From: Chitinophaga sancti
Lineage (GTDB): Bacteria > Bacteroidota > Bacteroidia > Chitinophagales > Chitinophagaceae
DNA length: 64,000 nt
Direction of reading: 5' to 3'
Assembly (NCBI RefSeq): GCF_034087045.1
Contig: NZ_CP139247.1
Location: 2,010,001-2,074,000, forward strand
The notes beneath the pieces are model-generated. The model did no database searches. It had not been told where the DNA came from and saw only the letters and a list, made by a program, of their open reading frames with translations. The translations under genes were made by a program, and so were the position numbers. Shown in pieces: positions 1 to 64,000 of this stretch. How positions within the stretch are numbered: the stretch's first letter is position 1; each line of letters begins with the position of its first letter.

Positions 1-1315
<1,315 letters not shown>

Positions 1316-1400
1316 ATTTTATTTATATTGTATTATAACTTTCCCAATATTCAACTTATTGCGTTACCGTCATGGTAACAAAAAGATCTTCAAGATCTTA

Positions 1401-1509
<109 letters not shown>

Positions 1510-1518
1510 TTTATTAGA

Positions 1519-1549
1519 AAGCCTCTGAATGTATTCAGAGGCTTTTTTC
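1519..1549 (+). terminator. Rho-independent terminator of the rRNA operon
   Basis: GCCTCTGAAT at 1521-1530 pairs perfectly with ATTCAGAGGC at 1533-1542, followed by a run of six T. It ends the 23S-5S transcript. The stop of the minus-strand LacI gene is three bases away, so the hairpin may serve both strands, although the T-run favours the plus strand. Confidence 0.9.
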
Positions 1550-1551
1550 AT

Positions 1552-2577
1552 TTATATCTTGCTGGAAGCTCGTTCTATCAATTCAACAGGAAATACAAAA
1601 TTCTGGGTAATCTTCACCGTCTCATCCTGGTTGATCAACTGCACTAAAATCTCTACAGCTTTTTGCCCCATTGAATAACCGGATTGTTCTATCGTACTTA
1701 GCGAAGGAGAAATAATGCGGGAAGATGCGTCATTAGAATAACCCACTACCTTAATCTGTTCCGGTATCTGAATATTAAATTGTCTCGCCTCCTGGATGAA
1801 TGCAATAGCTGAAGTATCATTTGTAGAAAATAATCCATCCGGTAATACTTCCTGGGATAATAACTGCCTGGCAGCAGTAACAGCTGCATCAGCAGTCAGG
1901 TTATGCACATATATCAGGGATTCGTCAAAAGGAAGGCCATAATGCGCTAAAGCAGCCTTATAACCACTTAATCGTTGCTGATACAAATTACACGTCAGAA
2001 TACCCGAAAAATGTGCAATACGTTTGCATCCTTGTTTGATCAGGTGCTCCGTAGCCAGGTACCCTCCTCTGAAATCATCTCCCGTAATGGTATAACCATT
2101 GAAGTCAGATGGTACCCGATCATAGAATACCAGCGGAATGTTGTTCTTAATAAAGGGATTGAAATGTTCAAACGTGGTGGTAAACATCGAAGAAACCGCC
2201 AGTAATCCATCTACTCTTAAAGAATAAAAGGTTTGCACCAGTTCTTTTTCCATCGCCACTGTATCATCAGATTGACCAATCACAATGCTGAAGCCATATT
2301 TATGTGCTTCGTGCTGGATACCGCTGATAGCAGTGCTTTGGAAATACATAGAAGTACGTGGAACAATCAGCCCCAGAATGTTGGAGCGTTTCTTTCGAAG
2401 ACTGGATGCGATCCAGTTGGGGACATAGCCCATATCAGTGGCAGTCTGTCTTACTTTTTCACGTGTCTCCTGATTAATCAGGGTGTTGTTTTGCAGTGCC
2501 CTTGAGACCGTGGAAGCAGAGAGATTTAGCGACTTAGCTATGTCGTAAATGGTGACTTTTGAAGTGCGTTCTTTCAC
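1552..2577 (-). CDS. LacI-family transcriptional regulator
   Basis: A DNA-binding repressor or activator of the LacI/GalR family. The N-terminal helix-turn-helix reads VTIYDIAKSLNLSASTVSRA, followed by the hinge helix and a periplasmic-binding-like sensor domain (start IGLIVPRTS-type strand, later DGLFSTNDTSAIAF and the IIEQSGYSMGQKAVEIL segment), full family length. The reading frame is open to 2625, but the residues before the HTH (a hydrophobic stretch MSCSIYIIFISL) do not fit the family. A GTG codon at 2577 gives a start MKERTSKVTIYD at the usual distance from the HTH, so I chose it. The gene lies downstream of the metalloprotease gene and after its terminator, so it probably has its own promoter. 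The ligand and target genes cannot be told from the sequence. Confidence 0.92.
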   Translation of the reverse strand: MKERTSKVTIYDIAKSLNLSASTVSRALQNNTLINQETREKVRQTATDMGYVPNWIASSLRKKRSNILGLIVPRTSMYFQSTAISGIQHEAHKYGFSIVIGQSDDTVAMEKELVQTFYSLRVDGLLAVSSMFTTTFEHFNPFIKNNIPLVFYDRVPSDFNGYTITGDDFRGGYLATEHLIKQGCKRIAHFSGILTCNLYQQRLSGYKAALAHYGLPFDESLIYVHNLTADAAVTAARQLLSQEVLPDGLFSTNDTSAIAFIQEARQFNIQIPEQIKVVGYSNDASSRIISPSLSTIEQSGYSMGQKAVEILVQLINQDETVKITQNFVFPVELIERASSKI

Positions 2578-2620
2578 ATTTTTGAGGTTCAGTGATATAA
2601 ATATAATGTAAATGCTACAA

Positions 2621-2660
2621 CTCAAAAAAAAACGCTTTCTGCCAATGACAGAAAGCGTTT
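2621..2660 (-). terminator. Terminator of the metalloprotease gene
   Basis: AAACGCTTTCTG (2630-2641) pairs perfectly with CAGAAAGCGTTT (2649-2660) around a 7-base loop. On the minus strand the stem is followed by a run of T. It lies 22 bases after the metalloprotease stop and just upstream of the LacI start. Confidence 0.9.
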
Positions 2661-2682
2661 ATATAGTATTCGTGATAAGATG

Positions 2683-5247
2683 TTATTTAGGATCCAAAGC
2701 CTGATTAATCTTCTCATACAAATCATTCAGATGATAACGGCTCATATTATCTCCGGCCGTTGCAGCAGCAGCTTTTATTTCACCTTTCAATGCAACAAGT
2801 TGTGCACGTGCAATGCTGCTTACATCAGCAGGTGTAGCAGAAATACTGGTGGCTGGACCAATCACGATCATCATTCCATCACCAGAGTTGGCAGATGGTT
2901 CACTGATCAGGCCCACCAGGTTATCCACATAATTCTTTTGCAGGTTCCTGCGGAATACGTCGATTGCATGATGAGAAGTCAGTTCACTAAAGATCCCTTT
3001 TTTCAGATCGGTCAGCAGGGTAATAGCTGTATATGTATTGATGCCTTCATTTGCCTCAGAGTTGATCAGTTTTGTCAACGTACCAGAACTCATGATGCGT
3101 TGAAGAATTGGATTCTGACGGGCACTGATGATAGCAGTGGCGTTGTTCCCGGTACGGCTCAGGATCTCTTTATTAAGTAACCATTTTGGCGTAGTGAATA
3201 ATTGTTGTTGTAAGAACTGTACGGCCTCCTGCTGTGTTGCTTTGGGAACAGCGGCATATATGCCCCCTTCCTGCTCTACAGTTTTAGGTGTCTCATATAT
3301 TCCACCTATGTTTTTAGCCACATGGCCCATGTACCTGCCAAACTGTGTATTGATCTCTTTGTACAATTCACTGAGATTAGCATAACCTTCATTTGGAGAA
3401 CTTGTCCATGTAATGAGGTTAGGCATAATACGCTGTAGGTTTTTAATACCATACTCACTTGCTTTCATGGCATTATCACCCAGGTCTTCATTCTGAGATC
3501 TTGGATCGTCAGGATTCATTTCAGTACCAAACCAATATTTCTTATCCTTCAGTTTTTCGATGGTCCATTTATTCAAAATAGGCTGTTCTGCAGTCGGATC
3601 AGTCACACCAGGAATCTGGCGATATCCCCATTCAATGGCCCATTTATCATAGAAGTTAATACGAGGGTAGAGGTCAGTACCGGTAATTCCATCACCTGGT
3701 TGTGCAACATAGTTAAAACGCGCATAGTCCATAATAGAGGGGGCGTGGCCGTTAGCCCTGACCCATTCCTTATCTCTCAGTTTTTCTACAGGATATGCAG
3801 AGCTGGAACCGAAGTTATGACGGAGGCCCAGGGTATGTCCTACTTCATGAGAAGAAACAAAGCGAATCAGTTCACCCATTAGCTGGTCATCGAATTCAAC
3901 CTTACGTGCTCTTGGATCGTTGGGCGCACATTGTACAAAGTACCAGTTACGCAATAAGCGCATCACGTTGTGATACCAGTTGATATGGCTTTCGAGGATC
4001 TCTCCGGAACGGGGATCATGCACATGCGGACCACTTGCATTAGGAATATCAGAAGGCTTGTATACGATTGCTGAAAAACGGGCGTCTTCCAGGCTCCATG
4101 TAGAATCTTCTGCTGGGGTAGGGGCCATTTTAGCAATGATCGCATTTTTAAATCCAGCCTGTTCAAATGCAGTTTGCCAGTCATTGACACCCTGAATCAG
4201 GTAAGGCACCCACTTTTTAGGAGTAGCGGGGTCTATGTAGAATATAATGGGTTTCGCGGGTTCCACGAGTTCCCCACGGTTATACTTTTCTCTATCTTCC
4301 GGTTTGGGCTCCAGGCGCCAGCGGGTGACCATAGATAATCTTTTCACACCTTGTGGATCGGCATCAAAGTCAGTCACAGAGGTAGTAAAGAAACCAACGC
4401 GGGGATCAAAGTACCTGCTCTTCATCGGGGTAGCAGGCAGAAGGATCATAGAAGTATTCAGTTCCAGCGTAGCATTGCCACTTGGAGAGCTGCCTACAGG
4501 GCCCTGACCACCACCGGATTTGGAGTAGGTTTTTACCGTTTTGATCTCCGTATTGATGGGGTAAGACTTCACATCCACGATATAAGATTTATCAGGCTGT
4601 ACCCCGCCCAGCTTGAGTCCTGACTTGATACGCGGATCAAAGAAGAAGATATCATTATCACCCTGGATGTAATCTGTGAGGTCAATCACGCTATTGTGAG
4701 CGCTGTCGGAGAAAGCTTTGATATCAAAGGCTGCTGCAATAGGTTGGATATTGGAATTCATCACGGCCTGGAACATCGGTTGACTGGAATCTTTTGAAAT
4801 CTCAGTATAGGAGATGTTTTTCAGGAATATCCTGTCATTTGGACCTTTATCAAAGCGGATCACGTTTTCCCCTATTTCATCACCACTATAGCCATACATA
4901 GAAGAGCGCAGGCCGGCAGCAGATTTAGAGATACGGTTTACTACGAGGATATCTCTTCCCATAATGGAATCGGGTATTTCGAAGAAGATCTTATCATCTT
5001 GTTTGTAGATAATGAACAGTCCGGAATCCGTTCTGGCACTGGCTGTGATGACATCACTGAACTTTTTTGGTGAGGTTTTAGGACCACTTTTAGCAGGAAG
5101 TGGAGGGCGTGCAGTAGAGTCGGTAGGTGTGGTGTTACCCTCATGTTTTTTTCTTCTTTGGGCTGCGGCAGGGCTGAAAGTCCCTGTAATCAGCAGAAAG
5201 GAACTGAAAAAGATAGCCGCAGAGGAGCGGATAAAGCGTTTATTCAT
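2683..5247 (-). CDS. Secreted zinc-dependent metalloprotease (DUF5117/DUF5118/DUF4953 type)
   Basis: An 854-residue exported protease. The N terminus has basic residues and a hydrophobic signal segment ending near AAAQRRKK (about residue 30). The extended zinc motif HEVGHTLGLRHNFG, about residues 463-476, matches HExxHxxGxxH of metzincin-like zincins, and SIMDYARF about 30-35 residues later provides the Met-turn. The preceding region up to about residue 300 corresponds to the DUF5118 and DUF5117 domains common in Bacteroidota. It is single-standing, with its own downstream terminator. The substrate is unknown; the family is generally described only as zinc-dependent metalloprotease. The start at 5247 gives the signal peptide directly and is well supported. 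Confidence 0.93.
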   Translation of the reverse strand: MNKRFIRSSAAIFFSSFLLITGTFSPAAAQRRKKHEGNTTPTDSTARPPLPAKSGPKTSPKKFSDVITASARTDSGLFIIYKQDDKIFFEIPDSIMGRDILVVNRISKSAAGLRSSMYGYSGDEIGENVIRFDKGPNDRIFLKNISYTEISKDSSQPMFQAVMNSNIQPIAAAFDIKAFSDSAHNSVIDLTDYIQGDNDIFFFDPRIKSGLKLGGVQPDKSYIVDVKSYPINTEIKTVKTYSKSGGGQGPVGSSPSGNATLELNTSMILLPATPMKSRYFDPRVGFFTTSVTDFDADPQGVKRLSMVTRWRLEPKPEDREKYNRGELVEPAKPIIFYIDPATPKKWVPYLIQGVNDWQTAFEQAGFKNAIIAKMAPTPAEDSTWSLEDARFSAIVYKPSDIPNASGPHVHDPRSGEILESHINWYHNVMRLLRNWYFVQCAPNDPRARKVEFDDQLMGELIRFVSSHEVGHTLGLRHNFGSSSAYPVEKLRDKEWVRANGHAPSIMDYARFNYVAQPGDGITGTDLYPRINFYDKWAIEWGYRQIPGVTDPTAEQPILNKWTIEKLKDKKYWFGTEMNPDDPRSQNEDLGDNAMKASEYGIKNLQRIMPNLITWTSSPNEGYANLSELYKEINTQFGRYMGHVAKNIGGIYETPKTVEQEGGIYAAVPKATQQEAVQFLQQQLFTTPKWLLNKEILSRTGNNATAIISARQNPILQRIMSSGTLTKLINSEANEGINTYTAITLLTDLKKGIFSELTSHHAIDVFRRNLQKNYVDNLVGLISEPSANSGDGMMIVIGPATSISATPADVSSIARAQLVALKGEIKAAAATAGDNMSRYHLNDLYEKINQALDPK

Positions 5248-5908
5248 TGATAGTTATTAAGTGGTTGTTCTTGATTTAGCTGTTTTTTTAGAAAAGTAAG
5301 TTGCAAATAAACATATTAAGCAGTAACTTATGCGGGAAATCCATAAGCGCTTTAATACCTTTAGGAATGGAAGTTTTGGCCTATGTGGGGGAATAATTGT
5401 TTAAAGGTATGTTAAAGTGACAGCGGGAGCCAGAGATTATGAGTAAATTTATTGATATGGTAGCTTTTATATTTATATTAGGCTATGATTAGGATTCAGT
5501 GATATCCACGAGCACAGGGTCTTTCATCAAAAGAATACGCTTATGAGAATCGGAGAGAATGATGAGAACTATATGTGAATGGCTGAATGGCACAACGGCA
5601 AGATAACCATCAATCAGGGCAAATTGACGCAAAGTGCCATTGGTAGCGGGAAGTAGAAAGAGAAATGAGATAAAATTTCTGTTGGAACATTTAAAATATT
5701 TCTTAAATTGTGCGTCCAACTTTGAATAAAATCAATAAATTTCAGGTTCCAGGGATAGTATTTCTTCAGGGGAATGCCCCAATCTTTGATATATTTTGTA
5801 TTTAAACAAATTAAGTGTCGCTCAAACAAAAATCGGAATGCATAAAGTCTGCCACAGGCGGGCTTTTGGGGAGGGAGGTTAAATTTTGTGAGATTTTTTG
5901 AGCTGCAC
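5248..5908. other. Long intergenic region without a convincing gene
   Basis: About 660 bases between the divergent metalloprotease and exbB genes. Two minus-strand reading frames (5489-5719 and 5614-5829) overlap each other, have no recognisable motif and an A/T-rich, cysteine/phenylalanine-rich composition typical of chance frames. The right end carries the exbB promoter. A decayed gene cannot be excluded. Confidence 0.5.
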
Positions 5909-5938
5909 TTGTTTTTTTAAGTCAACCGTATAACTTTG
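5909..5938 (+). promoter_or_regulatory. Bacteroidota-type promoter of the exbB operon
   Basis: TTG at 5909-5911, a 19-base spacer, then TAACTTTG at 5931-5938, a perfect match to the TAnnTTTG -7 element of the Bacteroidota housekeeping sigma factor. The predicted transcription start near 5944 gives a 5' leader of about 70 bases before the exbB ATG at 6013. Confidence 0.75.
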
Positions 5939-6012
5939 CGAATCACGTATTTAACATTGCAGAAATAACAAAAAAACAATAGTTTAATCTTTAACACTAA
6001 AATTCAATCAAC

Positions 6013-6876
6013 ATGGCTGAGACTAAAACAACTGTGACTGCAGCTTCTGCCAAAGCGAATTCATCTCATCAACCTAAGAAATCAAACAATGCATTTGCAA
6101 TGCTGGCTGTGCCTGTTTGTATCGTAATAGGTATTCTTTTTTACATGTTCGTATTAGGTAACCCTAGTAACTTCCAGGGTGGTATTACCGGCGAAGGTGC
6201 AAAACCAGTTGAAGAAGGTATTGGTAAATGGTTTGGTACTGTTTACGAGGGTGGTGTAATTGTACCTATCCTGATCTCTGTATTACTGATTTGTATCACT
6301 TTCGTAATCGAACGTTTCCTTTATATCTCTAAAGCGAAGGGTAAATTTAGCGGTGCTGAACTGGTAAGAAAAGTTCAATATCACCTGGCGAACAAAAATG
6401 TTGACGCTGCTCTGGCTGAGTGCGACAAACAAAAAGGTTCAGTTGGTAACGTTCTGAAAGCTGGTCTGAAGAAGTACAAAGAAATGATCACTAACACAGA
6501 GCTGGATACTGAGCAGAAAATCCTGGCTATCAAGCAAGAGATCGAAGAAACTACTTCACTGGAACTGCCTATGATGGAAAAGAACCTGGTGTTCCTTTCA
6601 ACAATTGCTTCCGTAGCTACCCTGTTAGGGCTGTTCGGTACAGTATTAGGTATGATCAAATCCTTTTCTGCGATGTCTGCAGCAGGTGCACCAGATTCTG
6701 GTAAACTGGCAGGTGGTATCTCTGAAGCGTTAATCAACACCGCTCTGGGTATCTCTACTTCAGCAGTTGCGATCATCATGTATAACTACTTTACTACAAA
6801 CATTGATAGCATCACTTACGCTATCGACGAGTCTGGCTTTACTTTAACACAGAGCTTCGCTGCAAACCACAAATAA
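6013..6876 (+). CDS. exbB: MotA/TolQ/ExbB proton channel family protein
   Basis: Inner-membrane proton-channel subunit that powers TonB. The 287-residue protein has a hydrophobic segment near residues 28-50, a second near 78-100 and two more within the conserved MotA_TolQ_ExbB domain (about 150-275). The family signature is seen in STIASVATLLGLFGTVLGM and the following GISEALINTALG segment. The N-terminal extension with an extra membrane segment is common in Bacteroidota. It is the first gene of a four-gene operon with two exbD genes and tonB, under the promoter at 5909-5938. The downstream TonB together with this channel would energise the outer-membrane receptors encoded elsewhere, such as SusC at 46369 and the receptor at 58200. 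Confidence 0.95.
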   Translation: MAETKTTVTAASAKANSSHQPKKSNNAFAMLAVPVCIVIGILFYMFVLGNPSNFQGGITGEGAKPVEEGIGKWFGTVYEGGVIVPILISVLLICITFVIERFLYISKAKGKFSGAELVRKVQYHLANKNVDAALAECDKQKGSVGNVLKAGLKKYKEMITNTELDTEQKILAIKQEIEETTSLELPMMEKNLVFLSTIASVATLLGLFGTVLGMIKSFSAMSAAGAPDSGKLAGGISEALINTALGISTSAVAIIMYNYFTTNIDSITYAIDESGFTLTQSFAANHK

Positions 6877-6942
6877 TTTTTAATTATTTGTGTGGAATAA
6901 ATGCGGTTTTGAATCTTATAAGTAAACCAAAAAGGAGTAAAG

Positions 6943-7605
6943 ATGCCAAAAGTTAAAATGGCTAGGAAGAGCACGCTGGTTGACATGACCGCGATGTGTG
7001 ATGTGGCTTTCCTGCTGCTCACGTTCTTCATGCTGGCGACTAAGTTTAAGCCGGATGAACCGGTAACTGTGGTAACTCCGTCTTCAATCAACACCAAATT
7101 GTTGCCTGATTCCGATGTAATCATGTTAACAATCGACGAGAATGGAAGGGTATTCTTTAGTATGGATGGCCAGCCTAAACGTCAGAAACTGATCGAAGAC
7201 CTGAATACCCAGTATAAATTGGGTCTGGATGCAAAGGAGATGAACAACTTCATTATCGGTTCCAGTGTTGGTACAGAGCTGAAGAATCTCAAATCTTACC
7301 TCGCGCTGAAAACAGCAGAACGTAAGAAATCCGGTCTCGAAACAGGTATTCCTACTGATTCCGCTAACAATGAGGTAGCAGTATGGATCGAGTATGCAAG
7401 ATCTGCACAGGGTGGTAATCCCAGATTGCAGTATTGTATAAAGGCTGATAACAACACCCCTTATCCTAAGATCAAGGATGTGCTGGATACCTTCAAAAAG
7501 AAAGGTATTCAGAAGCTGAATCTGGTGACTAACCTTGAGGCACCACCTCCAGGTACTGCTGCTGCTTTGGCTCGTGCACAAGGCGGTAACAAGAAAGAAG
7601 AATAG
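6943..7605 (+). CDS. exbD: ExbD/TolR family biopolymer transport protein (first copy)
   Basis: Second component of the TonB motor. The short cytoplasmic N terminus MPKVKMARKSTLVDMTAMCD carries the conserved aspartate of the VDMTAMCDVAF segment that takes part in proton passage, followed by a single membrane helix (AFLLLTFFMLATKF, about residues 25-40) and a periplasmic domain to residue 220. Bacteroidota often carry two different ExbD proteins next to ExbB, as here. The spacing of 66 bases from exbB and 65 bases to the next exbD is consistent with one transcript. Confidence 0.95.
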   Translation: MPKVKMARKSTLVDMTAMCDVAFLLLTFFMLATKFKPDEPVTVVTPSSINTKLLPDSDVIMLTIDENGRVFFSMDGQPKRQKLIEDLNTQYKLGLDAKEMNNFIIGSSVGTELKNLKSYLALKTAERKKSGLETGIPTDSANNEVAVWIEYARSAQGGNPRLQYCIKADNNTPYPKIKDVLDTFKKKGIQKLNLVTNLEAPPPGTAAALARAQGGNKKEE

Positions 7606-7670
7606 AAAAGTAAACGGCAGGCAGTGCTGAGGCGCTGAGTTGCTTTTGAAAACTAAAAAAAAGAGCTACT

Positions 7671-8270
7671 ATGGCAGAAATGGATACCAGCAGTAGTGGC
7701 GGTGGGAAGAAACACCAGGGTACCAAATCCAAAAAGCATTCTACCCGTGTAGACATGACTCCGATGGTGGACCTCGGCTTTCTCTTGATCACCTTCTTCA
7801 TGTTGACTACTACCATGAGCAAGCCCAAAACAATGGACTTGATCATGCCGAAGGATACAAAGAATGAAGAAGAGCAAAACAAGGTTAAGGAAAGTACAGC
7901 CCTCACTATATTGCTTGGAAAAGACAATCGAGTATACTATTATGAAGGCTTAGCACAGGACCCTAATGCCTCTGCTAATCCTGATTTTTTCAAGGCGACT
8001 AGCTTTGCTAATAAAGATGGCATCCGCGATGTTATCATTAAAAAGCGGGATGATGTTGCAAAATTGAGAAATGCAAAAGGTGAGCCTGAAGATGTTGTAG
8101 TGATTATCAAGGCAGATGATGATGCCAAGTATAAGAACTTTGTAGACATCCTGGATGAAATGGCTATCAACCGTATTCAACGTTATGCTACTGTCGACAT
8201 CAGCGACCAGGATAAAACCTGGATCCATCAGACAGAAGCTGCTAACGGCGGTGGTGGCGGCAACCAGTAA
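7671..8270 (+). CDS. exbD: ExbD/TolR family biopolymer transport protein (second copy)
   Basis: A 199-residue ExbD-like protein with the same plan as its neighbour: a basic N terminus, STRVDMTPMVDLGFLLITFF with the functional aspartate and the single membrane helix, then a periplasmic domain. It ends in a glycine-rich tail (NGGGGGNQ). VDMTPMVD is closer to classical ExbD than VDMTAMCD of the first copy, and the two are divergent enough to suggest a heteromeric motor rather than a recent duplication. It lies between exbD1 and tonB in the operon. Confidence 0.95.
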   Translation: MAEMDTSSSGGGKKHQGTKSKKHSTRVDMTPMVDLGFLLITFFMLTTTMSKPKTMDLIMPKDTKNEEEQNKVKESTALTILLGKDNRVYYYEGLAQDPNASANPDFFKATSFANKDGIRDVIIKKRDDVAKLRNAKGEPEDVVVIIKADDDAKYKNFVDILDEMAINRIQRYATVDISDQDKTWIHQTEAANGGGGGNQ

Positions 8271-8315
8271 TTGAGGAACTAACTAACTTTTGCATCCATC
8301 TTAAAAATTGAAACA

Positions 8316-9152
8316 ATGGATACCGCTAAAATCTTAAACTCCGACTTTCTGGATATCCTGTTTGAGAACAGGAATAAGGAATATGGAGCTTATGACCTTA
8401 GAAGACAATACAATAAAAGGGTGCGCAATGCCCTCATCGGCAGCGCAGCGTTGATATTGCTTGTTATCGCAGGTTACGCTATCAATACAGCGATAATGAA
8501 GGCTGAAAGGGATAACCCTAACAAGCCCGTTATCGAAACAATCAAGATGGAGGACGTAAAGATCCCAGATGATCCAAAAACACCTCCTCCACCTCCACCT
8601 CCACCAGCTCCACCGCCACCGGTGAAGCCATCAGTGCAATTCACGCCTCCTATTATCAAAAAAGATAGTGAAGTGCCACCAGATGAGGTGCCACCTAAGC
8701 AAGAGGACCTGAAAGATAAAGCTGTAAGTACTAAAACAGTAGAAGGTGATCCTAACGGTATCGACCCAGGATTGCTGGAAGACAGTAAAGGTACAGGTGT
8801 GGTAGAAGCTCCTCCGGCTCCGGCTAAAGAAGAGATCTTCACATTCGTAGAACAGCCGCCTACCTTCCCAGGTGGTGAAGAAGCACTCGCGAAGTTCCTG
8901 AGCAAAAACATCCACTATCCTCGCGTAGCGCAGGAAAATGCGATTTCAGGTACTGTATTCGTACAGTTCGTAGTAGACTCAGAAGGTAACATCAAAGATG
9001 TGAAAACTGTAGGTGCTGCGAAAGGTGGCGGTCTTGAAGAAGAAGCTATCCGCGTGGTGAAAATCATGCCTAAATGGAAAGCTGGTAAACAGAACGGCCG
9101 TCAGGTATCAGTTCAGTTCAACCTGCCTATCCGCTTCACACTGCAAGAGTAG
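8316..9152 (+). CDS. tonB: TonB family energy transducer
   Basis: Couples the ExbB/ExbD proton motor to outer-membrane receptors. The 278-residue protein starts with a cytosolic stretch carrying DFLDILFENRNKEYGAYDLR, a membrane helix near 38-58, a proline-rich periplasmic spacer (about 88-110, PPPPPPPAPPPP) and a C-terminal TonB domain (about 190-278) with FPGGEEALAKFLSKNIHYP and YPRVAQENAISGTVFVQFVV. The N-terminal motif is shared with the second TonB at 60688-61527. It ends the operon and is followed by a strong hairpin terminator. Confidence 0.96.
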   Translation: MDTAKILNSDFLDILFENRNKEYGAYDLRRQYNKRVRNALIGSAALILLVIAGYAINTAIMKAERDNPNKPVIETIKMEDVKIPDDPKTPPPPPPPPAPPPPVKPSVQFTPPIIKKDSEVPPDEVPPKQEDLKDKAVSTKTVEGDPNGIDPGLLEDSKGTGVVEAPPAPAKEEIFTFVEQPPTFPGGEEALAKFLSKNIHYPRVAQENAISGTVFVQFVVDSEGNIKDVKTVGAAKGGGLEEEAIRVVKIMPKWKAGKQNGRQVSVQFNLPIRFTLQE

Positions 9153-9172
9153 TACTAACGTACGCTTGATAG

Positions 9173-9211
9173 AAAACACCCTGTCACGGCTTAGCCATGA
9201 CAGGGTGTTTT
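9173..9211 (+). terminator. Terminator of the exbB-exbD-exbD-tonB operon
   Basis: An 18-base stem (9173-9190 with 9194-9211, one C-A mismatch) closes on a TTA loop. The downstream arm ends in a T-rich run to 9213. Confidence 0.88.
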
Positions 9212-9251
9212 TATTTATTGGTATATTGCCGTCTGATTTGCAAATGAAATT

Positions 9252-10640
9252 ATGATGCTTGGGAATAATCTTACAGGATATGACGATACTATTGTAGCCC
9301 CCGCTACTGCCGCCGGTGTAGGCGCTATTGCTGTATTGCGCCTCAATGGAGCCAATGCCATTGAGATCTGCAACCAGCTCTTTCCAGCCAAAGACCTGCA
9401 TAAACAGGCCAGCCATACCTTACACTTCGGTAGCATCGTGGAGAATGGACGTACTATTGATGAAGTAGTCGTGGGTCTTTATAAGGCGCCCCGCTCTTAC
9501 ACTGGTGAAAATATCGTGGAAATCTCCTGTCATGGTTCTCCCTACATCCAACAACAAATCATCGATGCCTGTATTCGTGCCGGCGCCAGAATGGCAAAAC
9601 CCGGTGAGTATACCATGCGTGCCTTCCTGAATGGTAAGCTGGACCTGACCCAGGCAGAATCTGTAGCCGACCTGATCGCGAGTAACTCCGCTGCCAGCCA
9701 CCAGACAGCCATGCAACAGATGCGCGGTGGATTCTCAAAAGAACTTTTCGCCCTGAGAGAACAACTTATCAGCTTCTCTGCACTCATTGAACTGGAACTG
9801 GATTTCAGCCAGGAAGATGTGGAATTTGCTGATCGTACCTCATTCTATAAACTCATCAGCGAAGCCATGCAGGTAGTCAAGCACCTGGCTGATTCATTCC
9901 AGATGGGGAACGTGATTAAGAATGGCGTGAACACTGCCATCGTCGGCAAACCCAACGCCGGAAAATCAACCCTGCTCAATACCCTGCTCAATGAAAACCG
10001 TGCTATTGTAAGTGACATAGCCGGCACTACCCGCGATACGATTGAGGAAATCCTCAATATCCAGGGTATCCTGTTCAGATTGATCGATACAGCTGGTATC
10101 CGCGAAAGCAATGACACTATTGAAACTATCGGTGTGCAAAAGACCATGGAGAAAATTCGTGAGGCCGGTGTAGTGTTATACATGTTTGATGTAAACCAGA
10201 CCAGTGTTGAAGACCTGCAGGAACAGATCGATGCCTTTAAAAAAGATAATATTAACTACCTGCTGGTAGGGAATAAAACTGATATCGCCGGACTGGAAGC
10301 CAATAAATCCAAATTCAGGGGCATTGAAGACATTCTGTATATCTCCGCCCGCCAGCATGAACATATCGAAGACCTGAAAGACCGTCTGGTACATAAAGTC
10401 ATGAGTGGAGATATCAACACGGAAGCGACCATTGTGACCAATGCCCGGCACCATGCAGCCCTGCAGGAGGTGATGAAGTCCCTTATCGATGTAAAGAATG
10501 GATTAGATAATCAACTGCCTGGTGACCTGCTGTCGCTGGATATCAGACGTTGTCTGCATTTCCTTGGTGAGATCACGGGACAGATCACGAATGAGGACCA
10601 GCTGGATTTTATTTTCAGTAAGTTCTGTATCGGGAAATAA
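9252..10640 (+). CDS. mnmE: tRNA modification GTPase MnmE
   Basis: MnmE works with MnmG to place the cmnm5 group on wobble uridine of certain tRNAs. The 462-residue protein has the N-terminal tetrahydrofolate-binding domain (about 1-120, DTIVAPATAAGVGAIAVLRL), a helical domain, and an inserted G domain with the P-loop GKPNAGKST (about 233-241), DTAG and NKTD motifs. It ends in the diagnostic CIGK, whose cysteine is the conserved C-terminal residue of the family. The length is normal. The start is MMLGNNLTGYDD; the second methionine is equally possible. It stands alone between the tonB terminator and an intergenic region. Confidence 0.97.
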   Translation: MMLGNNLTGYDDTIVAPATAAGVGAIAVLRLNGANAIEICNQLFPAKDLHKQASHTLHFGSIVENGRTIDEVVVGLYKAPRSYTGENIVEISCHGSPYIQQQIIDACIRAGARMAKPGEYTMRAFLNGKLDLTQAESVADLIASNSAASHQTAMQQMRGGFSKELFALREQLISFSALIELELDFSQEDVEFADRTSFYKLISEAMQVVKHLADSFQMGNVIKNGVNTAIVGKPNAGKSTLLNTLLNENRAIVSDIAGTTRDTIEEILNIQGILFRLIDTAGIRESNDTIETIGVQKTMEKIREAGVVLYMFDVNQTSVEDLQEQIDAFKKDNINYLLVGNKTDIAGLEANKSKFRGIEDILYISARQHEHIEDLKDRLVHKVMSGDINTEATIVTNARHHAALQEVMKSLIDVKNGLDNQLPGDLLSLDIRRCLHFLGEITGQITNEDQLDFIFSKFCIGK

Positions 10641-10956
10641 TCTTTTGTAGATAGGGCGAACGAAATCCATTGCCAATGTCGAATCTGAAAGCCTGTCTAC
10701 GACAAATGCACCGGGTTTCGAACACTAGGGATAATGAGCGGCGCTACAAAAGCTGGCTCAATAAGTTCAATTCACGCAGGCCAATCTTTGCCCTATAAAG
10801 GATCGATCCAGTCTTCACTGCCAGTGACCGGTACCCTGATCTGGTACAACCACAGGTCCGGCAGGAAGAAAGCCATTGTTAAGTAATTATGAATTACACC
10901 CAAATGCTGGCGGTATCCTTATCATAGTGTAGTTATATACAAGGAAACCCTCTATT
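10641..10956. other. Intergenic region with an orphan 50-codon frame
   Basis: A 316-base gap between mnmE and the phosphodiesterase gene. The only notable frame is 10734-10886 (plus), 50 codons, starting MSGATKAGSIS and ending in the basic stretch RSGRKKAIVK. It resembles no family that I recognise. It could be the tail of a decayed gene or chance. No clear terminator follows mnmE. Confidence 0.35.
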
Positions 10957-12267
10957 ATGAAAAAGATATTACTCGTTCCCGCATTACTCATGCTGGCATT
11001 CACCACCTTCGCCCAACAGGCAGAGCATGTCATCTTAATTACCATTGATGGCTTTAGACCCGACTTTTACCAGGACGCTTCCTGGGGAATGGTAAACCTG
11101 CGTATGATGAAAGATAGCGGTACCTATGCGGATGGGGTAAACAGTGTATTTCCAACTGTAACCTATCCCAATCACACCTCGCTGATCACAGGTGTTACAC
11201 CTATGAAGCACGGTATTTATTACAACACTCCTTACGAACCAAAGGGAGCGACCGGTGTCTGGTATTTCTATTACGATTCATTGAAAGTACCAACTCTCTT
11301 TGATGCCGTACACAAGGCCGGGAAGAAATCTGCCAGTGTGATCTGGCCCGTAACAGTACATGCACCGGTTGATTATAACATTCCTGATGTATGGCCATTG
11401 GGCAAAAATAAAGACAGAAGGGTAGCGATGGCCGAATATGCAAATCCATCCACGCTATGGCAGGAAGTACAAGATAGCGCTACGGGCAAAATACAGGAAG
11501 ATGACTGGGCGATGAACAACGGAGAATTGATCTTTGATGAAAACATTGCCAGAATCAGCGGTTACCTGATTCAGAAATATAAACCAGCTTTCATCACCCT
11601 ACATTTCCCATGTACTGATCACTACGAACACCAGATTGGTCGTGACGGTTACCTCGTCAGAAAATCAGTATCCGGGGCTGACAGAGCCATCGGTACTATT
11701 CTGGAAGCCGTACAAAGGGCTGGTATTGCCGATAACACGACCATCATCGTCACCGGTGACCATGGGTTTGTGAATATTGAAAAGTCTTTTAATCCAAATG
11801 TATTATTGGTTAAAAATGGTATCAAGGCACAGTTTCACGCCTGCGGCGGTTCTGCTTTCCTACACCAGGAAGATAAGAACGACAAGGCAACTGTGGATAA
11901 AGTGATCGCCATACTGAAAGCCTTACCCGCTGACCAGCAGAAAATGTTCAGGATCTTATATCGTCAGCAACTGGATAAAATAGGTGTTGATCCAAATGCG
12001 GCAATGGCTATTACAGCTTTAGGTCATGTAACGATTGGTGGTGCAAAGAGAGGAGAACTCATTAAGTCCGCTAAAGGAGGAACCCATGGCTACTATCCTG
12101 ACTTCAAAGAAATTCAGACCGGCTTTGTCGCTTATGGTGCTGGTATCAAACAGGGTGGACATGTCAAAGAAATGAACGTTACAGATGTAGCCCCTATCAT
12201 TGCTGAATTGTTGAAACTCGACTTAGGCAAGGTAGATGGCAAAGTGCCTGCAGGCGTAATAAAATAA
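10957..12267 (+). CDS. Secreted nucleotide pyrophosphatase/phosphodiesterase, alkaline phosphatase superfamily
   Basis: A 436-residue exported hydrolase of the NPP type. The signal peptide runs to about residue 20 (LAFTTFAQ). The metal-binding and catalytic set of the superfamily is visible: Asp31 in ITIDGFRPD, the nucleophile Thr69 in FPTVTYPNHTSL, Asp and His in HFPCTDHYEHQ, DH in VTGDHGF, and a C-terminal His in GGTHGYYPD. These residues hold the two zinc ions in this family and hydrolyse phosphate diesters of nucleotides or phospholipid head groups. The substrate cannot be assigned. It converges with lanB; a hairpin sits between the two. Confidence 0.93.
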   Translation: MKKILLVPALLMLAFTTFAQQAEHVILITIDGFRPDFYQDASWGMVNLRMMKDSGTYADGVNSVFPTVTYPNHTSLITGVTPMKHGIYYNTPYEPKGATGVWYFYYDSLKVPTLFDAVHKAGKKSASVIWPVTVHAPVDYNIPDVWPLGKNKDRRVAMAEYANPSTLWQEVQDSATGKIQEDDWAMNNGELIFDENIARISGYLIQKYKPAFITLHFPCTDHYEHQIGRDGYLVRKSVSGADRAIGTILEAVQRAGIADNTTIIVTGDHGFVNIEKSFNPNVLLVKNGIKAQFHACGGSAFLHQEDKNDKATVDKVIAILKALPADQQKMFRILYRQQLDKIGVDPNAAMAITALGHVTIGGAKRGELIKSAKGGTHGYYPDFKEIQTGFVAYGAGIKQGGHVKEMNVTDVAPIIAELLKLDLGKVDGKVPAGVIK

Positions 12268-12274
12268 AAGCTAT

Positions 12275-12302
12275 AACAACACCTCTAATCAGAGGTGTTG
12301 TT
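12275..12302. terminator. Hairpin between convergent phosphodiesterase and lanB genes
   Basis: AACAACACCTCT (12275-12286) pairs with AGAGGTGTTGTT (12291-12302) around AATC. It overlaps the lanB stop codon at 12289-12291. There is no long T-run on either strand, so it is a weak or bidirectional terminator candidate. Confidence 0.6.
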
Positions 12303-15294
12303 GTGCCTTCTTTTGAATCGCCAGTTGCGAGTCATAATATTTACTCAGAAAATGGTACAACACCAGTTCATGCTTGCGCTGCCCTGTTACTAAGATCCTG
12401 TTCAAAAACATGTGGATATAACTAGGTAGTAATTCGTCAGCAGCAATATCGGCAGGAATTTTCTCCCTGATAAAAGCAGATCGCTCATCAAACAGTCCCT
12501 CAATGCCATTCTCCCTATCCTGTCTGGGATCGAGAAAACTACTCAACTGCCGCATCTCTTGTCTATACTTACTATTCAATTGTGTTTGTAAATCCTGTGT
12601 GCCGCCAAACTCCTGGAAGAACCCTTCCCTGATGGTTTTCATGATACCCGCTCTTCTGGCCAGATCATACCCAAAATCCTGCAATAATACATCTACACCT
12701 CTGGCACCAAGTAGCCATCTGTAACGTTCTCCTTCTTCACCTTCCAGCTTGCAGATACAATTTAATACTGCTTTACTATCTGCATGAAACACATGCTCAC
12801 TGAACTCCATGGTAGCTGCACCATATCTTTCCACCTCTCTCACATAGGTATCTGTCTGTACTTTATAGATTAATTCCTGTTTTTGATACTGGCCCAGCTG
12901 TTCATACAGCAGATGCAGGATCTGGTGCCAGAAGGTAGGGGCACTGCTATTGTGAAACCGTAACCGGATATGATGTTCCGGATCATTGTACCTTATAAAA
13001 AACCATTTATCTGCCAGCTGTGCAGCTTCCACCTGTGCTATCAGTGGCGCTACTACTGTTGTCAGCATATCTTCTGCTGTTTTGCTGCCTCCATAAAGTT
13101 TGATATAGAGCCACTCACTACCTGTGATAAACCTACGTGCAGGCTCAGACCCATTGGTATGCAAAGTAGATGAAACCGTTACTTTATTCGCAAAAGGAAT
13201 GATCACCTCATTCGTAAATTTTCCTGATGCACCATGAATCCAGCATTGATCAGGCGTTCCAATCACTTCCTGCAGCGTGATTTTCTCTTTCTTTTCCAGC
13301 ATTGTCTGCAACAGTTTCACACTAACGGCATTTTCCATATCTATGAACAGCTCATTATCGCCTTCCATAATGGTCATGTACCGAGGCAGGTGCAACGCCC
13401 TTATATTATCTCCCTTTTTTATATGCCAGGTAGCCTTGCTCAGCACGATTTTTTTATAACACACCCTTGGTAAAAAAGCAGGTTGTACTGGCAAATGCCA
13501 TTGCCAGCCAGCTGCCATATGCGATTGCAGATCACAGAGAAAATGATACACAGGCAGACTATTCCGGGCAAAATTATGTGCCGTACTCAGTCTTGGAATC
13601 ACCCGCTTATTATATCTCTTAGAGCGTAACACGATTTTATTCTGACGCACACTGATCATCAGATCTGTAATCGGAAATTGATTTTCTGCCGGTACACTAC
13701 CATTACCGAGGTACACAATTTCATAAGCTCTCAACTGAGGACGCAACAGGATGTTCCCTGTTCTCGCTTCCGGCAAATGCACTACCTCGGCATAAATTAC
13801 AGCAGGATCCTGTTGTTCTTCTTCTCGTAAACATTCACGAACATGCGCCAATAACTGCGCATCTCCATGACAAAACCGACCTAATAAATTTGCAGAAGAT
13901 GGGCCACTGAAACCATTGAACTCAAACAGATATTCTCCGCTATCTATTGCCTCCGTACTCCTGCCATGCAAACTTCCCATCAGGTACATACTGGATGGCA
14001 ACACCACGGGTACCGGGCTTTTCAACGTTTCCAGATCCGCATCTGTCAACTCCAGTGATGATAGCCCCTGTTGCATACAAACATGCAGTTTCTCCAGCTG
14101 AAAACTCCGGAACTTACTCCACTGCATATTCGTCTGCTCCTCATTAGTGGTGATGGCCAGGTCATCAATCAATGGGGTATGATCCGACTGACTATGGGCA
14201 TATCCAATACCCGCCTCATTATCCAACGCTAACGCCAGTGGTATTTCCTGATCTTCATACCGCTCTCTGAAGCGGTTCATGAAGTTGGTCATATCCGAAT
14301 TGGTATTCGGTCTCGCCATTTTCCACAAAGGCAATACCTGCTCCTGCAAGTCTTTTATTAAGGAAGCACTAATTGTATTCTGAGTGGTTGCCAGAAACAG
14401 ATCTGTCTGTACCAGGTCTTTACTTTTCGTATCAGGTAATAATTCCTGCACCAAAGCATGGGTACGCAGGTACTTATCTACACCCGTAACAGGATCTGAC
14501 AATAACTGTTGAATCTGTTGTAAAGTATGAGCGATCTGCTCCATACCTGATAAGGTGGATAACCGCTTTAATAAGTAAGAAAAGAACTCATCGCCCGTGA
14601 CTGTCGGTTCTAGTTCACTTACTAACAGCTGATTCACAATCAGTTCATCTATAAATTCACGCGCATCTTCCTCCATAATCTCATCGTCCACAATCGATGC
14701 ACACAATTGATCGATCGTTGCGCCAGCGCCGGCTACAGACAACAGTGTTTCCAGGTATGGACTCCTGCTCACCGCCGCCAGCTCGTAGTTTCTGAATTTG
14801 TTTTTCACCGTAAACCCTGCATAACGGAAAGTATCCGCTACCGGGTAAATAGAATTATTAGGGAAATACCGTAATTGCACCTTTACTTCAGGCAATTGTG
14901 TGATCATCGCTGCCAGCTCTGCCACATAGTTCATATCCAGGCGACAATGTTTCCTGTGCTCCTCACCGATTTTGATAGTAGTAACATCCGAAAAGTGGCC
15001 CGTAGCGCACCCTGCAAACAAGCCATAGGGTGTACACCGGGTACTCATTCTCAGTACATACTTATATAGCGCCATACACATTTTCTCACTACCCGTACCG
15101 CCCTGCAGCCACTTCATGAGCTCCTGGTACAACTCTGGCGAAGCGATATAAATCGATTCCTGCAAAGTGGGATCCTGGAACAGGGAAAACAATTTGGCAG
15201 GTAGTGCCGCCATATCAATTTGCTGAAACTGATCTAAGAACTGTATAGACTGTAAAGGAGTTCGTACTAAATAAAAGTCCTTGACGGTGATCAT
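12289..15294 (-). CDS. Full-length class I lanthipeptide dehydratase (LanB)
   Basis: Dehydrates serine and threonine of a precursor peptide using glutamyl-tRNA. The 1001-residue protein has both halves of a complete LanB: the N-terminal glutamylation domain with the family motif STRCTPYGLFAGCA (about 83-97), and a C-terminal SpaB_C-type elimination domain from about 728 with EWLYIKLYGG and WFFIRYNDPEHHIRLRF (about 755-775). In several Bacteroidota lanthipeptide loci these halves are split, so a fused enzyme here is worth noting. It diverges from the two precursor genes across a 150-base region containing a perfect palindrome, so enzyme and precursors may share control. The start at 15294 fits the family start (MITVKDFYLVRTPL). 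Confidence 0.95.
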   Translation of the reverse strand: MITVKDFYLVRTPLQSIQFLDQFQQIDMAALPAKLFSLFQDPTLQESIYIASPELYQELMKWLQGGTGSEKMCMALYKYVLRMSTRCTPYGLFAGCATGHFSDVTTIKIGEEHRKHCRLDMNYVAELAAMITQLPEVKVQLRYFPNNSIYPVADTFRYAGFTVKNKFRNYELAAVSRSPYLETLLSVAGAGATIDQLCASIVDDEIMEEDAREFIDELIVNQLLVSELEPTVTGDEFFSYLLKRLSTLSGMEQIAHTLQQIQQLLSDPVTGVDKYLRTHALVQELLPDTKSKDLVQTDLFLATTQNTISASLIKDLQEQVLPLWKMARPNTNSDMTNFMNRFRERYEDQEIPLALALDNEAGIGYAHSQSDHTPLIDDLAITTNEEQTNMQWSKFRSFQLEKLHVCMQQGLSSLELTDADLETLKSPVPVVLPSSMYLMGSLHGRSTEAIDSGEYLFEFNGFSGPSSANLLGRFCHGDAQLLAHVRECLREEEQQDPAVIYAEVVHLPEARTGNILLRPQLRAYEIVYLGNGSVPAENQFPITDLMISVRQNKIVLRSKRYNKRVIPRLSTAHNFARNSLPVYHFLCDLQSHMAAGWQWHLPVQPAFLPRVCYKKIVLSKATWHIKKGDNIRALHLPRYMTIMEGDNELFIDMENAVSVKLLQTMLEKKEKITLQEVIGTPDQCWIHGASGKFTNEVIIPFANKVTVSSTLHTNGSEPARRFITGSEWLYIKLYGGSKTAEDMLTTVVAPLIAQVEAAQLADKWFFIRYNDPEHHIRLRFHNSSAPTFWHQILHLLYEQLGQYQKQELIYKVQTDTYVREVERYGAATMEFSEHVFHADSKAVLNCICKLEGEEGERYRWLLGARGVDVLLQDFGYDLARRAGIMKTIREGFFQEFGGTQDLQTQLNSKYRQEMRQLSSFLDPRQDRENGIEGLFDERSAFIREKIPADIAADELLPSYIHMFLNRILVTGQRKHELVLYHFLSKYYDSQLAIQKKAQQHL

Positions 15295-15374
15295 ATAGGA
15301 TGGGCTAAGTATAGTAAGATAACATTATTGTCTTGGCTGCAAGATACCCTGAAAGGGGGAAATTTTTCCAACTG

Positions 15375-15388
15375 GACAACAAGTTGTC
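15375..15388. promoter_or_regulatory. Palindrome in the lanB-precursor divergent region, candidate operator
   Basis: GACAAC-AA-GTTGTC is a perfect 6+6 inverted repeat located 57 bases before the first precursor ATG and 81 bases before the lanB start. A weak promoter-like TTG/TATATTCT pair with a 22-base spacer (15384-15416) overlaps it. The neighbouring response regulator at 17013 is the obvious candidate to bind, by position only. Confidence 0.4.
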
Positions 15389-15444
15389 AAAATCGCTCTG
15401 CGACTGAGTATATTCTCTTTATCTTTTAATAAATTCTATTAACC

Positions 15445-15582
15445 ATGAAAAAGCAAACATCTAAAAAGCTCTCCCTCGGCAAGATCCGCATTGCGAACCT
15501 GAAAGCCCGGCAATCTGAAGAAAAAAAGCCTACGCTCGTCACTGGCTGCAGCTTTTTTAAGTGCACGCCAACAATACGTTAA
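15445..15582 (+). CDS. Class I lanthipeptide precursor, first copy
   Basis: A 45-residue peptide gene missed by ordinary length cut-offs. The leader MKKQTSKKLSLGKIRIANL has the KKLxLxKxxIAxL pattern of Bacteroidota class I lanthipeptide leaders (pinensin-like). The C-terminal core region, roughly PTLVTGCSFFKCTPTIR, holds two cysteines and several Thr/Ser, allowing up to two thioether rings. There is no double-glycine cleavage site; the leader-core border is unknown. It lies between lanB (divergent) and a second precursor, with lanC following. The start ATG is preceded by the A-rich TATTAACC context. Residue composition and context together make this a real gene. Confidence 0.9.
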   Translation: MKKQTSKKLSLGKIRIANLKARQSEEKKPTLVTGCSFFKCTPTIR

Positions 15583-15603
15583 TCATCCTTAAAAAAGCAT
15601 CTT

Positions 15604-15762
15604 ATGAAAAAGGAATCCACCAAAAAATTGAACTTAAGCAAAGTGAAAATCGCATCCCTGCAAGGCACCAAAAAGGACAAAGCCGAATCAGGTAGTGCGG
15701 TATGCACTCAAAACGCAAGTCAGGTACTCTCCATTTGCAGTATTGACTCCTGCAGATATTGA
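15604..15762 (+). CDS. Class I lanthipeptide precursor, second copy
   Basis: A 52-residue peptide gene, 21 bases after the first precursor. The leader MKKESTKKLNLSKVKIASL is clearly homologous to the first one (shared KKL-L-K-IA-L frame), but the core is different: about AESGSAVCTQNASQVLSICS followed by IDSCRY, with three cysteines and six Ser/Thr. The peptide could carry up to three rings. Conserved leader with unlike core suggests either two separate products made by one enzyme set or a two-peptide lanthipeptide. No GG-type processing site is seen. Confidence 0.9.
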   Translation: MKKESTKKLNLSKVKIASLQGTKKDKAESGSAVCTQNASQVLSICSIDSCRY

Positions 15763-15769
15763 GTATTGG

Positions 15770-15801
15770 AAAAGGGGCTTGCCATAAAGTGAGCCCCTTT
15801 T
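15770..15801 (+). terminator. Attenuator-like hairpin between the precursors and lanC
   Basis: AAAAGGGGCT (15770-15779) pairs with AGCCCCTTTT (15792-15801) around a 12-base loop, only 14 bases before the lanC ATG at 15816. The T-run is just four bases, so partial read-through is likely. Such a hairpin would keep precursor mRNA far above cyclase mRNA, a common arrangement in lanthipeptide operons. Confidence 0.75.
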
Positions 15802-15815
15802 CGTAGTTTACGGGT

Positions 15816-16973
15816 ATGTATCAGAAAAGAGTAACCCATATCCTGAAAGACATCTGTCTGCAGCTAGACCAACTCCTCAAAACAGATCATCAACCCGGAT
15901 TACTGGGAGGGCACACCGGTTGTGCTTTATTCTACGCCTACTACTACCAACTCACCGGAAAAGAAAAATACCTTGAAAAAGTACATGCGCTTATACTCAG
16001 CAGTATCGAAGCGATGTCATCCCATGCGTTGCTGCCTACTCATTGCAATGGCATTGCCGGCGTGGTATGGTGTATTCAACACCTCATGAACCAGGGTTTT
16101 GTGGATGGTGATATGGAAGAGATCTTCTCTGAAGTAGATGTATTACTGGGCAACCAGATGATCGAAGACCTGAATAATAAGCGATACGATTTCCTGCACG
16201 AAGGCTTAGGTATAGCATTATATTTTCTTGAAAAAGAAACGCCAGACCCATGGTTATCAGAAATAGCAATAGCATTAGCAAACACTGCCACAGATCTCCC
16301 AAACGGCATCACCTGGGAAGATCATTTTTCCAGACAAACCGTACCTTCTTTGCCTGATGAGCCTTGTTACAATTTGGGTATGGCCCATGGTATGCCTGCT
16401 ATTGTTGGTATATTATCAAGGATAAGGGCAAAAGGTATTTATGCAGGTAACCTGGTAGAAAAGAGTCTGGACTGGCTACTATCAGTGAGTAATCCACCCG
16501 GTTCTCCCTCATTATATCCAACACTTGTAAACAACGCAGGAACTCCGCTTACTGCCAGCCATAGCCGTATGGGCTGGTGTTATGGTGATCTGCCGGTTGC
16601 CATGACGCTGCTGTATGGCGGATACACCAACCCCGCATACGAAATCCTGGCCCACAGTGTTCAAAACAGGGATGTTCAGAACGGCATCGTGCACGACACC
16701 TGCATCTGTCATGGGAGTGCGGGCATCGCCCATATCTTTAACAGAGCTTACCGTGAAACAGGGGAAAAACTCTTTCAGCAGGGAGCCGAAAAATGGTTAC
16801 AACATACAATTGATATGTATGAAAGTCCTGCCGGTTTAGGATTTTATGGTGATGGAAAATATGAAATGAAAGTAGGCGTACTGGAAGGTATCGCCGGTGT
16901 AGGGTTAGCGCTGATTGCCGCGCTGGACAAGGATACGGAGCCCGCCTGGGACAGGTGTATCCTGCTTTCTTAA
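15816..16973 (+). CDS. Lanthionine synthetase C-like cyclase (LanC)
   Basis: Adds cysteine thiols to dehydrated residues to form lanthionine rings. The 385-residue protein shows the alpha-toroid family motifs: GLLGGHTGCALF near the start, CNGIAGVVW, NLGMAHGMPAIVGI, and the zinc ligands Cys255 in MGWCYGDLP plus Cys298-His299 in CICHGSAGIAH. GVLEGIAGVGLAL closes the protein. Length and motif order match stand-alone LanC proteins. It is cotranscribed with the two precursors, with an attenuator hairpin in front. No LanT-type transporter or leader peptidase follows, so export and maturation must use genes outside this locus. Confidence 0.96.
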   Translation: MYQKRVTHILKDICLQLDQLLKTDHQPGLLGGHTGCALFYAYYYQLTGKEKYLEKVHALILSSIEAMSSHALLPTHCNGIAGVVWCIQHLMNQGFVDGDMEEIFSEVDVLLGNQMIEDLNNKRYDFLHEGLGIALYFLEKETPDPWLSEIAIALANTATDLPNGITWEDHFSRQTVPSLPDEPCYNLGMAHGMPAIVGILSRIRAKGIYAGNLVEKSLDWLLSVSNPPGSPSLYPTLVNNAGTPLTASHSRMGWCYGDLPVAMTLLYGGYTNPAYEILAHSVQNRDVQNGIVHDTCICHGSAGIAHIFNRAYRETGEKLFQQGAEKWLQHTIDMYESPAGLGFYGDGKYEMKVGVLEGIAGVGLALIAALDKDTEPAWDRCILLS

Positions 16974-17012
16974 AGACCCGTTTTTTGGTAAATTACATAT
17001 AATTGAAAACCC

Positions 17013-17621
17013 ATGATCCGCCTGTATTTTGTGGATAATCATCCATTGATCCTGGAAGGGCTGCGTGCATTGCTAAAGGGCGCACCCGACATCACCGTTG
17101 CCGGACAAGCCCGCAATGGTGCCACCTGTCTGTCATTCGTTTCAGCACATGCTATTGATTTAATTCTTACAGATGTATGCCTGCCTGATATTGATGGGGT
17201 GGATTTGTGTGCGGCTATAAAAGTAGCGCATCCTTCCATAAAGCTATTGGCATTGAGTTCCTGCCGTGACGTGAAATATATAACTGAAATGATAGCCCAT
17301 GGGGCGAGTGGGTATATGATGAAAGATGCGGATAGGGAAGAATTGCTGGAAGCGATTCATACCGTGTATAATGGGGGAACTTATTTCTCGCCGGTAGTGA
17401 GTCAGTTATTGGGAGAAGGGAAAAAGCATCACCTGACGCGACGGGAAAAAGAAATCCTATCATTGATAGCCGAAGGGAATACAAATCCTGAAATAGCGGA
17501 GAAGTTATTCATTAGTGCTGATACAGTGAATAGCCACAGGAAGAACTTACTGGCAAAACTGGAAGTAAAGAACACCGCCATGCTAATAAAATACGCAGTA
17601 GATAATCACCTGCTGGTATAG
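17013..17621 (+). CDS. NarL/LuxR-type response regulator
   Basis: A 202-residue two-component regulator: receiver domain (1-120) with phosphorylation site Asp54 in LILTDVCLPD and a C-terminal LuxR HTH (about 138-200, LTRREKEILSLIAEGNTNPE and ADTVNSHRKNLLAKL). In the acidic pocket the usual Asp-Asp pair reads Asp-Asn (FVDNHPL), a modest deviation that still occurs in active regulators. It starts 39 bases after lanC with no terminator between them, which makes control of the lanthipeptide locus likely. No partner histidine kinase is encoded in the window. Confidence 0.94.
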   Translation: MIRLYFVDNHPLILEGLRALLKGAPDITVAGQARNGATCLSFVSAHAIDLILTDVCLPDIDGVDLCAAIKVAHPSIKLLALSSCRDVKYITEMIAHGASGYMMKDADREELLEAIHTVYNGGTYFSPVVSQLLGEGKKHHLTRREKEILSLIAEGNTNPEIAEKLFISADTVNSHRKNLLAKLEVKNTAMLIKYAVDNHLLV

Positions 17622-17654
17622 GGTCCATCGGCGCCTTTAGGCGCCGATGGACCC
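17621..17654. terminator. Perfect 15-bp hairpin after the response regulator
   Basis: GGGTCCATCGGCGCC (17621-17635) pairs without mismatch with 17640-17654 around TTTA; it begins at the last base of the regulator stop codon. There is no T-run, so it may act in RNA stability or together with the next hairpin. Confidence 0.7.
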
Positions 17655-17659
17655 TCATT

Positions 17660-17702
17660 AAACGGGAAAAGCGTTTGCCGAAGGCAAACGCTTTTCCCGT
17701 TT
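17660..17702. terminator. Perfect 20-bp hairpin between convergent genes
   Basis: 17660-17679 pairs perfectly with 17683-17702 around GAA (core TTTGCC-GAA-GGCAAA). It lies between the stop codons of the convergent response regulator and the unknown secreted protein, and fits a bidirectional terminator with A/T-rich flanks. Confidence 0.75.
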
Positions 17703-17719
17703 ATAAAAAACGCTTAAAC

Positions 17720-18835
17720 TCAGTTACTCTTAAACTCTATCTTATCCACAACCACCTCCAACTTCTTCAACACCCCCATATCTGTCTTCACTTTCTTATC
17801 GCCCGTCACCTTATCATACATATTCGGATCACCGGAATTATTCGCCTTAAACAACACTAACACTCCTTTCCCCGCAATCTGTCCGCCTTCCCAGCTATTC
17901 ACAATCCCACCATCTGTCCACTCAAAACCATTGATCTTGAAATCACGGCCATTCACCTTTACCACCTTATCCAAAGGATCACCTACTTTAATTCCAAATG
18001 GAGATTTCCACTTAGCATGTGGCTTTGTAAAAGTAATAGTCGGACTCTTATCACCATCAAATATCACCTGCATTTCATTGTCCGTATCAGGGAATACAAA
18101 ATATGCATTACCCGCATCATTGCCTGCCAGGTCTGTAGTACCACGGTATACTACATTCTCTTTTCCATACAGATTCTCCAGTTCCTGAGGGGTACGGAGT
18201 TTGAAAAGTGTACGTACATCCCAGTTATAATCTTCTCCACCGGCAGCAGCAGTCGCCGCGGTAGCATCACCTGGTTCAGCAACACCCGCAGATGCCGCTG
18301 TAGGAGTATTATCATTTTCATGAGACACAGTCGTAGCTTCCTCTTCAGAAGAAACCTTCCTGGCAGCCGCTGGTTTTTTAGCCGGAATCGGCTGTGGCGT
18401 TGCCGCAGCTACCGGCATAGCGCCCATCTTTATAATAGTCGCTTTTTCTTCAATCAATGTCTTACTTTCATTCTTATACTTATTCACTGTATAAGTCGCC
18501 AGTGGAAACACGCTGCCACTCAGTACCCCCATCTCACGGAAATACGCGATCAGGGTCTGACGGTTACAGTCATTATACTGGAACAAAAACTTCAGGGATT
18601 CATCCAATGCCGCCGGATCACTTTTCAGATCAGTCATGGTCTTATCAATATCCAACCCGCCCGTACCGCTCTTGGAAAGCTGGTCGGCAATGAAAAGCTC
18701 GGCCTGATGATTCTTTTGCTGATAGCGTTCTGCTACCCTATTGGAAAAGTCTTCTGCTATATTAGCGGAAAGTTTTGTCTGTGCGCTCAGTGCTATGGGG
18801 AGCAGGAGCATGAAAAATGCTAGAAACCTTTTCAT
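17720..18835 (-). CDS. Secreted protein of unknown function
   Basis: I do not recognise the family. The frame is open to 18895, but the start at 18835 gives a normal signal peptide (MKRFLAFFMLLLPIALSAQ), so I prefer it; the protein then has 371 residues. Visible parts: a helical N-terminal region (about 20-130) containing one cysteine (NDCNRQ), a low-complexity Ala/Thr/Glu/Pro linker (about 145-205), and a compact C-terminal region with YNWDVRTLFKLRTPQELENL, PFGIKVGDPLDKV and an ending KKLEVVVDKIEFKSN. It probably acts in the periplasm or at the cell surface. It is 75 bases downstream of the PKS operon on the same strand but has its own inverted repeat upstream (CGTTAT at 18863 and ATAACG at 18876), so membership of that operon is doubtful. 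Confidence 0.75.
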   Translation of the reverse strand: MKRFLAFFMLLLPIALSAQTKLSANIAEDFSNRVAERYQQKNHQAELFIADQLSKSGTGGLDIDKTMTDLKSDPAALDESLKFLFQYNDCNRQTLIAYFREMGVLSGSVFPLATYTVNKYKNESKTLIEEKATIIKMGAMPVAAATPQPIPAKKPAAARKVSSEEEATTVSHENDNTPTAASAGVAEPGDATAATAAAGGEDYNWDVRTLFKLRTPQELENLYGKENVVYRGTTDLAGNDAGNAYFVFPDTDNEMQVIFDGDKSPTITFTKPHAKWKSPFGIKVGDPLDKVVKVNGRDFKINGFEWTDGGIVNSWEGGQIAGKGVLVLFKANNSGDPNMYDKVTGDKKVKTDMGVLKKLEVVVDKIEFKSN

Positions 18836-18909
18836 CCATGTGAATTTAATGATAGCGACGCTCGTTATCGGGTTAATAACGGGCATCACAGTCACTAAAT
18901 TATGTAATA

Positions 18910-19398
18910 TTACGCAGACGGCAGTTTTTTCACTACATATAGCGGTAACCAGGTAAACAGGACCGCCAATCCACCCGCTATCACTCCCGAAATAATCGCC
19001 AGCCAGGTCCCCTCAAAACTATACCCCGCTGGCATGCTCACGTGGATGATCCACATAGCCCCCGTAACCACAATTACCGTAGCCAAAGCATTGACACCGG
19101 CCAGTTTTAGCATAAATGACAACTTTGAATGGTGAGACGGCAACATAAATGCCAGGCCCTCCTTCTCTAAAAGTGTGAAGTATTTCTTTAATATGTCGAA
19201 CGTAATCCCAAATGGCAGAAAGATCGCCATTGGAATCAGAAAACGCGCCATGGAATGCGCTCCCCTGAATAAACTGACCGCATGCCTGTCGTCGAACCCA
19301 AAGTAGGGTACAACGGCATTGATCAGCAGGTTGGTTATGAAATAAATATATAATTGTTTACGCGTGAAGGTCTTTAGCAATTTATCCCTTGACCCCAT
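18910..19398 (-). CDS. Small integral membrane protein, last gene of the PKS operon
   Basis: A 162-residue protein of unknown family with about four hydrophobic segments (near 18-32, 50-70, 96-118, 132-155) separated by short basic loops. It overlaps the upstream acyltransferase gene by 17 bases, so it is translationally coupled to the biosynthetic operon. A role in lipid transfer, in anchoring the enzymes at the membrane, or in export of the product is possible from context, but nothing in the sequence decides between these. Confidence 0.7.
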   Translation of the reverse strand: MGSRDKLLKTFTRKQLYIYFITNLLINAVVPYFGFDDRHAVSLFRGAHSMARFLIPMAIFLPFGITFDILKKYFTLLEKEGLAFMLPSHHSKLSFMLKLAGVNALATVIVVTGAMWIIHVSMPAGYSFEGTWLAIISGVIAGGLAVLFTWLPLYVVKKLPSA

Positions 19399-20668
19399 AA
19401 GTTTGTTTTATACGGCTTTTCTCCTGAAGGATACTGATCGCCTTCATTTGTATCGCCCGGGCATCACTTTCAGGTAGGAAAGCCTCGTTGGAAATAAATG
19501 TAAAATCAAGCAGCCCTTTGTAGGTAGAAGCCACTAATGTATTCGGATTGCGCCAGGGAAAACCGGCACTCGGACTATACACCGTTTCCAGCTCGAAAGT
19601 CTCAAAACTCTCCGGCAGGTGTAATTTTCCCATATTTGATAAGGTCACATCATGCGTACCTTCCGTCGTTTTCAAAAATGTCACCATCCTGGGCAGGGAA
19701 CTATGAAAGTGCTCCCCCATGTATAATAACTCGTGGATATTGATCTTGTCAATCTTTGCCATCAGGTCATTCTTAAAACTCCGGGTCTTGGACCAAAAAT
19801 CGTTCAGGGCACTGGTATCCGCGGATAATTCTACAATAGGTGCAAATGCAAACAGTTCATCCTGCGCGATCTCTGGTACAAATCTCCTGATATCCACCGG
19901 GCAAATGAGCTTATTATGCGCCTGCGATGGTCTCACCTGCCTAAAGGCTTCCAGGAAAGCCACAGAAATGGCTGCAAAGAGAGAAGTGCCTTCCTCCTTA
20001 CACCGGTATACCAGCGTATTGCTCAACTCCTGGCTCAGTTTCCAGTTTAATAAATATCCCCTGCTGGTCACCGGCTTTAATCCCCGCGTCTTCAACCACA
20101 ATACTACCCCCGCAATTTTCCCAATCACCGTGGCCCGAAGCTTGAATTTTTTATTCCCCAACAGCGATAATGGCAATAACTCAGATACATTCTCAAAAGA
20201 AGGATAAGGTGGCAGATCCAACAATGGATTATCCAACCCCATCAGCAACTCCCGCAACAATGTCAGAATAGAACTCCCGTCACAAATACAATGTGGACAA
20301 ACCAGCAATAACTCCGAAACCATATCCGATTTCAGCCAAACCACCCTTGCCAATGGCCCCTTAGTGACCTCGAACGGCCGGTACCACTCATCCACACTCA
20401 CCTGTTGCCAGTCATCGTTTGTATAACGTTCACGTATATCAATAGGAATCGGCGCGATCTGCGTATCTGTTACATAATAAGGCGCTCCTTTTTCGTCCTC
20501 CCTGATCACCACTCTTAATAACGGATGTTTCAGCTGCAACTTCAGCAGGGCCTGTTCCAATCTTTCCTGATTGATCTGCCCTTTGATTTTTACGGGAAAT
20601 ATACAATTCACAGGTGCCTCAGAGGATACATACATGACCCTCTCTCCAACAGTTAATTTTCTGTTCAT
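19382..20668 (-). CDS. Condensation-domain acyltransferase, second of a tandem pair
   Basis: A 428-residue stand-alone protein of the CoA-dependent acyltransferase/NRPS condensation superfamily. The catalytic motif HxxxDG is visible as H126-CIC-D130-G131 in VCPHCICDGSS. The N terminus (LTVGERVMY) and the C-terminal end (LDFTFISNEAFLPESDARAI) match the upstream neighbour, so the two are a duplicated pair. Relatives include PapA-type enzymes that esterify hydroxyl groups of polyketides and glycolipids. Context suggests transfer of an acyl chain onto the sugar or onto a hydroxyl of the synthase product. It overlaps the upstream gene by 4 bases. Confidence 0.87.
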   Translation of the reverse strand: MNRKLTVGERVMYVSSEAPVNCIFPVKIKGQINQERLEQALLKLQLKHPLLRVVIREDEKGAPYYVTDTQIAPIPIDIRERYTNDDWQQVSVDEWYRPFEVTKGPLARVVWLKSDMVSELLLVCPHCICDGSSILTLLRELLMGLDNPLLDLPPYPSFENVSELLPLSLLGNKKFKLRATVIGKIAGVVLWLKTRGLKPVTSRGYLLNWKLSQELSNTLVYRCKEEGTSLFAAISVAFLEAFRQVRPSQAHNKLICPVDIRRFVPEIAQDELFAFAPIVELSADTSALNDFWSKTRSFKNDLMAKIDKINIHELLYMGEHFHSSLPRMVTFLKTTEGTHDVTLSNMGKLHLPESFETFELETVYSPSAGFPWRNPNTLVASTYKGLLDFTFISNEAFLPESDARAIQMKAISILQEKSRIKQTYGVKG

Positions 20669-21936
20669 ACGGTTAAAATTGGTGTGGTGCTCGGTAGTAC
20701 TTCTTTTAATATTTGGAGGAGAGCGTCTTTAATAGCCCGGGCATCGTCCAGTGCTAAAAAGTCATCATTGGAAATAAATGTGAAATCCATCTGCCCTTTA
20801 TATGTACAGGTCAGTACAGTATTCGGATTGGCGAAAGGGCCGATCACGGCGGGACTAAATACCGTTTCGATATCAAAGGTCCGCCAATGCTCATCAATAT
20901 CCAGTTGTCCCATGTTGGAAAACATCAGGTTGTAATTGAGTTTTCCATACGTCAGGAATTTGATCATGTGCGGAATAGCGGAATGTGCATATTCCAGCGC
21001 ATGTACCATTGAAGTGCCCAGCCTTTTCTGTTTGTCAGTAGCGATAGGCTGTAGGAGCTGCACCCTTGTCCAGAAAGGCCGGGTGTGTTCATCCGGAATT
21101 TCCAGTGTGATGGAAAGACCTACGGAAAAGATGGAATCTTTGGTAATAGCCGGTACATACTTCCGGATATCTACAGGACAGGTCACCTTAGCAGCACCCT
21201 GTTCTCCCTTTACTTTTCTGAAAGCACTGGCCAGTGCTACACAAAGGGCGGTATTCACGGTGACACCCATGGCCTTGCACTGACGTACTAATGCGGATGT
21301 CATGCCCTCATCCAGTTTCCAGTGTAATAAATAGTCCTTTTCACGGTTGGTTTTTGACTTCCCTTTCGTGGAAACCAGCGCGGCCAGTAGTTGAGAACCA
21401 TATTTAATAATGCCACCTACCAACTTTGCTTTCATTAATGGCCACCCTGTACGTTGTGCTGCAGGGATAATATCTTCAATTGTTAATAAAGAACGATGCA
21501 TGCCAATATCTTTCGAAGGATTATCCAGCAGGGCAATGATTTCTTTTATCAATGCCCACCGGCCCCCACCATCACACAAACAATGATGCAGGGAAAGCAC
21601 CAGGTCAGAATAATGCAGTGTTCTGATCCAGGTCAATCTTGCCAATGGTGCGGTGGCTGTGTCAAAAGGCTGGGCCAGTTCTGCTAAAGTGACCGTGATC
21701 CAATCGGTGCTATGAACGATCTTCAAAGGAATGGGTGCAGGTTGTTCCTGCACCACATAGTGGTCATCGATAATGTTTGCCCTGAGCAAAGGATGTTTCG
21801 CCTGAATACAAGCCAGTGCATGTACCAGGTTCTCTTCTGAGATCGACCCTTTGATACGGATAGCAGATACAACATTGAAAGGTGTGTTGCCATCTCCCAA
21901 CATCAGCCTTTCGGGGAAGAGTAATTTTCTTTTCAT
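20665..21936 (-). CDS. Condensation-domain acyltransferase, first of a tandem pair
   Basis: A 423-residue homologue of the next gene in the operon. The catalytic motif is H118-CLC-D122-G123 in SLHHCLCDGGG. Both proteins share the start pattern xERLM/ERVM, the RARL/RVVW strand and the end segment DFTFISNDDFLALDDARAI. Two copies with intact catalytic residues suggest two acyl-transfer steps or two acceptor positions. It overlaps the glycosyltransferase gene upstream and the second acyltransferase downstream by 4 bases each, a sign of translational coupling. Confidence 0.87.
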   Translation of the reverse strand: MKRKLLFPERLMLGDGNTPFNVVSAIRIKGSISEENLVHALACIQAKHPLLRANIIDDHYVVQEQPAPIPLKIVHSTDWITVTLAELAQPFDTATAPLARLTWIRTLHYSDLVLSLHHCLCDGGGRWALIKEIIALLDNPSKDIGMHRSLLTIEDIIPAAQRTGWPLMKAKLVGGIIKYGSQLLAALVSTKGKSKTNREKDYLLHWKLDEGMTSALVRQCKAMGVTVNTALCVALASAFRKVKGEQGAAKVTCPVDIRKYVPAITKDSIFSVGLSITLEIPDEHTRPFWTRVQLLQPIATDKQKRLGTSMVHALEYAHSAIPHMIKFLTYGKLNYNLMFSNMGQLDIDEHWRTFDIETVFSPAVIGPFANPNTVLTCTYKGQMDFTFISNDDFLALDDARAIKDALLQILKEVLPSTTPILTV

Positions 21937-23132
21937 GCAGTTAACCTTACTTTAGTGCGTTGTGCAAAAGTTTCTAATAGTTCTACCGCTTTATCGTTTC
22001 CTCCAGCCTGTATAAATGTATCTCTGATGTGCTGTGCGCCTTTTCTGTATTTTTCATTTTGTAAAACTTCCCACATAGAATCCCGCAGATCGCTGACCCG
22101 TAGCCGCTTATAGCGCAGCTTGATACCACATCCGGCATTTTCAATGAGGGATGCAGTGTGGAAATGATCGTATGCGATGGGAGTGATGAGCATAGGTAAC
22201 CCATTCAGGAAAGCATCGTTCACCGTGTTGAAACCACCATGACAGATCACCGCATCCATATGCGGCATCAGTTGTGTCTGTGGTACATAGCCCTGTACAA
22301 TGAAGTTGTCCGGCCATGAAGAGAAGATCCCCGGATCTGTGGCTGCAACGATGGTCAATGGTTCATCGGCAAATGCTTCTATCAGTTTGCCAAAAAACTC
22401 CTTTCTGATATCTACCAATAAAGTACCTAACGACACGAATACCTTAGGTCCGATGGCTCTTGATAAACGATCCCAGTCAAACGGTGTATTATTCGGTCTG
22501 CCCTTTACGGGTCCTACAAAACGCATGTGTGGCAAAGGTGCTTTACAGCCGGAAAACTCTTCAGAAGTAAATACAATATTCATCTCTCTTGAATGAATGG
22601 CAAACTCGCCTGAATAAATTCCCATTTCATGATGCAATCCTTTGATCAGGTTCTGCTGCCATTCGAAGATCTTGGGTGACTGCATACTATCTGCTGTCAC
22701 GTCAGGAGGTACAGGTGTAGTCGTTACACAGGGAATATCTTTTTGATGAGCACAGATGGCACCTGCAAAAGTGATACAGTCACTTACAATCACATCCGGC
22801 TGAAAGTCATCAGCCACCCTGTTCACACCATTGATCATAATACGGCAAAAGGGGAGGTAAGTCTCTTCCAATGCCAGTTTCAGGGTCTCTACACCAGATA
22901 GTTTCGGACCTTCGTCCTGCTTTTGTAAAATATGATGGATAGCAGTCTGGTATTCCGCCAGCTCTGCATGTGGTACAATGAATTTTCCTCCTGCAGGAAT
23001 ATGCTCAGGAGCCAGTTCTTTCAAGCCTACCCATATCACTTCATGTCCCTTCGCAATCAGGCTGCTGCCTACACTGAGGGTGGGACTGATATGCCCGAAA
23101 AAGGGTGGTACTACAAACATGAATTTAGACAT
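21933..23132 (-). CDS. GT1-family glycosyltransferase, second of a tandem pair
   Basis: A 399-residue UDP-glycosyltransferase-like enzyme (MGT/CrtX type, GT-B fold). The N-terminal acceptor domain begins FMFVVPPFFGHISPTLSVG with the conserved His; the C-terminal nucleotide-sugar domain contains VFVSLGTLL and the donor motif CHGGFNTVNDAFLNGLP. It resembles the preceding gene product over its whole length. Relatives glycosylate lipophilic aglycones such as macrolides and carotenoids (zeaxanthin glucosyltransferase). In this operon the likely acceptor is the hydroxylated acyl or polyene chain, or the first sugar. It starts 22 bases after the first glycosyltransferase gene. Confidence 0.92.
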   Translation of the reverse strand: MSKFMFVVPPFFGHISPTLSVGSSLIAKGHEVIWVGLKELAPEHIPAGGKFIVPHAELAEYQTAIHHILQKQDEGPKLSGVETLKLALEETYLPFCRIMINGVNRVADDFQPDVIVSDCITFAGAICAHQKDIPCVTTTPVPPDVTADSMQSPKIFEWQQNLIKGLHHEMGIYSGEFAIHSREMNIVFTSEEFSGCKAPLPHMRFVGPVKGRPNNTPFDWDRLSRAIGPKVFVSLGTLLVDIRKEFFGKLIEAFADEPLTIVAATDPGIFSSWPDNFIVQGYVPQTQLMPHMDAVICHGGFNTVNDAFLNGLPMLITPIAYDHFHTASLIENAGCGIKLRYKRLRVSDLRDSMWEVLQNEKYRKGAQHIRDTFIQAGGNDKAVELLETFAQRTKVRLTA

Positions 23133-23154
23133 AGGATAGTGGTTTTAAGATAGA

Positions 23155-24375
23155 TTAATAAACTTTGTTGCGGTAAAATGCCTGGTTCATCGTCATACCA
23201 TAGGGGGGAATGACTGGCGCCAGATCTTCCAGCAGATCGGCTGCTGTAGCGGCGCCACCAGAACGTTCAAATGAATCCTGGATACGTTGTGCGGCTTGTT
23301 TATACGCCGGGTTTTTCAGGATCTCGAATACAGCCTCACGAAGATGCGGCGCTTTGAAACGTTTAAAGTTCAGCCGTACACCACTCTCTGCCTGTGTGAC
23401 CTGACCTGCTACATGCGATTGATCATAAGCAATTGGAATTACGACCAGTGGCAATCCATGTGAAAGTGTTTCGCACACGGTGTTATGACCACCATGACAA
23501 ACCACGGCATCCAGGTGTGGCAACAGTTCCAGCTGAGGTACGCGATCCTGCACAATAAAATTGGAAGGCCAGCTGTCAAAGAGACTTTCATCCGATACGA
23601 CTATTACTGTCACTGCTTCGTTGTTAAAAGCATCAATGACCTTTCCAAAGAATTCTTTTTTATAAGCGTGATCGAAAGTGGTACCTATCGAGACGAGTAT
23701 TCTTGGATGGGTACCCATCTGCGACAGTTGTTCCCAGTTAAAAGGAGGTACAGTATGCCGGTTATTGAATACAGGGCCTATGAATTTGTAATGCTCCGGT
23801 GTGTCCATATAACCGAAGAAATCCTTTGAAGTATATACCAATGTGAGTTTTTCAGAAAGCACTACGGCGTTATTTCCTGGTACGCCGAGTTCCTGTTGTA
23901 GTCCTACGATCTGTTTTACTTCCCAGTCATGTACACCGGGCAGGTCTTCAACCATCTTGATCGCTGCTGGTGCAGTCACGGAAGTAGCGTAAGGCATATT
24001 CCTGTTGTAAGCCGCAATGGCACCGGCAAATAGCTGGTGGTCATTGATCACTACATCTGGTTTGAAGCTATCGAGAATGGTATTGATGCCATCGTACATA
24101 AACCTGTTTAGGGGTATCAGTACCTCTTCGTAAAGGAACTTGATACTTTCAATGCCGGATACATTCTTTTTATGGATCTGTTCCAGGTAGTCTTCGCTAT
24201 CGTCGTTATACTCGGCGAGCAGCAGTTGACCACCGGCTGGCAATCTATTGCCCAGTGCGGGGTCCAGGGTGATCCAGCCTACTTCGTGCCCTCTTTTCAA
24301 TAATTCAGCACCGAGGCTCAATGTTGGGTTCACATGCCCATGTAAGGGAGGAACTATAAACGCAAACCTTGCCAT
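23155..24375 (-). CDS. GT1-family glycosyltransferase, first of a tandem pair
   Basis: A 406-residue GT-B enzyme, MARFAFIVPPLHGHVNPTLS at the N terminus (catalytic His in LHGH) and CHGGHNTVCETLSHGLP as the nucleotide-sugar motif, followed by PIAYDQSHVAGQV. It shares frame and motifs with the next gene. Family knowledge points to transfer of a sugar from a UDP- or dTDP-sugar to a lipophilic hydroxyl acceptor. It overlaps the alpha/beta hydrolase gene by 22 bases. The sugar donor specificity cannot be read from the sequence. Confidence 0.92.
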   Translation of the reverse strand: MARFAFIVPPLHGHVNPTLSLGAELLKRGHEVGWITLDPALGNRLPAGGQLLLAEYNDDSEDYLEQIHKKNVSGIESIKFLYEEVLIPLNRFMYDGINTILDSFKPDVVINDHQLFAGAIAAYNRNMPYATSVTAPAAIKMVEDLPGVHDWEVKQIVGLQQELGVPGNNAVVLSEKLTLVYTSKDFFGYMDTPEHYKFIGPVFNNRHTVPPFNWEQLSQMGTHPRILVSIGTTFDHAYKKEFFGKVIDAFNNEAVTVIVVSDESLFDSWPSNFIVQDRVPQLELLPHLDAVVCHGGHNTVCETLSHGLPLVVIPIAYDQSHVAGQVTQAESGVRLNFKRFKAPHLREAVFEILKNPAYKQAAQRIQDSFERSGGAATAADLLEDLAPVIPPYGMTMNQAFYRNKVY

Positions 24376-25169
24376 ATTCTATTATTGATTTGTCTGAATT
24401 TGCTCTGCCATCCTTCGAAGAAGTCTTTTAATCGTAATGCCGTTTCTTCCGGCTGTTGTAGCGGCAGATTATGATCCCCGTTCAGTAAAGCGAGTTTAGA
24501 ACGGGTGAGTCTGTCATATAAAGTTTGTCCGGAGGGTACGCAGTCAGAGTCTTTGCCATAAAGCAATAAAGTATCCTGTTTGATATACCCGATCTCCTTG
24601 CCGGAGAAGAAGCCACGTTCTTTGCGCAGGTCAGCTTTGATGGATGTTTCATTGAACAGGTATTCGTACATGCGATGGTTTTTTTCCAGCTGTCGCTTGC
24701 CCATCCTGAACTTTGTGGTGTCAGTAAAGTTGTTGATGTAGTCGATCAGAAACTCTTTGCTGTACATATCGATAATGCCCAGTCTTTCATTTTCGCCCGG
24801 ATCGGGCGCTTCGATGACAGCGAGTTTCCTGACCCTACCGGGGAACCGGCTCGCCATGCGTAGCGCGACCAGTCCGCCGAAGCTATAACCTACCAGGTGT
24901 ACGGCTTTGAGTTCTAAGGTTTCCATCAGGGCTAACAGATCGTCGGTGAGGGCGTTCAGGTCGTAACCATCTTTCTCCTTACCGCTCATGCCATGACTCT
25001 TCAGGTCATACATGACTACATGAAATTGTTTGGCCAGAATTGGGGCAATGTTGAAATAGTAAACGGACAGATTGCTGAACATTCCATGGATCAGCAAAAT
25101 GGTTTCCTTTGCACCTTTGTTCATTTCCTGTACATGAACGGAGGTGTGATTGATTTTGATTACTGGCAT
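24354..25169 (-). CDS. Alpha/beta hydrolase, likely chain-releasing thioesterase
   Basis: A 271-residue alpha/beta-hydrolase-fold protein. HGMFSNLSVYYF gives the oxyanion loop, Ser96 lies in the nucleophile elbow VGYSFGG, the acidic residue in LLYGKDSDCVP and the catalytic His in LNGDHNLP. It sits directly between the free acyl carrier protein gene and the glycosyltransferases, overlapping both (10 and 22 bases). By position it is the best candidate to release the chain from a carrier protein, but no residues distinguish a thioesterase from an esterase. Confidence 0.88.
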   Translation of the reverse strand: MPVIKINHTSVHVQEMNKGAKETILLIHGMFSNLSVYYFNIAPILAKQFHVVMYDLKSHGMSGKEKDGYDLNALTDDLLALMETLELKAVHLVGYSFGGLVALRMASRFPGRVRKLAVIEAPDPGENERLGIIDMYSKEFLIDYINNFTDTTKFRMGKRQLEKNHRMYEYLFNETSIKADLRKERGFFSGKEIGYIKQDTLLLYGKDSDCVPSGQTLYDRLTRSKLALLNGDHNLPLQQPEETALRLKDFFEGWQSKFRQINNRIWQGLRL

Positions 25170-25456
25170 TGTTCAATGTATTTTATAATGTCACCCAGGC
25201 TGAGATTGATCAGCTGGTCGAGGTCCATGTTGGAAAGCCATCCTGTAAAGTCTACATGTTCACCAAAGTGACCCTTCACCTTCTCTGAAAAGGACACGAT
25301 CTCGATACTGTCCATTTCCAGATCCCGTGTAAAAGAGCTTTCTTTGGTGATGTCCATATCTTCTACGAACTCTTCTCCGATTACCTCAGTTATGAATTGT
25401 TTCAGCAAGGCGAAGATCTCTTCGCTGTTCAGTTTGTGTGCAGCTATAGCGTCCAT
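25160..25456 (-). CDS. Free-standing acyl carrier protein
   Basis: A 98-residue carrier protein. The phosphopantetheine attachment site is Ser50 in DLEMDSIEIVSF, within a four-helix ACP-like pattern (helix 1 about 10-28, helix 2 from 50). It overlaps the second synthase gene by 13 bases and the hydrolase gene by 10. Because the first synthase already carries three ACPs, this extra one may hold a starter unit or the acyl group donated by the condensation-domain acyltransferases. The C-terminal phosphopantetheinyl transferase of the upstream gene could activate it. Confidence 0.9.
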   Translation of the reverse strand: MDAIAAHKLNSEEIFALLKQFITEVIGEEFVEDMDITKESSFTRDLEMDSIEIVSFSEKVKGHFGEHVDFTGWLSNMDLDQLINLSLGDIIKYIEQCQ

Positions 25457-28400
25457 CCGATTATAAAATTGTTGTGTTTAATTGTCTTAATGTTGATATC
25501 GTTAATAGTCAGCTCATCACCATTGATAGCGGCAATGGCATATCCTTTTGGATTGCCCTGGAGCCCTTTACCCAGGTATTTGCCATAAGCTTCTTTGGCA
25601 ACCCAGGCGCGAATGATCCATTCATCGCGGTTTTCAGGGGGCAGCAGCTCCAATTCTGTAACACTGAACACCAGTTCACAAAAGCCCTCACTCTGTGGTT
25701 TTATCTCTTCTATGTCAATACCTACCGGTTGTTGATAACGGGCAATCGCCACAGCTTCCATACCTTTGTGTGCAATACTCAGTTGAATATCTTCCACACC
25801 TGCTACATAAGGTGCACCGGCAGCATTGTTTTTGATTTCAAATTCTATCGGGAAGCAGTGGTGTTGTAACACCGCCCGCACAGCGTCTTTGGCGGCCACG
25901 CGACTGATGATCCGTTCTTTACGCTTCATTGGCATCAGCCCTTTTACAAAGGCTTTCTCTGCCTGGTTCAGGTAGCGCTTCTGAATAAAATCCCATGATA
26001 CCACACGCTGGTAAGCATTGTTAAAAGTGAATACACCCGGTGCAATCTCTTTCGCCAGTTTATTTTGTAATGGCGCCATGGAGATCTGCCAGAGGGCTTC
26101 ATCAATTTCAAGCCTTCTGTTTTGCCAGCCGGTAACGATGGCCCATATCTGTCCTGCTTTTTTGATGACAAAATCAGCAGTGGCAAATTCGTCATTCAGT
26201 TCAGTGAGCTGACAGGTACATTCAAAGCTGCCGGATTGATCCCGCATATCACCATAGAAAGCGATTTCATGGATCTTTACGGGAAATGCGATCCTGTCTT
26301 TCGTTAAGGTCAGCTGTAACCACAGTCCGAACAGCTGGCCGGCGTTGTCTAATAAGGAACCTTTGCCCGTGCTGCTTTCGATGATGCCGGTGATGCCTTT
26401 TTCGCCCATGTGCACAATCTTCCGGATACCCTGGTAACCGGGGCCATGGAACATGTGCCGCTCGTAGATCTGCTCAGGTGTTTTGTACAATTCACTGTCT
26501 AAGGAGGCGCCAATGGAAAAATCCCTTGCAGGTGGTACCGGATATTGCTTAGTCAGTTGTACACTGGCATTGGCATAATTAGGAAGGTCCAGGTGCACAG
26601 TGTCATTTCCTTCCCACTTACCGGTAATGGTTTCTTTGAAAGGAGAGGACACGTTCATCCATTGGAACACCTGTATGTTGTAAATGCGTTTTACAGCCCT
26701 ATTCTGACCGTTTGCACGGGCCACGTCACCAAATAGCTCAAAGATCATCGTCATGGGTATAACGGGGTCCATATCTTCTTTAATGGGCCATCCGGGTTTT
26801 TGTTTTACCAATGCGTGGTCGATGAGGTAAGGCGTATTTTCCAGAGAAATATTGAGTGTATGAGAAATGGGTTGTACAGTGATCGGGTCATTGAATAATG
26901 CAATGATTTCATCCTGAATAGCCGAGATCTCATCTACATTTTGAAGAAATGCCTGTAAAACAGGTTTTCGCACGGTGGCAAATGCAGGCTTCATAGCAGG
27001 AGCAGGAAGAGATAATCCCTTCAAACTTTCCAGTTCTTTGATAAACGGTGAACCTAATTGCAAAGGCATGCCCGGTTTGGCTTTTGGAGAAATTCCTAAA
27101 AATGCCGGATTCACAGGTTTCCCTTCCACAAACAATGCAGCCATTACTCGTTGTAACTGATCCAACCCACTGCGTGTAGGTACATTCGCAGCGATTGCAC
27201 TATATGATTTACCTTTCAATGTATCATCTACAAATCCAATCAAACCACCTGCACCTGCCTGGATAAACACACGTACATTTTCTTCCTCGTATAATTTCTG
27301 TGTCAGTTCACGGAAGCGTACCGGTTTAATTAAATGATCCACACTCAAATCCCTGATGGCCTCATACGTATCCGGATACAGATCCAGCGTAGTCGCAGAC
27401 CAGAACGGAATCTCAGGTTTTAACCACTGTATCTTGCTGATACCCGCCAGCAATACATCTGTTTTCTTCGCTACAAATGGAGAGTGGAAGCCAGACTGGA
27501 AAGGCAGTACCTGGTAGAAGATCTGCTTTGCTTTCAGTATCTCAATGAAGTCTGCAACCGCAGCATCTGTACCACAAAGAATCACTTGCTGCGGACAGTT
27601 GTCCATGGACAGATAAATATCTTGCTTCCCTTCCAGTAAAGGAAGCAGCTGGTCATATCCAATACCGGTCACCAGGAATTTCGCATTTTCTGTTTCTAAT
27701 GCCTGTGGGTTCAGGTCCTGTAATATTTCAAGAATAGAAGCCTCCGTAGCCATACCCGCAGAGCGGCCAGCCAGCCATTCGCCCATACTATGACCTGCAT
27801 TCAGGTCAGGACGAATCCCCATTTGTTTGAGGGCTGTATCGATAATACGGCTCCTTTCCAGCAGGGTAATAGCAGAATCGTATACGCTGTCTTTATTGCT
27901 CTCTGCACCGGGTAAATTAAAGTGAGCCGCAACGCTATCTACTTCTCCGCCACCCAATCCATCCAGGCCTGCAAAAAGGAAGGCCACCTTTCCGCCTTTG
28001 GAAATCAACGGCTCATTGGTAAACCAGATGTCCTGTTTGTTTCTCCACGGGGTATTCCTGCCTACAATTTTTACGGCCTTTTTGATTCGTTCCGGCGAAG
28101 GATCAAACAATGCAATGCGGTAATCACCCTGTCCGGGATCGGTTTCTTTATTTTCCAATGCACGGATCAGTGCATCTGCACTATTCCTTGCCAGTAATAA
28201 TACATCTGCTTTCAGCGAAGGCGTGATGCCATTGAAGACGCCTTTAGGTAAGCTATTAAAGCCTTCTACCACCAGATGTGCATTGATACCACCAAACCCA
28301 AATGCATTCACCCCTGCTCTTAATGGTAAGCCTGTCGCCTGCCAGTCGGTGGCTTCCTGTACGGGTGCAAATCGGGTATCCTGCATAGCTGCTACCGGTT

Positions 28401-29619
28401 CTTCACAGTGCAGGGTAGGAGGCAGGGTGTTGTGATACAATGCCAGCGCTGTCTTGATCAAACCTGCCATACCAGCTGCCGGCATCGCATGACCAATCAT
28501 CGATTTCACAGAACCAATACCTGCTTTATGTGCATGTTGACCAAACACCTGTGCCAGTGTTTCCAGTTCTGTTTTATCTCCTAATGGTGTACCAGTACCA
28601 TGTGCTTCTATATACCCGATTTCATCCAGAGAAACGCCGGCTTTTTGCCATGCCTGCCTGATCGCAACAGCTTGTCCTTTTACAGCAGGACTCATCACAC
28701 TGGTACCTGCACCATCGCTGGATATACCGCTACCTTTGATCACAGCATAGATGCGGTCATTATCTGCAATGGCGTCATCTAATCTTTTCAGCACGACAAA
28801 ACCACATCCTTCACCTATCAGCAAACCATCGGCCTGTTGATCAAAGGGTCTTATCTGCTGTCTTCTTGAAAGCGCTCCCAGTTGTGTGAAGATGCTCCAG
28901 AATGGGGCATTCTGCGATACATGCACCCCTCCGGCAATGATCATATCTGCCCTGCCGGTACTGAGTTCCTGTATGCCATGATCTACTGCCAGCAGTGAAC
29001 TGGCGCAGGCAGCATCCAGTGTATAAGCTACACCACCCAGGTTCAAACGATTCGCTACCAAAGAGGCCACAAGATTAGGGATCAATCCCATGGCCGTATC
29101 CGGACCAAAGCGACCTTTTTTCTGCTGGAACTCTTTCTTTACTTTTTCAAGATCTGCACCTGATAAATGTGGTAATAAAGTTTGCAGAAGTTGTACAATC
29201 TGTTCACCCGTACGCACTATTTCAATCGCCCTGGTAGCACCAGGCCCGGGATAATTTCCTTTCCCGATAATGATACCTGTTTTCTCCAGCGAGATATGCT
29301 TATCCAATATGCCTGCATCCTGCAATGCTTGTTGGGCAAGGGCCAGCGTAATCAACTGCTCTGGTTCTGTACCCTCTACCGCCAGTGGCAATATGCCAAA
29401 ACGAATGGGATCGAAGGTGGCAAATTCATCGATGAATCCACCCTTGCGACAATAAAAACGGTCTACCGCTATCGTCTCTGTATCAAAGAAAGTGGCGTCC
29501 AGCCTGTTTTCAGGCACCGCCTGTATTGCGTCTTTTTTCTGTATAATGTTCTGCCAGAAAGCCTGGATATTGCCCGCACCGGGGAAGATACCGGACATCC
29601 CTATGATTGCTACATTCAT
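25444..29619 (-). CDS. Multidomain synthase KS-AT-DH with fused phosphopantetheinyl transferase
   Basis: A 1391-residue type I PKS/PUFA-synthase-like protein. Domains: ketosynthase (about 1-440) with Cys205 in LDAACASSLLAVD and the two His motifs EAHGTGTPLGDKTE and SMIGHAMPAAG, so the KS looks active; acyltransferase (about 530-830) with Ser611 in AGHSMGEW; double-hotdog dehydratase (about 900-1140) with DHALVKQKPGWP and a later MFHGPGYQGIRKI segment; Sfp-type phosphopantetheinyl transferase (about 1180-1391) with GIDIEEIKP and WVAKEAYGKYLGKG. The gene begins 21 bases after the first synthase stop. The PPTase fusion recalls enediyne PKSs, whereas PUFA synthases usually have a separate PfaE. 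It likely cooperates with the first synthase for dehydration. Confidence 0.93.
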   Translation of the reverse strand: MNVAIIGMSGIFPGAGNIQAFWQNIIQKKDAIQAVPENRLDATFFDTETIAVDRFYCRKGGFIDEFATFDPIRFGILPLAVEGTEPEQLITLALAQQALQDAGILDKHISLEKTGIIIGKGNYPGPGATRAIEIVRTGEQIVQLLQTLLPHLSGADLEKVKKEFQQKKGRFGPDTAMGLIPNLVASLVANRLNLGGVAYTLDAACASSLLAVDHGIQELSTGRADMIIAGGVHVSQNAPFWSIFTQLGALSRRQQIRPFDQQADGLLIGEGCGFVVLKRLDDAIADNDRIYAVIKGSGISSDGAGTSVMSPAVKGQAVAIRQAWQKAGVSLDEIGYIEAHGTGTPLGDKTELETLAQVFGQHAHKAGIGSVKSMIGHAMPAAGMAGLIKTALALYHNTLPPTLHCEEPVAAMQDTRFAPVQEATDWQATGLPLRAGVNAFGFGGINAHLVVEGFNSLPKGVFNGITPSLKADVLLLARNSADALIRALENKETDPGQGDYRIALFDPSPERIKKAVKIVGRNTPWRNKQDIWFTNEPLISKGGKVAFLFAGLDGLGGGEVDSVAAHFNLPGAESNKDSVYDSAITLLERSRIIDTALKQMGIRPDLNAGHSMGEWLAGRSAGMATEASILEILQDLNPQALETENAKFLVTGIGYDQLLPLLEGKQDIYLSMDNCPQQVILCGTDAAVADFIEILKAKQIFYQVLPFQSGFHSPFVAKKTDVLLAGISKIQWLKPEIPFWSATTLDLYPDTYEAIRDLSVDHLIKPVRFRELTQKLYEEENVRVFIQAGAGGLIGFVDDTLKGKSYSAIAANVPTRSGLDQLQRVMAALFVEGKPVNPAFLGISPKAKPGMPLQLGSPFIKELESLKGLSLPAPAMKPAFATVRKPVLQAFLQNVDEISAIQDEIIALFNDPITVQPISHTLNISLENTPYLIDHALVKQKPGWPIKEDMDPVIPMTMIFELFGDVARANGQNRAVKRIYNIQVFQWMNVSSPFKETITGKWEGNDTVHLDLPNYANASVQLTKQYPVPPARDFSIGASLDSELYKTPEQIYERHMFHGPGYQGIRKIVHMGEKGITGIIESSTGKGSLLDNAGQLFGLWLQLTLTKDRIAFPVKIHEIAFYGDMRDQSGSFECTCQLTELNDEFATADFVIKKAGQIWAIVTGWQNRRLEIDEALWQISMAPLQNKLAKEIAPGVFTFNNAYQRVVSWDFIQKRYLNQAEKAFVKGLMPMKRKERIISRVAAKDAVRAVLQHHCFPIEFEIKNNAAGAPYVAGVEDIQLSIAHKGMEAVAIARYQQPVGIDIEEIKPQSEGFCELVFSVTELELLPPENRDEWIIRAWVAKEAYGKYLGKGLQGNPKGYAIAAINGDELTINDINIKTIKHNNFIIGWTL

Positions 29620-29640
29620 ATTTGCGGACGTTTTTTAAGG

Positions 29641-32600
29641 TTAAGCCATGATCAGTACCTGGCTCTCATTTCCATATTTCAGCTCGTTTACAAATAGCTC
29701 CATGCCTTCCTGTAAAGGGATGAGAGCAATGCCTCTGCGTTCGTATTCCCTTTCCAGCGCAGGAGACACCATCCCGGTGCCTTTCCATGGACCCCAGTTG
29801 ATAGCTGTCACTTTCCCTTTAATGGTGTTGCGCAGCTCCCATGCATAGCGGTCCATCACACTGTTGGCAGCAGCATAGTCAGTTTGGCCACGGTTGCCAT
29901 ATACTGAGGCCACGCTGGAGAAGAAGATCACAAACTGTACATCCGGACGCAGTTGTTCTGCCAGTATTCTCAGTGGTGTAACTTTGGTCGTGAACACGCG
30001 TTCGAATGATTCAGAAGTCTTTTGCTGGAAGAGTTTATCTTCTAATAATCCGGCTCCATGTACTACGCCATCAATCCGGCCATAGTTTTTGTATACCTGA
30101 TCGATCAGTGCACTGATCTCCTGTTCATTGCGCAGGTCGAGTGAGCGATAAATAACAGTCGCACCATTTTGCTCAAGCGAATGGATGGTGGATAATATCT
30201 GGTTTGCTTTGTGTATATCGGAAGCTTTCTTTTCTATGTCCGCCGGTTTGGTGAGTTGTCCTTCGGCTATCAGTTGCTTTTTGATCGCATCTTTGGTTGT
30301 GAGAGATGCATATTGAGAAGCTACCACATTGCGAGGGTCAGCGGAGCGACCTACGAGTATATAATTACAAGGATAATCCTTTGCAAAGCGGATCATCAGT
30401 TCTGCTGTAATGCCCTGTGCACCGCCTAATACCAGTACTACGCTGTTCTTATTCAATTGCAGTTGTGAAGTATCACCTACGGGTAATTGTGAAGGTATCA
30501 GACTAAAAGTATGTCTGCTGCCATTGTGATAAATCACTTCTGCTGGTTCATCAGGATGAAGAATTTCATCGATGATCATACCTGGAATGCGATCAGCCGG
30601 GAACTGGCCTGTCAGTGTAATGCTACGGCACCTGGTGGTTTCCCATTCCTTGTCCAGGCTTTTCAGAAAACCGGGATAGCCTTGTACACTACGCAGGTCT
30701 TTGGCATCGCCATTCAGTACACCGGAAATGGCATATACCCATTTCGCTTTTTCAGGGTTCAGCTTTTTGATGGTGTCAAATGCTGTGAGGATGTTAGGCC
30801 GGCCGGGTGCTGTAAGCAGATCTGGAATGATCAGCCCCTGGTATTCATCTAAAGGTTCTTCACCTTTTATGATCGTAACACTGGCGCCTTTTTCAACCAG
30901 CAAACTTTGCAAAGCCGCAGGCAATGCGCTGCCATCGTCCATGATAGCAAACTTCGCATCTTTAATAGCAACCGCCTGCTGGGCAAAAACGGAAGGCGTC
31001 AAAGAGAAACACAACCTTGAAAGACTTGCTGCTGTTGCGGCAGCTATCGCATTGGCGGTATTGTATACAGGAATTGCGTTACCCACATTCTGCACAGGAC
31101 TCGCTGGCGCAGTACCACCTACATTTTCAGCAATCCAACGCAGCAAACCATTCAGGGTTTTAATCCCTGCAAGAGCTTCTGTTTTATCTTCTCCATTCTG
31201 GGAGAAGCTGCCAATCTTTATTTTCAGCTCACCCAGTATTTCCATACGTTTGATAGAATCAATACTGAGATCCGCTTCCAGGTCCAGGTCCATACCCAGC
31301 ATATCAGTAGGGTAGCCGGTTTTTTCACTGACCGTGAGCAGGAGTATATTTTTAATTTCGCTTTCGGACCAGGTTACCGATGTTTGCGCCGCAGCAGATG
31401 TGGATGGAGCTGCTGCCGGAGCCGCCTGTGGCTGATCCATATTTCCTGAAATCCATACTAACAGACCATTTAAGGTTTTGATACCCGCTAATTGTTCTAC
31501 CACAGCTTCGTCGCTCTGACCGCTGGTTTTGAAGCCCCCCAACCGGGTGCGGAGTTCACCTATGATCTCCATGCGCTTAATAGAATCTATACTCAGATCC
31601 GCTTCCATGTCGAGATCTAAGCCCAGCATCTCTTGTGGATAACCGGTCTTTTCACTCACAATTTGCAAAATAGTGTCTTTGATATCGACCACAGGTTGTT
31701 GTGCAATGGCATGTTGCAGCGATACGCCACCAGCATCTGGTAAGCTCTGTGCATCTACGTTTTCAGCGATCCATTGCAGCAGACCATTCAGTGTTTTGAT
31801 ACCTGCCAGTTGTTCTACAACTGCTTCGTCTGATTTGCCACTTGATTTGAAACCACCCATTTGGGTACGCAGCTCCCCGATGATCTCCATACGCTTGATA
31901 GAGTCAATGCTCAGGTCTGCTTCCATGTCCATTTCAAGACCTAGCATTTCGTGTGGATAACCTGTTTTTTCACTGACTACTTCGATGAGGATGCGTTTAG
32001 TATCTCTCTTTGTAGGAGCAGAAGCCGGAGCTGGTGCTGGCGTCGCAACCTGGACCGCCACATGCGTAGCCGGCGCCACAGCCGCCGCAATCGACATTGC
32101 CGCAGGCGTATGACCCAAATAACCCAATATCACATCTCTCTGTGCCTGCACCAACAATTTCACACTATTCAAATATTCCTGCACCATATATTCTGCATTG
32201 CCCGCAGGAGGAGCTACCACTACAGGAGCCGCGCCAATATTCAGTTTCAATGGCTGCAATAACGGCATTGCACCATGCGCTGGCAACTTACCCACAGAAG
32301 GCACTGCCATATGCCCATTTACAAGCCATACTGTAGCACTCTTCTTATATTGAGCAGGGTTATCCAGTTGTAATACCTGCACATCACGACCATCAAATAG
32401 TTTCTCTAAATTGATCGCTCTACCTGTACTTATATATTTTGCCAGTGTATTCAACAAATGGGTGATCGCGTGCGGTGCTTTATCTTCTGTATGCAACACC
32501 AGCGTTTCTTTACCTAAAGTTGACTTTGCCAGATTACTCAACACTTTACCCGGTCCTGCTTCAATAAACACCCTTGCACCTGCAGCATACATGTGTTCCA

Positions 32601-35600
32601 CCTCTTCTGCAAACAATACTGGTTTAACGATATGCTCCGCCAATCTTGCCCTGATCTCCGCTGGTTGTGTTGGATATAACTGTGCCGTAGTATTTGACCA
32701 TACAGGAATGGCAATAGGCGCAAAATCTACATCCTTGATCGCGGTCTCATATAGCGCCTTTGCACCCGCTATCACCGGACTATGGAATGCACAGGCCACT
32801 TCCATCTGTTTGTAAGAGATCTTTGCCTCTTTCAATTTCTCCATCAGCGCTTCCATATCAGCTTTCTTACCAGCCAATGCCCATTGCGCAGGGGAATTAT
32901 GATTCACCGGATACACACCCGTACCCTCACCCGTAAATGCTTTTAATACATCTTCCCCACAGCTTACAGCCACCATCATCCCCTTATCATCAATCACGCC
33001 ACCCAGTATTGCTTTCGCACGCAACTCACTGAGCGGTACCAACTGCTCATCAGCAAATGCCCCTGCAAAACACAACGCCGGCAACTCGCCATAACTATGC
33101 CCTGCCATCATATCAGGCTCAATACCCAATGATTGCAGGAACTGCGCCATGGCCAGGTCCACAATGCCCAACACAGGTTGCGCTACCCTTGTGTCTTTGA
33201 TCTGTTCTTTCTGTTGCTGGATCGCCTCATTATTAAACACCGCCGGTGGAAACAACACTTTCTCATAAGCAGGATGTTTCTTCAGCAACTGTCTCATCTC
33301 GGGGAAAGCCACGAACAGCTCTCTCGCCATATTGATCCGCTGACTACCCTGCCCAGGGAATAAAAAGGCTACCTTCCCTTCTACAGGCGCTGTCACATAA
33401 ATATCTTTAGAAGTAGCACCTGCCATGGCCAGATCTAATTTCATCATCAGATCTTCTCTGCCGGTAGCTACAATAGATAAGGATACCGGCTCCTGGCTAT
33501 ACACTGCCAGACTATAAGCCAGATCCTTCAGTGATATACTATCATTGTTTTGGAGTATGCTGCTCACCGCTTTCAACAACGGCTGACTATTTCCTCTGAA
33601 TACGAATAACTCTGCCGGCCATGTCTTAATCGCTGTATGCGCGTCCTGTACGCTGGCATCATTTTCGATCACTGCATGGAAGTTCGTACCTCCAAACCCA
33701 AATGCGCTGACACCCGCCGTACGCTTATCATCCAGCCACAACCCTGCTTCCGCATTAAACAGGAAAGGACTGCTTGCCGGATTATAAAAACTATTCGGCG
33801 TCTTCATATGCAAGGTAGGCGGCTTCACACCATGATATACTGACAATGCAGCCTTGATCAATCCTGCCAGACCTGCAGCACACTTAGTATGCCCGATCTG
33901 TGTCTTTACAGAACCCAGGTAGGTCTGCCCGATCACCGCACCATTCTGAATCAGCATGTCAGAGATGGCACTGATCTCAGTCTTATCACCTACTACAGTA
34001 CCGGTACCATGCGCTTCCACCAAACCTACTGTAGCCGGAGATATTCCACTCATCTCATAAGCACGTTCCAATGCTTTCACCTGCCCTGCCTTACGTGGTG
34101 CAGTTAGCCCTAAACTCTTCCCATCACTACTACCACCCACACCTTTGATCACAGCATATATTTTATCTCCATCTCTCTTTGCATCTGACAATCTTTTCAG
34201 CACAATCATCGCTACCCCTTCACCCAGTGCAATCCCATCCGCCTCACTATCAAAAGTTGCGCATCGTCCTTTCTTTGACAATGCATGCGTACTACTAAAC
34301 ATCAGGTAGTCATTAATCCCATTGTGCAGGTCGGCAGCACCAGCCAGCACCATTTCGGACTTACCCAATACCAGCTCCTGACAGGCCAGGTCAATCGCCG
34401 CCAGGGACGATGCGCAAGCGGCATCTACCGTATAGTTACGTCCACCCAGATCCAACCTGTTCGTAATACGACCAGAGATCACATTGGCCAGCACGCCCGG
34501 AAAACTATCTTCCGTCATTCTTGGCAACACTGCTTTCAACTCATCCGGCATCTCACCCAGATACTGTCGATACGTAGATCTGAACCCATAACTATTTGCC
34601 AGATCAGTACCACCTTCTGCACCTATAATTACAGATACATCTTCTCCATTAAATTCCTTTCCGCCATACCCCGCATTATCCAATGCCTGCTTCGCTACCA
34701 GCAATGCCAGCAACTGTGTAGGGTCTATCGCTGCCAATGACTGTGGTGGAATCCCAAACGCCATCGGATCGAAATCAATACGCGGAATAAATCCTCCCCA
34801 CTTGGAAGGAGACATCTCGCCATCATTCGAATTATTATCAAAATACAATTCCTTGTTCCATCTCTCATCCGGCACCTCAGTTACACAGTCTACACCATTC
34901 AATATATTCGCCCAGAACTCATCGATATTTTTCGCACCCGGATAGATACAAGCCATACCGATGATGGCTACATCCAGTGCTTTCTCCGGCTGTGTAAGCG
35001 GAGCAGGCAAAATAGCTTTATCAATAATGGTCTGATTCATTGCTGCCACATCTTCATGTAGTGCATGCATCGTCACCGTTTCATTGCGCATGGCGGCTAC
35101 CTGCCCAATCATATACATGCCTTCACTTAGTTGTTGCTTTGGTGCTATTTTCACCAAACCATCATCTGTTCTATCCACACCTTTCGCAGCAATCCGCAAA
35201 CGGCCTACATTCAGTGATTCGAGTTGCGCCCAGATCTCTTTTTTATCCACATTTGCAGCTACCAGCTGCTCCTTTTCCTTATTAAAATAATCGGCAAAAG
35301 GAGAGTGCAGACAACGGGTTTCATGGCCCGGGGCAGTTTCTAATAAAACGGTATGATTATGTGCAATGGCCTGATCCTGGAATTGCTGCAGGATTGCACC
35401 CGTCTCTACTGCTTCTTTCGTATAGATATAAGCAGTACCCATCAACACACCAACTTTCGCACCTTTGGTCGCCAATGGTGCGACCATCACACCAATAAAA
35501 GCTGCTGACAATGCATCGTGAATACCACCTGCAAAAAACAAACTGAACTGGCCCGCATTTTCTTCCTGCAATAGTCTGTCAATTTGTTTCTCCCACAGCA

Positions 35601-36909
35601 CAAAGCTGGACAGGGGCCCTACGTGTCCTCCGCATTCGCGGCCTTCAAATACAAATTTCCTGGCCCCTTCTTTTATAAACATATCCAGCAATGAAGCTGA
35701 GGGTACATGCAGGAAAGACTGGATACCCTGCTGCTCCAGCGCTTTGGCCTGAGAGGGGCGGCCACCGGCTATGAGCACGAATGGCGGTTTTTCTTCCTGT
35801 ATGTAAGCAGTCTGCTCATCTCTCAGCTCCTGCGGTGCAAACCCGAGTATACCCACACCCCAGGTTTTGTCACCGGCAAGTTGTTTGGTTTCGCGGATCA
35901 GGTTTCTGGCTGATTCGCCTTTCAATAAAGACAGGGCTACGAATGGCAGAGCACCTGCATTGGCTACAGCCGCAGCAAAAGCGGGCACGTCGCTCACACG
36001 TGTCATCGGCCCTTGTGCAATGGGATAGGTAATGTTCAATTCCTTCGCCAGTGCATTGTTCGGACTGATGACAGGCTGTGTCTGTGCCTGCCTGATATGC
36101 CCACGAATAGCATGATGCATACCGGTGATGAGTCTGCCTAATTTCTTATATCGCTTTACAAGGTCGGTAGAAATGGCAATGTCCTGACCCAGTGGCAGGA
36201 AACCTTTATCCAGTTCCAAAGTTTGTAACAATGGCTCTAACTGGGCCATGGTAGCGTTTTCTGGCAGCTCCGGAGAGTTGGGGCGTACCAGTACGCGGAA
36301 ATGATCGATGAGGCGGGTCTCATTGCCATTGAGTTTTTCGCATACATTTTTTAATGCTTTAGGGGCTGTACATTCAGGAAAGAGTGCCAGTTGGCTGTCC
36401 AGTACCACCCCGGTAGCGCCAGTGGCTATAAGGGCCGCTGTAGTGTGAATACCGATGCCTCCCTGTACATATATGTGGGCATCAGGAATTGCTTTGACTA
36501 CCTGCTGAAATAAAATGTAAGATGATTCATCACCTGTTTTACCACCACTTTCATTCCCTTTGAGAATGATACCGTCTGCCTTCTCTTTCTTTGCCAGCTT
36601 CGCTTCGGCAAGACTATGCACCTGGTAAAACAGTTGCACTCTCTTTGGCAGTTTTAATTTCATTCCATAGGGTGCAATAACCATTGATACCTGCTCAGGG
36701 AGGGAAATATCTGCAACACTAGTATGCACAATACATACACCGAAGGGTTGTGACAGTTGTAGTGCCAGTGCAGACAATGCTGTTTCCGCAACTTGTCTGT
36801 TACGTCCTAAATGAAGTACAGGGAAGGCTTTCGCATTAGCCAAAGCAATGGCAAGGTGGACGTCAGGGCTTTCGAACGGGGTGATCCCGATAATTGTAGA
36901 CATATTCAT
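29641..36909 (-). CDS. Giant synthase: PfaD-like reductase-KS-AT-ACP-ACP-ACP-KR
   Basis: A 2422-residue iterative PKS/PUFA-type synthase. Residues 1-230 look like a degenerate TIM-barrel half (GGIGIHTTAALIATGATGVV). Residues about 285-600 form a nitronate-monooxygenase/PfaD-like flavin reductase (YPIAQGPMTRVSDVPAF; ECGGHVGPLSS with the active His). KS about 643-1075, Cys832 in VDAACASSLAAID plus EAHGTGTVVGDKTE; AT about 1180-1500, Ser1272 in GHSYGELP; three tandem ACPs with pantetheine serines at 1670, 1776 and 1885, all in a DLSIDSIKRMEI context; KR about 1950-2422 with LGGAQGITAEL, SSVASVYGNRGQ and Tyr2345. It is the first gene of the operon. Two in-frame ATGs (36909, 36903) are possible starts. 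Function: building and reducing the acyl chain. Confidence 0.94.
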   Translation of the reverse strand: MNMSTIIGITPFESPDVHLAIALANAKAFPVLHLGRNRQVAETALSALALQLSQPFGVCIVHTSVADISLPEQVSMVIAPYGMKLKLPKRVQLFYQVHSLAEAKLAKKEKADGIILKGNESGGKTGDESSYILFQQVVKAIPDAHIYVQGGIGIHTTAALIATGATGVVLDSQLALFPECTAPKALKNVCEKLNGNETRLIDHFRVLVRPNSPELPENATMAQLEPLLQTLELDKGFLPLGQDIAISTDLVKRYKKLGRLITGMHHAIRGHIRQAQTQPVISPNNALAKELNITYPIAQGPMTRVSDVPAFAAAVANAGALPFVALSLLKGESARNLIRETKQLAGDKTWGVGILGFAPQELRDEQTAYIQEEKPPFVLIAGGRPSQAKALEQQGIQSFLHVPSASLLDMFIKEGARKFVFEGRECGGHVGPLSSFVLWEKQIDRLLQEENAGQFSLFFAGGIHDALSAAFIGVMVAPLATKGAKVGVLMGTAYIYTKEAVETGAILQQFQDQAIAHNHTVLLETAPGHETRCLHSPFADYFNKEKEQLVAANVDKKEIWAQLESLNVGRLRIAAKGVDRTDDGLVKIAPKQQLSEGMYMIGQVAAMRNETVTMHALHEDVAAMNQTIIDKAILPAPLTQPEKALDVAIIGMACIYPGAKNIDEFWANILNGVDCVTEVPDERWNKELYFDNNSNDGEMSPSKWGGFIPRIDFDPMAFGIPPQSLAAIDPTQLLALLVAKQALDNAGYGGKEFNGEDVSVIIGAEGGTDLANSYGFRSTYRQYLGEMPDELKAVLPRMTEDSFPGVLANVISGRITNRLDLGGRNYTVDAACASSLAAIDLACQELVLGKSEMVLAGAADLHNGINDYLMFSSTHALSKKGRCATFDSEADGIALGEGVAMIVLKRLSDAKRDGDKIYAVIKGVGGSSDGKSLGLTAPRKAGQVKALERAYEMSGISPATVGLVEAHGTGTVVGDKTEISAISDMLIQNGAVIGQTYLGSVKTQIGHTKCAAGLAGLIKAALSVYHGVKPPTLHMKTPNSFYNPASSPFLFNAEAGLWLDDKRTAGVSAFGFGGTNFHAVIENDASVQDAHTAIKTWPAELFVFRGNSQPLLKAVSSILQNNDSISLKDLAYSLAVYSQEPVSLSIVATGREDLMMKLDLAMAGATSKDIYVTAPVEGKVAFLFPGQGSQRINMARELFVAFPEMRQLLKKHPAYEKVLFPPAVFNNEAIQQQKEQIKDTRVAQPVLGIVDLAMAQFLQSLGIEPDMMAGHSYGELPALCFAGAFADEQLVPLSELRAKAILGGVIDDKGMMVAVSCGEDVLKAFTGEGTGVYPVNHNSPAQWALAGKKADMEALMEKLKEAKISYKQMEVACAFHSPVIAGAKALYETAIKDVDFAPIAIPVWSNTTAQLYPTQPAEIRARLAEHIVKPVLFAEEVEHMYAAGARVFIEAGPGKVLSNLAKSTLGKETLVLHTEDKAPHAITHLLNTLAKYISTGRAINLEKLFDGRDVQVLQLDNPAQYKKSATVWLVNGHMAVPSVGKLPAHGAMPLLQPLKLNIGAAPVVVAPPAGNAEYMVQEYLNSVKLLVQAQRDVILGYLGHTPAAMSIAAAVAPATHVAVQVATPAPAPASAPTKRDTKRILIEVVSEKTGYPHEMLGLEMDMEADLSIDSIKRMEIIGELRTQMGGFKSSGKSDEAVVEQLAGIKTLNGLLQWIAENVDAQSLPDAGGVSLQHAIAQQPVVDIKDTILQIVSEKTGYPQEMLGLDLDMEADLSIDSIKRMEIIGELRTRLGGFKTSGQSDEAVVEQLAGIKTLNGLLVWISGNMDQPQAAPAAAPSTSAAAQTSVTWSESEIKNILLLTVSEKTGYPTDMLGMDLDLEADLSIDSIKRMEILGELKIKIGSFSQNGEDKTEALAGIKTLNGLLRWIAENVGGTAPASPVQNVGNAIPVYNTANAIAAATAASLSRLCFSLTPSVFAQQAVAIKDAKFAIMDDGSALPAALQSLLVEKGASVTIIKGEEPLDEYQGLIIPDLLTAPGRPNILTAFDTIKKLNPEKAKWVYAISGVLNGDAKDLRSVQGYPGFLKSLDKEWETTRCRSITLTGQFPADRIPGMIIDEILHPDEPAEVIYHNGSRHTFSLIPSQLPVGDTSQLQLNKNSVVLVLGGAQGITAELMIRFAKDYPCNYILVGRSADPRNVVASQYASLTTKDAIKKQLIAEGQLTKPADIEKKASDIHKANQILSTIHSLEQNGATVIYRSLDLRNEQEISALIDQVYKNYGRIDGVVHGAGLLEDKLFQQKTSESFERVFTTKVTPLRILAEQLRPDVQFVIFFSSVASVYGNRGQTDYAAANSVMDRYAWELRNTIKGKVTAINWGPWKGTGMVSPALEREYERRGIALIPLQEGMELFVNELKYGNESQVLIMA

Positions 36910-37544
36910 ACTAGGTTATTTGAGTTAGGTAACGGGCATGCCTGTACCAGACCATGATCATCATCATTTGATCATAGTAATGCTATACCGCGTGCCTGGA
37001 TTATTTTATTATAACTGTTGCGCCTTTGAGATTACTATGTTGACGTCGGGACATAGCATTCCCATCCTGTTTATACGAACTGGAAATTGTTTTCATAGCG
37101 CAGACTTATTAAAGGCTAAACGGGCCTGGATCTCACATGAACAACTGTTCTTCCTGCTACAGAAGGTTAAATGGCTGAAAGAGATCTATTCTCGCAGCTC
37201 TTAAAATATTATGACAATTCCTGGTGAAAATAAAAAAGCGACTCCGGTAATGGTTATTTATCCTGATACGGTATTACTGATGATCGAAGATAAATTGATG
37301 CAACAACACTATTGATTTCTTATATACATGCCGGGTTCTGGTTTCGTACTGTGTTCTGGTTGTGGGCTTCATAGAATTTAAAAGATATCTGGTTATTTGA
37401 GATGTTAAAGGAAAAACCTTTAATGTTATGTTAAAGCTACTGAAATTTCCTTGAAAAAAATATAGGGGTTAGCGATGAATTAGTAGTTCGTAACAGGAAA
37501 TTAATATCTGTTAATAATACTAATGTGATTGTGAAATGGAATAA
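36910..37544. other. Long intergenic region upstream of the PKS operon
   Basis: About 635 bases without a convincing gene. A plus-strand frame at 36938-37204 (88 codons, His-rich start) and a second at 37211-37315 (34 codons, MTIPGENKKATPVMVIYPDT start) follow each other and could be remnants of one decayed gene; neither resembles a known family to me. TTAAAGG-AAAAA-CCTTTAA at 37405-37423 is a perfect inverted repeat, with a further TTAAAG at 37431. The PKS operon promoter must lie here, but no clear TAnnTTTG element was found on the minus strand. Confidence 0.45.
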
Positions 37545-37587
37545 AACTAAAAAAGACAAGTGGTACGGATTTCCGTACCACTTGTCT
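37545..37587 (-). terminator. Terminator of the DUF6515 gene
   Basis: AGACAAGTGGTACGGA (37554-37569) pairs perfectly with TCCGTACCACTTGTCT (37572-37587); the minus strand continues with a run of six T. It stands 17 bases after the DUF6515 stop and separates it from the PKS operon further downstream. Confidence 0.88.
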
Positions 37588-37604
37588 CAATTGTGAACAG
37601 ATAC

Positions 37605-38399
37605 TTAATTGTCTGCTGACAGCTTTCCAACGACTTTATATCCTCTGGAACTGTCTGCGTTAGTGACTTCCTGGTAATACATACCATCTGGAGATACGTA
37701 TAATTGTTGACCATTTATTTCAACTCCCCTGCAACCATTTGGCAGTTGTTGCAATATCTCCGGTTCAGGCTCAGGCGCAGTTTGTTCGTCCTGTGCTTTG
37801 CCTGTATCCAGCTGTCCGTTCTTACCTACTACCACATATTTTACTTGTTTATCCTGTAGGATTTCCTGGTAGTAAGTACCGTTCTTTTCGTAGTAGGTAT
37901 TCCCGTCAATCACCACCGTATTTACTCCATTTGGTAAACCTGGTATCACTACACCCATTGGAGGATCTACTACCTGGTATTGTTCACGCTGCGCACCTTC
38001 GGCTACAAATGATTGATAGAAGTATCCATCATAATAGTAGTAAGGACCCCATGCTGTGTTGAAAGAAAGGAAGCCATAAGGCAATACATTCACTACGAAT
38101 CCTATTGGCATGCCGTAATAACGGTATGGACGATAATATGGACGTGGGTAATGCGCATAATAAGGAGAGCGGTAATAACCACCCGCATAGATGCGTGGGC
38201 CTACAATAGCCGCACCAATACCAACACCGATCCTGGCGCCACCGCCCACAACGATCCTTCCACCACCACCACCAAATGCTATACGGCCTCCACCGCCACC
38301 GCCCCAATGTCCACGACTACGTTGGGCATACGCACTATCAACTGTTGCGACACTTACCAGGGCTATCAAGGTCAGCAACACATATATTCTATTCTTCAT
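37605..38399 (-). CDS. DUF6515-type secreted protein
   Basis: A 264-residue exported protein. The signal peptide reaches about residue 25 (STVDSAYAQ). Then come a glycine-rich stretch (about 31-65), a Tyr/Pro/Arg-rich stretch (YYAHYPRPYYRPYRYYG), a hydrophobic GFVVNVLPYGF segment, and short repeats of the type G-xYY-xxG-YYQ (YYEKNGTYYQEI, YVSPDGMYYQEV), which mark the DUF6515 family of Bacteroidota and other bacteria. The function is unknown; a structural or envelope role is only a guess. A 12-bp palindrome (TTTAACGTTAAA) lies 43 bases upstream. Confidence 0.85.
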   Translation of the reverse strand: MKNRIYVLLTLIALVSVATVDSAYAQRSRGHWGGGGGGRIAFGGGGGRIVVGGGARIGVGIGAAIVGPRIYAGGYYRSPYYAHYPRPYYRPYRYYGMPIGFVVNVLPYGFLSFNTAWGPYYYYDGYFYQSFVAEGAQREQYQVVDPPMGVVIPGLPNGVNTVVIDGNTYYEKNGTYYQEILQDKQVKYVVVGKNGQLDTGKAQDEQTAPEPEPEILQQLPNGCRGVEINGQQLYVSPDGMYYQEVTNADSSRGYKVVGKLSADN

Positions 38400-38441
38400 T
38401 TTGCCTGAATTTAAATATTAGATCGATCTGGATACGATAAG

Positions 38442-38453
38442 TTTAACGTTAAA
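38442..38453. promoter_or_regulatory. Palindrome upstream of the DUF6515 gene
   Basis: TTTAACGTTAAA is a perfect 12-base palindrome 43 bases upstream of the start codon, with the direct repeat GTTTAAC at 38441 and 38459. It could be an operator, but short A/T-rich palindromes also occur by chance. Confidence 0.3.
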
Positions 38454-38515
38454 AACGTGTTTAACATTTTATGTGAAGGTAAATTTGTGTGGCTTTAAAC
38501 CCGCTTAAAATGGCA

Positions 38516-39190
38516 TTAAAACAACTGGTTGCGGAGGATCCTTTTTATCATCTGGATCGTATTGCGGCTTATTTGTCCCTTGTATTTATTCAGAATGGCT
38601 ACTTCTGAGCTACCATTGCTCAGTTCGTTCACTACCGGCAACCATTTGCTCAGGAAGGCTGAGTTAGGCGTACGGTATTTCAATAACCGGCGCACGGTTT
38701 CTATAACTGCTTTAGGCACAGTTCCTTCGTGTAGCTCAAATACTTCGTCCGTACTCAGACCCAGGTCTATATCCTGTGCCACCCGGCTATAATCCTGCAG
38801 GTATTTTTCATTTGCTTCCATTACCTGCAATAGGGGATCATCGCTGTAGCGGATATGTCCATATTGTCTGGCTTGCTTATGTATACGACTGAGTGCGTAA
38901 TTGCGGGCTACGTTGTCACAAATAACGAGGTCGGAAGGCTGGAGTTCGAACCATTCACCCTTTACCCTTTTGTGCTGGAATATTACATGCAGACATTCTT
39001 CCAGGTCATCCATGTTGGCAGCAGGGTATTGTCGGATTACACGGAACATTACGGGCAGGTGAGTATGATAGGAAGAAAGCCTTTTCTGCAGATCCTGGGT
39101 TTTCCCAATCTTGTAGAGGTTTTTTCCTGTATTGATAATATAAACGCACTTGCCAATGAGGACCTGTTCCATATAATGACCGAATGACAA
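38516..39190 (-). CDS. GIY-YIG nuclease family protein (T5orf172/MUG113-like)
   Basis: A 224-residue protein. The N-terminal domain (about 12-95) shows CVYIINTGKNLYKIGKT with a degenerate GIY-YIG core (VYII...YKIG), then LQKRLSSYHTHLP and HVIFQHKRVKGEWFEL, the pattern of the T5orf172/MUG113-type GIY-YIG subfamily. The C-terminal half is helical and basic (NKYKGQISRNTIQMIKRIL) and may bind nucleic acid. Met1 or Met7 (39172) could be the start. It has no mobile-element signatures next to it. The cellular role is unknown. Confidence 0.82.
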   Translation of the reverse strand: MSFGHYMEQVLIGKCVYIINTGKNLYKIGKTQDLQKRLSSYHTHLPVMFRVIRQYPAANMDDLEECLHVIFQHKRVKGEWFELQPSDLVICDNVARNYALSRIHKQARQYGHIRYSDDPLLQVMEANEKYLQDYSRVAQDIDLGLSTDEVFELHEGTVPKAVIETVRRLLKYRTPNSAFLSKWLPVVNELSNGSSEVAILNKYKGQISRNTIQMIKRILRNQLF

Positions 39191-39270
39191 TCCGGGGATA
39201 TATATGCAAAATGTAGAAATTTTTTTAATAATGGTGCTATTTTTTTTGCAGGGGCAGTTAAATTAGTAGA

Positions 39271-40167
39271 ATGAAATACAATACCCTGGGTAAATCGGAC
39301 CTTCAGATCAGCGAAATCGCTTTTGGATGCATGTCGCTGGGAGAGAACACTTTAGAAAATACTTTCCTGGTACATCGCGCGCTGGACAAGGGGATTAACT
39401 TCTTTGACACGGCGGATCTTTACAATTATGGGGATAATGAAATACAACTGGGATTGGCGCTGAAAGGGAAACGGGATAAGGCGGTTGTAGCCACCAAGGT
39501 AGGAAACGAGTGGAGAGCAGATAAAAGCGGGTGGGATTGGAATCCGTCCAAAGCTTATATCCTCAGATCAGTAGATGAGAGCCTGCGCCGCCTGGGTACG
39601 GACTACATCGATCTGTACCAGTTGCATGGGGGCATGATGGAGGATCCCATTGATGAGACCATTGCTGCTTTTGAAGAATTGCAGCAGGCTGGGAAGATCC
39701 GGTATTATGGTATCTCTTCTATTCGGCCGAATGTGATCAGGGAATATATCAACCGCTCTAATATCGTGAGTGTAATGATGCAATACTGCCTTCTGGACCG
39801 CAGACCGGAAGAAACCTGTTTAGACTTATTAAAATCAAACAATATCGGGGTATTAGCAAGGGGAGGAGTGGCCAAAGGCTTACTCGCCGGCAAGCACCCG
39901 GAGCCGTACCTGAACTATGATGCTGCCGCCGTAGCAAAAGCAGCGCTGGCAGTCGCAAACATTTCACAGCAGGGTCGTACACTGGCCCAAACTGCATTAC
40001 GGTTTGTATTGCATCAGCCGGCTATCGCCGCAGCCGTAGTGGGGATCAGAACACAGAATCAACTGGAAGAAGCGGCAGGGGTGTTTAAGTCAGCAGCTCT
40101 GACAGCTAATGAAATAGCGGAACTGGAACAATCAATCAAACCAAATCTTTACGACCAGCATCGTTAA
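39271..40167 (+). CDS. Aldo/keto reductase
   Basis: A 298-residue NADPH-dependent oxidoreductase with the (beta/alpha)8 AKR fold. The catalytic tetrad can be placed: Asp in FFDTADLYNYG with the following Tyr, Lys in VVATKVGNEW and His in LYQLHGGMMED. The cofactor segment IAAAVVGIRTQNQLEEA lies near the C terminus, as usual. The length is standard. It stands alone. The substrate is unknown; family members reduce sugar aldehydes, ketones and lipid aldehydes. Confidence 0.94.
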   Translation: MKYNTLGKSDLQISEIAFGCMSLGENTLENTFLVHRALDKGINFFDTADLYNYGDNEIQLGLALKGKRDKAVVATKVGNEWRADKSGWDWNPSKAYILRSVDESLRRLGTDYIDLYQLHGGMMEDPIDETIAAFEELQQAGKIRYYGISSIRPNVIREYINRSNIVSVMMQYCLLDRRPEETCLDLLKSNNIGVLARGGVAKGLLAGKHPEPYLNYDAAAVAKAALAVANISQQGRTLAQTALRFVLHQPAIAAAVVGIRTQNQLEEAAGVFKSAALTANEIAELEQSIKPNLYDQHR

Positions 40168-40200
40168 AAAGCATGGGTGTGCCGAAGCAAAACAGCTTTT

Positions 40201-40253
40201 CTTTCAAAACAAAACCGCTTTTGCCGTAGGCAAAAGCGGTTTTGTTTTGAAAG
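40201..40253. terminator. Perfect 25-bp hairpin between convergent genes
   Basis: 40201-40225 pairs without mismatch with 40229-40253 around GTA. Its core GCTTTTGCC-GTA-GGCAAAAGC resembles the GCC-GAA-GGC core of the hairpin at 17660. It lies between the convergent aldo/keto reductase and S41 protease genes and fits a bidirectional terminator. Confidence 0.78.
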
Positions 40254-40262
40254 AAGAATTCT

Positions 40263-41825
40263 CTATTTCAATTTTTTCCCTATCCTATAATCCACCATTC
40301 CACTAAACTTCTTCGTATTCAACGACGTCCCTGACACTCTCAAACCTTCACTACTTCCCGTAGCCAGCCTGCCACCAGTACTCACCGGATAACTACCCGT
40401 TGTCAGATAAGTCTGGATATTATACAAATTCTCATCTCCTGTCAAACTTCCCCATCTTGCACCAATATAATCTGCCGCAGAATCCGTGGGGGTAATACCT
40501 GAGTAATACCCACCTGTATGGTTGGCATTTTCAGTAGCAAAGTTAATCGCATACAGATCCGCCAGGTACTGTTCCTTACCGGTACTATCATAATCAGACA
40601 AGGTGAAGGTGATAAATCCACAAGGTTTACCATAAGTCGTGGTACCTACCTGCTGCACATTCATATAAGGCTTCAGGTTATTCAGCGTCATCTCACTGGC
40701 AGATGCCGTGTTCCCCGATGTAATAAAGAACACATTATCCAGTGCCAGTCCGCCGGTAGTAGCCGGGAAGTTCACACTGGCTTCCAGCCCCACCTGATCC
40801 AGGTTGGCAGTCAGTTTATCATTATACAGGTAATAATACATAGTCTTGCCCGCAGCGCTGGCCGGTGCAATCGCACTATCCAGGTATTCTGCAGTGGTGA
40901 CAGACCCACCACCATTATAGCGAAGATCTACAATCAGGTTCGTGATACCCGCCGCCTTAAATTTGGTGAACAGGGCATCCAGGACTGTTTTGGTTGGTGA
41001 TGCCACCCCTTTACTGGTATAGGTGCTGGTAAAGGTATAAAACACAAAATACCCCACTTTAGATCCATTGATCGTATAAGTGGTATCAAACAGCACCGGG
41101 TTAATATTGTAAGTAGCAGCAGTCAGTGAATAACTGGCGGTTACTTTTGATGTATTTTTTGTCACTGTCAGACTCACAGAAGAGGAGTTAAACAAGGCAT
41201 TGGTTACCTTGGTCGTATTGGTACCTGAAGATCCATCATAAGCAATATCTGTATCGCCATTGATCGCTGTGATCCTGTCGCCTCTTTCCAATCCGGCCAG
41301 ACCAGCAGGAGAGTTCTTATCTGCATAAAGCACATACAGGTAAGTGGTAGACTTATTCGCATCAGCGTATACATAACTCACTTCCATCCCGAAATCGCCG
41401 GAGGTGGCAGACACTTTTGTCAGGGAACCAGATACCCCATCCTGCAGGGAGGTAGACAAGGATCCTGTTCTGTCCAGAAAACTATACCTGTCCAGCGCGG
41501 TTGACCCCGTTCCTACTGAATAAGCTTTCATGGCAGTGAGCAGGTCATCAGCTGTGGAATAGGTGCTACTCAGTGGATTCAAGGTAGGCACATTGGAATA
41601 CCAGTAGTAGGTAGGCAGGTCAGTCGTCGTACTACGACCACCATTTACATAGCTCACCTGCATGGTATTATACATCAGGTATTTCAGCGAATCCTCGTCG
41701 GAGGTAGCAGTGCCGGAGGTTGTGGTTGTTGTACTCCCGGATTTGCTTTCTTTTTTACAGGCAGCGAAAAAAACTGCACACAGCGTACCTACAGTCAGTA
41801 CGGCCAGCGTAAATCTTTTATTCAT
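40263..41825 (-). CDS. S41 family peptidase, lipoprotein
   Basis: A 520-residue C-terminal-processing-type serine protease. The signal peptide ends in a lipobox (AVFFAACKK, Cys22), so it is probably a lipoprotein. After a low-complexity Ser/Thr linker comes an N-terminal helical domain, a PDZ domain (about 165-235, AGLAGLERGDRITAINGD) and the S41 catalytic domain, with the nucleophile in FFITSGNTASASEMTL and the likely lysine in GTTTYGKPCGF. The RYNGGG segment is also typical. Bacteroidota carry several such lipoproteins; substrates are unknown. It stands alone. Confidence 0.92.
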   Translation of the reverse strand: MNKRFTLAVLTVGTLCAVFFAACKKESKSGSTTTTTSGTATSDEDSLKYLMYNTMQVSYVNGGRSTTTDLPTYYWYSNVPTLNPLSSTYSTADDLLTAMKAYSVGTGSTALDRYSFLDRTGSLSTSLQDGVSGSLTKVSATSGDFGMEVSYVYADANKSTTYLYVLYADKNSPAGLAGLERGDRITAINGDTDIAYDGSSGTNTTKVTNALFNSSSVSLTVTKNTSKVTASYSLTAATYNINPVLFDTTYTINGSKVGYFVFYTFTSTYTSKGVASPTKTVLDALFTKFKAAGITNLIVDLRYNGGGSVTTAEYLDSAIAPASAAGKTMYYYLYNDKLTANLDQVGLEASVNFPATTGGLALDNVFFITSGNTASASEMTLNNLKPYMNVQQVGTTTYGKPCGFITFTLSDYDSTGKEQYLADLYAINFATENANHTGGYYSGITPTDSAADYIGARWGSLTGDENLYNIQTYLTTGSYPVSTGGRLATGSSEGLRVSGTSLNTKKFSGMVDYRIGKKLK

Positions 41826-42078
41826 GAGAAGGATGGATTTTCAATGAATTGATACTCTTATACAATACGACGATATTGGACTACACGGTTGGTTTAAAGT
41901 TTACTTTTTAAGGAAAAGTTAATATTCTCCCGGAGAAAGTTCTTTTTAGCTAAAACAATTTAGCCTATCTCTGAACGCCAGTACAGCTATTCTTCCATTT
42001 ATAAAATAAATGGTATTTTGCCCCGCGAAAACTTATTTTTACGTCCTTTATCATGCTAAAATTCCAGACACTCTCAAC

Positions 42079-44367
42079 ATGAAAAAACTCATCATTCCGG
42101 CCCTTTTGCTGGCATCCTGTTTTGCAAAGGCCCAGACTGTGAATAGCGTCTCAGACCCGGTGGAATGGGTCAATCCACTTATGGGAACCGATTCAAAGGG
42201 TTCCTTGTCAACTGGTAATACCTATCCAGCCATTGCCTGCCCATGGGGTATGAACTTCTGGATGCCGCAGACCGGCAAAATGGGCGACGGATGGGCGTAC
42301 ACCTACCATTCGGACAAACTGCGTGGTTTTAAACAAACCCACCAGCCAAGCCCATGGATCAATGATTACGGCCAGTTTGCCATCATGCCGGTAACGAAAT
42401 CTGTAAAATTCAAAGAAGATGACAGAGCCAGCTGGTTCTCGCACAAAGCGGAAGTAGCCAAACCATATTATTATAGTGTATACCTGGCCGATCACAACGT
42501 GACCACGGAAATCACTCCAACTGAAAGAGCTGCTGCTATCCGTTTTACCTATGGTAAGGAAGACAGTGCTTTCGTAGTGATCGATGCGCTGGACAAAGGC
42601 TCTTACATCAAAGTATTGCAGTCTGAGCGCAAAATTATTGGCTATACCACCAAAAACAGCGGTGGCGTACCGGCTAATTTCAAAAACTACTTCGTACTCA
42701 CTTTCGACAAGCCTTTCACTTATGTAGCTACCTTCAAGAACGATGTACTGAGCAAAGGTGTTGCGGAAGCACAGGAAAATCACGTAGGTGCCGTAATCGG
42801 CTTCTCTACTGTGAAAGGTGAGCAGGTAAACGTAAAAGTGGCATCTTCTTTCATCAGCCCTGAGCAGGCAGTATTGAACCTGAACCAGGAGATAGGCAGC
42901 AGCACTTTTGACGCCATCAAAGACAAGGCAAAAGCTGCCTGGAACGCCGAGATGAGCCGTATCAAGGTAGAAGGTGGTACATCTGACCAGACCCGTACCT
43001 TCTATTCCTGCCTGTACCGTTCTATGCTGTTCCCCCGTAAGTTCTATGAGTACGATGCCAAAGGTGCAGTGGTACACTACAGCCCTTATAATGGCCAGGT
43101 ACTGCCAGGCTATATGTTCACCGATAATGGTTTCTGGGATACTTTCCGTGCCCAGTTCCCTTTCTTCAACCTGATGTACCCTTCTATGAACGCTCATATC
43201 ATGGAAGGTATGGTGAACGCTTACAAAGAAAGTGGCTGGTTGCCTGAATGGGCGAGCCCTGGTCACCGCGATTGTATGATCGGTTCCAACTCTGCTTCCC
43301 TGATTGCAGATGCATACCTGAAAGGTGTAAGAGGTTTCGACATCAACACTGCCTACGAAGCGATCATTAAGAACTCCAACAACGAAGGTCCGCTGGAATC
43401 AGTAGGCCGTAAAGGTGTAAAATATTACAATAAACTGGGTTATGTGCCTTATGATGTGAAGATCAATGAGAACACTGCCCGTACACTGGAATATAGCTAT
43501 GATGACTGGACTATCTGGAAACTGGCCGTTGCCCTGAACCGTCCAAAGGCAGAAATCGAGCGTTTTGCTAAACAGGCACGTAACTACCGCAACGTATATG
43601 ATGCAGAGAGCAAATTAATGCGTGGGAAAAATGAGGATGGTAAATTCCAGACTCCTTTCAATCCAACCAAATGGGGAGATGCATTTACGGAGGGGAATAG
43701 CTGGCATTATAGCTGGTCTGTATTCCACGACGTACAGGGCCTGATCAACCTGATGGGGGGTAAAGAAACCTTCGTTCAGATGCTGGATTCCGTATTCGCT
43801 ATGCCTCCGGTATTTGACGATAGCTATTATCACTTCACCATTCATGAAATCCGCGAAATGCAGATCATGAACTTTGGTCAGTATGCACACGGTAACCAGC
43901 CTATCCAGCACATGATCTACCTGTACAACTATGCAGGTGCTCCATGGAAATCTCAATACTGGCTGAGGGAGGTTATGAACCGCCTGTATTCAGCTACTCC
44001 TGATGGTTATTGCGGTGATGAGGATAATGGCCAGACTTCTGCATGGTATGTATTCAGTGCACTGGGATTCTACCCGGTTACACCTGGTGCGCCACAGTAT
44101 GTAGTAGGAGCACCTTTGTTTAAAAAAGCAACCGTGAAGCTGGAAAATGGTAAAGAGATCGTGATCAATGCACCAAGAAACAGCGAAGAAAACCGTTATA
44201 TCAGATCTGCTACCTTCAATGGTGCGAACCTGACTAACAACTGGCTGGATTACAATGCTTTGATGAAGGGTGCAACTATCGACTTCGATATGGATGCTAC
44301 GCCTAATAAGAGCAGAGGTATCTCTGATAAGGATGTACCTTATTCCATGACCCAGGAGGTTAAATAA
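42079..44367 (+). CDS. GH92 family alpha-mannosidase
   Basis: Exported exo-acting alpha-mannosidase of family GH92 (calcium-dependent, inverting), which trims mannose from glycans. The frame opens at 42010, but the signal peptide MKKLIIPALLLASCFAKAQ starts at 42079, giving 762 residues. Family landmarks: VNPLMGTDSKGSLSTGNTYP near the N terminus, the HQPSPWINDYG segment, DNGFWDTFRAQFP, EWASPGHRDCMIGSN and the catalytic-region GYCGDEDNGQTSAWYVFSALG with PVTPG after it. A terminator follows. No other N-glycan enzymes are next to it, although a SusC/SusD pair is 2 kb downstream. Confidence 0.95.
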   Translation: MKKLIIPALLLASCFAKAQTVNSVSDPVEWVNPLMGTDSKGSLSTGNTYPAIACPWGMNFWMPQTGKMGDGWAYTYHSDKLRGFKQTHQPSPWINDYGQFAIMPVTKSVKFKEDDRASWFSHKAEVAKPYYYSVYLADHNVTTEITPTERAAAIRFTYGKEDSAFVVIDALDKGSYIKVLQSERKIIGYTTKNSGGVPANFKNYFVLTFDKPFTYVATFKNDVLSKGVAEAQENHVGAVIGFSTVKGEQVNVKVASSFISPEQAVLNLNQEIGSSTFDAIKDKAKAAWNAEMSRIKVEGGTSDQTRTFYSCLYRSMLFPRKFYEYDAKGAVVHYSPYNGQVLPGYMFTDNGFWDTFRAQFPFFNLMYPSMNAHIMEGMVNAYKESGWLPEWASPGHRDCMIGSNSASLIADAYLKGVRGFDINTAYEAIIKNSNNEGPLESVGRKGVKYYNKLGYVPYDVKINENTARTLEYSYDDWTIWKLAVALNRPKAEIERFAKQARNYRNVYDAESKLMRGKNEDGKFQTPFNPTKWGDAFTEGNSWHYSWSVFHDVQGLINLMGGKETFVQMLDSVFAMPPVFDDSYYHFTIHEIREMQIMNFGQYAHGNQPIQHMIYLYNYAGAPWKSQYWLREVMNRLYSATPDGYCGDEDNGQTSAWYVFSALGFYPVTPGAPQYVVGAPLFKKATVKLENGKEIVINAPRNSEENRYIRSATFNGANLTNNWLDYNALMKGATIDFDMDATPNKSRGISDKDVPYSMTQEVK

Positions 44368-44393
44368 GATAAAATAATATCATTACAGATAGG

Positions 44394-44423
44394 AAGCCCC
44401 CTCAGTTGAGGGGGCTTTTTTTA
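44394..44423 (+). terminator. Terminator of the GH92 gene
   Basis: AAGCCCCCTCA (44394-44404) pairs with TGAGGGGGCTT (44407-44417), followed by a T-run to 44422. Confidence 0.92.
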
Positions 44424-44461
44424 TAGTGCTTGTTCGACGCTTCTTCGATGCTTCTTCGTCA

Positions 44462-44530
44462 CCAAAAGAACACCAAAAGGGCACCTCAATATCCGAGGGA
44501 TAATAAAGTGCCCTTTTGGTACCCTTTTAG
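44462..44530. repeat. Long imperfect inverted repeat before the amidase gene
   Basis: About 23 bases at 44462-44484 are complementary to 44508-44530. The inner 13 bases match perfectly (ACCAAAAGGGCAC with GTGCCCTTTTGGT) and the outer part has four mismatches. The 23-base loop contains its own small pair. Upstream lies a doubled CTTCTTCG motif (44441-44459). No T-run follows, so it is not an ordinary terminator. Confidence 0.6.
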
Positions 44531-44593
44531 TATCGGTAGCATAGCGAAGACGCACTAAGAGAACGTGGTATTTTAATTGTATGTTTGTTAGCT

Positions 44594-45388
44594 ATGAAAC
44601 AGGTCAGACTATTACTATGCTTAGCCCTACCGGCTATTTTATTCAGCTGCGCACATTCTCCATATGGCGCTACCAACAAGGTATACCGCAAGCAAGCCAA
44701 AACTTATGCCCGCACCTTACGTGCAGAGCCTACGGGACAATGGATTGGTTCCACCAATTTCAATATGCGTAAACCGAATTACGTGATCATTCACCATACG
44801 GCACAGGGCACCTGCGACAGCACTTTCAGGACTTTTACCCTGACCCGGACCAATGTAAGCGCACATTACGTGATCTGTAAAGACGGTACGGTGGTGCAAA
44901 TGCTGAATGATTACCTCCGGGCATGGCATGCCGGCTTGTCAAGATGGGGAAATGTGACTGATATGAACTCCTGTTCTATCGGCATCGAACTGGATAACAA
45001 TGGATTCGTACCTTTCCAGCCTCAGCAGATCAATAGTCTGATGGTTTTACTGGATACTTTAAAACACAGGTACAATATCCCGGCAGCCAACTTTATTGGT
45101 CATGGCGATATAGCTCCTACCCGCAAAAATGACCCCAACCGGTACTTTCCCTGGCAGCAACTGGCCGAAAAAGGCTTTGGGCTCTGGTACGATACTACCG
45201 GCGTGACCCTGCCAGCAGATTTTAATACTAAACAAGCACTGCGTCTTTTTGGTTATGATGTGAAAGATACGAGTGCCGCAATCATTGCTTTTAAAAGACA
45301 CTTTGTACCCGCCGATTCATTAACCGGCATAAAACTGGATGAAGGAGAGAAGAAAATACTCTATAACCTCATGCAAAAAAGTGAATAA
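44594..45388 (+). CDS. N-acetylmuramoyl-L-alanine amidase, lipoprotein (Amidase_2 family)
   Basis: Cleaves the bond between N-acetylmuramic acid and the stem peptide of peptidoglycan. Start ATG at 44594 gives a lipoprotein signal with lipobox AILFSC (Cys near residue 19). The amidase domain (about 60-200) has the zinc ligands: the first His in YVIIHHTAQGT, a His in RAWHAGLSRWG or IGHGDIAPTR, with GIELDNNG between, and Asp in RKNDPNRYFPW. The C-terminal tail (about 205-264, LRLFGYDVKDT) matches the peptidoglycan-binding part of AmiD-like enzymes. The next gene starts 5 bases later, so the two form an operon. Confidence 0.93.
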   Translation: MKQVRLLLCLALPAILFSCAHSPYGATNKVYRKQAKTYARTLRAEPTGQWIGSTNFNMRKPNYVIIHHTAQGTCDSTFRTFTLTRTNVSAHYVICKDGTVVQMLNDYLRAWHAGLSRWGNVTDMNSCSIGIELDNNGFVPFQPQQINSLMVLLDTLKHRYNIPAANFIGHGDIAPTRKNDPNRYFPWQQLAEKGFGLWYDTTGVTLPADFNTKQALRLFGYDVKDTSAAIIAFKRHFVPADSLTGIKLDEGEKKILYNLMQKSE

Positions 45389-45393
45389 CTGAT

Positions 45394-46140
45394 ATGAAAA
45401 AGATAATCAGTAGCTGTCTGGGTTTATTTTTCTTTATATCGGCCGCTATGGCCCAAAAAGGGGATTGGTATACATGGAGCACAGGCACTACGCCTGCGGT
45501 CCATGTGACCATCAACGGGGATGAAATTGTACTGGATCGTACCGATCCGGCTACCAAACAGGGGGGCATCAGTGGCAGAAAATCGAACGATCTGGAAGCC
45601 GAACACCTGAAAATCATCAAAAAAGTAGAGAAAAATGACCGGACCTACCTGATCTTTCAGTCATTTGATGGATTATACTTTGTAACGACCCTGCAGAAAA
45701 GTCCATCCGGCGATTCTGTATTTATGTATTGCGCCGATGGGATAGAAGATGGGTATAAAGGATTGAACGAGGCCCTGGATGGAATTAAAAAAGATAATGG
45801 GTCAGACTTCTATATCACCCTATTTAAAAAAGAAGTCATAGATGCCGAAAAACGCAAAGTACCTGTATCTAAAATTACCGGGTCCGAATTCGGCACCGCC
45901 CTGCAAAACTTCACAGACAGGATGGATAAATTCTGGAAGGATAGGGGATATGGCCATTTTGAACCCTATCACGGTTTTATGAACCTGATCTATGGAAATG
46001 CCTTTGCCAATGCATTTGGTGATAAGTATAGCAAACTGAGCCTGGTCACTAAAGAATTGAAAACCCCTATTGCTAATTATAGTAGCAATCCCAATATCCG
46101 TAGACTTTTAGAGTCAGCTGGATTCCTGAAAAGCGAATAA
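45394..46140 (+). CDS. Secreted protein of unknown function
   Basis: A 248-residue protein with a clear signal peptide (MKKIISSCLGLFFFISAAMA). I do not recognise the family. The N-terminal half is beta-rich (VHVTINGDEIVLDRT, YLIFQSFDGLYFVTTL); the C-terminal half is helical with GTALQNFTDRMDKFWKDRG and a final FGDKYSKLSLVTKEL. It follows the amidase gene by 5 bases, so it is expressed with it and may work at the cell envelope. Confidence 0.8.
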   Translation: MKKIISSCLGLFFFISAAMAQKGDWYTWSTGTTPAVHVTINGDEIVLDRTDPATKQGGISGRKSNDLEAEHLKIIKKVEKNDRTYLIFQSFDGLYFVTTLQKSPSGDSVFMYCADGIEDGYKGLNEALDGIKKDNGSDFYITLFKKEVIDAEKRKVPVSKITGSEFGTALQNFTDRMDKFWKDRGYGHFEPYHGFMNLIYGNAFANAFGDKYSKLSLVTKELKTPIANYSSNPNIRRLLESAGFLKSE

Positions 46141-46176
46141 TTTTTATAAAAATCTTAACAACTTAGTCTATAAAAC

Positions 46177-46207
46177 TTGTAGGTTAATAGATTCCTTCTT
46201 AATTTCG
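46177..46207 (+). promoter_or_regulatory. Bacteroidota-type promoter of the susC-susD pair
   Basis: TTG at 46177-46179, a 20-base spacer and TAATTTCG at 46200-46207, one mismatch from TAnnTTTG. The predicted transcription start near 46213 leaves a leader of about 155 bases before the ATG at 46369, long enough for leader-based control. Confidence 0.6.
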
Positions 46208-46368
46208 CCCTGTATTTAACAATCGTCGATTAAATGTCTGTATAAGTAGTAGCAATTTTTCCTACTCATTATTAATTAAGTCAACGCTATTGTGAGTCAT
46301 GTCAACTGCTGGTTCCAAACCGGCCAGGCATTGCCATGGACATTAATTACCTGAAATCTGATACAAAA

Positions 46369-49300
46369 ATGCATAACCAACTACGCAGAATCGCTGGTAT
46401 GATACTGGCTCTCCTACTCGCATATCAATGGGGGCAGGCGCAAAACACACGAATTACCGGGGTTGTCACATCCCGTACTGATGCCACACCTATTCCAGGA
46501 GCTATCATTTCTGTAAAAGGCACAAATCATGGTACACAAACCGATGCAGATGGTAAGTATTCCATCACCGTATCTCCAAAAGATACTCTCCGCATCTCTT
46601 TTATCGGATTTACCGCTGTTGAGCAGGTTGCCGGCACTGGCCGAACCCTGAATTTCGCGCTGGAAAACAACGAAAGCAAATTGCAGGAAGTAGTTGTCAC
46701 CGCCCTCGGTATCAGCCGTGAAAAGCGTTCCCTGGGGTATGCGGTACAGGAACTTAAATCCAAAGATATTGCCGAAGCCCGTGAGTCGAACCTCGTCAAT
46801 GCGCTGACTGGAAAGATCGCTGGTGTAACGGTTACCAGTAGCCAGGGTAGTATGGGGTCTTCCCGTATCGTGATCAGGGGTGAAACCTCTATCGCTGGTA
46901 ACAACCAACCTTTGTTCATCGTGGATGGTATTCCAGTTGATAATAGTCAGCTTGGTGTAGGTATCGGTACAGCCCGCGACTTTGCAAATGCCATTGCCGA
47001 TCTGAACGCAGACGATATCGAATCGCTGAACGTATTGAAAGGTCCGAACGCCGCAGCACTATACGGTTCCCGCGCCGCTGGTGGTGTACTGGTTATCAAA
47101 ACCAAAACCGGGAAAGGCATGAAAGGCTATGGCGTAACTGTAAACAGCAGCGCTACCTTCGAAAATATACTGGTACTGCCTAAATATCAGAACAGCTATG
47201 GACAGGGTTCCAGCGGACAGTTCAGCTATGTAGATGGTAAAGGTGGTGGCGTGAACGACGGTGTGGATGAAAGCTGGGGGCCTAAAATGGATGGCCGCCT
47301 TATTCCGCAGTTCTTCTCCAAGGGTGAAGCAGTGCCTTTTGTTGCGCATCCTGACAACGTGAAGGATTTTTATCAGACCGGTTATACCCTGAACAATGGT
47401 ATATCAGTAAGCGGTGGTAGCGACAAAGCAGATTACCGTTTCTCTTATAATAATACGAAGCAAACCGGCATTATGCCAAACACTGGAATCACCCGCAATT
47501 CCTTTGCGTTGAATACCACCTACCGCCTTACACCAAAGCTGACATTGAGCACCTATGCTAACTATGTAAAAGCTGATGCAGATAACCTGCCTGGTATAGA
47601 TGGTAAACGTGCAAACAGCGTGACCCTGCAGTTCACCTGGTTTGGCCGTCAGGTAGATACCCGTCTCCTCAGAAATTATAAAAATGCAGATGGTACAGAT
47701 TTCAACTGGAACCATAGCTACTATAGTAACCCCTACTGGATACAGTATGAAAACACAGTAGGTCAGGCACGTAACCGTTTCTTCGGAAACGCCCGTCTGA
47801 GCTATGAGATCGCCAGCTGGCTCTCTGCTAACTTCCGCATTGGTACGGATACTTATAATGATAGGCGTAAGTACAGAGTAGCTTATTATACAAACGGTAC
47901 GCCTTATGGTTCTTATACTGAAGACGCCTATCAGGTGACTGAAACCAACGCCGAGTTTACCCTGAATGCAAAGAAGAAACTGAACAAAAATTTCTCTATT
48001 GATGGTCTGGTGGGTGGCAACGTCCGCAACAATCAATACGAAAACAACTTTCAGCAGGCACCTAAGCTGGCCGTAAGAGATCTGTATACATTGAATAACT
48101 CCCGGGATCCGCTGGTATCTACAAATGTCTTTAACCAACTGAGAGTGTACAGTACTTTTGCTTCTTCACAGGTAGCTTACAGGGACTGGGCATTTCTGAA
48201 CCTGACTGCACGTAACGACTGGTCTTCTACACTGCCTGCGGCAAATAACTCTTACTTCTATCCATCTGTGAATGCAAGTGTGGTACTGAGCGATGCATTG
48301 CACATTCAGAGCAATGTACTCACTAACCTTAAAGTAAGAGGTGGTTGGGCAATGGTTGGTAAGGATACCGATCCTTATAGCCTGATCAATACTTATCCTT
48401 TCAGCCAGCCATTTGGTAGCTTGCCGTTGCAGACTGTGAATGATAAGTACCTGAAGAAAGATCTGAAACCAGAAATAACACAATCTACTGAATTCGGTAT
48501 CGAAGCAGGTTTCCTGAAAGATCGCCTTCGTGCAGATGTGACTTACTATGCTTCCAGCAGTTACAACCAGATCCTGTTGGCCGATGTAAGTGCCACTACC
48601 GGTGACCTGAAGAAGATCCTGAACGCAGGTAAGATCAATAACCATGGTGTGGAGGTAATGCTGGGTGCTACACCTGTCACTACTGCCTCCGGTTTCCGTT
48701 GGGATGTAAATATCAACTACGCAAAGAATATCTCTAAAGTAATAGAGCTGGACAAAGAAGGTTTCCTGAACGACTATGTACTGGGTAGCTCTGGCAACAT
48801 GCAGGTACTGGCATCCAAAGGCAAGCGCTATGGCGCCCTGTATGGTAAAGCTTATAAGCGTAATGACAAAGGTGAAATTATCGTAAGCGCCAGTGGGGCA
48901 CCAGTGGTTGCTGATGATAAAAAAGTACTGGGTTACTATACGCCAAAGTGGACAGGTAGTATCAACAATAACTTCTCTTTCAAAGGCTTCACTGTCGGCT
49001 TCCTGATCGATACCCGCCAGGGTGGCCAGATCTGGTCCGGTACTAACTACACCGGCATCTACACAGGTGTACTGGCAGCAAGTATGCCGGGCAGAGATGA
49101 GGAGCATGGTGGTTTACCTTATTACTATGCTAACAATAACCAGCAGGGTACAGCGGTTCGCCTGGAGAACCATACATCTGCAGCACCAAATGGCGAGACT
49201 GTATACCATGATGGTATCATCTTCGACGGTGTAACTGCCGATGGTAAAAAGAATGAATCGATCCTGCCTGCACAGCGTTATTACAAAGCTGTATACAGCA

Positions 49301-49572
49301 GCTCACTGAACGAAAGTAGTGTGTACAGCGCCAGCTTTATCAAACTGAGAGAGGTAAGAATAGGATATGCACTGCCGCTTGAAATAGCGCACAAGTGGGG
49401 ATTACAGGGCGTGAACCTGACAGTAACTGCACGTAACCTGTTCTACATCGACAAAAAGGTTCCAAACATTGATCCGGAAACGGCATTTAATACTGGTAAC
49501 GGACAAGGTCTGGAAACACTGCAGATTCCTACTACACGTAGTATTGGTGTGAACCTGAAAGTATCCTTCTAA
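46369..49572 (+). CDS. SusC/RagA family TonB-linked outer-membrane protein
   Basis: Outer-membrane channel that imports glycans or peptides with its SusD partner. The frame opens at 46336, but MHNQLRRIAGMILALLLAYQ at 46369 gives a normal signal peptide; the protein then has 1067 residues. After the signal there is a carboxypeptidase-D-like domain (ITGVVTSRTDATPIPGAIIS to about residue 100), the TonB plug (about 105-230, LQEVVVTALGISREKRSLGY, PLFIVDGIPVDNS, DIESLNVLKGPNAAALYG) and a long beta-barrel ending in VNLKVSF, with a terminal aromatic residue. No FecR-type or sigma-factor gene is adjacent. Partner SusD follows 23 bases later. Confidence 0.96.
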   Translation: MHNQLRRIAGMILALLLAYQWGQAQNTRITGVVTSRTDATPIPGAIISVKGTNHGTQTDADGKYSITVSPKDTLRISFIGFTAVEQVAGTGRTLNFALENNESKLQEVVVTALGISREKRSLGYAVQELKSKDIAEARESNLVNALTGKIAGVTVTSSQGSMGSSRIVIRGETSIAGNNQPLFIVDGIPVDNSQLGVGIGTARDFANAIADLNADDIESLNVLKGPNAAALYGSRAAGGVLVIKTKTGKGMKGYGVTVNSSATFENILVLPKYQNSYGQGSSGQFSYVDGKGGGVNDGVDESWGPKMDGRLIPQFFSKGEAVPFVAHPDNVKDFYQTGYTLNNGISVSGGSDKADYRFSYNNTKQTGIMPNTGITRNSFALNTTYRLTPKLTLSTYANYVKADADNLPGIDGKRANSVTLQFTWFGRQVDTRLLRNYKNADGTDFNWNHSYYSNPYWIQYENTVGQARNRFFGNARLSYEIASWLSANFRIGTDTYNDRRKYRVAYYTNGTPYGSYTEDAYQVTETNAEFTLNAKKKLNKNFSIDGLVGGNVRNNQYENNFQQAPKLAVRDLYTLNNSRDPLVSTNVFNQLRVYSTFASSQVAYRDWAFLNLTARNDWSSTLPAANNSYFYPSVNASVVLSDALHIQSNVLTNLKVRGGWAMVGKDTDPYSLINTYPFSQPFGSLPLQTVNDKYLKKDLKPEITQSTEFGIEAGFLKDRLRADVTYYASSSYNQILLADVSATTGDLKKILNAGKINNHGVEVMLGATPVTTASGFRWDVNINYAKNISKVIELDKEGFLNDYVLGSSGNMQVLASKGKRYGALYGKAYKRNDKGEIIVSASGAPVVADDKKVLGYYTPKWTGSINNNFSFKGFTVGFLIDTRQGGQIWSGTNYTGIYTGVLAASMPGRDEEHGGLPYYYANNNQQGTAVRLENHTSAAPNGETVYHDGIIFDGVTADGKKNESILPAQRYYKAVYSSSLNESSVYSASFIKLREVRIGYALPLEIAHKWGLQGVNLTVTARNLFYIDKKVPNIDPETAFNTGNGQGLETLQIPTTRSIGVNLKVSF

Positions 49573-49595
49573 TTCAACCATCAAAAAATCAGATC

Positions 49596-51026
49596 ATGAA
49601 ACTATTCAAATATATACTATGGGTATCTGGTATTGCACTGGTGCTCACATCCTGCTCCAAACAGCTGGAAAGGATTAACAAGAATCCGAATGAATCAGAA
49701 ACTGCACAGCCGGATTACCTGCTCACCAATGGTATCAAAGCGAATGTAGATACTTACTGGGGCACAGATGCTGCCATGGAAACAAGTTTGCTGTATGTAC
49801 AATACTGGGCAAAGATCCAATATACGGACCCGGACAAATACATTCCTGCATCTACCAGTATCCAGACTATCTGGAATAACTTTTATGCACAGGGTGTACA
49901 GGATTTTACTACGCTGATTCAGCTGGGCGATACCCTGCACAATCCGAATTATCGCGCAGTAGGTGTCATCATGCGTTCCTGGATCTTCCAGGTGCTGACA
50001 GACCTGTATGGCGATGTACCTTATTCACAGGCTGCAAATATTGAGAAATACCTGACACCTAAGTACGATAACCAGCGTGATATCTACATCGGATTGCTGG
50101 CAGAACTGAAAGCAGCAGTAAGCGTGATCAATACGAATGGTGATGCTATCGGCGGCGACGTGCTGTATAATGGTGATATGAATAAGTGGAAGAAGTTTGC
50201 GAACTCACTGCGACTGCGTATTGCACTGAGAATAGCTGATCAGGAGTTTGATGCAGCAAAAGCCGTGTTCGATGAAATCGGTGCGGACAACAGTGGGTTG
50301 ATCGCTGCGAATAGTGAGAATGCACAGCTAACTTACCTGGCATCTCCCAATCAGAACCCGGTAGCAAAGAATAGGGAGACACGCAGCGACTACCGCATCA
50401 GCAAGAGCGTGGTTGATTTACTGCATACCTTCAATGATCCTCGTCTGAGTGTATATGGTGCAATCCCTAAGGATACAAATGCAGTAGTAGGTATCACCAA
50501 TGGGTTGCCTACGGATTCAGCATCTAAACTGGGTTTCAACAAGACATCAGATGTAGGTGCGGTGTTCACAGCTACTACAGCACCAGCAGTGATCTTCAAC
50601 TATGCTGAGTTATTGTTCATCAAGGCCGAAGCAGCACAGAGAGGTTTGCTGAGTGGCGATGCGGCAGATCTGTATAAGCAGGCGATCACCGCTTCACTGC
50701 AACAGTATAGTATTGGTGATGTAGTGGTAGCTACTTACCTGGCGCAGACTTCAGTAGCATATAATGCAGTTGATTACAGAAAATCAATTGGCGAGCAGAA
50801 ATGGCTGGCGCTGTTTGGCGAAGGCCTGGAAGGATTTGCAGAGTGGAGAAGACTGGATTACCCGGTACTGACACCTGCTTATTCAGGTGTACTGAGTGGA
50901 AAAATTCCTTTGAGGCTCACCTATCCTTCGGCAGAGCAGGCGCTGAATGGAGTAAATTATAAAGCAGCGGTTACACACCAGGGAGCGGATCAGTTGATTA
51001 CGCGTCTTTGGTTCGACGTTAGATAA
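49596..51026 (+). CDS. SusD/RagB family outer-membrane lipoprotein
   Basis: Surface substrate-binding lid of the SusC channel. The 476-residue protein has lipobox LVLTSCSKQ (Cys20), an early LERINKNPNE segment, TPR-like helices (WIFQVLTDLYGDVPYSQA) and AVIFNYAELLFIKAEAAQRG, the typical SusD core; FGEGLEGFAEWRRLDYP is near the end. The type is the SusD-like group (Pfam SusD-like_2) often paired with peptide or small-glycan receptors. No degradative enzyme is in the same operon, so the imported substrate is unknown; the GH5-galactose operon 3.7 kb downstream is one possible partner. Confidence 0.94.
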   Translation: MKLFKYILWVSGIALVLTSCSKQLERINKNPNESETAQPDYLLTNGIKANVDTYWGTDAAMETSLLYVQYWAKIQYTDPDKYIPASTSIQTIWNNFYAQGVQDFTTLIQLGDTLHNPNYRAVGVIMRSWIFQVLTDLYGDVPYSQAANIEKYLTPKYDNQRDIYIGLLAELKAAVSVINTNGDAIGGDVLYNGDMNKWKKFANSLRLRIALRIADQEFDAAKAVFDEIGADNSGLIAANSENAQLTYLASPNQNPVAKNRETRSDYRISKSVVDLLHTFNDPRLSVYGAIPKDTNAVVGITNGLPTDSASKLGFNKTSDVGAVFTATTAPAVIFNYAELLFIKAEAAQRGLLSGDAADLYKQAITASLQQYSIGDVVVATYLAQTSVAYNAVDYRKSIGEQKWLALFGEGLEGFAEWRRLDYPVLTPAYSGVLSGKIPLRLTYPSAEQALNGVNYKAAVTHQGADQLITRLWFDVR

Positions 51027-51037
51027 AATGAATAGCG

Positions 51038-51097
51038 TGCTGCCTTCGGCAGCATTAAACAAACAGGGGGCAGTCGTAGACTGCCCCCTGTTTGTTT
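51038..51097 (+). terminator. Twin hairpins after susD
   Basis: TGCTGCC-TTC-GGCAGCA at 51038-51054 is followed at once by a perfect 19-bp stem (51057-51075 with 51079-51097, loop GTA) ending in TTTGTTTTT. The second is the terminator of susC-susD. Confidence 0.88.
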
Positions 51098-51215
51098 TTC
51101 CCCTTTGCGTAAATAAAATTCCTTTTCCGCTTTTGATTAAGCCTTCAGATAAAAGATTTTTGTACAATCAGATACACACTTGTTCAATTTGTAATAGTAA
51201 AAAGTGATGAATTAG

Positions 51216-51240
51216 GCCCCGACATTTGTCGGGGCTTTTA
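51216..51240 (+). terminator. Additional terminator-like hairpin
   Basis: GCCCCGACA (51216-51224) pairs with TGTCGGGGC (51227-51235), then TTTTA. It is oriented to the plus strand, 120 bases beyond the main susD terminator, and just before the stop of the minus-strand SDR gene. It may serve the convergent pair or an unseen short transcript. Confidence 0.6.
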
Positions 51241-51254
51241 TTTTATAAGTATTT

Positions 51255-52040
51255 TTAAATGGTCGGTGTCTTTCCTCCATCAACAGGGATGCTCGTACCT
51301 GTGATATACCCTGCGGCAGGTGTAGCCAGAAATGCAATTGCAGCTGCAACTTCCTTTGCATCTCCAAAGCGTTTCGCTGGTATTTCATTCAGCATTTCCT
51401 GTTCTATTACTGTCTGATCCACACCGCGCTTCCTGGCAGTGGTTTGAATCAGGGAGCGTAACCGGTTTGTATTGGTCGAACCGGGCAGGATATTATTGAC
51501 AGTCACGCCATACTGTGCCAGTTCTGTCGCCATGGTTTTGGCCCAGGCAGCGACGGAGAGGCGGATGGTGTTGGATACGCCCAGGTTTTTGAGAGGTGCT
51601 TTCACAGAGGTAGAGATCACATTGATGATCCTGCCATAACCGGCAGCGATCATACCTGTGAGCACAGCCTGTGCAAGTATATGGTTATTCACCAGGTGCT
51701 GGTTGAAAGCAGCTGTGAATTCATGCACTTCTGCCTCTACGATCGGGCCGCTGGCAGGACCTCCTGTGTTATTGACCAGGATGTGTATTGATTGTTTCTC
51801 AGTGACGGTTTTGATGGCTTCCTCTACTTCCTTTGTATGCTGGAAGTCTGCCACAAGATAACTATGCTCTTGAAAATGTTCTGCTTCGAGCGTAGGTATA
51901 ATTTCCTTCAGGGCTTCTTTGTCCCTGGCCATTAAGATACATTCAGCTCCTAAAGCGGCCAGTTCTCTGGCTGTGGCCAATCCAATTCCCTGTGTAGCAC
52001 CACAGATCAGGGCGGTTTTCCCCTTTAAAGATAATTCCAT
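51255..52040 (-). CDS. SDR-family oxidoreductase-like protein lacking the catalytic Tyr
   Basis: A 261-residue Rossmann-fold protein of the short-chain dehydrogenase family. The cofactor motif is ICGATQGIGLATA (the usual TGxxxGIG), followed by NNTGGPASGP in place of NNAG. The active-site region reads VISTSVKAPLKNLGVSNTIR: the expected YxxxK is replaced, with SN at that place. A subgroup of FabG-like SDRs is known to lack the standard catalytic tetrad. C-terminal GYITGTSIPVDGGKT is typical of the fold. It may act as a reductase by another route or have no oxidoreductase activity. It is on the minus strand, with NagX-like gene upstream of it (92 bases). Confidence 0.88.
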   Translation of the reverse strand: MELSLKGKTALICGATQGIGLATARELAALGAECILMARDKEALKEIIPTLEAEHFQEHSYLVADFQHTKEVEEAIKTVTEKQSIHILVNNTGGPASGPIVEAEVHEFTAAFNQHLVNNHILAQAVLTGMIAAGYGRIINVISTSVKAPLKNLGVSNTIRLSVAAWAKTMATELAQYGVTVNNILPGSTNTNRLRSLIQTTARKRGVDQTVIEQEMLNEIPAKRFGDAKEVAAAIAFLATPAAGYITGTSIPVDGGKTPTI

Positions 52041-52132
52041 ACTATTTCATGACTAACAGTTTCTCAAAACGTAGCAAAACACGTTGGGTTTTTCAGAAAG
52101 CTAAGATAAGGGAATATACTATATCACCTTTC

Positions 52133-53251
52133 TTATACACGTACGTATATACGTTTTTTATCCAGAATTTTACCCACACACCAGCAAAACAGCATGAATG
52201 TAATTGCAAAGAGGAGAGACCCTACTTTGCCCGGCGCTATTTGCTGAAATATATGGTTACTGAGCCAGTCGTATACTGATTCGTTCCCAATAGTAAAGAA
52301 ATATAAGAATATAACCATCACTTCTGACAAAAGATAAAGGAATAATGGGTTTTTCCCGAAAGTGGTGAAAAATCCGGTCCAGCTGGTTTTTCCCTTAACA
52401 TCTATAATATATAAGAGGGCAGTGAGTATCAGGAGATCCAGACCCGCTGTTAATAACACGAAGGAACTGGTCCATAACTTCTTGTTAATTGGAAATTGCT
52501 GGTCCCACAAAGTAGCGACAATAATGAATATAGAACCGAAACGAATGAGGATACTGAAGGTATTGGGCTTGCGTTTCTGGATAAAGAGGCCGGTGTAATA
52601 ACCGATCACTACATTCACAATTGCTGGCAAGGTGCTGAGTAATCCTTCGGGTTCAGAGATGGTCCCTTTATCGTGGTACATATGATTTTCACCAAGAATT
52701 AACTTATCGAAATGGACAGCGGCATTGGTACTGAAACCATATGGATCGGCAGGATCACCCAGGAAGTACATGATGAACCAGTAACCGAGCAGTAGTAATG
52801 CGCTGATAATCCAAACTGCTTTTGTAGGCAAATAGCGGATCATGAGAGAAGCGAAGCAATAACAGAGGGCTATTCTTTCGAGCACGCCCATGATACGGGT
52901 GTCATGGAAAGGAATGAATTCCAGTCCGTTTGGCGTGTGGCGTACAAAAGGCAACCAGTACATAATGAATCCCAGCAGGAAAATGAGCAGGGTCCTTTTG
53001 AATATTTTCGATAGTACAGCGGCATTACCCAGTTCGTAATACTTGCGCATACTAAAGCTCATGGCATTGCCCACGGCGAAGAGGAAAGACGGGAAAACCA
53101 GGTCGGTGGGTGTGAATCCATGCCAGGCGGCATGTTCCAGTGGTGCAAATATATGATCATAGCTACCGGGGGTATTTACAATGATCATAAAGCAGATGGT
53201 AAGGCCACGGAATACATCCAGTGGTAGAAAGCGTTGATTGGCAGCTTGCAT
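52133..53251 (-). CDS. NagX-like membrane acyltransferase (DUF5009, heparan-glucosaminide acetyltransferase type)
   Basis: A 372-residue polytopic membrane protein with about ten hydrophobic segments. The start RFLPLDVFRGLTICFMIIVN and the PTDLVFPSFLFAVGNAMSFS segment are diagnostic for the NagX/DUF5009 family (COG4299), homologous to human HGSNAT, which acetylates glucosamine across a membrane. The RIMGVLERIALCYCFASL and TFGKNPLFLYLLSEV segments also fit. In Bacteroidota this gene often lies near amino-sugar or polysaccharide use genes, which matches the SusC/D and hydrolase genes here. The acceptor is not known. Transcription is divergent from the LacI gene at 53378. Confidence 0.9.
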   Translation of the reverse strand: MQAANQRFLPLDVFRGLTICFMIIVNTPGSYDHIFAPLEHAAWHGFTPTDLVFPSFLFAVGNAMSFSMRKYYELGNAAVLSKIFKRTLLIFLLGFIMYWLPFVRHTPNGLEFIPFHDTRIMGVLERIALCYCFASLMIRYLPTKAVWIISALLLLGYWFIMYFLGDPADPYGFSTNAAVHFDKLILGENHMYHDKGTISEPEGLLSTLPAIVNVVIGYYTGLFIQKRKPNTFSILIRFGSIFIIVATLWDQQFPINKKLWTSSFVLLTAGLDLLILTALLYIIDVKGKTSWTGFFTTFGKNPLFLYLLSEVMVIFLYFFTIGNESVYDWLSNHIFQQIAPGKVGSLLFAITFMLFCWCVGKILDKKRIYVRV

Positions 53252-53326
53252 TGGTAAGGATTAGATTGGTATAAATATAATGCAAGCAATGATTGATTAC
53301 AATGGAATTTGCCGTCCTCCATTATT

Positions 53327-53359
53327 TTTGCTGTATTAAATAATCATTTTATACTTTAG
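53327..53359 (+). promoter_or_regulatory. Candidate promoter of the LacI gene
   Basis: TTTG at 53327-53330, a 21-base spacer, then TACTTTAG at 53352-53359, one mismatch from TAnnTTTG. The expected start near 53365 leaves a leader of only about 13 bases before the TTG start codon. Confidence 0.5.
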
Positions 53360-53377
53360 TAGTAAACACAGCCTTTA

Positions 53378-54400
53378 TTGAACCACAAAGTTACTATAGC
53401 AGACATTGCGAGGGAGCTGAACCTGACGGGGGCGACTGTATCCAGGGCGTTGAATAACCGCAAGGGAACCAGCGAGGAAACCCGTAAAATGGTACAGGAA
53501 GCGGCGGAAAGGATGAACTACCGGAGGGACAGGATCGCATGGTCGCTTCGTTCCGGCAGGACCAATATTATTGGGGTCATCATTCCAAGCGCGGAAATCA
53601 ACTTCTTTGGTTCTGTTATCCACGGTATTGAAAGTATGGCCAACCAACACGGCTATAATGTATTGATCTATCAGTCCAACGAACAACCGGAATATGAGCA
53701 GAAGGGGATTGAAACCTTTCTGAGCACCCGGGTAGATGGTATCCTGGCTTCTATTGCCAAGGAGACATTCGACTTTAGCCACTACCTGGAAATCAAGGAG
53801 CGGGGTGTACCCCTGGTCTTTTTTGACCGTGCGAATGATAGCCTGAATATTCCTTCGGTGGTGGTAGATGACTTCAAAGGAGCTTACTATGCTACGGAGC
53901 ACCTGATCCGTCAGGGGTATAAAAGGATTGCTCACATTGCGGGGCAGCAGCACCTGAAAATATTCAAAGACCGCCTGGAAGGATATAAATCAGCCCTGGC
54001 GGCATATAGCATTCCTGTAGAGGAGGACCTGATATACCAGGGAAACGTTTCGATCGAGGCGGGCAGACAGGCAATACAGCATTTGCTGGGGCTGGCACAG
54101 CCACCTGATGCGGTATTTGCCGTAGAGGATTTTACGGCGCTGGGGGTAGTAAAGGAATTGAAAGACAAAAATATAGATATGCCGGGGGCGTTTGGGGTGA
54201 TCGGATTTGCCAATGAATCGTTCGATGAGCATATAACGCCGAGCTTGTCGAGTATAGATCAGCAGACGGTGCAGATGGGGAAGGAGGCGTTTAAGTTATT
54301 GATGGAGTTGATAAATGAAGGGGAAGAGGGGACGCTGGTAAAGTCGAGAGTGGTGTTGGATCCGGTACCGGTGTATAGGCAGTCCTCTGTAAGGAGATAG
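53378..54400 (+). CDS. LacI-family transcriptional regulator, probable controller of the downstream operon
   Basis: A 340-residue LacI/GalR protein. HTH: HKVTIADIARELNLTGATVS, hinge WSLRSGRTNIIGVI, then the periplasmic-binding-like ligand domain (GIESMANQHGYNVLIYQSNE, AVFAVEDFTALGVVKEL, TPSLSSIDQQTVQMG). The HTH position requires a start at 53378, where the codon is TTG; no ATG or GTG is suitably placed. It is followed by the GH5-like-galK-galT operon, whose upstream region holds two operators with the LacI consensus TGnAAnCGnTTnCA, so this regulator probably binds there, with a galactose-containing sugar as likely effector (inference). Confidence 0.93.
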   Translation: MNHKVTIADIARELNLTGATVSRALNNRKGTSEETRKMVQEAAERMNYRRDRIAWSLRSGRTNIIGVIIPSAEINFFGSVIHGIESMANQHGYNVLIYQSNEQPEYEQKGIETFLSTRVDGILASIAKETFDFSHYLEIKERGVPLVFFDRANDSLNIPSVVVDDFKGAYYATEHLIRQGYKRIAHIAGQQHLKIFKDRLEGYKSALAAYSIPVEEDLIYQGNVSIEAGRQAIQHLLGLAQPPDAVFAVEDFTALGVVKELKDKNIDMPGAFGVIGFANESFDEHITPSLSSIDQQTVQMGKEAFKLLMELINEGEEGTLVKSRVVLDPVPVYRQSSVRR

Positions 54401-54443
54401 CGAAAATTTGCGGAGGCTGCTTTGCAGCCTCCGCAAATTTTCG
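54401..54443 (+). terminator. Perfect 20-bp hairpin after the LacI gene
   Basis: CGAAAATTTGCGGAGGCTGC (54401-54420) pairs perfectly with 54424-54443 around TTT. It begins right after the stop codon and separates the regulator from the operators and hydrolase gene downstream. T-run is absent. Confidence 0.72.
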
Positions 54444-54514
54444 GAAAGGGCCCTGCGGGAGGCTAAAAGAAAATGGGGCAAATAAACATCTTTTACGTAG
54501 GGAATGCCGCTTTG

Positions 54515-54530
54515 ATGTAAACGATTACAT
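54515..54530. promoter_or_regulatory. LacI-type operator 1
   Basis: ATGTAAACGATTACAT: inner 14 bases match TGnAAnCGnTTnCA exactly, with the central CG typical of LacI-family operators. It lies 206 bases before the hydrolase ATG at 54736 and 76 bases (centre to centre) upstream of operator 2, which may allow looping. Confidence 0.75.
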
Positions 54531-54590
54531 AAAAATAAATCTTTCATTTACAATCAATTATATAAAATCTTTTACCATTCGTAAGATTTA

Positions 54591-54622
54591 TTGTAATCGT
54601 TTACGTAAATCTTCTATTTTTA
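54591..54622 (+). promoter_or_regulatory. Promoter of the GH5-like-galK-galT operon with LacI-type operator 2
   Basis: TGTAATCGTTTACG at 54592-54605 matches TGnAAnCGnTTnCA except for the final base. It lies between TTG (54591-54593) and TATTTTTA (54615-54622, one mismatch from TAnnTTTG; spacer 21), so a bound repressor would cover the core promoter. The leader to the ATG at 54736 is about 108 bases. Confidence 0.68.
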
Positions 54623-54735
54623 TATCGTGATTCCACTTTTTTAAACAGGAAAAATTCCATGGCTATAGAAAAAAGATCTAATAATCTCCCTTATTAAATC
54701 CGAATCTATCCAGCTCCACAAAAAAACTGAAATGC

Positions 54736-55797
54736 ATGAAAGGAAAAGTTTCATTAATCGCTTTGTTATTTGCGACGATGGCCGTTGTCGCTAATGCTCA
54801 GCCGCGACCACAATGGTCCAAAAAACAAGCTCAAAAATGGTATAAATCACATTCGTGGCAACGAGGCGCCAACTTCATCCCCAGTTCTGCTATCAACCAA
54901 CTGGAAATGTGGCAGGCAGCTACCTTCGACACCACCACCATCAGCCGTGACCTTGGCTACGCCGCCTCCATTGGTTTAAATTCTATGCGCGTATTCCTCC
55001 ATCATGCTGCCTGGGAGCAGGATCCTCAGGGTTTCAAAAACCGTCTGAACACCTATCTCAGCATCGCAGACCGCTATGGTATCTCCACCATTTTCGTACT
55101 TTTTGATGACTGCTGGAACAAAACCTATGCTATCGGTACCCAACCTGAACCCAAACCCGGTATCCATAACTCCGGCTGGTTGCAGGACCCAGGTATCCGC
55201 AGAGAAAGTTCACCACTGCTGAACGACACCCTGCACAAATATGTAAATGATGTAATGACCTCCTTCAGGAAAGATAAGCGTATCCTCCTGTGGGATCTTT
55301 ATAACGAACCAGGCAACTCCGACTATGGAGACAAAAGCCTGCCTTTATTACAACTCGTATTCACCTGGGGCAGAGAAGCTAATACAGAACAGCCTATCAG
55401 CTCCGGTGTATGGAATAAAAGTCTCACAAGCCTGAACGAATTCCAACTGAACAATTCAGATGTGATCACCTATCACAACTATGCTGACGAAAAGGAACAC
55501 CAGGAAGTAATCGACACCCTGCGTAAGTATGGTCGTCCCCTGATCTGTACCGAATACATGGCCCGTTCCCGTGGCAGCCGCTTTGCGAACATTATGCCGC
55601 TCCTGAAAAAGGAAAATGTAGCTGCTTACAACTGGGGCCTTGTATCAGGTAAGACCAATACTATTTATGCCTGGGATACACCTATGCCTGACGGCGCAGA
55701 ACCTAAAGTTTGGTTCCACGACATTTTCAGACAAGACGGTACACCTTACAGCACAGAAGAGATCACGGTGATCAAATCCCTGACAGGAACAAACTAG
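54736..55797 (+). CDS. Secreted GH5-like glycoside hydrolase
   Basis: A 353-residue exported hydrolase with a TIM barrel of clan GH-A type. The signal peptide reaches about residue 22 (VVANAQPRPQ). The barrel begins WQRGANFIPSSAINQLEMWQ; the likely acid/base Glu is in LLWDLYNEPGN, an HNYAD segment follows, and the likely nucleophile Glu in LICTEYMARS, near 275. Such proteins are often labelled cellulase-family or 1,4-beta-xylanase, but specificity is not established. It is first in an operon with galactokinase and galactose-1-phosphate uridylyltransferase (30-base gap to galK), which points to a galactose-releasing role, for example on a beta-galactan or galactomannan (inference). Confidence 0.87.
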   Translation: MKGKVSLIALLFATMAVVANAQPRPQWSKKQAQKWYKSHSWQRGANFIPSSAINQLEMWQAATFDTTTISRDLGYAASIGLNSMRVFLHHAAWEQDPQGFKNRLNTYLSIADRYGISTIFVLFDDCWNKTYAIGTQPEPKPGIHNSGWLQDPGIRRESSPLLNDTLHKYVNDVMTSFRKDKRILLWDLYNEPGNSDYGDKSLPLLQLVFTWGREANTEQPISSGVWNKSLTSLNEFQLNNSDVITYHNYADEKEHQEVIDTLRKYGRPLICTEYMARSRGSRFANIMPLLKKENVAAYNWGLVSGKTNTIYAWDTPMPDGAEPKVWFHDIFRQDGTPYSTEEITVIKSLTGTN

Positions 55798-55827
55798 GAT
55801 CAATAACTTTGATTAAAAAATTAGAAC

Positions 55828-56994
55828 GTGGAGCAAGCTAAACTAAACGCTTATTGCCAGCAGCATTTTGATCAGGAACCAATTATGGTAAGAGCTGCAG
55901 GACGCATCAATCTCATTGGAGAACATACGGATTACAACAATGGATTCGTATTGCCTGCCGCTATTGACAAAGCTATCTACCTCGCCATTATCAAGCGCAA
56001 CGACAACAAAATTGTGCTGCATGCACTGGATGTAAATGATACATTCACCGGATCGTTGGATAAACTGGAGCGTACGAAACAGCATTGGCCTGATTATCTG
56101 CTGGGCGTTGTGCAGCAATTGCAGCAGGGTGGTCATATCATCAGCGGATTTGAATGTGCATTTTGCGGTAATGTTCCCCTGGGCGCCGGCCTCTCATCCT
56201 CCGCAGCACTGGAATGTGCTACCGTATTTGGTTTGAATGAACTTTTCAGCCTTGGCCTGGGTCGTAAAGAAATGGCACTCCTGTCACAGGCTGCCGAAAA
56301 CCAGTTTGTTGGTGTACGTTGTGGTATCATGGACCAGTTTGCCAGCATGTTTGGTAAAAAACAACAGCTCATCAAACTGGATTGTGCCTCCCTGGAATAT
56401 GAATACATCCCTTTTAACTTTGACGATGTAAACCTCGTGCTGCTGGATACACAGGTGAAGCACTCCCTGGCATCATCCGAATACAATACCCGCCGTGCTG
56501 AGTGCGAGCAGGGTGTAGCCTGGGTAAAGGCACACCATCCGCATGTAAACAGCCTGCGTGATGTAAATATGGATATGCTGGATGCCTATGTAAAAGGTAA
56601 GAATGCTACCGTATATAACCGTTGCCGTTATGTAGTGGAAGAAATTCAGCGCTTACAGGATGCCTGTATCGATCTGCAGAATGACGACCTTACAGCTTTC
56701 GGTAAAAAAGTATTTGCTACACACGAAGGCCTCGATAAGCTGTATAATGTAAGCTGCCCTGAACTGAACTGGCTGGCGGAATTCGCTGCCGGTGAAAATG
56801 GCGTACTGGGTGCACGTATGATGGGGGGCGGCTTTGGTGGCTGTACTATCAACATCGTGAAGAAAACTGCTGTACCAGCCCTGCTGGAAAGAGCAGCTGC
56901 AGGCTACAAACAGCAGTTCAACACTAATCTGAAAGCATATGTGACCAGCATTGAAGACGGTTGCCGTACTGTCAACAACCTGGTGAATAACTAA
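55828..56994 (+). CDS. galK: Galactokinase
   Basis: Phosphorylates galactose to galactose-1-phosphate with ATP (GHMP kinase family). The 388-residue protein has the galactose signature [19 protein letters not shown] near residue 25, the ATP-binding motif [16 protein letters not shown] near 115, and [14 protein letters not shown] near the C terminus, all expected for GalK. The start is GTG at 55828 ([12 protein letters not shown]). It lies between the hydrolase and galT genes, and forms the Leloir pathway with galT; galE and galM are not in the window. Confidence 0.96.
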
Positions 56995-57065
56995 TATACC
57001 ATTTCCATCTGCGTGCAGGTTCGCCTTCACGCAGATATCCTTGTCAAGTGAAATCACTAAGAGCA

Positions 57066-58130
57066 ATGTCTGAAAATACCTTTGATTTAACTTCTCATCC
57101 CCATACCCGACTGAATATCCTGACCGGAGAATGGGTACTCGTTTCTCCTCACCGTTCCAAAAGACCATGGCAGGGAAAAGTAGAAGCGCCAGCGCTGGTA
57201 CAGCGTCCTTCTTATGTAGAAGACTGTTACCTGTGTCCAACCAATACACGTGCCGATGGCAGCAAGAATGAAGCGTACACAGGGCCGATCGCCTTTACGA
57301 ACGACTTCTCTGCTTTGTTGTCCGACACACCTACCGGCGATGTGAATGAGGATGGTCTGCTGGTAGCACAGTCACAGAAAGGCCTTTGCCGTGTGATCTG
57401 TTTCAGCCCAAGACATGACCTCACACTGCCTGAAATGGACGTTCCTGCTATCCGCCAGGTAGTAGACCTGTGGGTAAAAGAGTACGAAGCGCTGAAAGCT
57501 GTAGACTACATCAAATACATCCAGATCTTCGAAAATAAAGGAGATATTATGGGTTGTAGCAATCCACATCCACACGGACAGATCTGGGCATCAGAGAATA
57601 TTCCGATGGAGCTGGAAAAAGAAACCCGTCAGCAAAAACTGTATTTCGATAAGCATGGCAAAAGCCTGTTGTCCGCCTACCTGGACAAAGAGGTAAAAGA
57701 AAAGGTGAGAATCATTGCTGAAAATGCACACTTTGTAGCACTGGTACCTTTCTGGGCAGTATGGCCTTACGAGGCAATGATCATCAGCCGCCGGCATGTA
57801 CAGTCTGTGCTGCAATTTAATGAAGATGAAAAAACAGGACTGGCAGATATTTTAAAACAACTGACCATCCGTTACGATAACTTATTCGAAACATCATTTC
57901 CATATTCTGCCGGTATGCACCAGGCGCCGGTGAATGATGGCAGCGAACATCCTGAATGGCATTGGCATATGCATTTCTATCCACCATTACTGCGCTCTGC
58001 GACAGTGAAGAAATTCATGGTGGGATACGAGATGCTGGCTAATCCACAAAGGGATATTACGCCGGAATTTGCAGCTGAAAAGCTGAGGACTTTGTCTGCA
58101 GTCCATTACAAAAGCGGGCAACTCGTTTAA
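57066..58130 (+). CDS. galT: Galactose-1-phosphate uridylyltransferase
   Basis: Converts galactose-1-phosphate and UDP-glucose to UDP-galactose and glucose-1-phosphate. The frame opens with GTG at 57048, but ATG at 57066 ([19 protein letters not shown]) is a better start, giving 354 residues. Zinc-site cysteines lie in [12 protein letters not shown], and the active-site HPH in [12 protein letters not shown] carries the nucleophile His. The C-terminal domain has the [13 protein letters not shown] segment ([11 protein letters not shown]). It is the last gene of the operon, 71 bases after galK. Confidence 0.95.
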
Positions 58131-58166
58131 TCTATGTTTTTTTGTTTTTTTTGATCCAATGTGTGT

Positions 58167-58202
58167 AGGGGCGGCCTTTAGGCGGCCCCTTTCTTTTTTT
58201 TA
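58167..58202 (+). terminator. Terminator of the galactose operon
   Basis: GGGGCGGCC (58168-58176) pairs with GGCGGCCCC (58181-58189) with one G-G mismatch, followed by TTTCTTTTTTTT. It overlaps the end of the convergent receptor gene. Confidence 0.85.
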
Positions 58203-60209
58203 GAGATGCACTCTTACGCCACCGTAATAGCTGCGTAAGGCAGCAGGATTGAAGTAACGGTTTCCTACTGCATTCAAATCATTCCCCAGGCTATAGAACT
58301 GGTTCAGGATATTATCGGCACCTGCGTAGAGCGTTACATTCCGCATCATTTGCCAACTTACTTTCCCTTGTAATAAATGATATTGTTTGGCGTAAGCAGT
58401 GTTTGCATCGTCCAATGGCAGCTTATCTGTGAATGTGTATTGTGCATATACAGAGAAGTGTACAGGCAATTGTGCCAGCAAGCCTGCATATGCTACATGA
58501 CGAGGTACGCCGGTGATGGCATTGCCGGAAAGATTTTTGCCAGCTGTGTTATAATCACTGAATATGAAATGGCTGTAAGCATAGCTAACGTTGAATTGCA
58601 GCCATTTAGTGAACCAGGTCATCCCTTGTACTTCTATGCCTTTTTGTTCCGTGCCGCCAGCATTGATGAAGTATTCAGTACCATCATCATGGAGCTGACG
58701 AACGATGGCATCCTGTAGTTTGTAATAGAATACAGATGCATCCAGCTGGTATTGGCGACTGGCCCCCTGTAAACGGAAGCCTGCTTCGTAATTCCAGCCT
58801 GTTTCAGCCTGCAGGGTGGTATTAATGATATTGTCCGTCGCGCGTACTTCGGCAATGGAAGGAGGAGAATATCCTCTGCTTACAGAAGCGCGTACAGACC
58901 ATTCAGGGAGGATAAGATAGGAGAGGGATACCCGTGGCATCAACTCTGCATCAAACTTTTTTCTACCCTCCTCAAAGCTGTATTTAAAATAGTTGGCGCT
59001 GAGGGCGGCTTCTATTATCCATTGTGTACCGGGACGTACAGAGAGACTTGTGAAAAAGAAATGCTGGCCGGCAGTGATATTGCTGGCTGCCTGCACGGTA
59101 TCTCTTTTGCCTTTGTTATTACCATAGTTTACAATGTCAGAATTGGTTTGTGACCATTCAATGCCTGTGGTCCAGTCTACATGTATATTAGTGCCATTAA
59201 TGGGTTGATCCTGTAGTGCGATATAAGTACGTGCACCGGCAGTGTTTTCATCCCTGGCTTCAAAGTTTGTAATAAAAGGATTTTCGAAGTGTGTATTGAT
59301 ACCGTAGAGGGTGAACACATGTTTCCAGTGGGTAGATAACTGGGCAGTGTGTACCAAACCTCCTAAAGCAGTTTTATTGCGGATGCCGGCTTGTTGCTCA
59401 ATGGCGCCGGGCAGGGTAGCAGTGGCAGGTCGGGCAGCGCGGGGATTGGCGGCAGCCTGGGCGGCGGTGAGACCTCCCGGGGTACGGTAATCCATATCGC
59501 TGTAGAAGGCAATCAGTTTGAGGCTGTTGTGCGGATTGTATTGCCACTGTTGGGCCGTTTGTATATAATATCTTTTTAAGGCGCTATTCTGCCGGTAGCC
59601 GTCAGAGCGCTGTACACCTTCATATATATTGACCCGGTATTTGTTCCATTGGTGCTGCCAGCCGGCTTCTTCATGGAAGAGGCCATAGCTGCCCCCCTGA
59701 ATATCTGCTTTCAGGTGAGCGGTATCGGGGAGGGTACCGGCAGGGTGGAGGAGTACCACACCTCCTGAGTTAGCGCCGAACTGGCTGCCATCAGGACCTT
59801 TCAGCACTTCTATGCCGGAGAAAGCCCCTGCATCTGATAAGTTCAGATACGTATTGCCACCTGCATCAGTAAAGGGAATTTCGTCCATATAGATCTTCAC
59901 ATTCCGGATGCCGAAGGGGGAGCGTAACAGGCTGCCTCTCAGAGATAAGCGATAACTGCCAGGGGAACGTTCTTCCATTCGTATGCCCGGAACGGTGTTC
60001 AGGGTGGGGATGAGCGTGGTCCCTTGTTGCAGTAAAATTTGTTTTTCGGTAATGACAGCGCTGCTGGATGGTACCTGTAAGAATGAGTATTTTTTGCCCG
60101 GATAGGCCATGATCTGTACTTCGGGAAGTTGGGTAGTGTCTGCAGGCTGTTGTGCATATACAGAAAATGACAACAGGCAGGTTAAGCAAGGCAGAATAAG
60201 GCGTGTCAT
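58200..60209 (-). CDS. TonB-dependent outer-membrane receptor
   Basis: A 669-residue receptor without a SusC-type N-terminal domain. Signal peptide MTRLILPCLTCLLSFSVYA; plug domain (about 28-150) with LPEVQIMAYPGKK, TVPGIRMEERSPGSYRLSLRG, KIYMDEIPFTDAGG and IEVLKGPDGSQFGANSGGVV; then a 22-strand-type barrel ending YYGGVRVHL. This size and plug match siderophore, vitamin or metal receptors rather than glycan receptors. It has no SusD partner. It diverges from a second tonB gene, and the two promoters are back to back. Ligand unknown. Its start codon coincides with the predicted transcription start. Confidence 0.94.
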   Translation of the reverse strand: MTRLILPCLTCLLSFSVYAQQPADTTQLPEVQIMAYPGKKYSFLQVPSSSAVITEKQILLQQGTTLIPTLNTVPGIRMEERSPGSYRLSLRGSLLRSPFGIRNVKIYMDEIPFTDAGGNTYLNLSDAGAFSGIEVLKGPDGSQFGANSGGVVLLHPAGTLPDTAHLKADIQGGSYGLFHEEAGWQHQWNKYRVNIYEGVQRSDGYRQNSALKRYYIQTAQQWQYNPHNSLKLIAFYSDMDYRTPGGLTAAQAAANPRAARPATATLPGAIEQQAGIRNKTALGGLVHTAQLSTHWKHVFTLYGINTHFENPFITNFEARDENTAGARTYIALQDQPINGTNIHVDWTTGIEWSQTNSDIVNYGNNKGKRDTVQAASNITAGQHFFFTSLSVRPGTQWIIEAALSANYFKYSFEEGRKKFDAELMPRVSLSYLILPEWSVRASVSRGYSPPSIAEVRATDNIINTTLQAETGWNYEAGFRLQGASRQYQLDASVFYYKLQDAIVRQLHDDGTEYFINAGGTEQKGIEVQGMTWFTKWLQFNVSYAYSHFIFSDYNTAGKNLSGNAITGVPRHVAYAGLLAQLPVHFSVYAQYTFTDKLPLDDANTAYAKQYHLLQGKVSWQMMRNVTLYAGADNILNQFYSLGNDLNAVGNRYFNPAALRSYYGGVRVHL

Positions 60210-60213
60210 GTAT

Positions 60214-60244
60214 CAAATCTAGTTATTCTATTATTGGTAGCAAA
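60214..60244 (-). promoter_or_regulatory. Consensus promoter of the TonB-dependent receptor
   Basis: On the minus strand: TTTG (60244-60241), 19-base spacer, TAGATTTG (60221-60214), a perfect match to both elements. The predicted start, five bases further, is the A of the ATG at 60209, so the mRNA may be leaderless. Confidence 0.6.
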
Positions 60245-60296
60245 ACTGCGGCCGACATTAAATTCACACAGATTTTTAAAAATAATTCAAATCATA

Positions 60297-60329
60297 TTTG
60301 GAAATGTAAAACAGGTTAGCGTATATTTG
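60297..60329 (+). promoter_or_regulatory. Consensus promoter upstream of the second tonB
   Basis: TTTG at 60297-60300, a 21-base spacer and TATATTTG at 60322-60329, a perfect match. It is 359 bases before the tonB ATG. GTCTAC (60329-60334) and GTAGAC (60342-60347) form an inverted repeat over the expected start site, a possible operator. Confidence 0.62.
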
Positions 60330-60687
60330 TCTACAGAATCGGTAGACTAATAGGTGCCGATACAAACAGCAAGAATTTTGTTTGCTATAAGCTGTAAATA
60401 GAAAAAGAAATGCCGGACAGGTTTGCGGGGCAGGTTATGTTGCAGATTTATTGGTGGTAAATTATAATGTAACGTATCACCCCGCGCCCCTGGCATATTA
60501 GCATCTTGCACTGATACCAATCCGACAATAATTACTTTATATAAGATAGTGAATACTTCCTTTAGCAAAATAGGTGTCCCGATCCGGATATCGATCTGGA
60601 ATGGATTTTTTAAAAGCTAAAAAAATTTTTCCCCTTAATCATATGGAATTATTTTAACCCGGCATCTCTATTGTAAATGTTCAACAC
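60330..60687. other. Long leader or intergenic region before the second tonB
   Basis: About 358 bases between the consensus promoter and the tonB ATG. There is no coding frame longer than a few dozen codons on the plus strand and no known riboswitch pattern that I recognise. If the promoter at 60297 drives tonB, this is an unusually long 5' leader; otherwise it could hold a small RNA. Confidence 0.4.
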
Positions 60688-61527
60688 ATGAATACAAAAA
60701 ACATTTACAATGCAGACTTCCTCGATATTCTCTTCGAGGGTCGTAATAAAGATTACGGCGCATATGAACTCCGCAGAAGTGAAGATGGGCGTGTTCGTAA
60801 AGCCTTGATAGGTACAGCTTCCGTCGCTTTGGTAATAGTGGGTGGATATGTATTGAGTAATAATATTTTTGCAGCGTCAACGGGTATACGAAATACACAG
60901 GTCGTGTATGATAGTACCAAATTAATTGAATTACCTCCAGACGATAAGGTAATTCCTCCTCCTCCTGTTGACCCTCCTCCACCTCCGCCGGCCGCATCAT
61001 CCATTAAAGTTACACCTCCCGTTATCACCCCTAATGAATTAGTTCGTGCTGAAGATGAAGTTGTGAAGCTCGATAGTATTGGTAACAAAACTATTGCATT
61101 AGCTACTGTACAAGGTGATGACATCAATGGGCGTGATATCGCATCCATGCTTGGTGGTGACGGTACTACAAATGTAGTAGAAGCCCCTAAGGTACCGGCA
61201 ATAGACTCCGTGTTTTATACTGTTGAAATCATGCCTTCATTCCCAGGTGGTGAAGACGCATTGTTAAGATTTCTCCGCGATAATGTGCACTATCCTCGCG
61301 TGGCACAGGAAAATGAAATACAGGGAATAGTATCCGTACAGTTTGTAGTAGACAAGCAGGGTTATATCAGCGATGTCAAAACAATTGGTGCTGTTAAAGG
61401 AGGTGGCCTTGAAGAAGAGTCCATCCGTGTAGTAAAGAAAATGCCAAAGTGGAAAGCCGGCCGTCAAAACGGAGAAGCGGTAAGTGTACAATTTAACCTC
61501 CCTGTCAGGTACACGCTGCAAAATTAA
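60688..61527 (+). CDS. tonB: TonB family energy transducer, second copy
   Basis: A 279-residue TonB-like protein homologous to the one at 8316-9152. It shares the cytosolic motif NADFLDILFEGRNKDYGAYE, a membrane helix (about 38-58), the proline-rich spacer (PPPPVDPPPPPPAAS) and the C-terminal domain with PSFPGGEDALLRFLRDNVHY and YPRVAQENEIQGIVSVQFVV. No ExbB or ExbD lies next to it, so it would have to use the motor encoded at 6013-8270 or another. It diverges from the TonB-dependent receptor, suggesting a dedicated transducer-receptor pair. Confidence 0.95.
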   Translation: MNTKNIYNADFLDILFEGRNKDYGAYELRRSEDGRVRKALIGTASVALVIVGGYVLSNNIFAASTGIRNTQVVYDSTKLIELPPDDKVIPPPPVDPPPPPPAASSIKVTPPVITPNELVRAEDEVVKLDSIGNKTIALATVQGDDINGRDIASMLGGDGTTNVVEAPKVPAIDSVFYTVEIMPSFPGGEDALLRFLRDNVHYPRVAQENEIQGIVSVQFVVDKQGYISDVKTIGAVKGGGLEEESIRVVKKMPKWKAGRQNGEAVSVQFNLPVRYTLQN

Positions 61528-61644
61528 TCCCCAATTGCTCCTGCACAAAGCATAATGATTTTTTAAGATACTAATTACTTTTTACCCGAACCTATTGTTC
61601 AATTAACGTTTGCGCTCAACTGCAACGAGGGGGGATCCTTTGCG

Positions 61645-61676
61645 TGCCACGGCTATATGCCGTGGCATATTTTTTA
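61645..61676 (+). terminator. Terminator of the second tonB
   Basis: TGCCACGGC (61645-61653) pairs with GCCGTGGCA (61659-61667) around TATAT, followed by TATTTTTT. Confidence 0.9.
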
Positions 61677-61765
61677 GGCAGTTTTTCTATTAAACTTTGT
61701 AACTATTTTGTACTACTTTTATCTCCCGGTTGGCTATGGGTCACTAAAAATTAGTAAAATCAGTT

Positions 61766-64000
61766 ATGGAAGCACCGGTAAATAACACTCTACAGTTGTT
61801 TAAGAATTTGGTCGGCACCAAATTCCAGTTATACAACAGCCTTTTTACTGCTCTACCTTTTCATAAGGTGGAGAAGACCGGCGTCTTTCTCTCGTTATTC
61901 CTGATCCATTGTGAAGAGGGATACGGAAAGGAAAAAAGTCCGCAGGAAATTCTTACTTCTTTTTTCGAGCAGTATACCAATACCAATGAACAGCAGAAGA
62001 TTGACATGCTGTTCCGTTTTGTGCAATACGCAGAACGTCAGGTTGTACTGTTCGATGCACTGGAAGATGCTGCATTTCGCCACATTCACGACATGAACGG
62101 TACAGGTTCGCTTAGTCACCTGGAATCTGAAGTAGTGGCTGAACAAAAGCAGGATGAACTGGCTGCGAAGTTGCAGGATTTCTCAGTACGCCTTGTACTG
62201 ACAGCGCACCCTACACAGTTCTATCCAGGCAATGTTTTAAGTATTATCAATGACCTGTCAAGGGCCTTGATCAATGATAATACTGCTCAGGTGGATTCCT
62301 ACCTGAAGCAGTTGGGTAAGACGCCTTTCTTTAAAAAGGAAAAGCCGACACCTTATGACGAGGCTATCAGCCTGGTCTGGTTCCTGGAGAATACGTTCTA
62401 TACCGCTGCCGGTAAGATCGTATCCCGTCTCAAATCTCACTTCCCCGCAGCTATCAATGGCAATAATCCGGTGATCCGCATGGGATTCTGGCCAGGTGGT
62501 GACCGCGACGGTAACCCATTTGTAAATGCAGATATCACGCTGCGTGTAGCAGATGCGCTGCGTAGCGGTATTATAAAATGTTATTACCTGGATGTACGCC
62601 GCCTCAAACGTCGCCTCACTTTCAAAGGCATCGAAAATGAGCTGGCCGCACTGGAACAACAGCTATACAGCAATCTTTTTATTCCTGGCCACAAGACAAA
62701 CCTGTGCCGTCAGGATATACTCGATACCCTGTACAGGGTGCGTATTATCCTCATCGAGGAAAACAACGCCCTGTTCCTGAACCTGCTCGATGACCTGATT
62801 GTCAGGGTAGAGCTGTTCGGGTTGTTCTTCGCCACACTGGATATCCGGCAGGACAGCTCCGTACATGGACCACTGCTGGCCGGGATCGCAGCAGGTTCCG
62901 ACCTTCTGCCAAAGAACTATACAGATCTAAGCGACGAAGAAAAGATCAGTGCTCTGCTCAAAATAAAATCAGCTGCTGATCCGGCAATCGTGAAAGAAGG
63001 TCTGCAACAGGATACCCTGGCTACCATCAAAGCGATCAAAACTATCCAGAACGCAAACGGCGAGTTTGGTTGTCATCGCTACATCATCAGTCACACAACC
63101 AATGCTCTCGATGTGATGGAAGTATATGGTCTTTTCCTGCTGAGCGGTTGGGATAAAAATGACCTGAGCGTAGACATCGTACCACTGTTCGAAACCATCG
63201 AAGACTTACGACATGCCGGTGAGGTAATGCGCGCTCTCTATTCCAACGAAGCGTACAGAAAGTATCTGCAACAGCGCTATAACAAACAGACCATTATGCT
63301 CGGCTTCTCCGACGGTACCAAGGATGGTGGCTACCTGATGGCTAACTGGTGCATCTACAAAGCGAAGGAAGAACTGAGTGCTATCTCTAAAGAATATGGC
63401 ATCAATGTAGTCTTCTTCGACGGTCGTGGAGGTCCTCCTGCAAGAGGTGGTGGAAAGACCCATCAGTTCTATGCATCTATGGGTCGCAATATTGCAAACA
63501 AAGAAATTCAGCTCACCATACAGGGGCAGACCATCAGTTCCAACTTTGGTACGGTAGATTCTGCTCAGTATAATATTGAACAACTCGTACATGCGGGTAT
63601 TGCTAACGAATTGTTCTCCAGCCGTGAAAAGACGTTAACTGCCGAGCAGGAAGAGACGTTGCAGGTACTGGCAGATGCAGGATTTGAGTCCTTCAATGAA
63701 CTGAAGAACCATCCTGATTTCCTGGATTACCTGAACTACGCCAGCCCGCTGCGCTACTATGCCGAAACCAATATCGGCAGCCGCCCTTCCAAAAGGAATG
63801 GTTCTGCCAAGTTGAACCTGAATGATCTGAGAGCAGTGCCTTATGTAGGAGCATGGAGCCAGATCAAACAGAACGTTCCTGGTTTCTACGGTGTAGGCTA
63901 CAGCATGGAAAAAATGGAGAAAGACGGTAAGTGGGAACAATTGCAGGATCTGTATAAAAATTCCCTGTTCTTCCGTACCCTGCTGGACAACTGTGAGATG
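61766..64000 (+). CDS. ppc: Phosphoenolpyruvate carboxylase, 5' part (3' end outside the window)
   Basis: Carboxylates phosphoenolpyruvate to oxaloacetate, an anaplerotic step. 745 codons are visible and the frame is still open at 64000. The start ATG at 61766 gives MEAPVNNTLQLFKNLVG. Conserved sites: the catalytic His in VLTAHPTQFYPGN (near residue 148), WPGGDRDGNPFV (near 243), and FFDGRGGPPARGGGKTHQ (near 552), which in most PEPCs reads FHGRGGTVGRGGGP, so this is the divergent form found in Bacteroidota. DIRQDSS also matches. It stands after a terminator, 118 bases from its end. Confidence 0.95.
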   Translation, partial: MEAPVNNTLQLFKNLVGTKFQLYNSLFTALPFHKVEKTGVFLSLFLIHCEEGYGKEKSPQEILTSFFEQYTNTNEQQKIDMLFRFVQYAERQVVLFDALEDAAFRHIHDMNGTGSLSHLESEVVAEQKQDELAAKLQDFSVRLVLTAHPTQFYPGNVLSIINDLSRALINDNTAQVDSYLKQLGKTPFFKKEKPTPYDEAISLVWFLENTFYTAAGKIVSRLKSHFPAAINGNNPVIRMGFWPGGDRDGNPFVNADITLRVADALRSGIIKCYYLDVRRLKRRLTFKGIENELAALEQQLYSNLFIPGHKTNLCRQDILDTLYRVRIILIEENNALFLNLLDDLIVRVELFGLFFATLDIRQDSSVHGPLLAGIAAGSDLLPKNYTDLSDEEKISALLKIKSAADPAIVKEGLQQDTLATIKAIKTIQNANGEFGCHRYIISHTTNALDVMEVYGLFLLSGWDKNDLSVDIVPLFETIEDLRHAGEVMRALYSNEAYRKYLQQRYNKQTIMLGFSDGTKDGGYLMANWCIYKAKEELSAISKEYGINVVFFDGRGGPPARGGGKTHQFYASMGRNIANKEIQLTIQGQTISSNFGTVDSAQYNIEQLVHAGIANELFSSREKTLTAEQEETLQVLADAGFESFNELKNHPDFLDYLNYASPLRYYAETNIGSRPSKRNGSAKLNLNDLRAVPYVGAWSQIKQNVPGFYGVGYSMEKMEKDGKWEQLQDLYKNSLFFRTLLDNCEM

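Follow-up and report, generated by a model that had tools for sequence, protein, structure and literature searches.

A transferable nine-gene operon of Bacteroidota predicted to make a glycosylated, acylated long-chain hydroxy fatty acid

Introduction

What lipid is made by an operon in which two multidomain synthases are followed by an acyl carrier protein (ACP), a hydrolase, two glycosyltransferases, two acyltransferases and a membrane protein? The question is raised by a window of 64,000 nucleotides from Chitinophaga sancti (contig NZ_CP139247.1, positions 2,010,001 to 2,074,000), by which we mean the whole stretch of DNA that was analysed. A first-pass annotation of this DNA had suggested a product of the PUFA/polyene type and knew of no characterised product from such a gene set. 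The latter statement holds for the literature searched, in which we found neither a characterised cluster with the set nor a report of the product of the operon. The former can be judged from the domains, since a PUFA synthase comprises dehydratase/isomerase domains of the FabA-like type as well as a didomain of a KS and a chain-length factor (CLF).

Results

Gene content of the operon

As the first-pass annotation had it, nine minus-strand ORFs occupy positions 18910 to 36909 of the window, and in operon order they encode 2422, 1391, 98, 271, 406, 399, 423, 428 and 162 aa. The genes are tightly packed: the successive junctions are a gap of 21 bases, overlaps of 13, 10 and 22 bases, a gap of 22 bases and overlaps of 4, 4 and 17 bases, so that none of the eight overlaps or gaps exceeds 22 bases, whereas the first count had seven of the eight junctions within this limit. 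Profile searches agree with the earlier domain calls (two synthases, ACP, hydrolase, two GT1 enzymes and two condensation proteins), and they add two FabK/NMO-like domains at the N-terminus of synthase 1 and a PS-DH-like dehydratase, followed by a 4'-phosphopantetheinyl transferase (PPTase), at the C-terminus of synthase 2.

Synthase 1 (2422 aa; 29641..36909, on the minus strand like all features described here) has the domain order ER-like 1 (FabK-like), ER 2, KS, malonyl-type AT, three ACPs and KR. The enoyl-reductase-like domain 1 (residues 1-280; 36070..36909) keeps KGNE in 79/79 sequences, and the position that we take to correspond to the catalytic His is without His in all 79; to judge by these residues, the domain is probably a non-catalytic partner. 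The FabK-type enoyl reductase behind it (residues 285-631; 35017..36057) has GRECGGH in 79/79. Equally invariant in the 79 sequences are C832, H967 and H1007 of the KS (33670..34974), S1272 and the malonyl-type R1297 of the AT (32509..33366), and Y2345 and N2349 of the ketoreductase (29782..30441). The three ACP domains (31105..31977) carry the motif DLSIDSIKR, and their number varies: by motif count there are two in 75 of the 79 sequences, three in 3 and one in 1.

Synthase 2 (1391 aa; 25444..29619) has the order KS, AT, PS-DH, PPTase. Its KS (28255..29616) is of the condensing type, with C205 and H340 in 78/79 and H377 in 79/79 sequences, and the possibility that it is a chain-length factor was rejected because the Cys is kept in 78/79. 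In the AT (27235..27852), S611 is present in 79/79 sequences and the position of the malonyl Arg is taken by Leu in 78/79; because of this replacement the domain is predicted to carry out long-chain acyl transfer in the manner of PfaB. PfaB is reported to have an AT that is without the malonyl Arg and handles long chains (PMC12895367), and one PfaB is reported still to pass some malonyl to ACP; the active-site motif is GHS in synthase 2, as against GYS in PfaB. The polyketide-type dehydratase (PS-DH; 26050..26868) has H935 and D1091 in 79/79 sequences, and its Pfam score in the window is 24.5 bits at a cut-off of 23.7, with 3 of 6 scanned sequences under the cut-off. The built-in PPTase (25465..25947) was identified by domain profile and alignment.

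The free ACP (98 aa; 25160..25456) has its carrier Ser in 76/76 sequences and scores 18.7 bits against PP-binding, slightly below the Pfam cut-off of 20.8. The alpha/beta hydrolase (271 aa; 24354..25169), with S96 and H233 in 78/78, would serve in chain release or ester formation.

Both glycosyltransferases match the GT1 (MGT) family profile and have the GH motif, in which we presume the His to be catalytic; their MGT scores of 196 and 181 bits are below the curated cut-off of 260. GT 1 (MGT type, 406 aa; 23155..24375) has GH..PT and D-Q motifs in 77/77 sequences, and GT 2 (399 aa; 21933..23132) has D-H in place of D-Q in 77/77. In plant enzymes D-Q goes with glucose and D-H with galactose, and to read the sugars of the present enzymes from these motifs is, by this analogy, a guess. 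The two proteins are fused in Chryseobacterium, Flavobacterium and Sphingobacterium loci (among the best 80 of 118), and this fusion suggests that they act successively. In the window GT 1 and GT 2 are 38% identical to each other and 37% and 31% identical, respectively, to a Streptomyces GT; within the genome the nearest relative of GT 1 is GT 2 (335 bits, with the next at 91 bits). We use these pairwise figures for the question whether GT 2 arose by duplication of GT 1, the GT tree having a very long outgroup branch.

The two condensation-fold proteins are PapA5-like. Acyltransferase 1 (423 aa; 20665..21936) has HHxxxDG in 75/77 sequences, acyltransferase 2 (428 aa; 19382..20668) has P/A-HxxxDG in 75/75, and both are similar to such enzymes along most of their length. 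The best match of both among solved structures is the mycobacterial phthiocerol dimycocerosyl transferase 8s6l, which we take to be PapA5, spanning residues 12-307 of 423 and 3-360 of 428. PapA5 transfers mycocerosate. The last gene encodes a small membrane protein (162 aa; 18910..19398), modelled as four long helices with a mean pLDDT of 80.9, in which N23, N27, R52 and D68 are shared by all 15 sequences aligned; it had no match in Pfam, or in a PDB sequence search at E up to 1, and its gene is uncalled in 4 Dyadobacter loci.

Distribution and transfer

The first-pass annotation had called for a synteny comparison in other Bacteroidota. Relatives were collected via synthase 2 only, and among the best 80 of 118 loci the complete set recurs in identical order in 69 of the 80 named loci, which excludes chance. 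Flanking gene families are rarely common to different genera (best 80 of 118 loci), and all nine Sphingobacterium proteins are closer to those of Chryseobacterium and Flavobacterium than to those of Pedobacter and Mucilaginibacter. Because the Sphingobacterium copies resemble those of the Flavobacteriia in all nine proteins, the set moves as a unit; as judged from these comparisons, it is a conserved cassette that is transferred as a whole between genera. Many soil and plant-associated Bacteroidota hold this intact and strictly ordered lipid operon, which routine annotation would label as a PUFA synthase or as hglE-KS.

To exemplify, the region of Chryseobacterium herbae that bears the cassette is reported with the antiSMASH label hglE-KS/T1PKS/terpene (PMC10459008). 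A terpene synthase does adjoin the set in one locus (L054), and it was rejected as part of the set because its family is near the set in 6 Chryseobacterium loci only (best 80 of 118). Chitinophaga pinensis YS-16 (L074) carries the cassette with broken synthase frames. Sphingobacterium detergens (L061), which also carries the set, is reported (PMC8009627) to produce a glycolipid; we claim no link between the two, and the structure of that glycolipid was not found in the literature searched.

Relation to known systems

In all likelihood the cassette is the Type N secondary-lipid synthase cluster, which Shulse and Allen 2011 (PMC3098273) described from Chryseobacterium gleum and from Chitinophaga pinensis DSM 2588 and which has an uncharacterised product; "glycosyl" occurs 0 times in the main text of that paper. 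We infer the identity from host and synthase rank. As to host, the cassette is found in Chitinophaga pinensis (YS-16) and in 20 Chryseobacterium loci among the best 80 of 118, with Chryseobacterium gleum not among these 80. As to rank, the best match of the PfaA model is a cassette KS in 4/4 genomes searched, one of which, from Pedobacter, has an additional and weaker PfaA-like locus (359 bits); in another of the four, from Chitinophaga, the two cassette KS domains are the top two matches.

The closest relatives are the ArsA-type synthase and an operon of Streptomyces. With the Ars phenolic lipid system (Type P; Azotobacter and Beijerinckia) the cassette shares a synthase with tandem ER, KS, AT, ACP and KR and a separate protein with DH and PPT. 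Synthase 1 can be aligned with the Beijerinckia synthase over the greater part of its sequence, at about 40% identity, and the end of synthase 2 is 25% identical to the DH-PPT protein that adjoins the Beijerinckia synthase; this kinship is based on a KS branch with an SH-aLRT of 88% and on one locus each from Beijerinckia and Methylosinus. ArsA is reported to make C23-C25 fatty acids (PMC4824345). Ars passes its chain to a type III PKS, for which we take two Beijerinckia proteins with a KAS III C-terminal domain, whereas no type III PKS is encoded by the nine genes, which go beyond Ars in having GT1 enzymes, acyltransferases and a hydrolase as well as an additional KS-AT and a free ACP. Next to the Beijerinckia Ars genes there is also a protein annotated as a glycosyltransferase.

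On plasmids of Streptomyces sp. NBC_01243 and NBC_00984 the first five genes (synthase 1, synthase 2, ACP, hydrolase, GT1) occur in identical order. There, one GT is followed by a methyltransferase and no condensation protein is annotated nearby, so that sugar transfer accompanies the synthase even without acyl transfer. The set also offers a good test case for how PUFA-like synthases came to serve other lipids: the partners of the related synthases are a type III PKS in Ars, one GT in Streptomyces, and two GTs and two acyltransferases in the cassette.

Discussion

The reading that we prefer, and to which we give somewhat better than even credence, is that the cassette is an operon complete in itself and able to spread horizontally, and that its product is a long-chain hydroxy fatty acid bearing two sugars and acyl groups. 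This reading rests on which genes are present, in what order and how well conserved, on active-site residues being intact, on the kinships of the domains and on transfer as a unit; from these we infer every chemical step, as well as chain length, saturation, the identity of sugar and acyl groups and the location of the lipid. The earlier outline, in which a chain is built, glycosylated twice and acylated, fits the enzymes encoded, with step order, sugar identity and acyl donors as conjecture.

Consider the pathway in this order. The built-in PPTase would activate the carrier domains, and malonyl units would be loaded on synthase 1 by the AT with the malonyl Arg. The KS, KR and FabK-type ER of synthase 1 would then, together with the PS-DH of synthase 2, form an iterative and fully equipped reduction cycle, which may leave hydroxyls where some rounds skip DH or ER. 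The condensing KS of synthase 2 and its AT without the malonyl Arg would account for the last elongations and for the hand-over of the long chain, perhaps to the free ACP, and the alpha/beta hydrolase would release it. GT 1 would attach a sugar to the chain, at a hydroxyl (or the carboxyl), and GT 2 would attach another, after which the two PapA5-like enzymes might acylate sugar or chain hydroxyls with the free ACP as a possible donor, and the small membrane protein may assist at the membrane. The kinship with Ars makes it likely, by analogy, that the chain is largely saturated and hydroxylated.

The alternatives differ in what they make of the chain and of its release. That the chain is polyunsaturated, as in a PUFA or polyene synthase and as the first-pass annotation proposed, agrees with the single protein in which synthase 1 combines KS, AT, tandem ACPs and KR, with the NMO/FabK-type ER that pfa clusters also have, with the rank of the cassette KS in all 4 genomes and with a score of 1115 bits against the NCBIfam PfaA model TIGR02813 (cut-off 1010.1). 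This score speaks for kinship with PUFA synthases and does not thereby identify the product. In contrast to pfa clusters, the nine proteins had no FabA-like dehydratase/isomerase in a domain profile search and no KS-CLF didomain in alignment, both cassette KS domains keeping Cys-His-His, and no PfaD N-domain was found in the cassette. The PUFA cluster of Persicobacter, a positive control from the Bacteroidota, has all three: two FabA-like stretches, a second KS without the Cys and without the first His, and the PfaD N-domain. Furthermore, synthase 1 has an ER with an intact motif, and KS 1 joins Streptomyces PKS1 and ArsA-type KS apart from Persicobacter PfaA/PfaC, in a tree with unsure deep forks. 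We therefore regard a polyunsaturated chain as improbable. Still more so, to the point where we hardly count on it, is a pathway like that of heterocyst glycolipids, with a long-chain diol or triol glycoside after reductive release. The hgl islands, for which the gene roles are in part general background, resemble the cassette in their iterative long-chain synthase of a related class and their glycosyltransferase; a glycoside is likely here too, and the antiSMASH label in C. herbae points the same way. For release of the alcohol they need a thioester reductase, and none was found among the nine genes with Pfam and NCBIfam (for the synthases, among the best 25 NCBIfam matches listed); the cassette instead has a hydrolase, two PapA5-like acyltransferases and two enzymes of the GT1 family.

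A different division of labour follows if the GTs act on another acceptor than the synthase chain, as they could. The chain would then be an acyl donor: the GTs would build a disaccharide on a carotenoid, glycerol or polyprenol, and the PapA5-like enzymes would transfer the chain from the ACP. The match of both condensation proteins to a dimycocerosyl transferase, the free ACP within the operon and the long-chain type of the synthase 2 AT are all in line with this. Against it, the two Streptomyces relatives keep a GT beside synthase, ACP and hydrolase with no annotated condensation protein, and no acceptor-making gene family is seen adjoining the set across genera (best 80 of 118 loci), which leaves the chain as acyl donor a minority possibility that deserves to be kept in mind.

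If the diglycosylated hydroxy fatty acid is the product, then the operon makes a class of bacterial glycolipids not described before, which might serve as surfactants or in the envelope. Fattiviracins, cycloviracins and glucolypsins, which are reported as glucosylated long-chain hydroxy fatty acids of C19 to C33 with ester links (PMC4365757), illustrate what a product of such enzymes could look like; no gene cluster for them was found in the literature searched, and we claim no link to the cassette. Speculatively, the nine genes might stand for a wider family of glycolipids, exposed on the cell surface or secreted, that extends across at least two phyla. In Streptomyces the five shared genes (for the two synthases, the ACP, the hydrolase and a GT1) would make glucosylated polyhydroxy C22-C30 fatty acids like the fattiviracins; in the Bacteroidota a further GT and two PapA5-like acyltransferases would have been added, resulting in a new class of diacyl diglycosyl lipids that spreads between genera as a cassette. 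We hold this extension to be doubtful. The built-in PPTase should ease the moving of the operon into a laboratory host.

A further minus-strand ORF (17720-18895) starts 14 bases downstream of the nine-gene set. In the fetched flanks it adjoins the set in 13/13 Chitinophaga-type loci and in 0/67 others (best 80 of 118); it was rejected as a tenth core gene, being confined to Chitinophaga-type loci within these flanks, and can count at best as a tenth gene specific to the genus. In the PKS region of the same genome, 16 KS were counted.

Operon structure and domain content

The minus strand between 18910 and 36909 is filled by nine ORFs, and at each of their eight junctions the genes either overlap or lie no more than 22 bases apart, so that the operon is even tighter than in the first-pass annotation, which had counted seven short junctions out of eight. 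By Pfam and NCBIfam, synthase 1 comprises two NMO/FabK-like stretches, KS, AT, ACPs and KR, and synthase 2 comprises KS, AT and PPTase; there follow an ACP, an alpha/beta hydrolase, two GT1 glycosyltransferases (GTs) of MGT type and two condensation-domain proteins, while the ninth protein matches nothing in either collection. When the middle of synthase 2 was scanned alone, a PS-DH dehydratase scored above the cut-off in three of six sequences and below it in the other three. When the first 640 residues of synthase 1 are used as a profile, residues 283-557 match FabK enoyl-ACP reductases of solved structure (E 8e-25) and residues 63-198 additionally match an enoyl-ACP reductase II; the predicted structure of this N-terminal part has two alpha/beta regions in succession (mean pLDDT 81.1). 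The genome is a single contig of 8.32 Mb; elsewhere in it, a large region of modular PKS type (G000:C1:6382500-6444803) gives 16 KS matches. The closest named relatives by synthase 2 are Chitinophaga-type strains, with [Flexibacter] sp. ATCC 35208 at 98%.

Conservation and transfer of the gene set

Relatives were sought with synthase 2 in a one-genome-per-species collection, and the best 80 of 118 confirmed loci were kept, their ORFs being called by script from the first possible start and assigned with phmmer. The full set starts with synthase 1 and synthase 2, continues with ACP and hydrolase, then with two GTs, either separate or fused, and with two or three condensation ORFs, and ends with the membrane protein. 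It occurs in order in 69 of these best 80 loci, which bears out the synteny in other Bacteroidota proposed as a check in the first-pass annotation; in two of the 69 (L034 and L037) the third condensation ORF is the product of a split gene. Incomplete are L059, L084 and L087 (contig ends), L074 (broken synthase frames), L051 (ACP alone uncalled), four Dyadobacter loci (membrane protein uncalled, in two of the four together with the ACP, and in one GT 2 lacking), L028 of Mucilaginibacter (membrane protein uncalled) and L072 of Filimonas (one condensation ORF, membrane protein absent). In one Chitinophaga genome (G428:C13:120195-124417) synthase 2 is spread over two frames, the second with the PPTase end. 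The carriers are Chitinophaga, Pedobacter, Mucilaginibacter, Dyadobacter, Taibaiella, Filimonas, Chryseobacterium, Flavobacterium and Sphingobacterium. Gap lengths within the set were listed for 67 of the 69 loci, all but the two that combine a fused GT with three condensation ORFs: 47 have no gap above 29 bases, and the others listed range from 58 to 1105. Flanking gene families are common within genera and seldom shared between them.

The distribution is patchy. At E 1e-100, 22 of 77 genomes from the genus have a match, as have 2 of 396 sampled across the class and 4 of 392 sampled across the phylum, counting the own genome. Sphingobacterium belongs to Sphingobacteriia, yet all nine of its proteins (5 or 6 rows) are closer to those of Chryseobacterium and Flavobacterium (synthase 2, 81.5 and 80.9%) than to those of Pedobacter and Mucilaginibacter (66.5 and 67.4%). 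The GT fusion and the KS branch are likewise common to Sphingobacterium and Chryseobacterium/Flavobacterium. From all this it follows that the gene set is transferred as a single unit.

Active-site residues

Counts refer to 79 sequences each (the window and 78 loci; L074 and L084 left out). Kept in all 79 are Cys-His-His of KS 1, Ser and malonyl Arg of AT 1, the ER motif GRECGGH, Tyr and Asn of KR, Ser of AT 2 and His and Asp of DH; KS 2 has Cys in 78 and its two His in 78 and 79, and the PPTase motifs are almost invariant. The hydrolase keeps Ser and His (78/78) and the ACP its Ser (76/76). The first ER-like domain has His in none of the 79 at the site of the catalytic His. Among ORFs of 400-520 aa, the donor motif ends in D-Q in GT 1 and in D-H in GT 2 (77/77 each), HHxxxDG is present in 75 of 77 first condensation proteins, and Pro or Ala precedes HxxxDG in every last one (75/75). 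With counts this close to complete, the main enzymes appear to be active; within the GT pair and within the condensation pair, the two members differ in a fixed manner.

AT 2 carries Leu in place of the malonyl Arg (78/79). PfaB is reported to lack this Arg too and to handle long-chain acyl groups; it did not bind malonyl, which only one of two PfaB proteins passed to ACP, and less well than the malonyl AT (PMC12895367). From this likeness it follows that AT 2 likely acts on long chains, although the residue beside Ser is Tyr in PfaB and His in AT 2.

The nature of the chain

The Persicobacter psychrovividus plasmid pPP1 cluster, a PUFA cluster from Bacteroidota recognised here by its own domains, was the control. 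Its PfaA-like protein has six ACP stretches, its second protein has two KS and two FabA stretches with a weak AT, the second KS being CLF-like in lacking Cys and the first His, and it has a PfaD with PfaD_N. In the collection table this PUFA-synthase cluster with FabA-like domains (L108 and L120) bears no annotation.

That the operon encodes a PUFA/polyene synthase making a polyunsaturated chain, the product type of the first-pass annotation, could be argued from synthase 1, which as a whole passes the NCBIfam PfaA cut-off, and from the best PfaA-model match, which is the cassette KS in all four genomes searched. However, domain scans and active-site alignment found in the cassette none of FabA, CLF and PfaD_N, all three of which the control has, and the ER, KR and DH motifs are kept, so that this reading is improbable. 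Lacking an isomerising dehydratase of FabA type, the cassette lacks the step by which cis double bonds usually arise, and since ER, KR and DH keep their motifs, a chain with saturated stretches and some hydroxyls is likelier. The PfaA label of synthase 1 is taken as kinship.

Kinship and product class

When synthase 1 was compared with plasmids by tblastn, four records had coverage of at least 80%: two Streptomyces, Methylosinus sp. C49 and Beijerinckia indica ATCC 9039. Shulse and Allen 2011 place the Beijerinckia strain under Type P, phenolic lipids (PMC3098273). Its ArsA-like synthase shares about 40% identity with synthase 1 in the aligned part, its DH-PPT protein aligns to synthase 2 residues 869-1390 at 25%, and two further proteins, whose annotation is a KAS III C-terminal domain, are taken, by position and that paper, as type III PKSs. 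ArsA yields C23-C25 fatty acids (PMC4824345).

The Streptomyces records have the order synthase 1, synthase 2, ACP, hydrolase, GT1, then methyltransferase, with pairwise values against the cassette of 37% for the GT and 28% for the ACP. In a quick IQ-TREE of 43 KS rows, KS 1 joins Streptomyces KS 1 (SH-aLRT 97) and next ArsA with a Rhodobacteraceae KS (88), and KS 2 joins Streptomyces KS 2 (96); the Persicobacter PUFA KS domains fall outside both groups, several branches being long and deeper forks unsure. Among the best 120 of 5330 synthase-2-type matches (8000 candidates scored), the named ones are nearly all Streptomyces, where such proteins are common. The strongest inference couples sugar transfer to the synthase chain, because two Streptomyces records have the five-gene core with its GT and no annotated acyltransferase of the condensation kind. 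The chemically nearest product class may be the fattiviracins and cycloviracins, which are trihydroxy fatty acids bearing glucose (PMC4365757), as a bold lead only.

In Shulse and Allen 2011, Type N, a secondary-lipid cluster of Chitinophaga pinensis DSM 2588 and Chryseobacterium gleum, has an uncharacterised product and a suggested role in resting bodies (PMC3098273). In Chryseobacterium herbae, antiSMASH labels one region hglE-KS/T1PKS/terpene (PMC10459008); locus L060 lies at 512,560-536,777 on the second contig of that strain, and by this position the region very probably contains the cassette. The word glycolipid does not occur in the accessible text of a 600-genome Bacteroidetes survey (PMC9248904), and the open literature yielded no characterised product; a report in subscription papers or preprints, outside this scope, is possible.

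Surroundings of the operon

The operon adjoins a putative class I lanthipeptide-like locus with a LanB-type dehydratase (12289-15294, minus strand), a LanC-like cyclase (15816-16973, plus) and a LuxR-type response regulator (17013-17621, plus); 12 of the 13 Chitinophaga-type loci again have the regulator and LanC-sized neighbours. A 391-aa ORF (17720-18895, minus), with GTG start, an internal ATG preceding a signal-peptide-like stretch and no Pfam match, adjoins the set in all 13 Chitinophaga-type loci and, within the flanks covered, in no others of the 80. A terpene synthase gene adjoins the cassette at L054:21678-22676, its family being present in six Chryseobacterium loci. The window begins within an rRNA operon, with the terminal part of a 23S rRNA gene together with a 5S rRNA gene at 1-1510 (plus).
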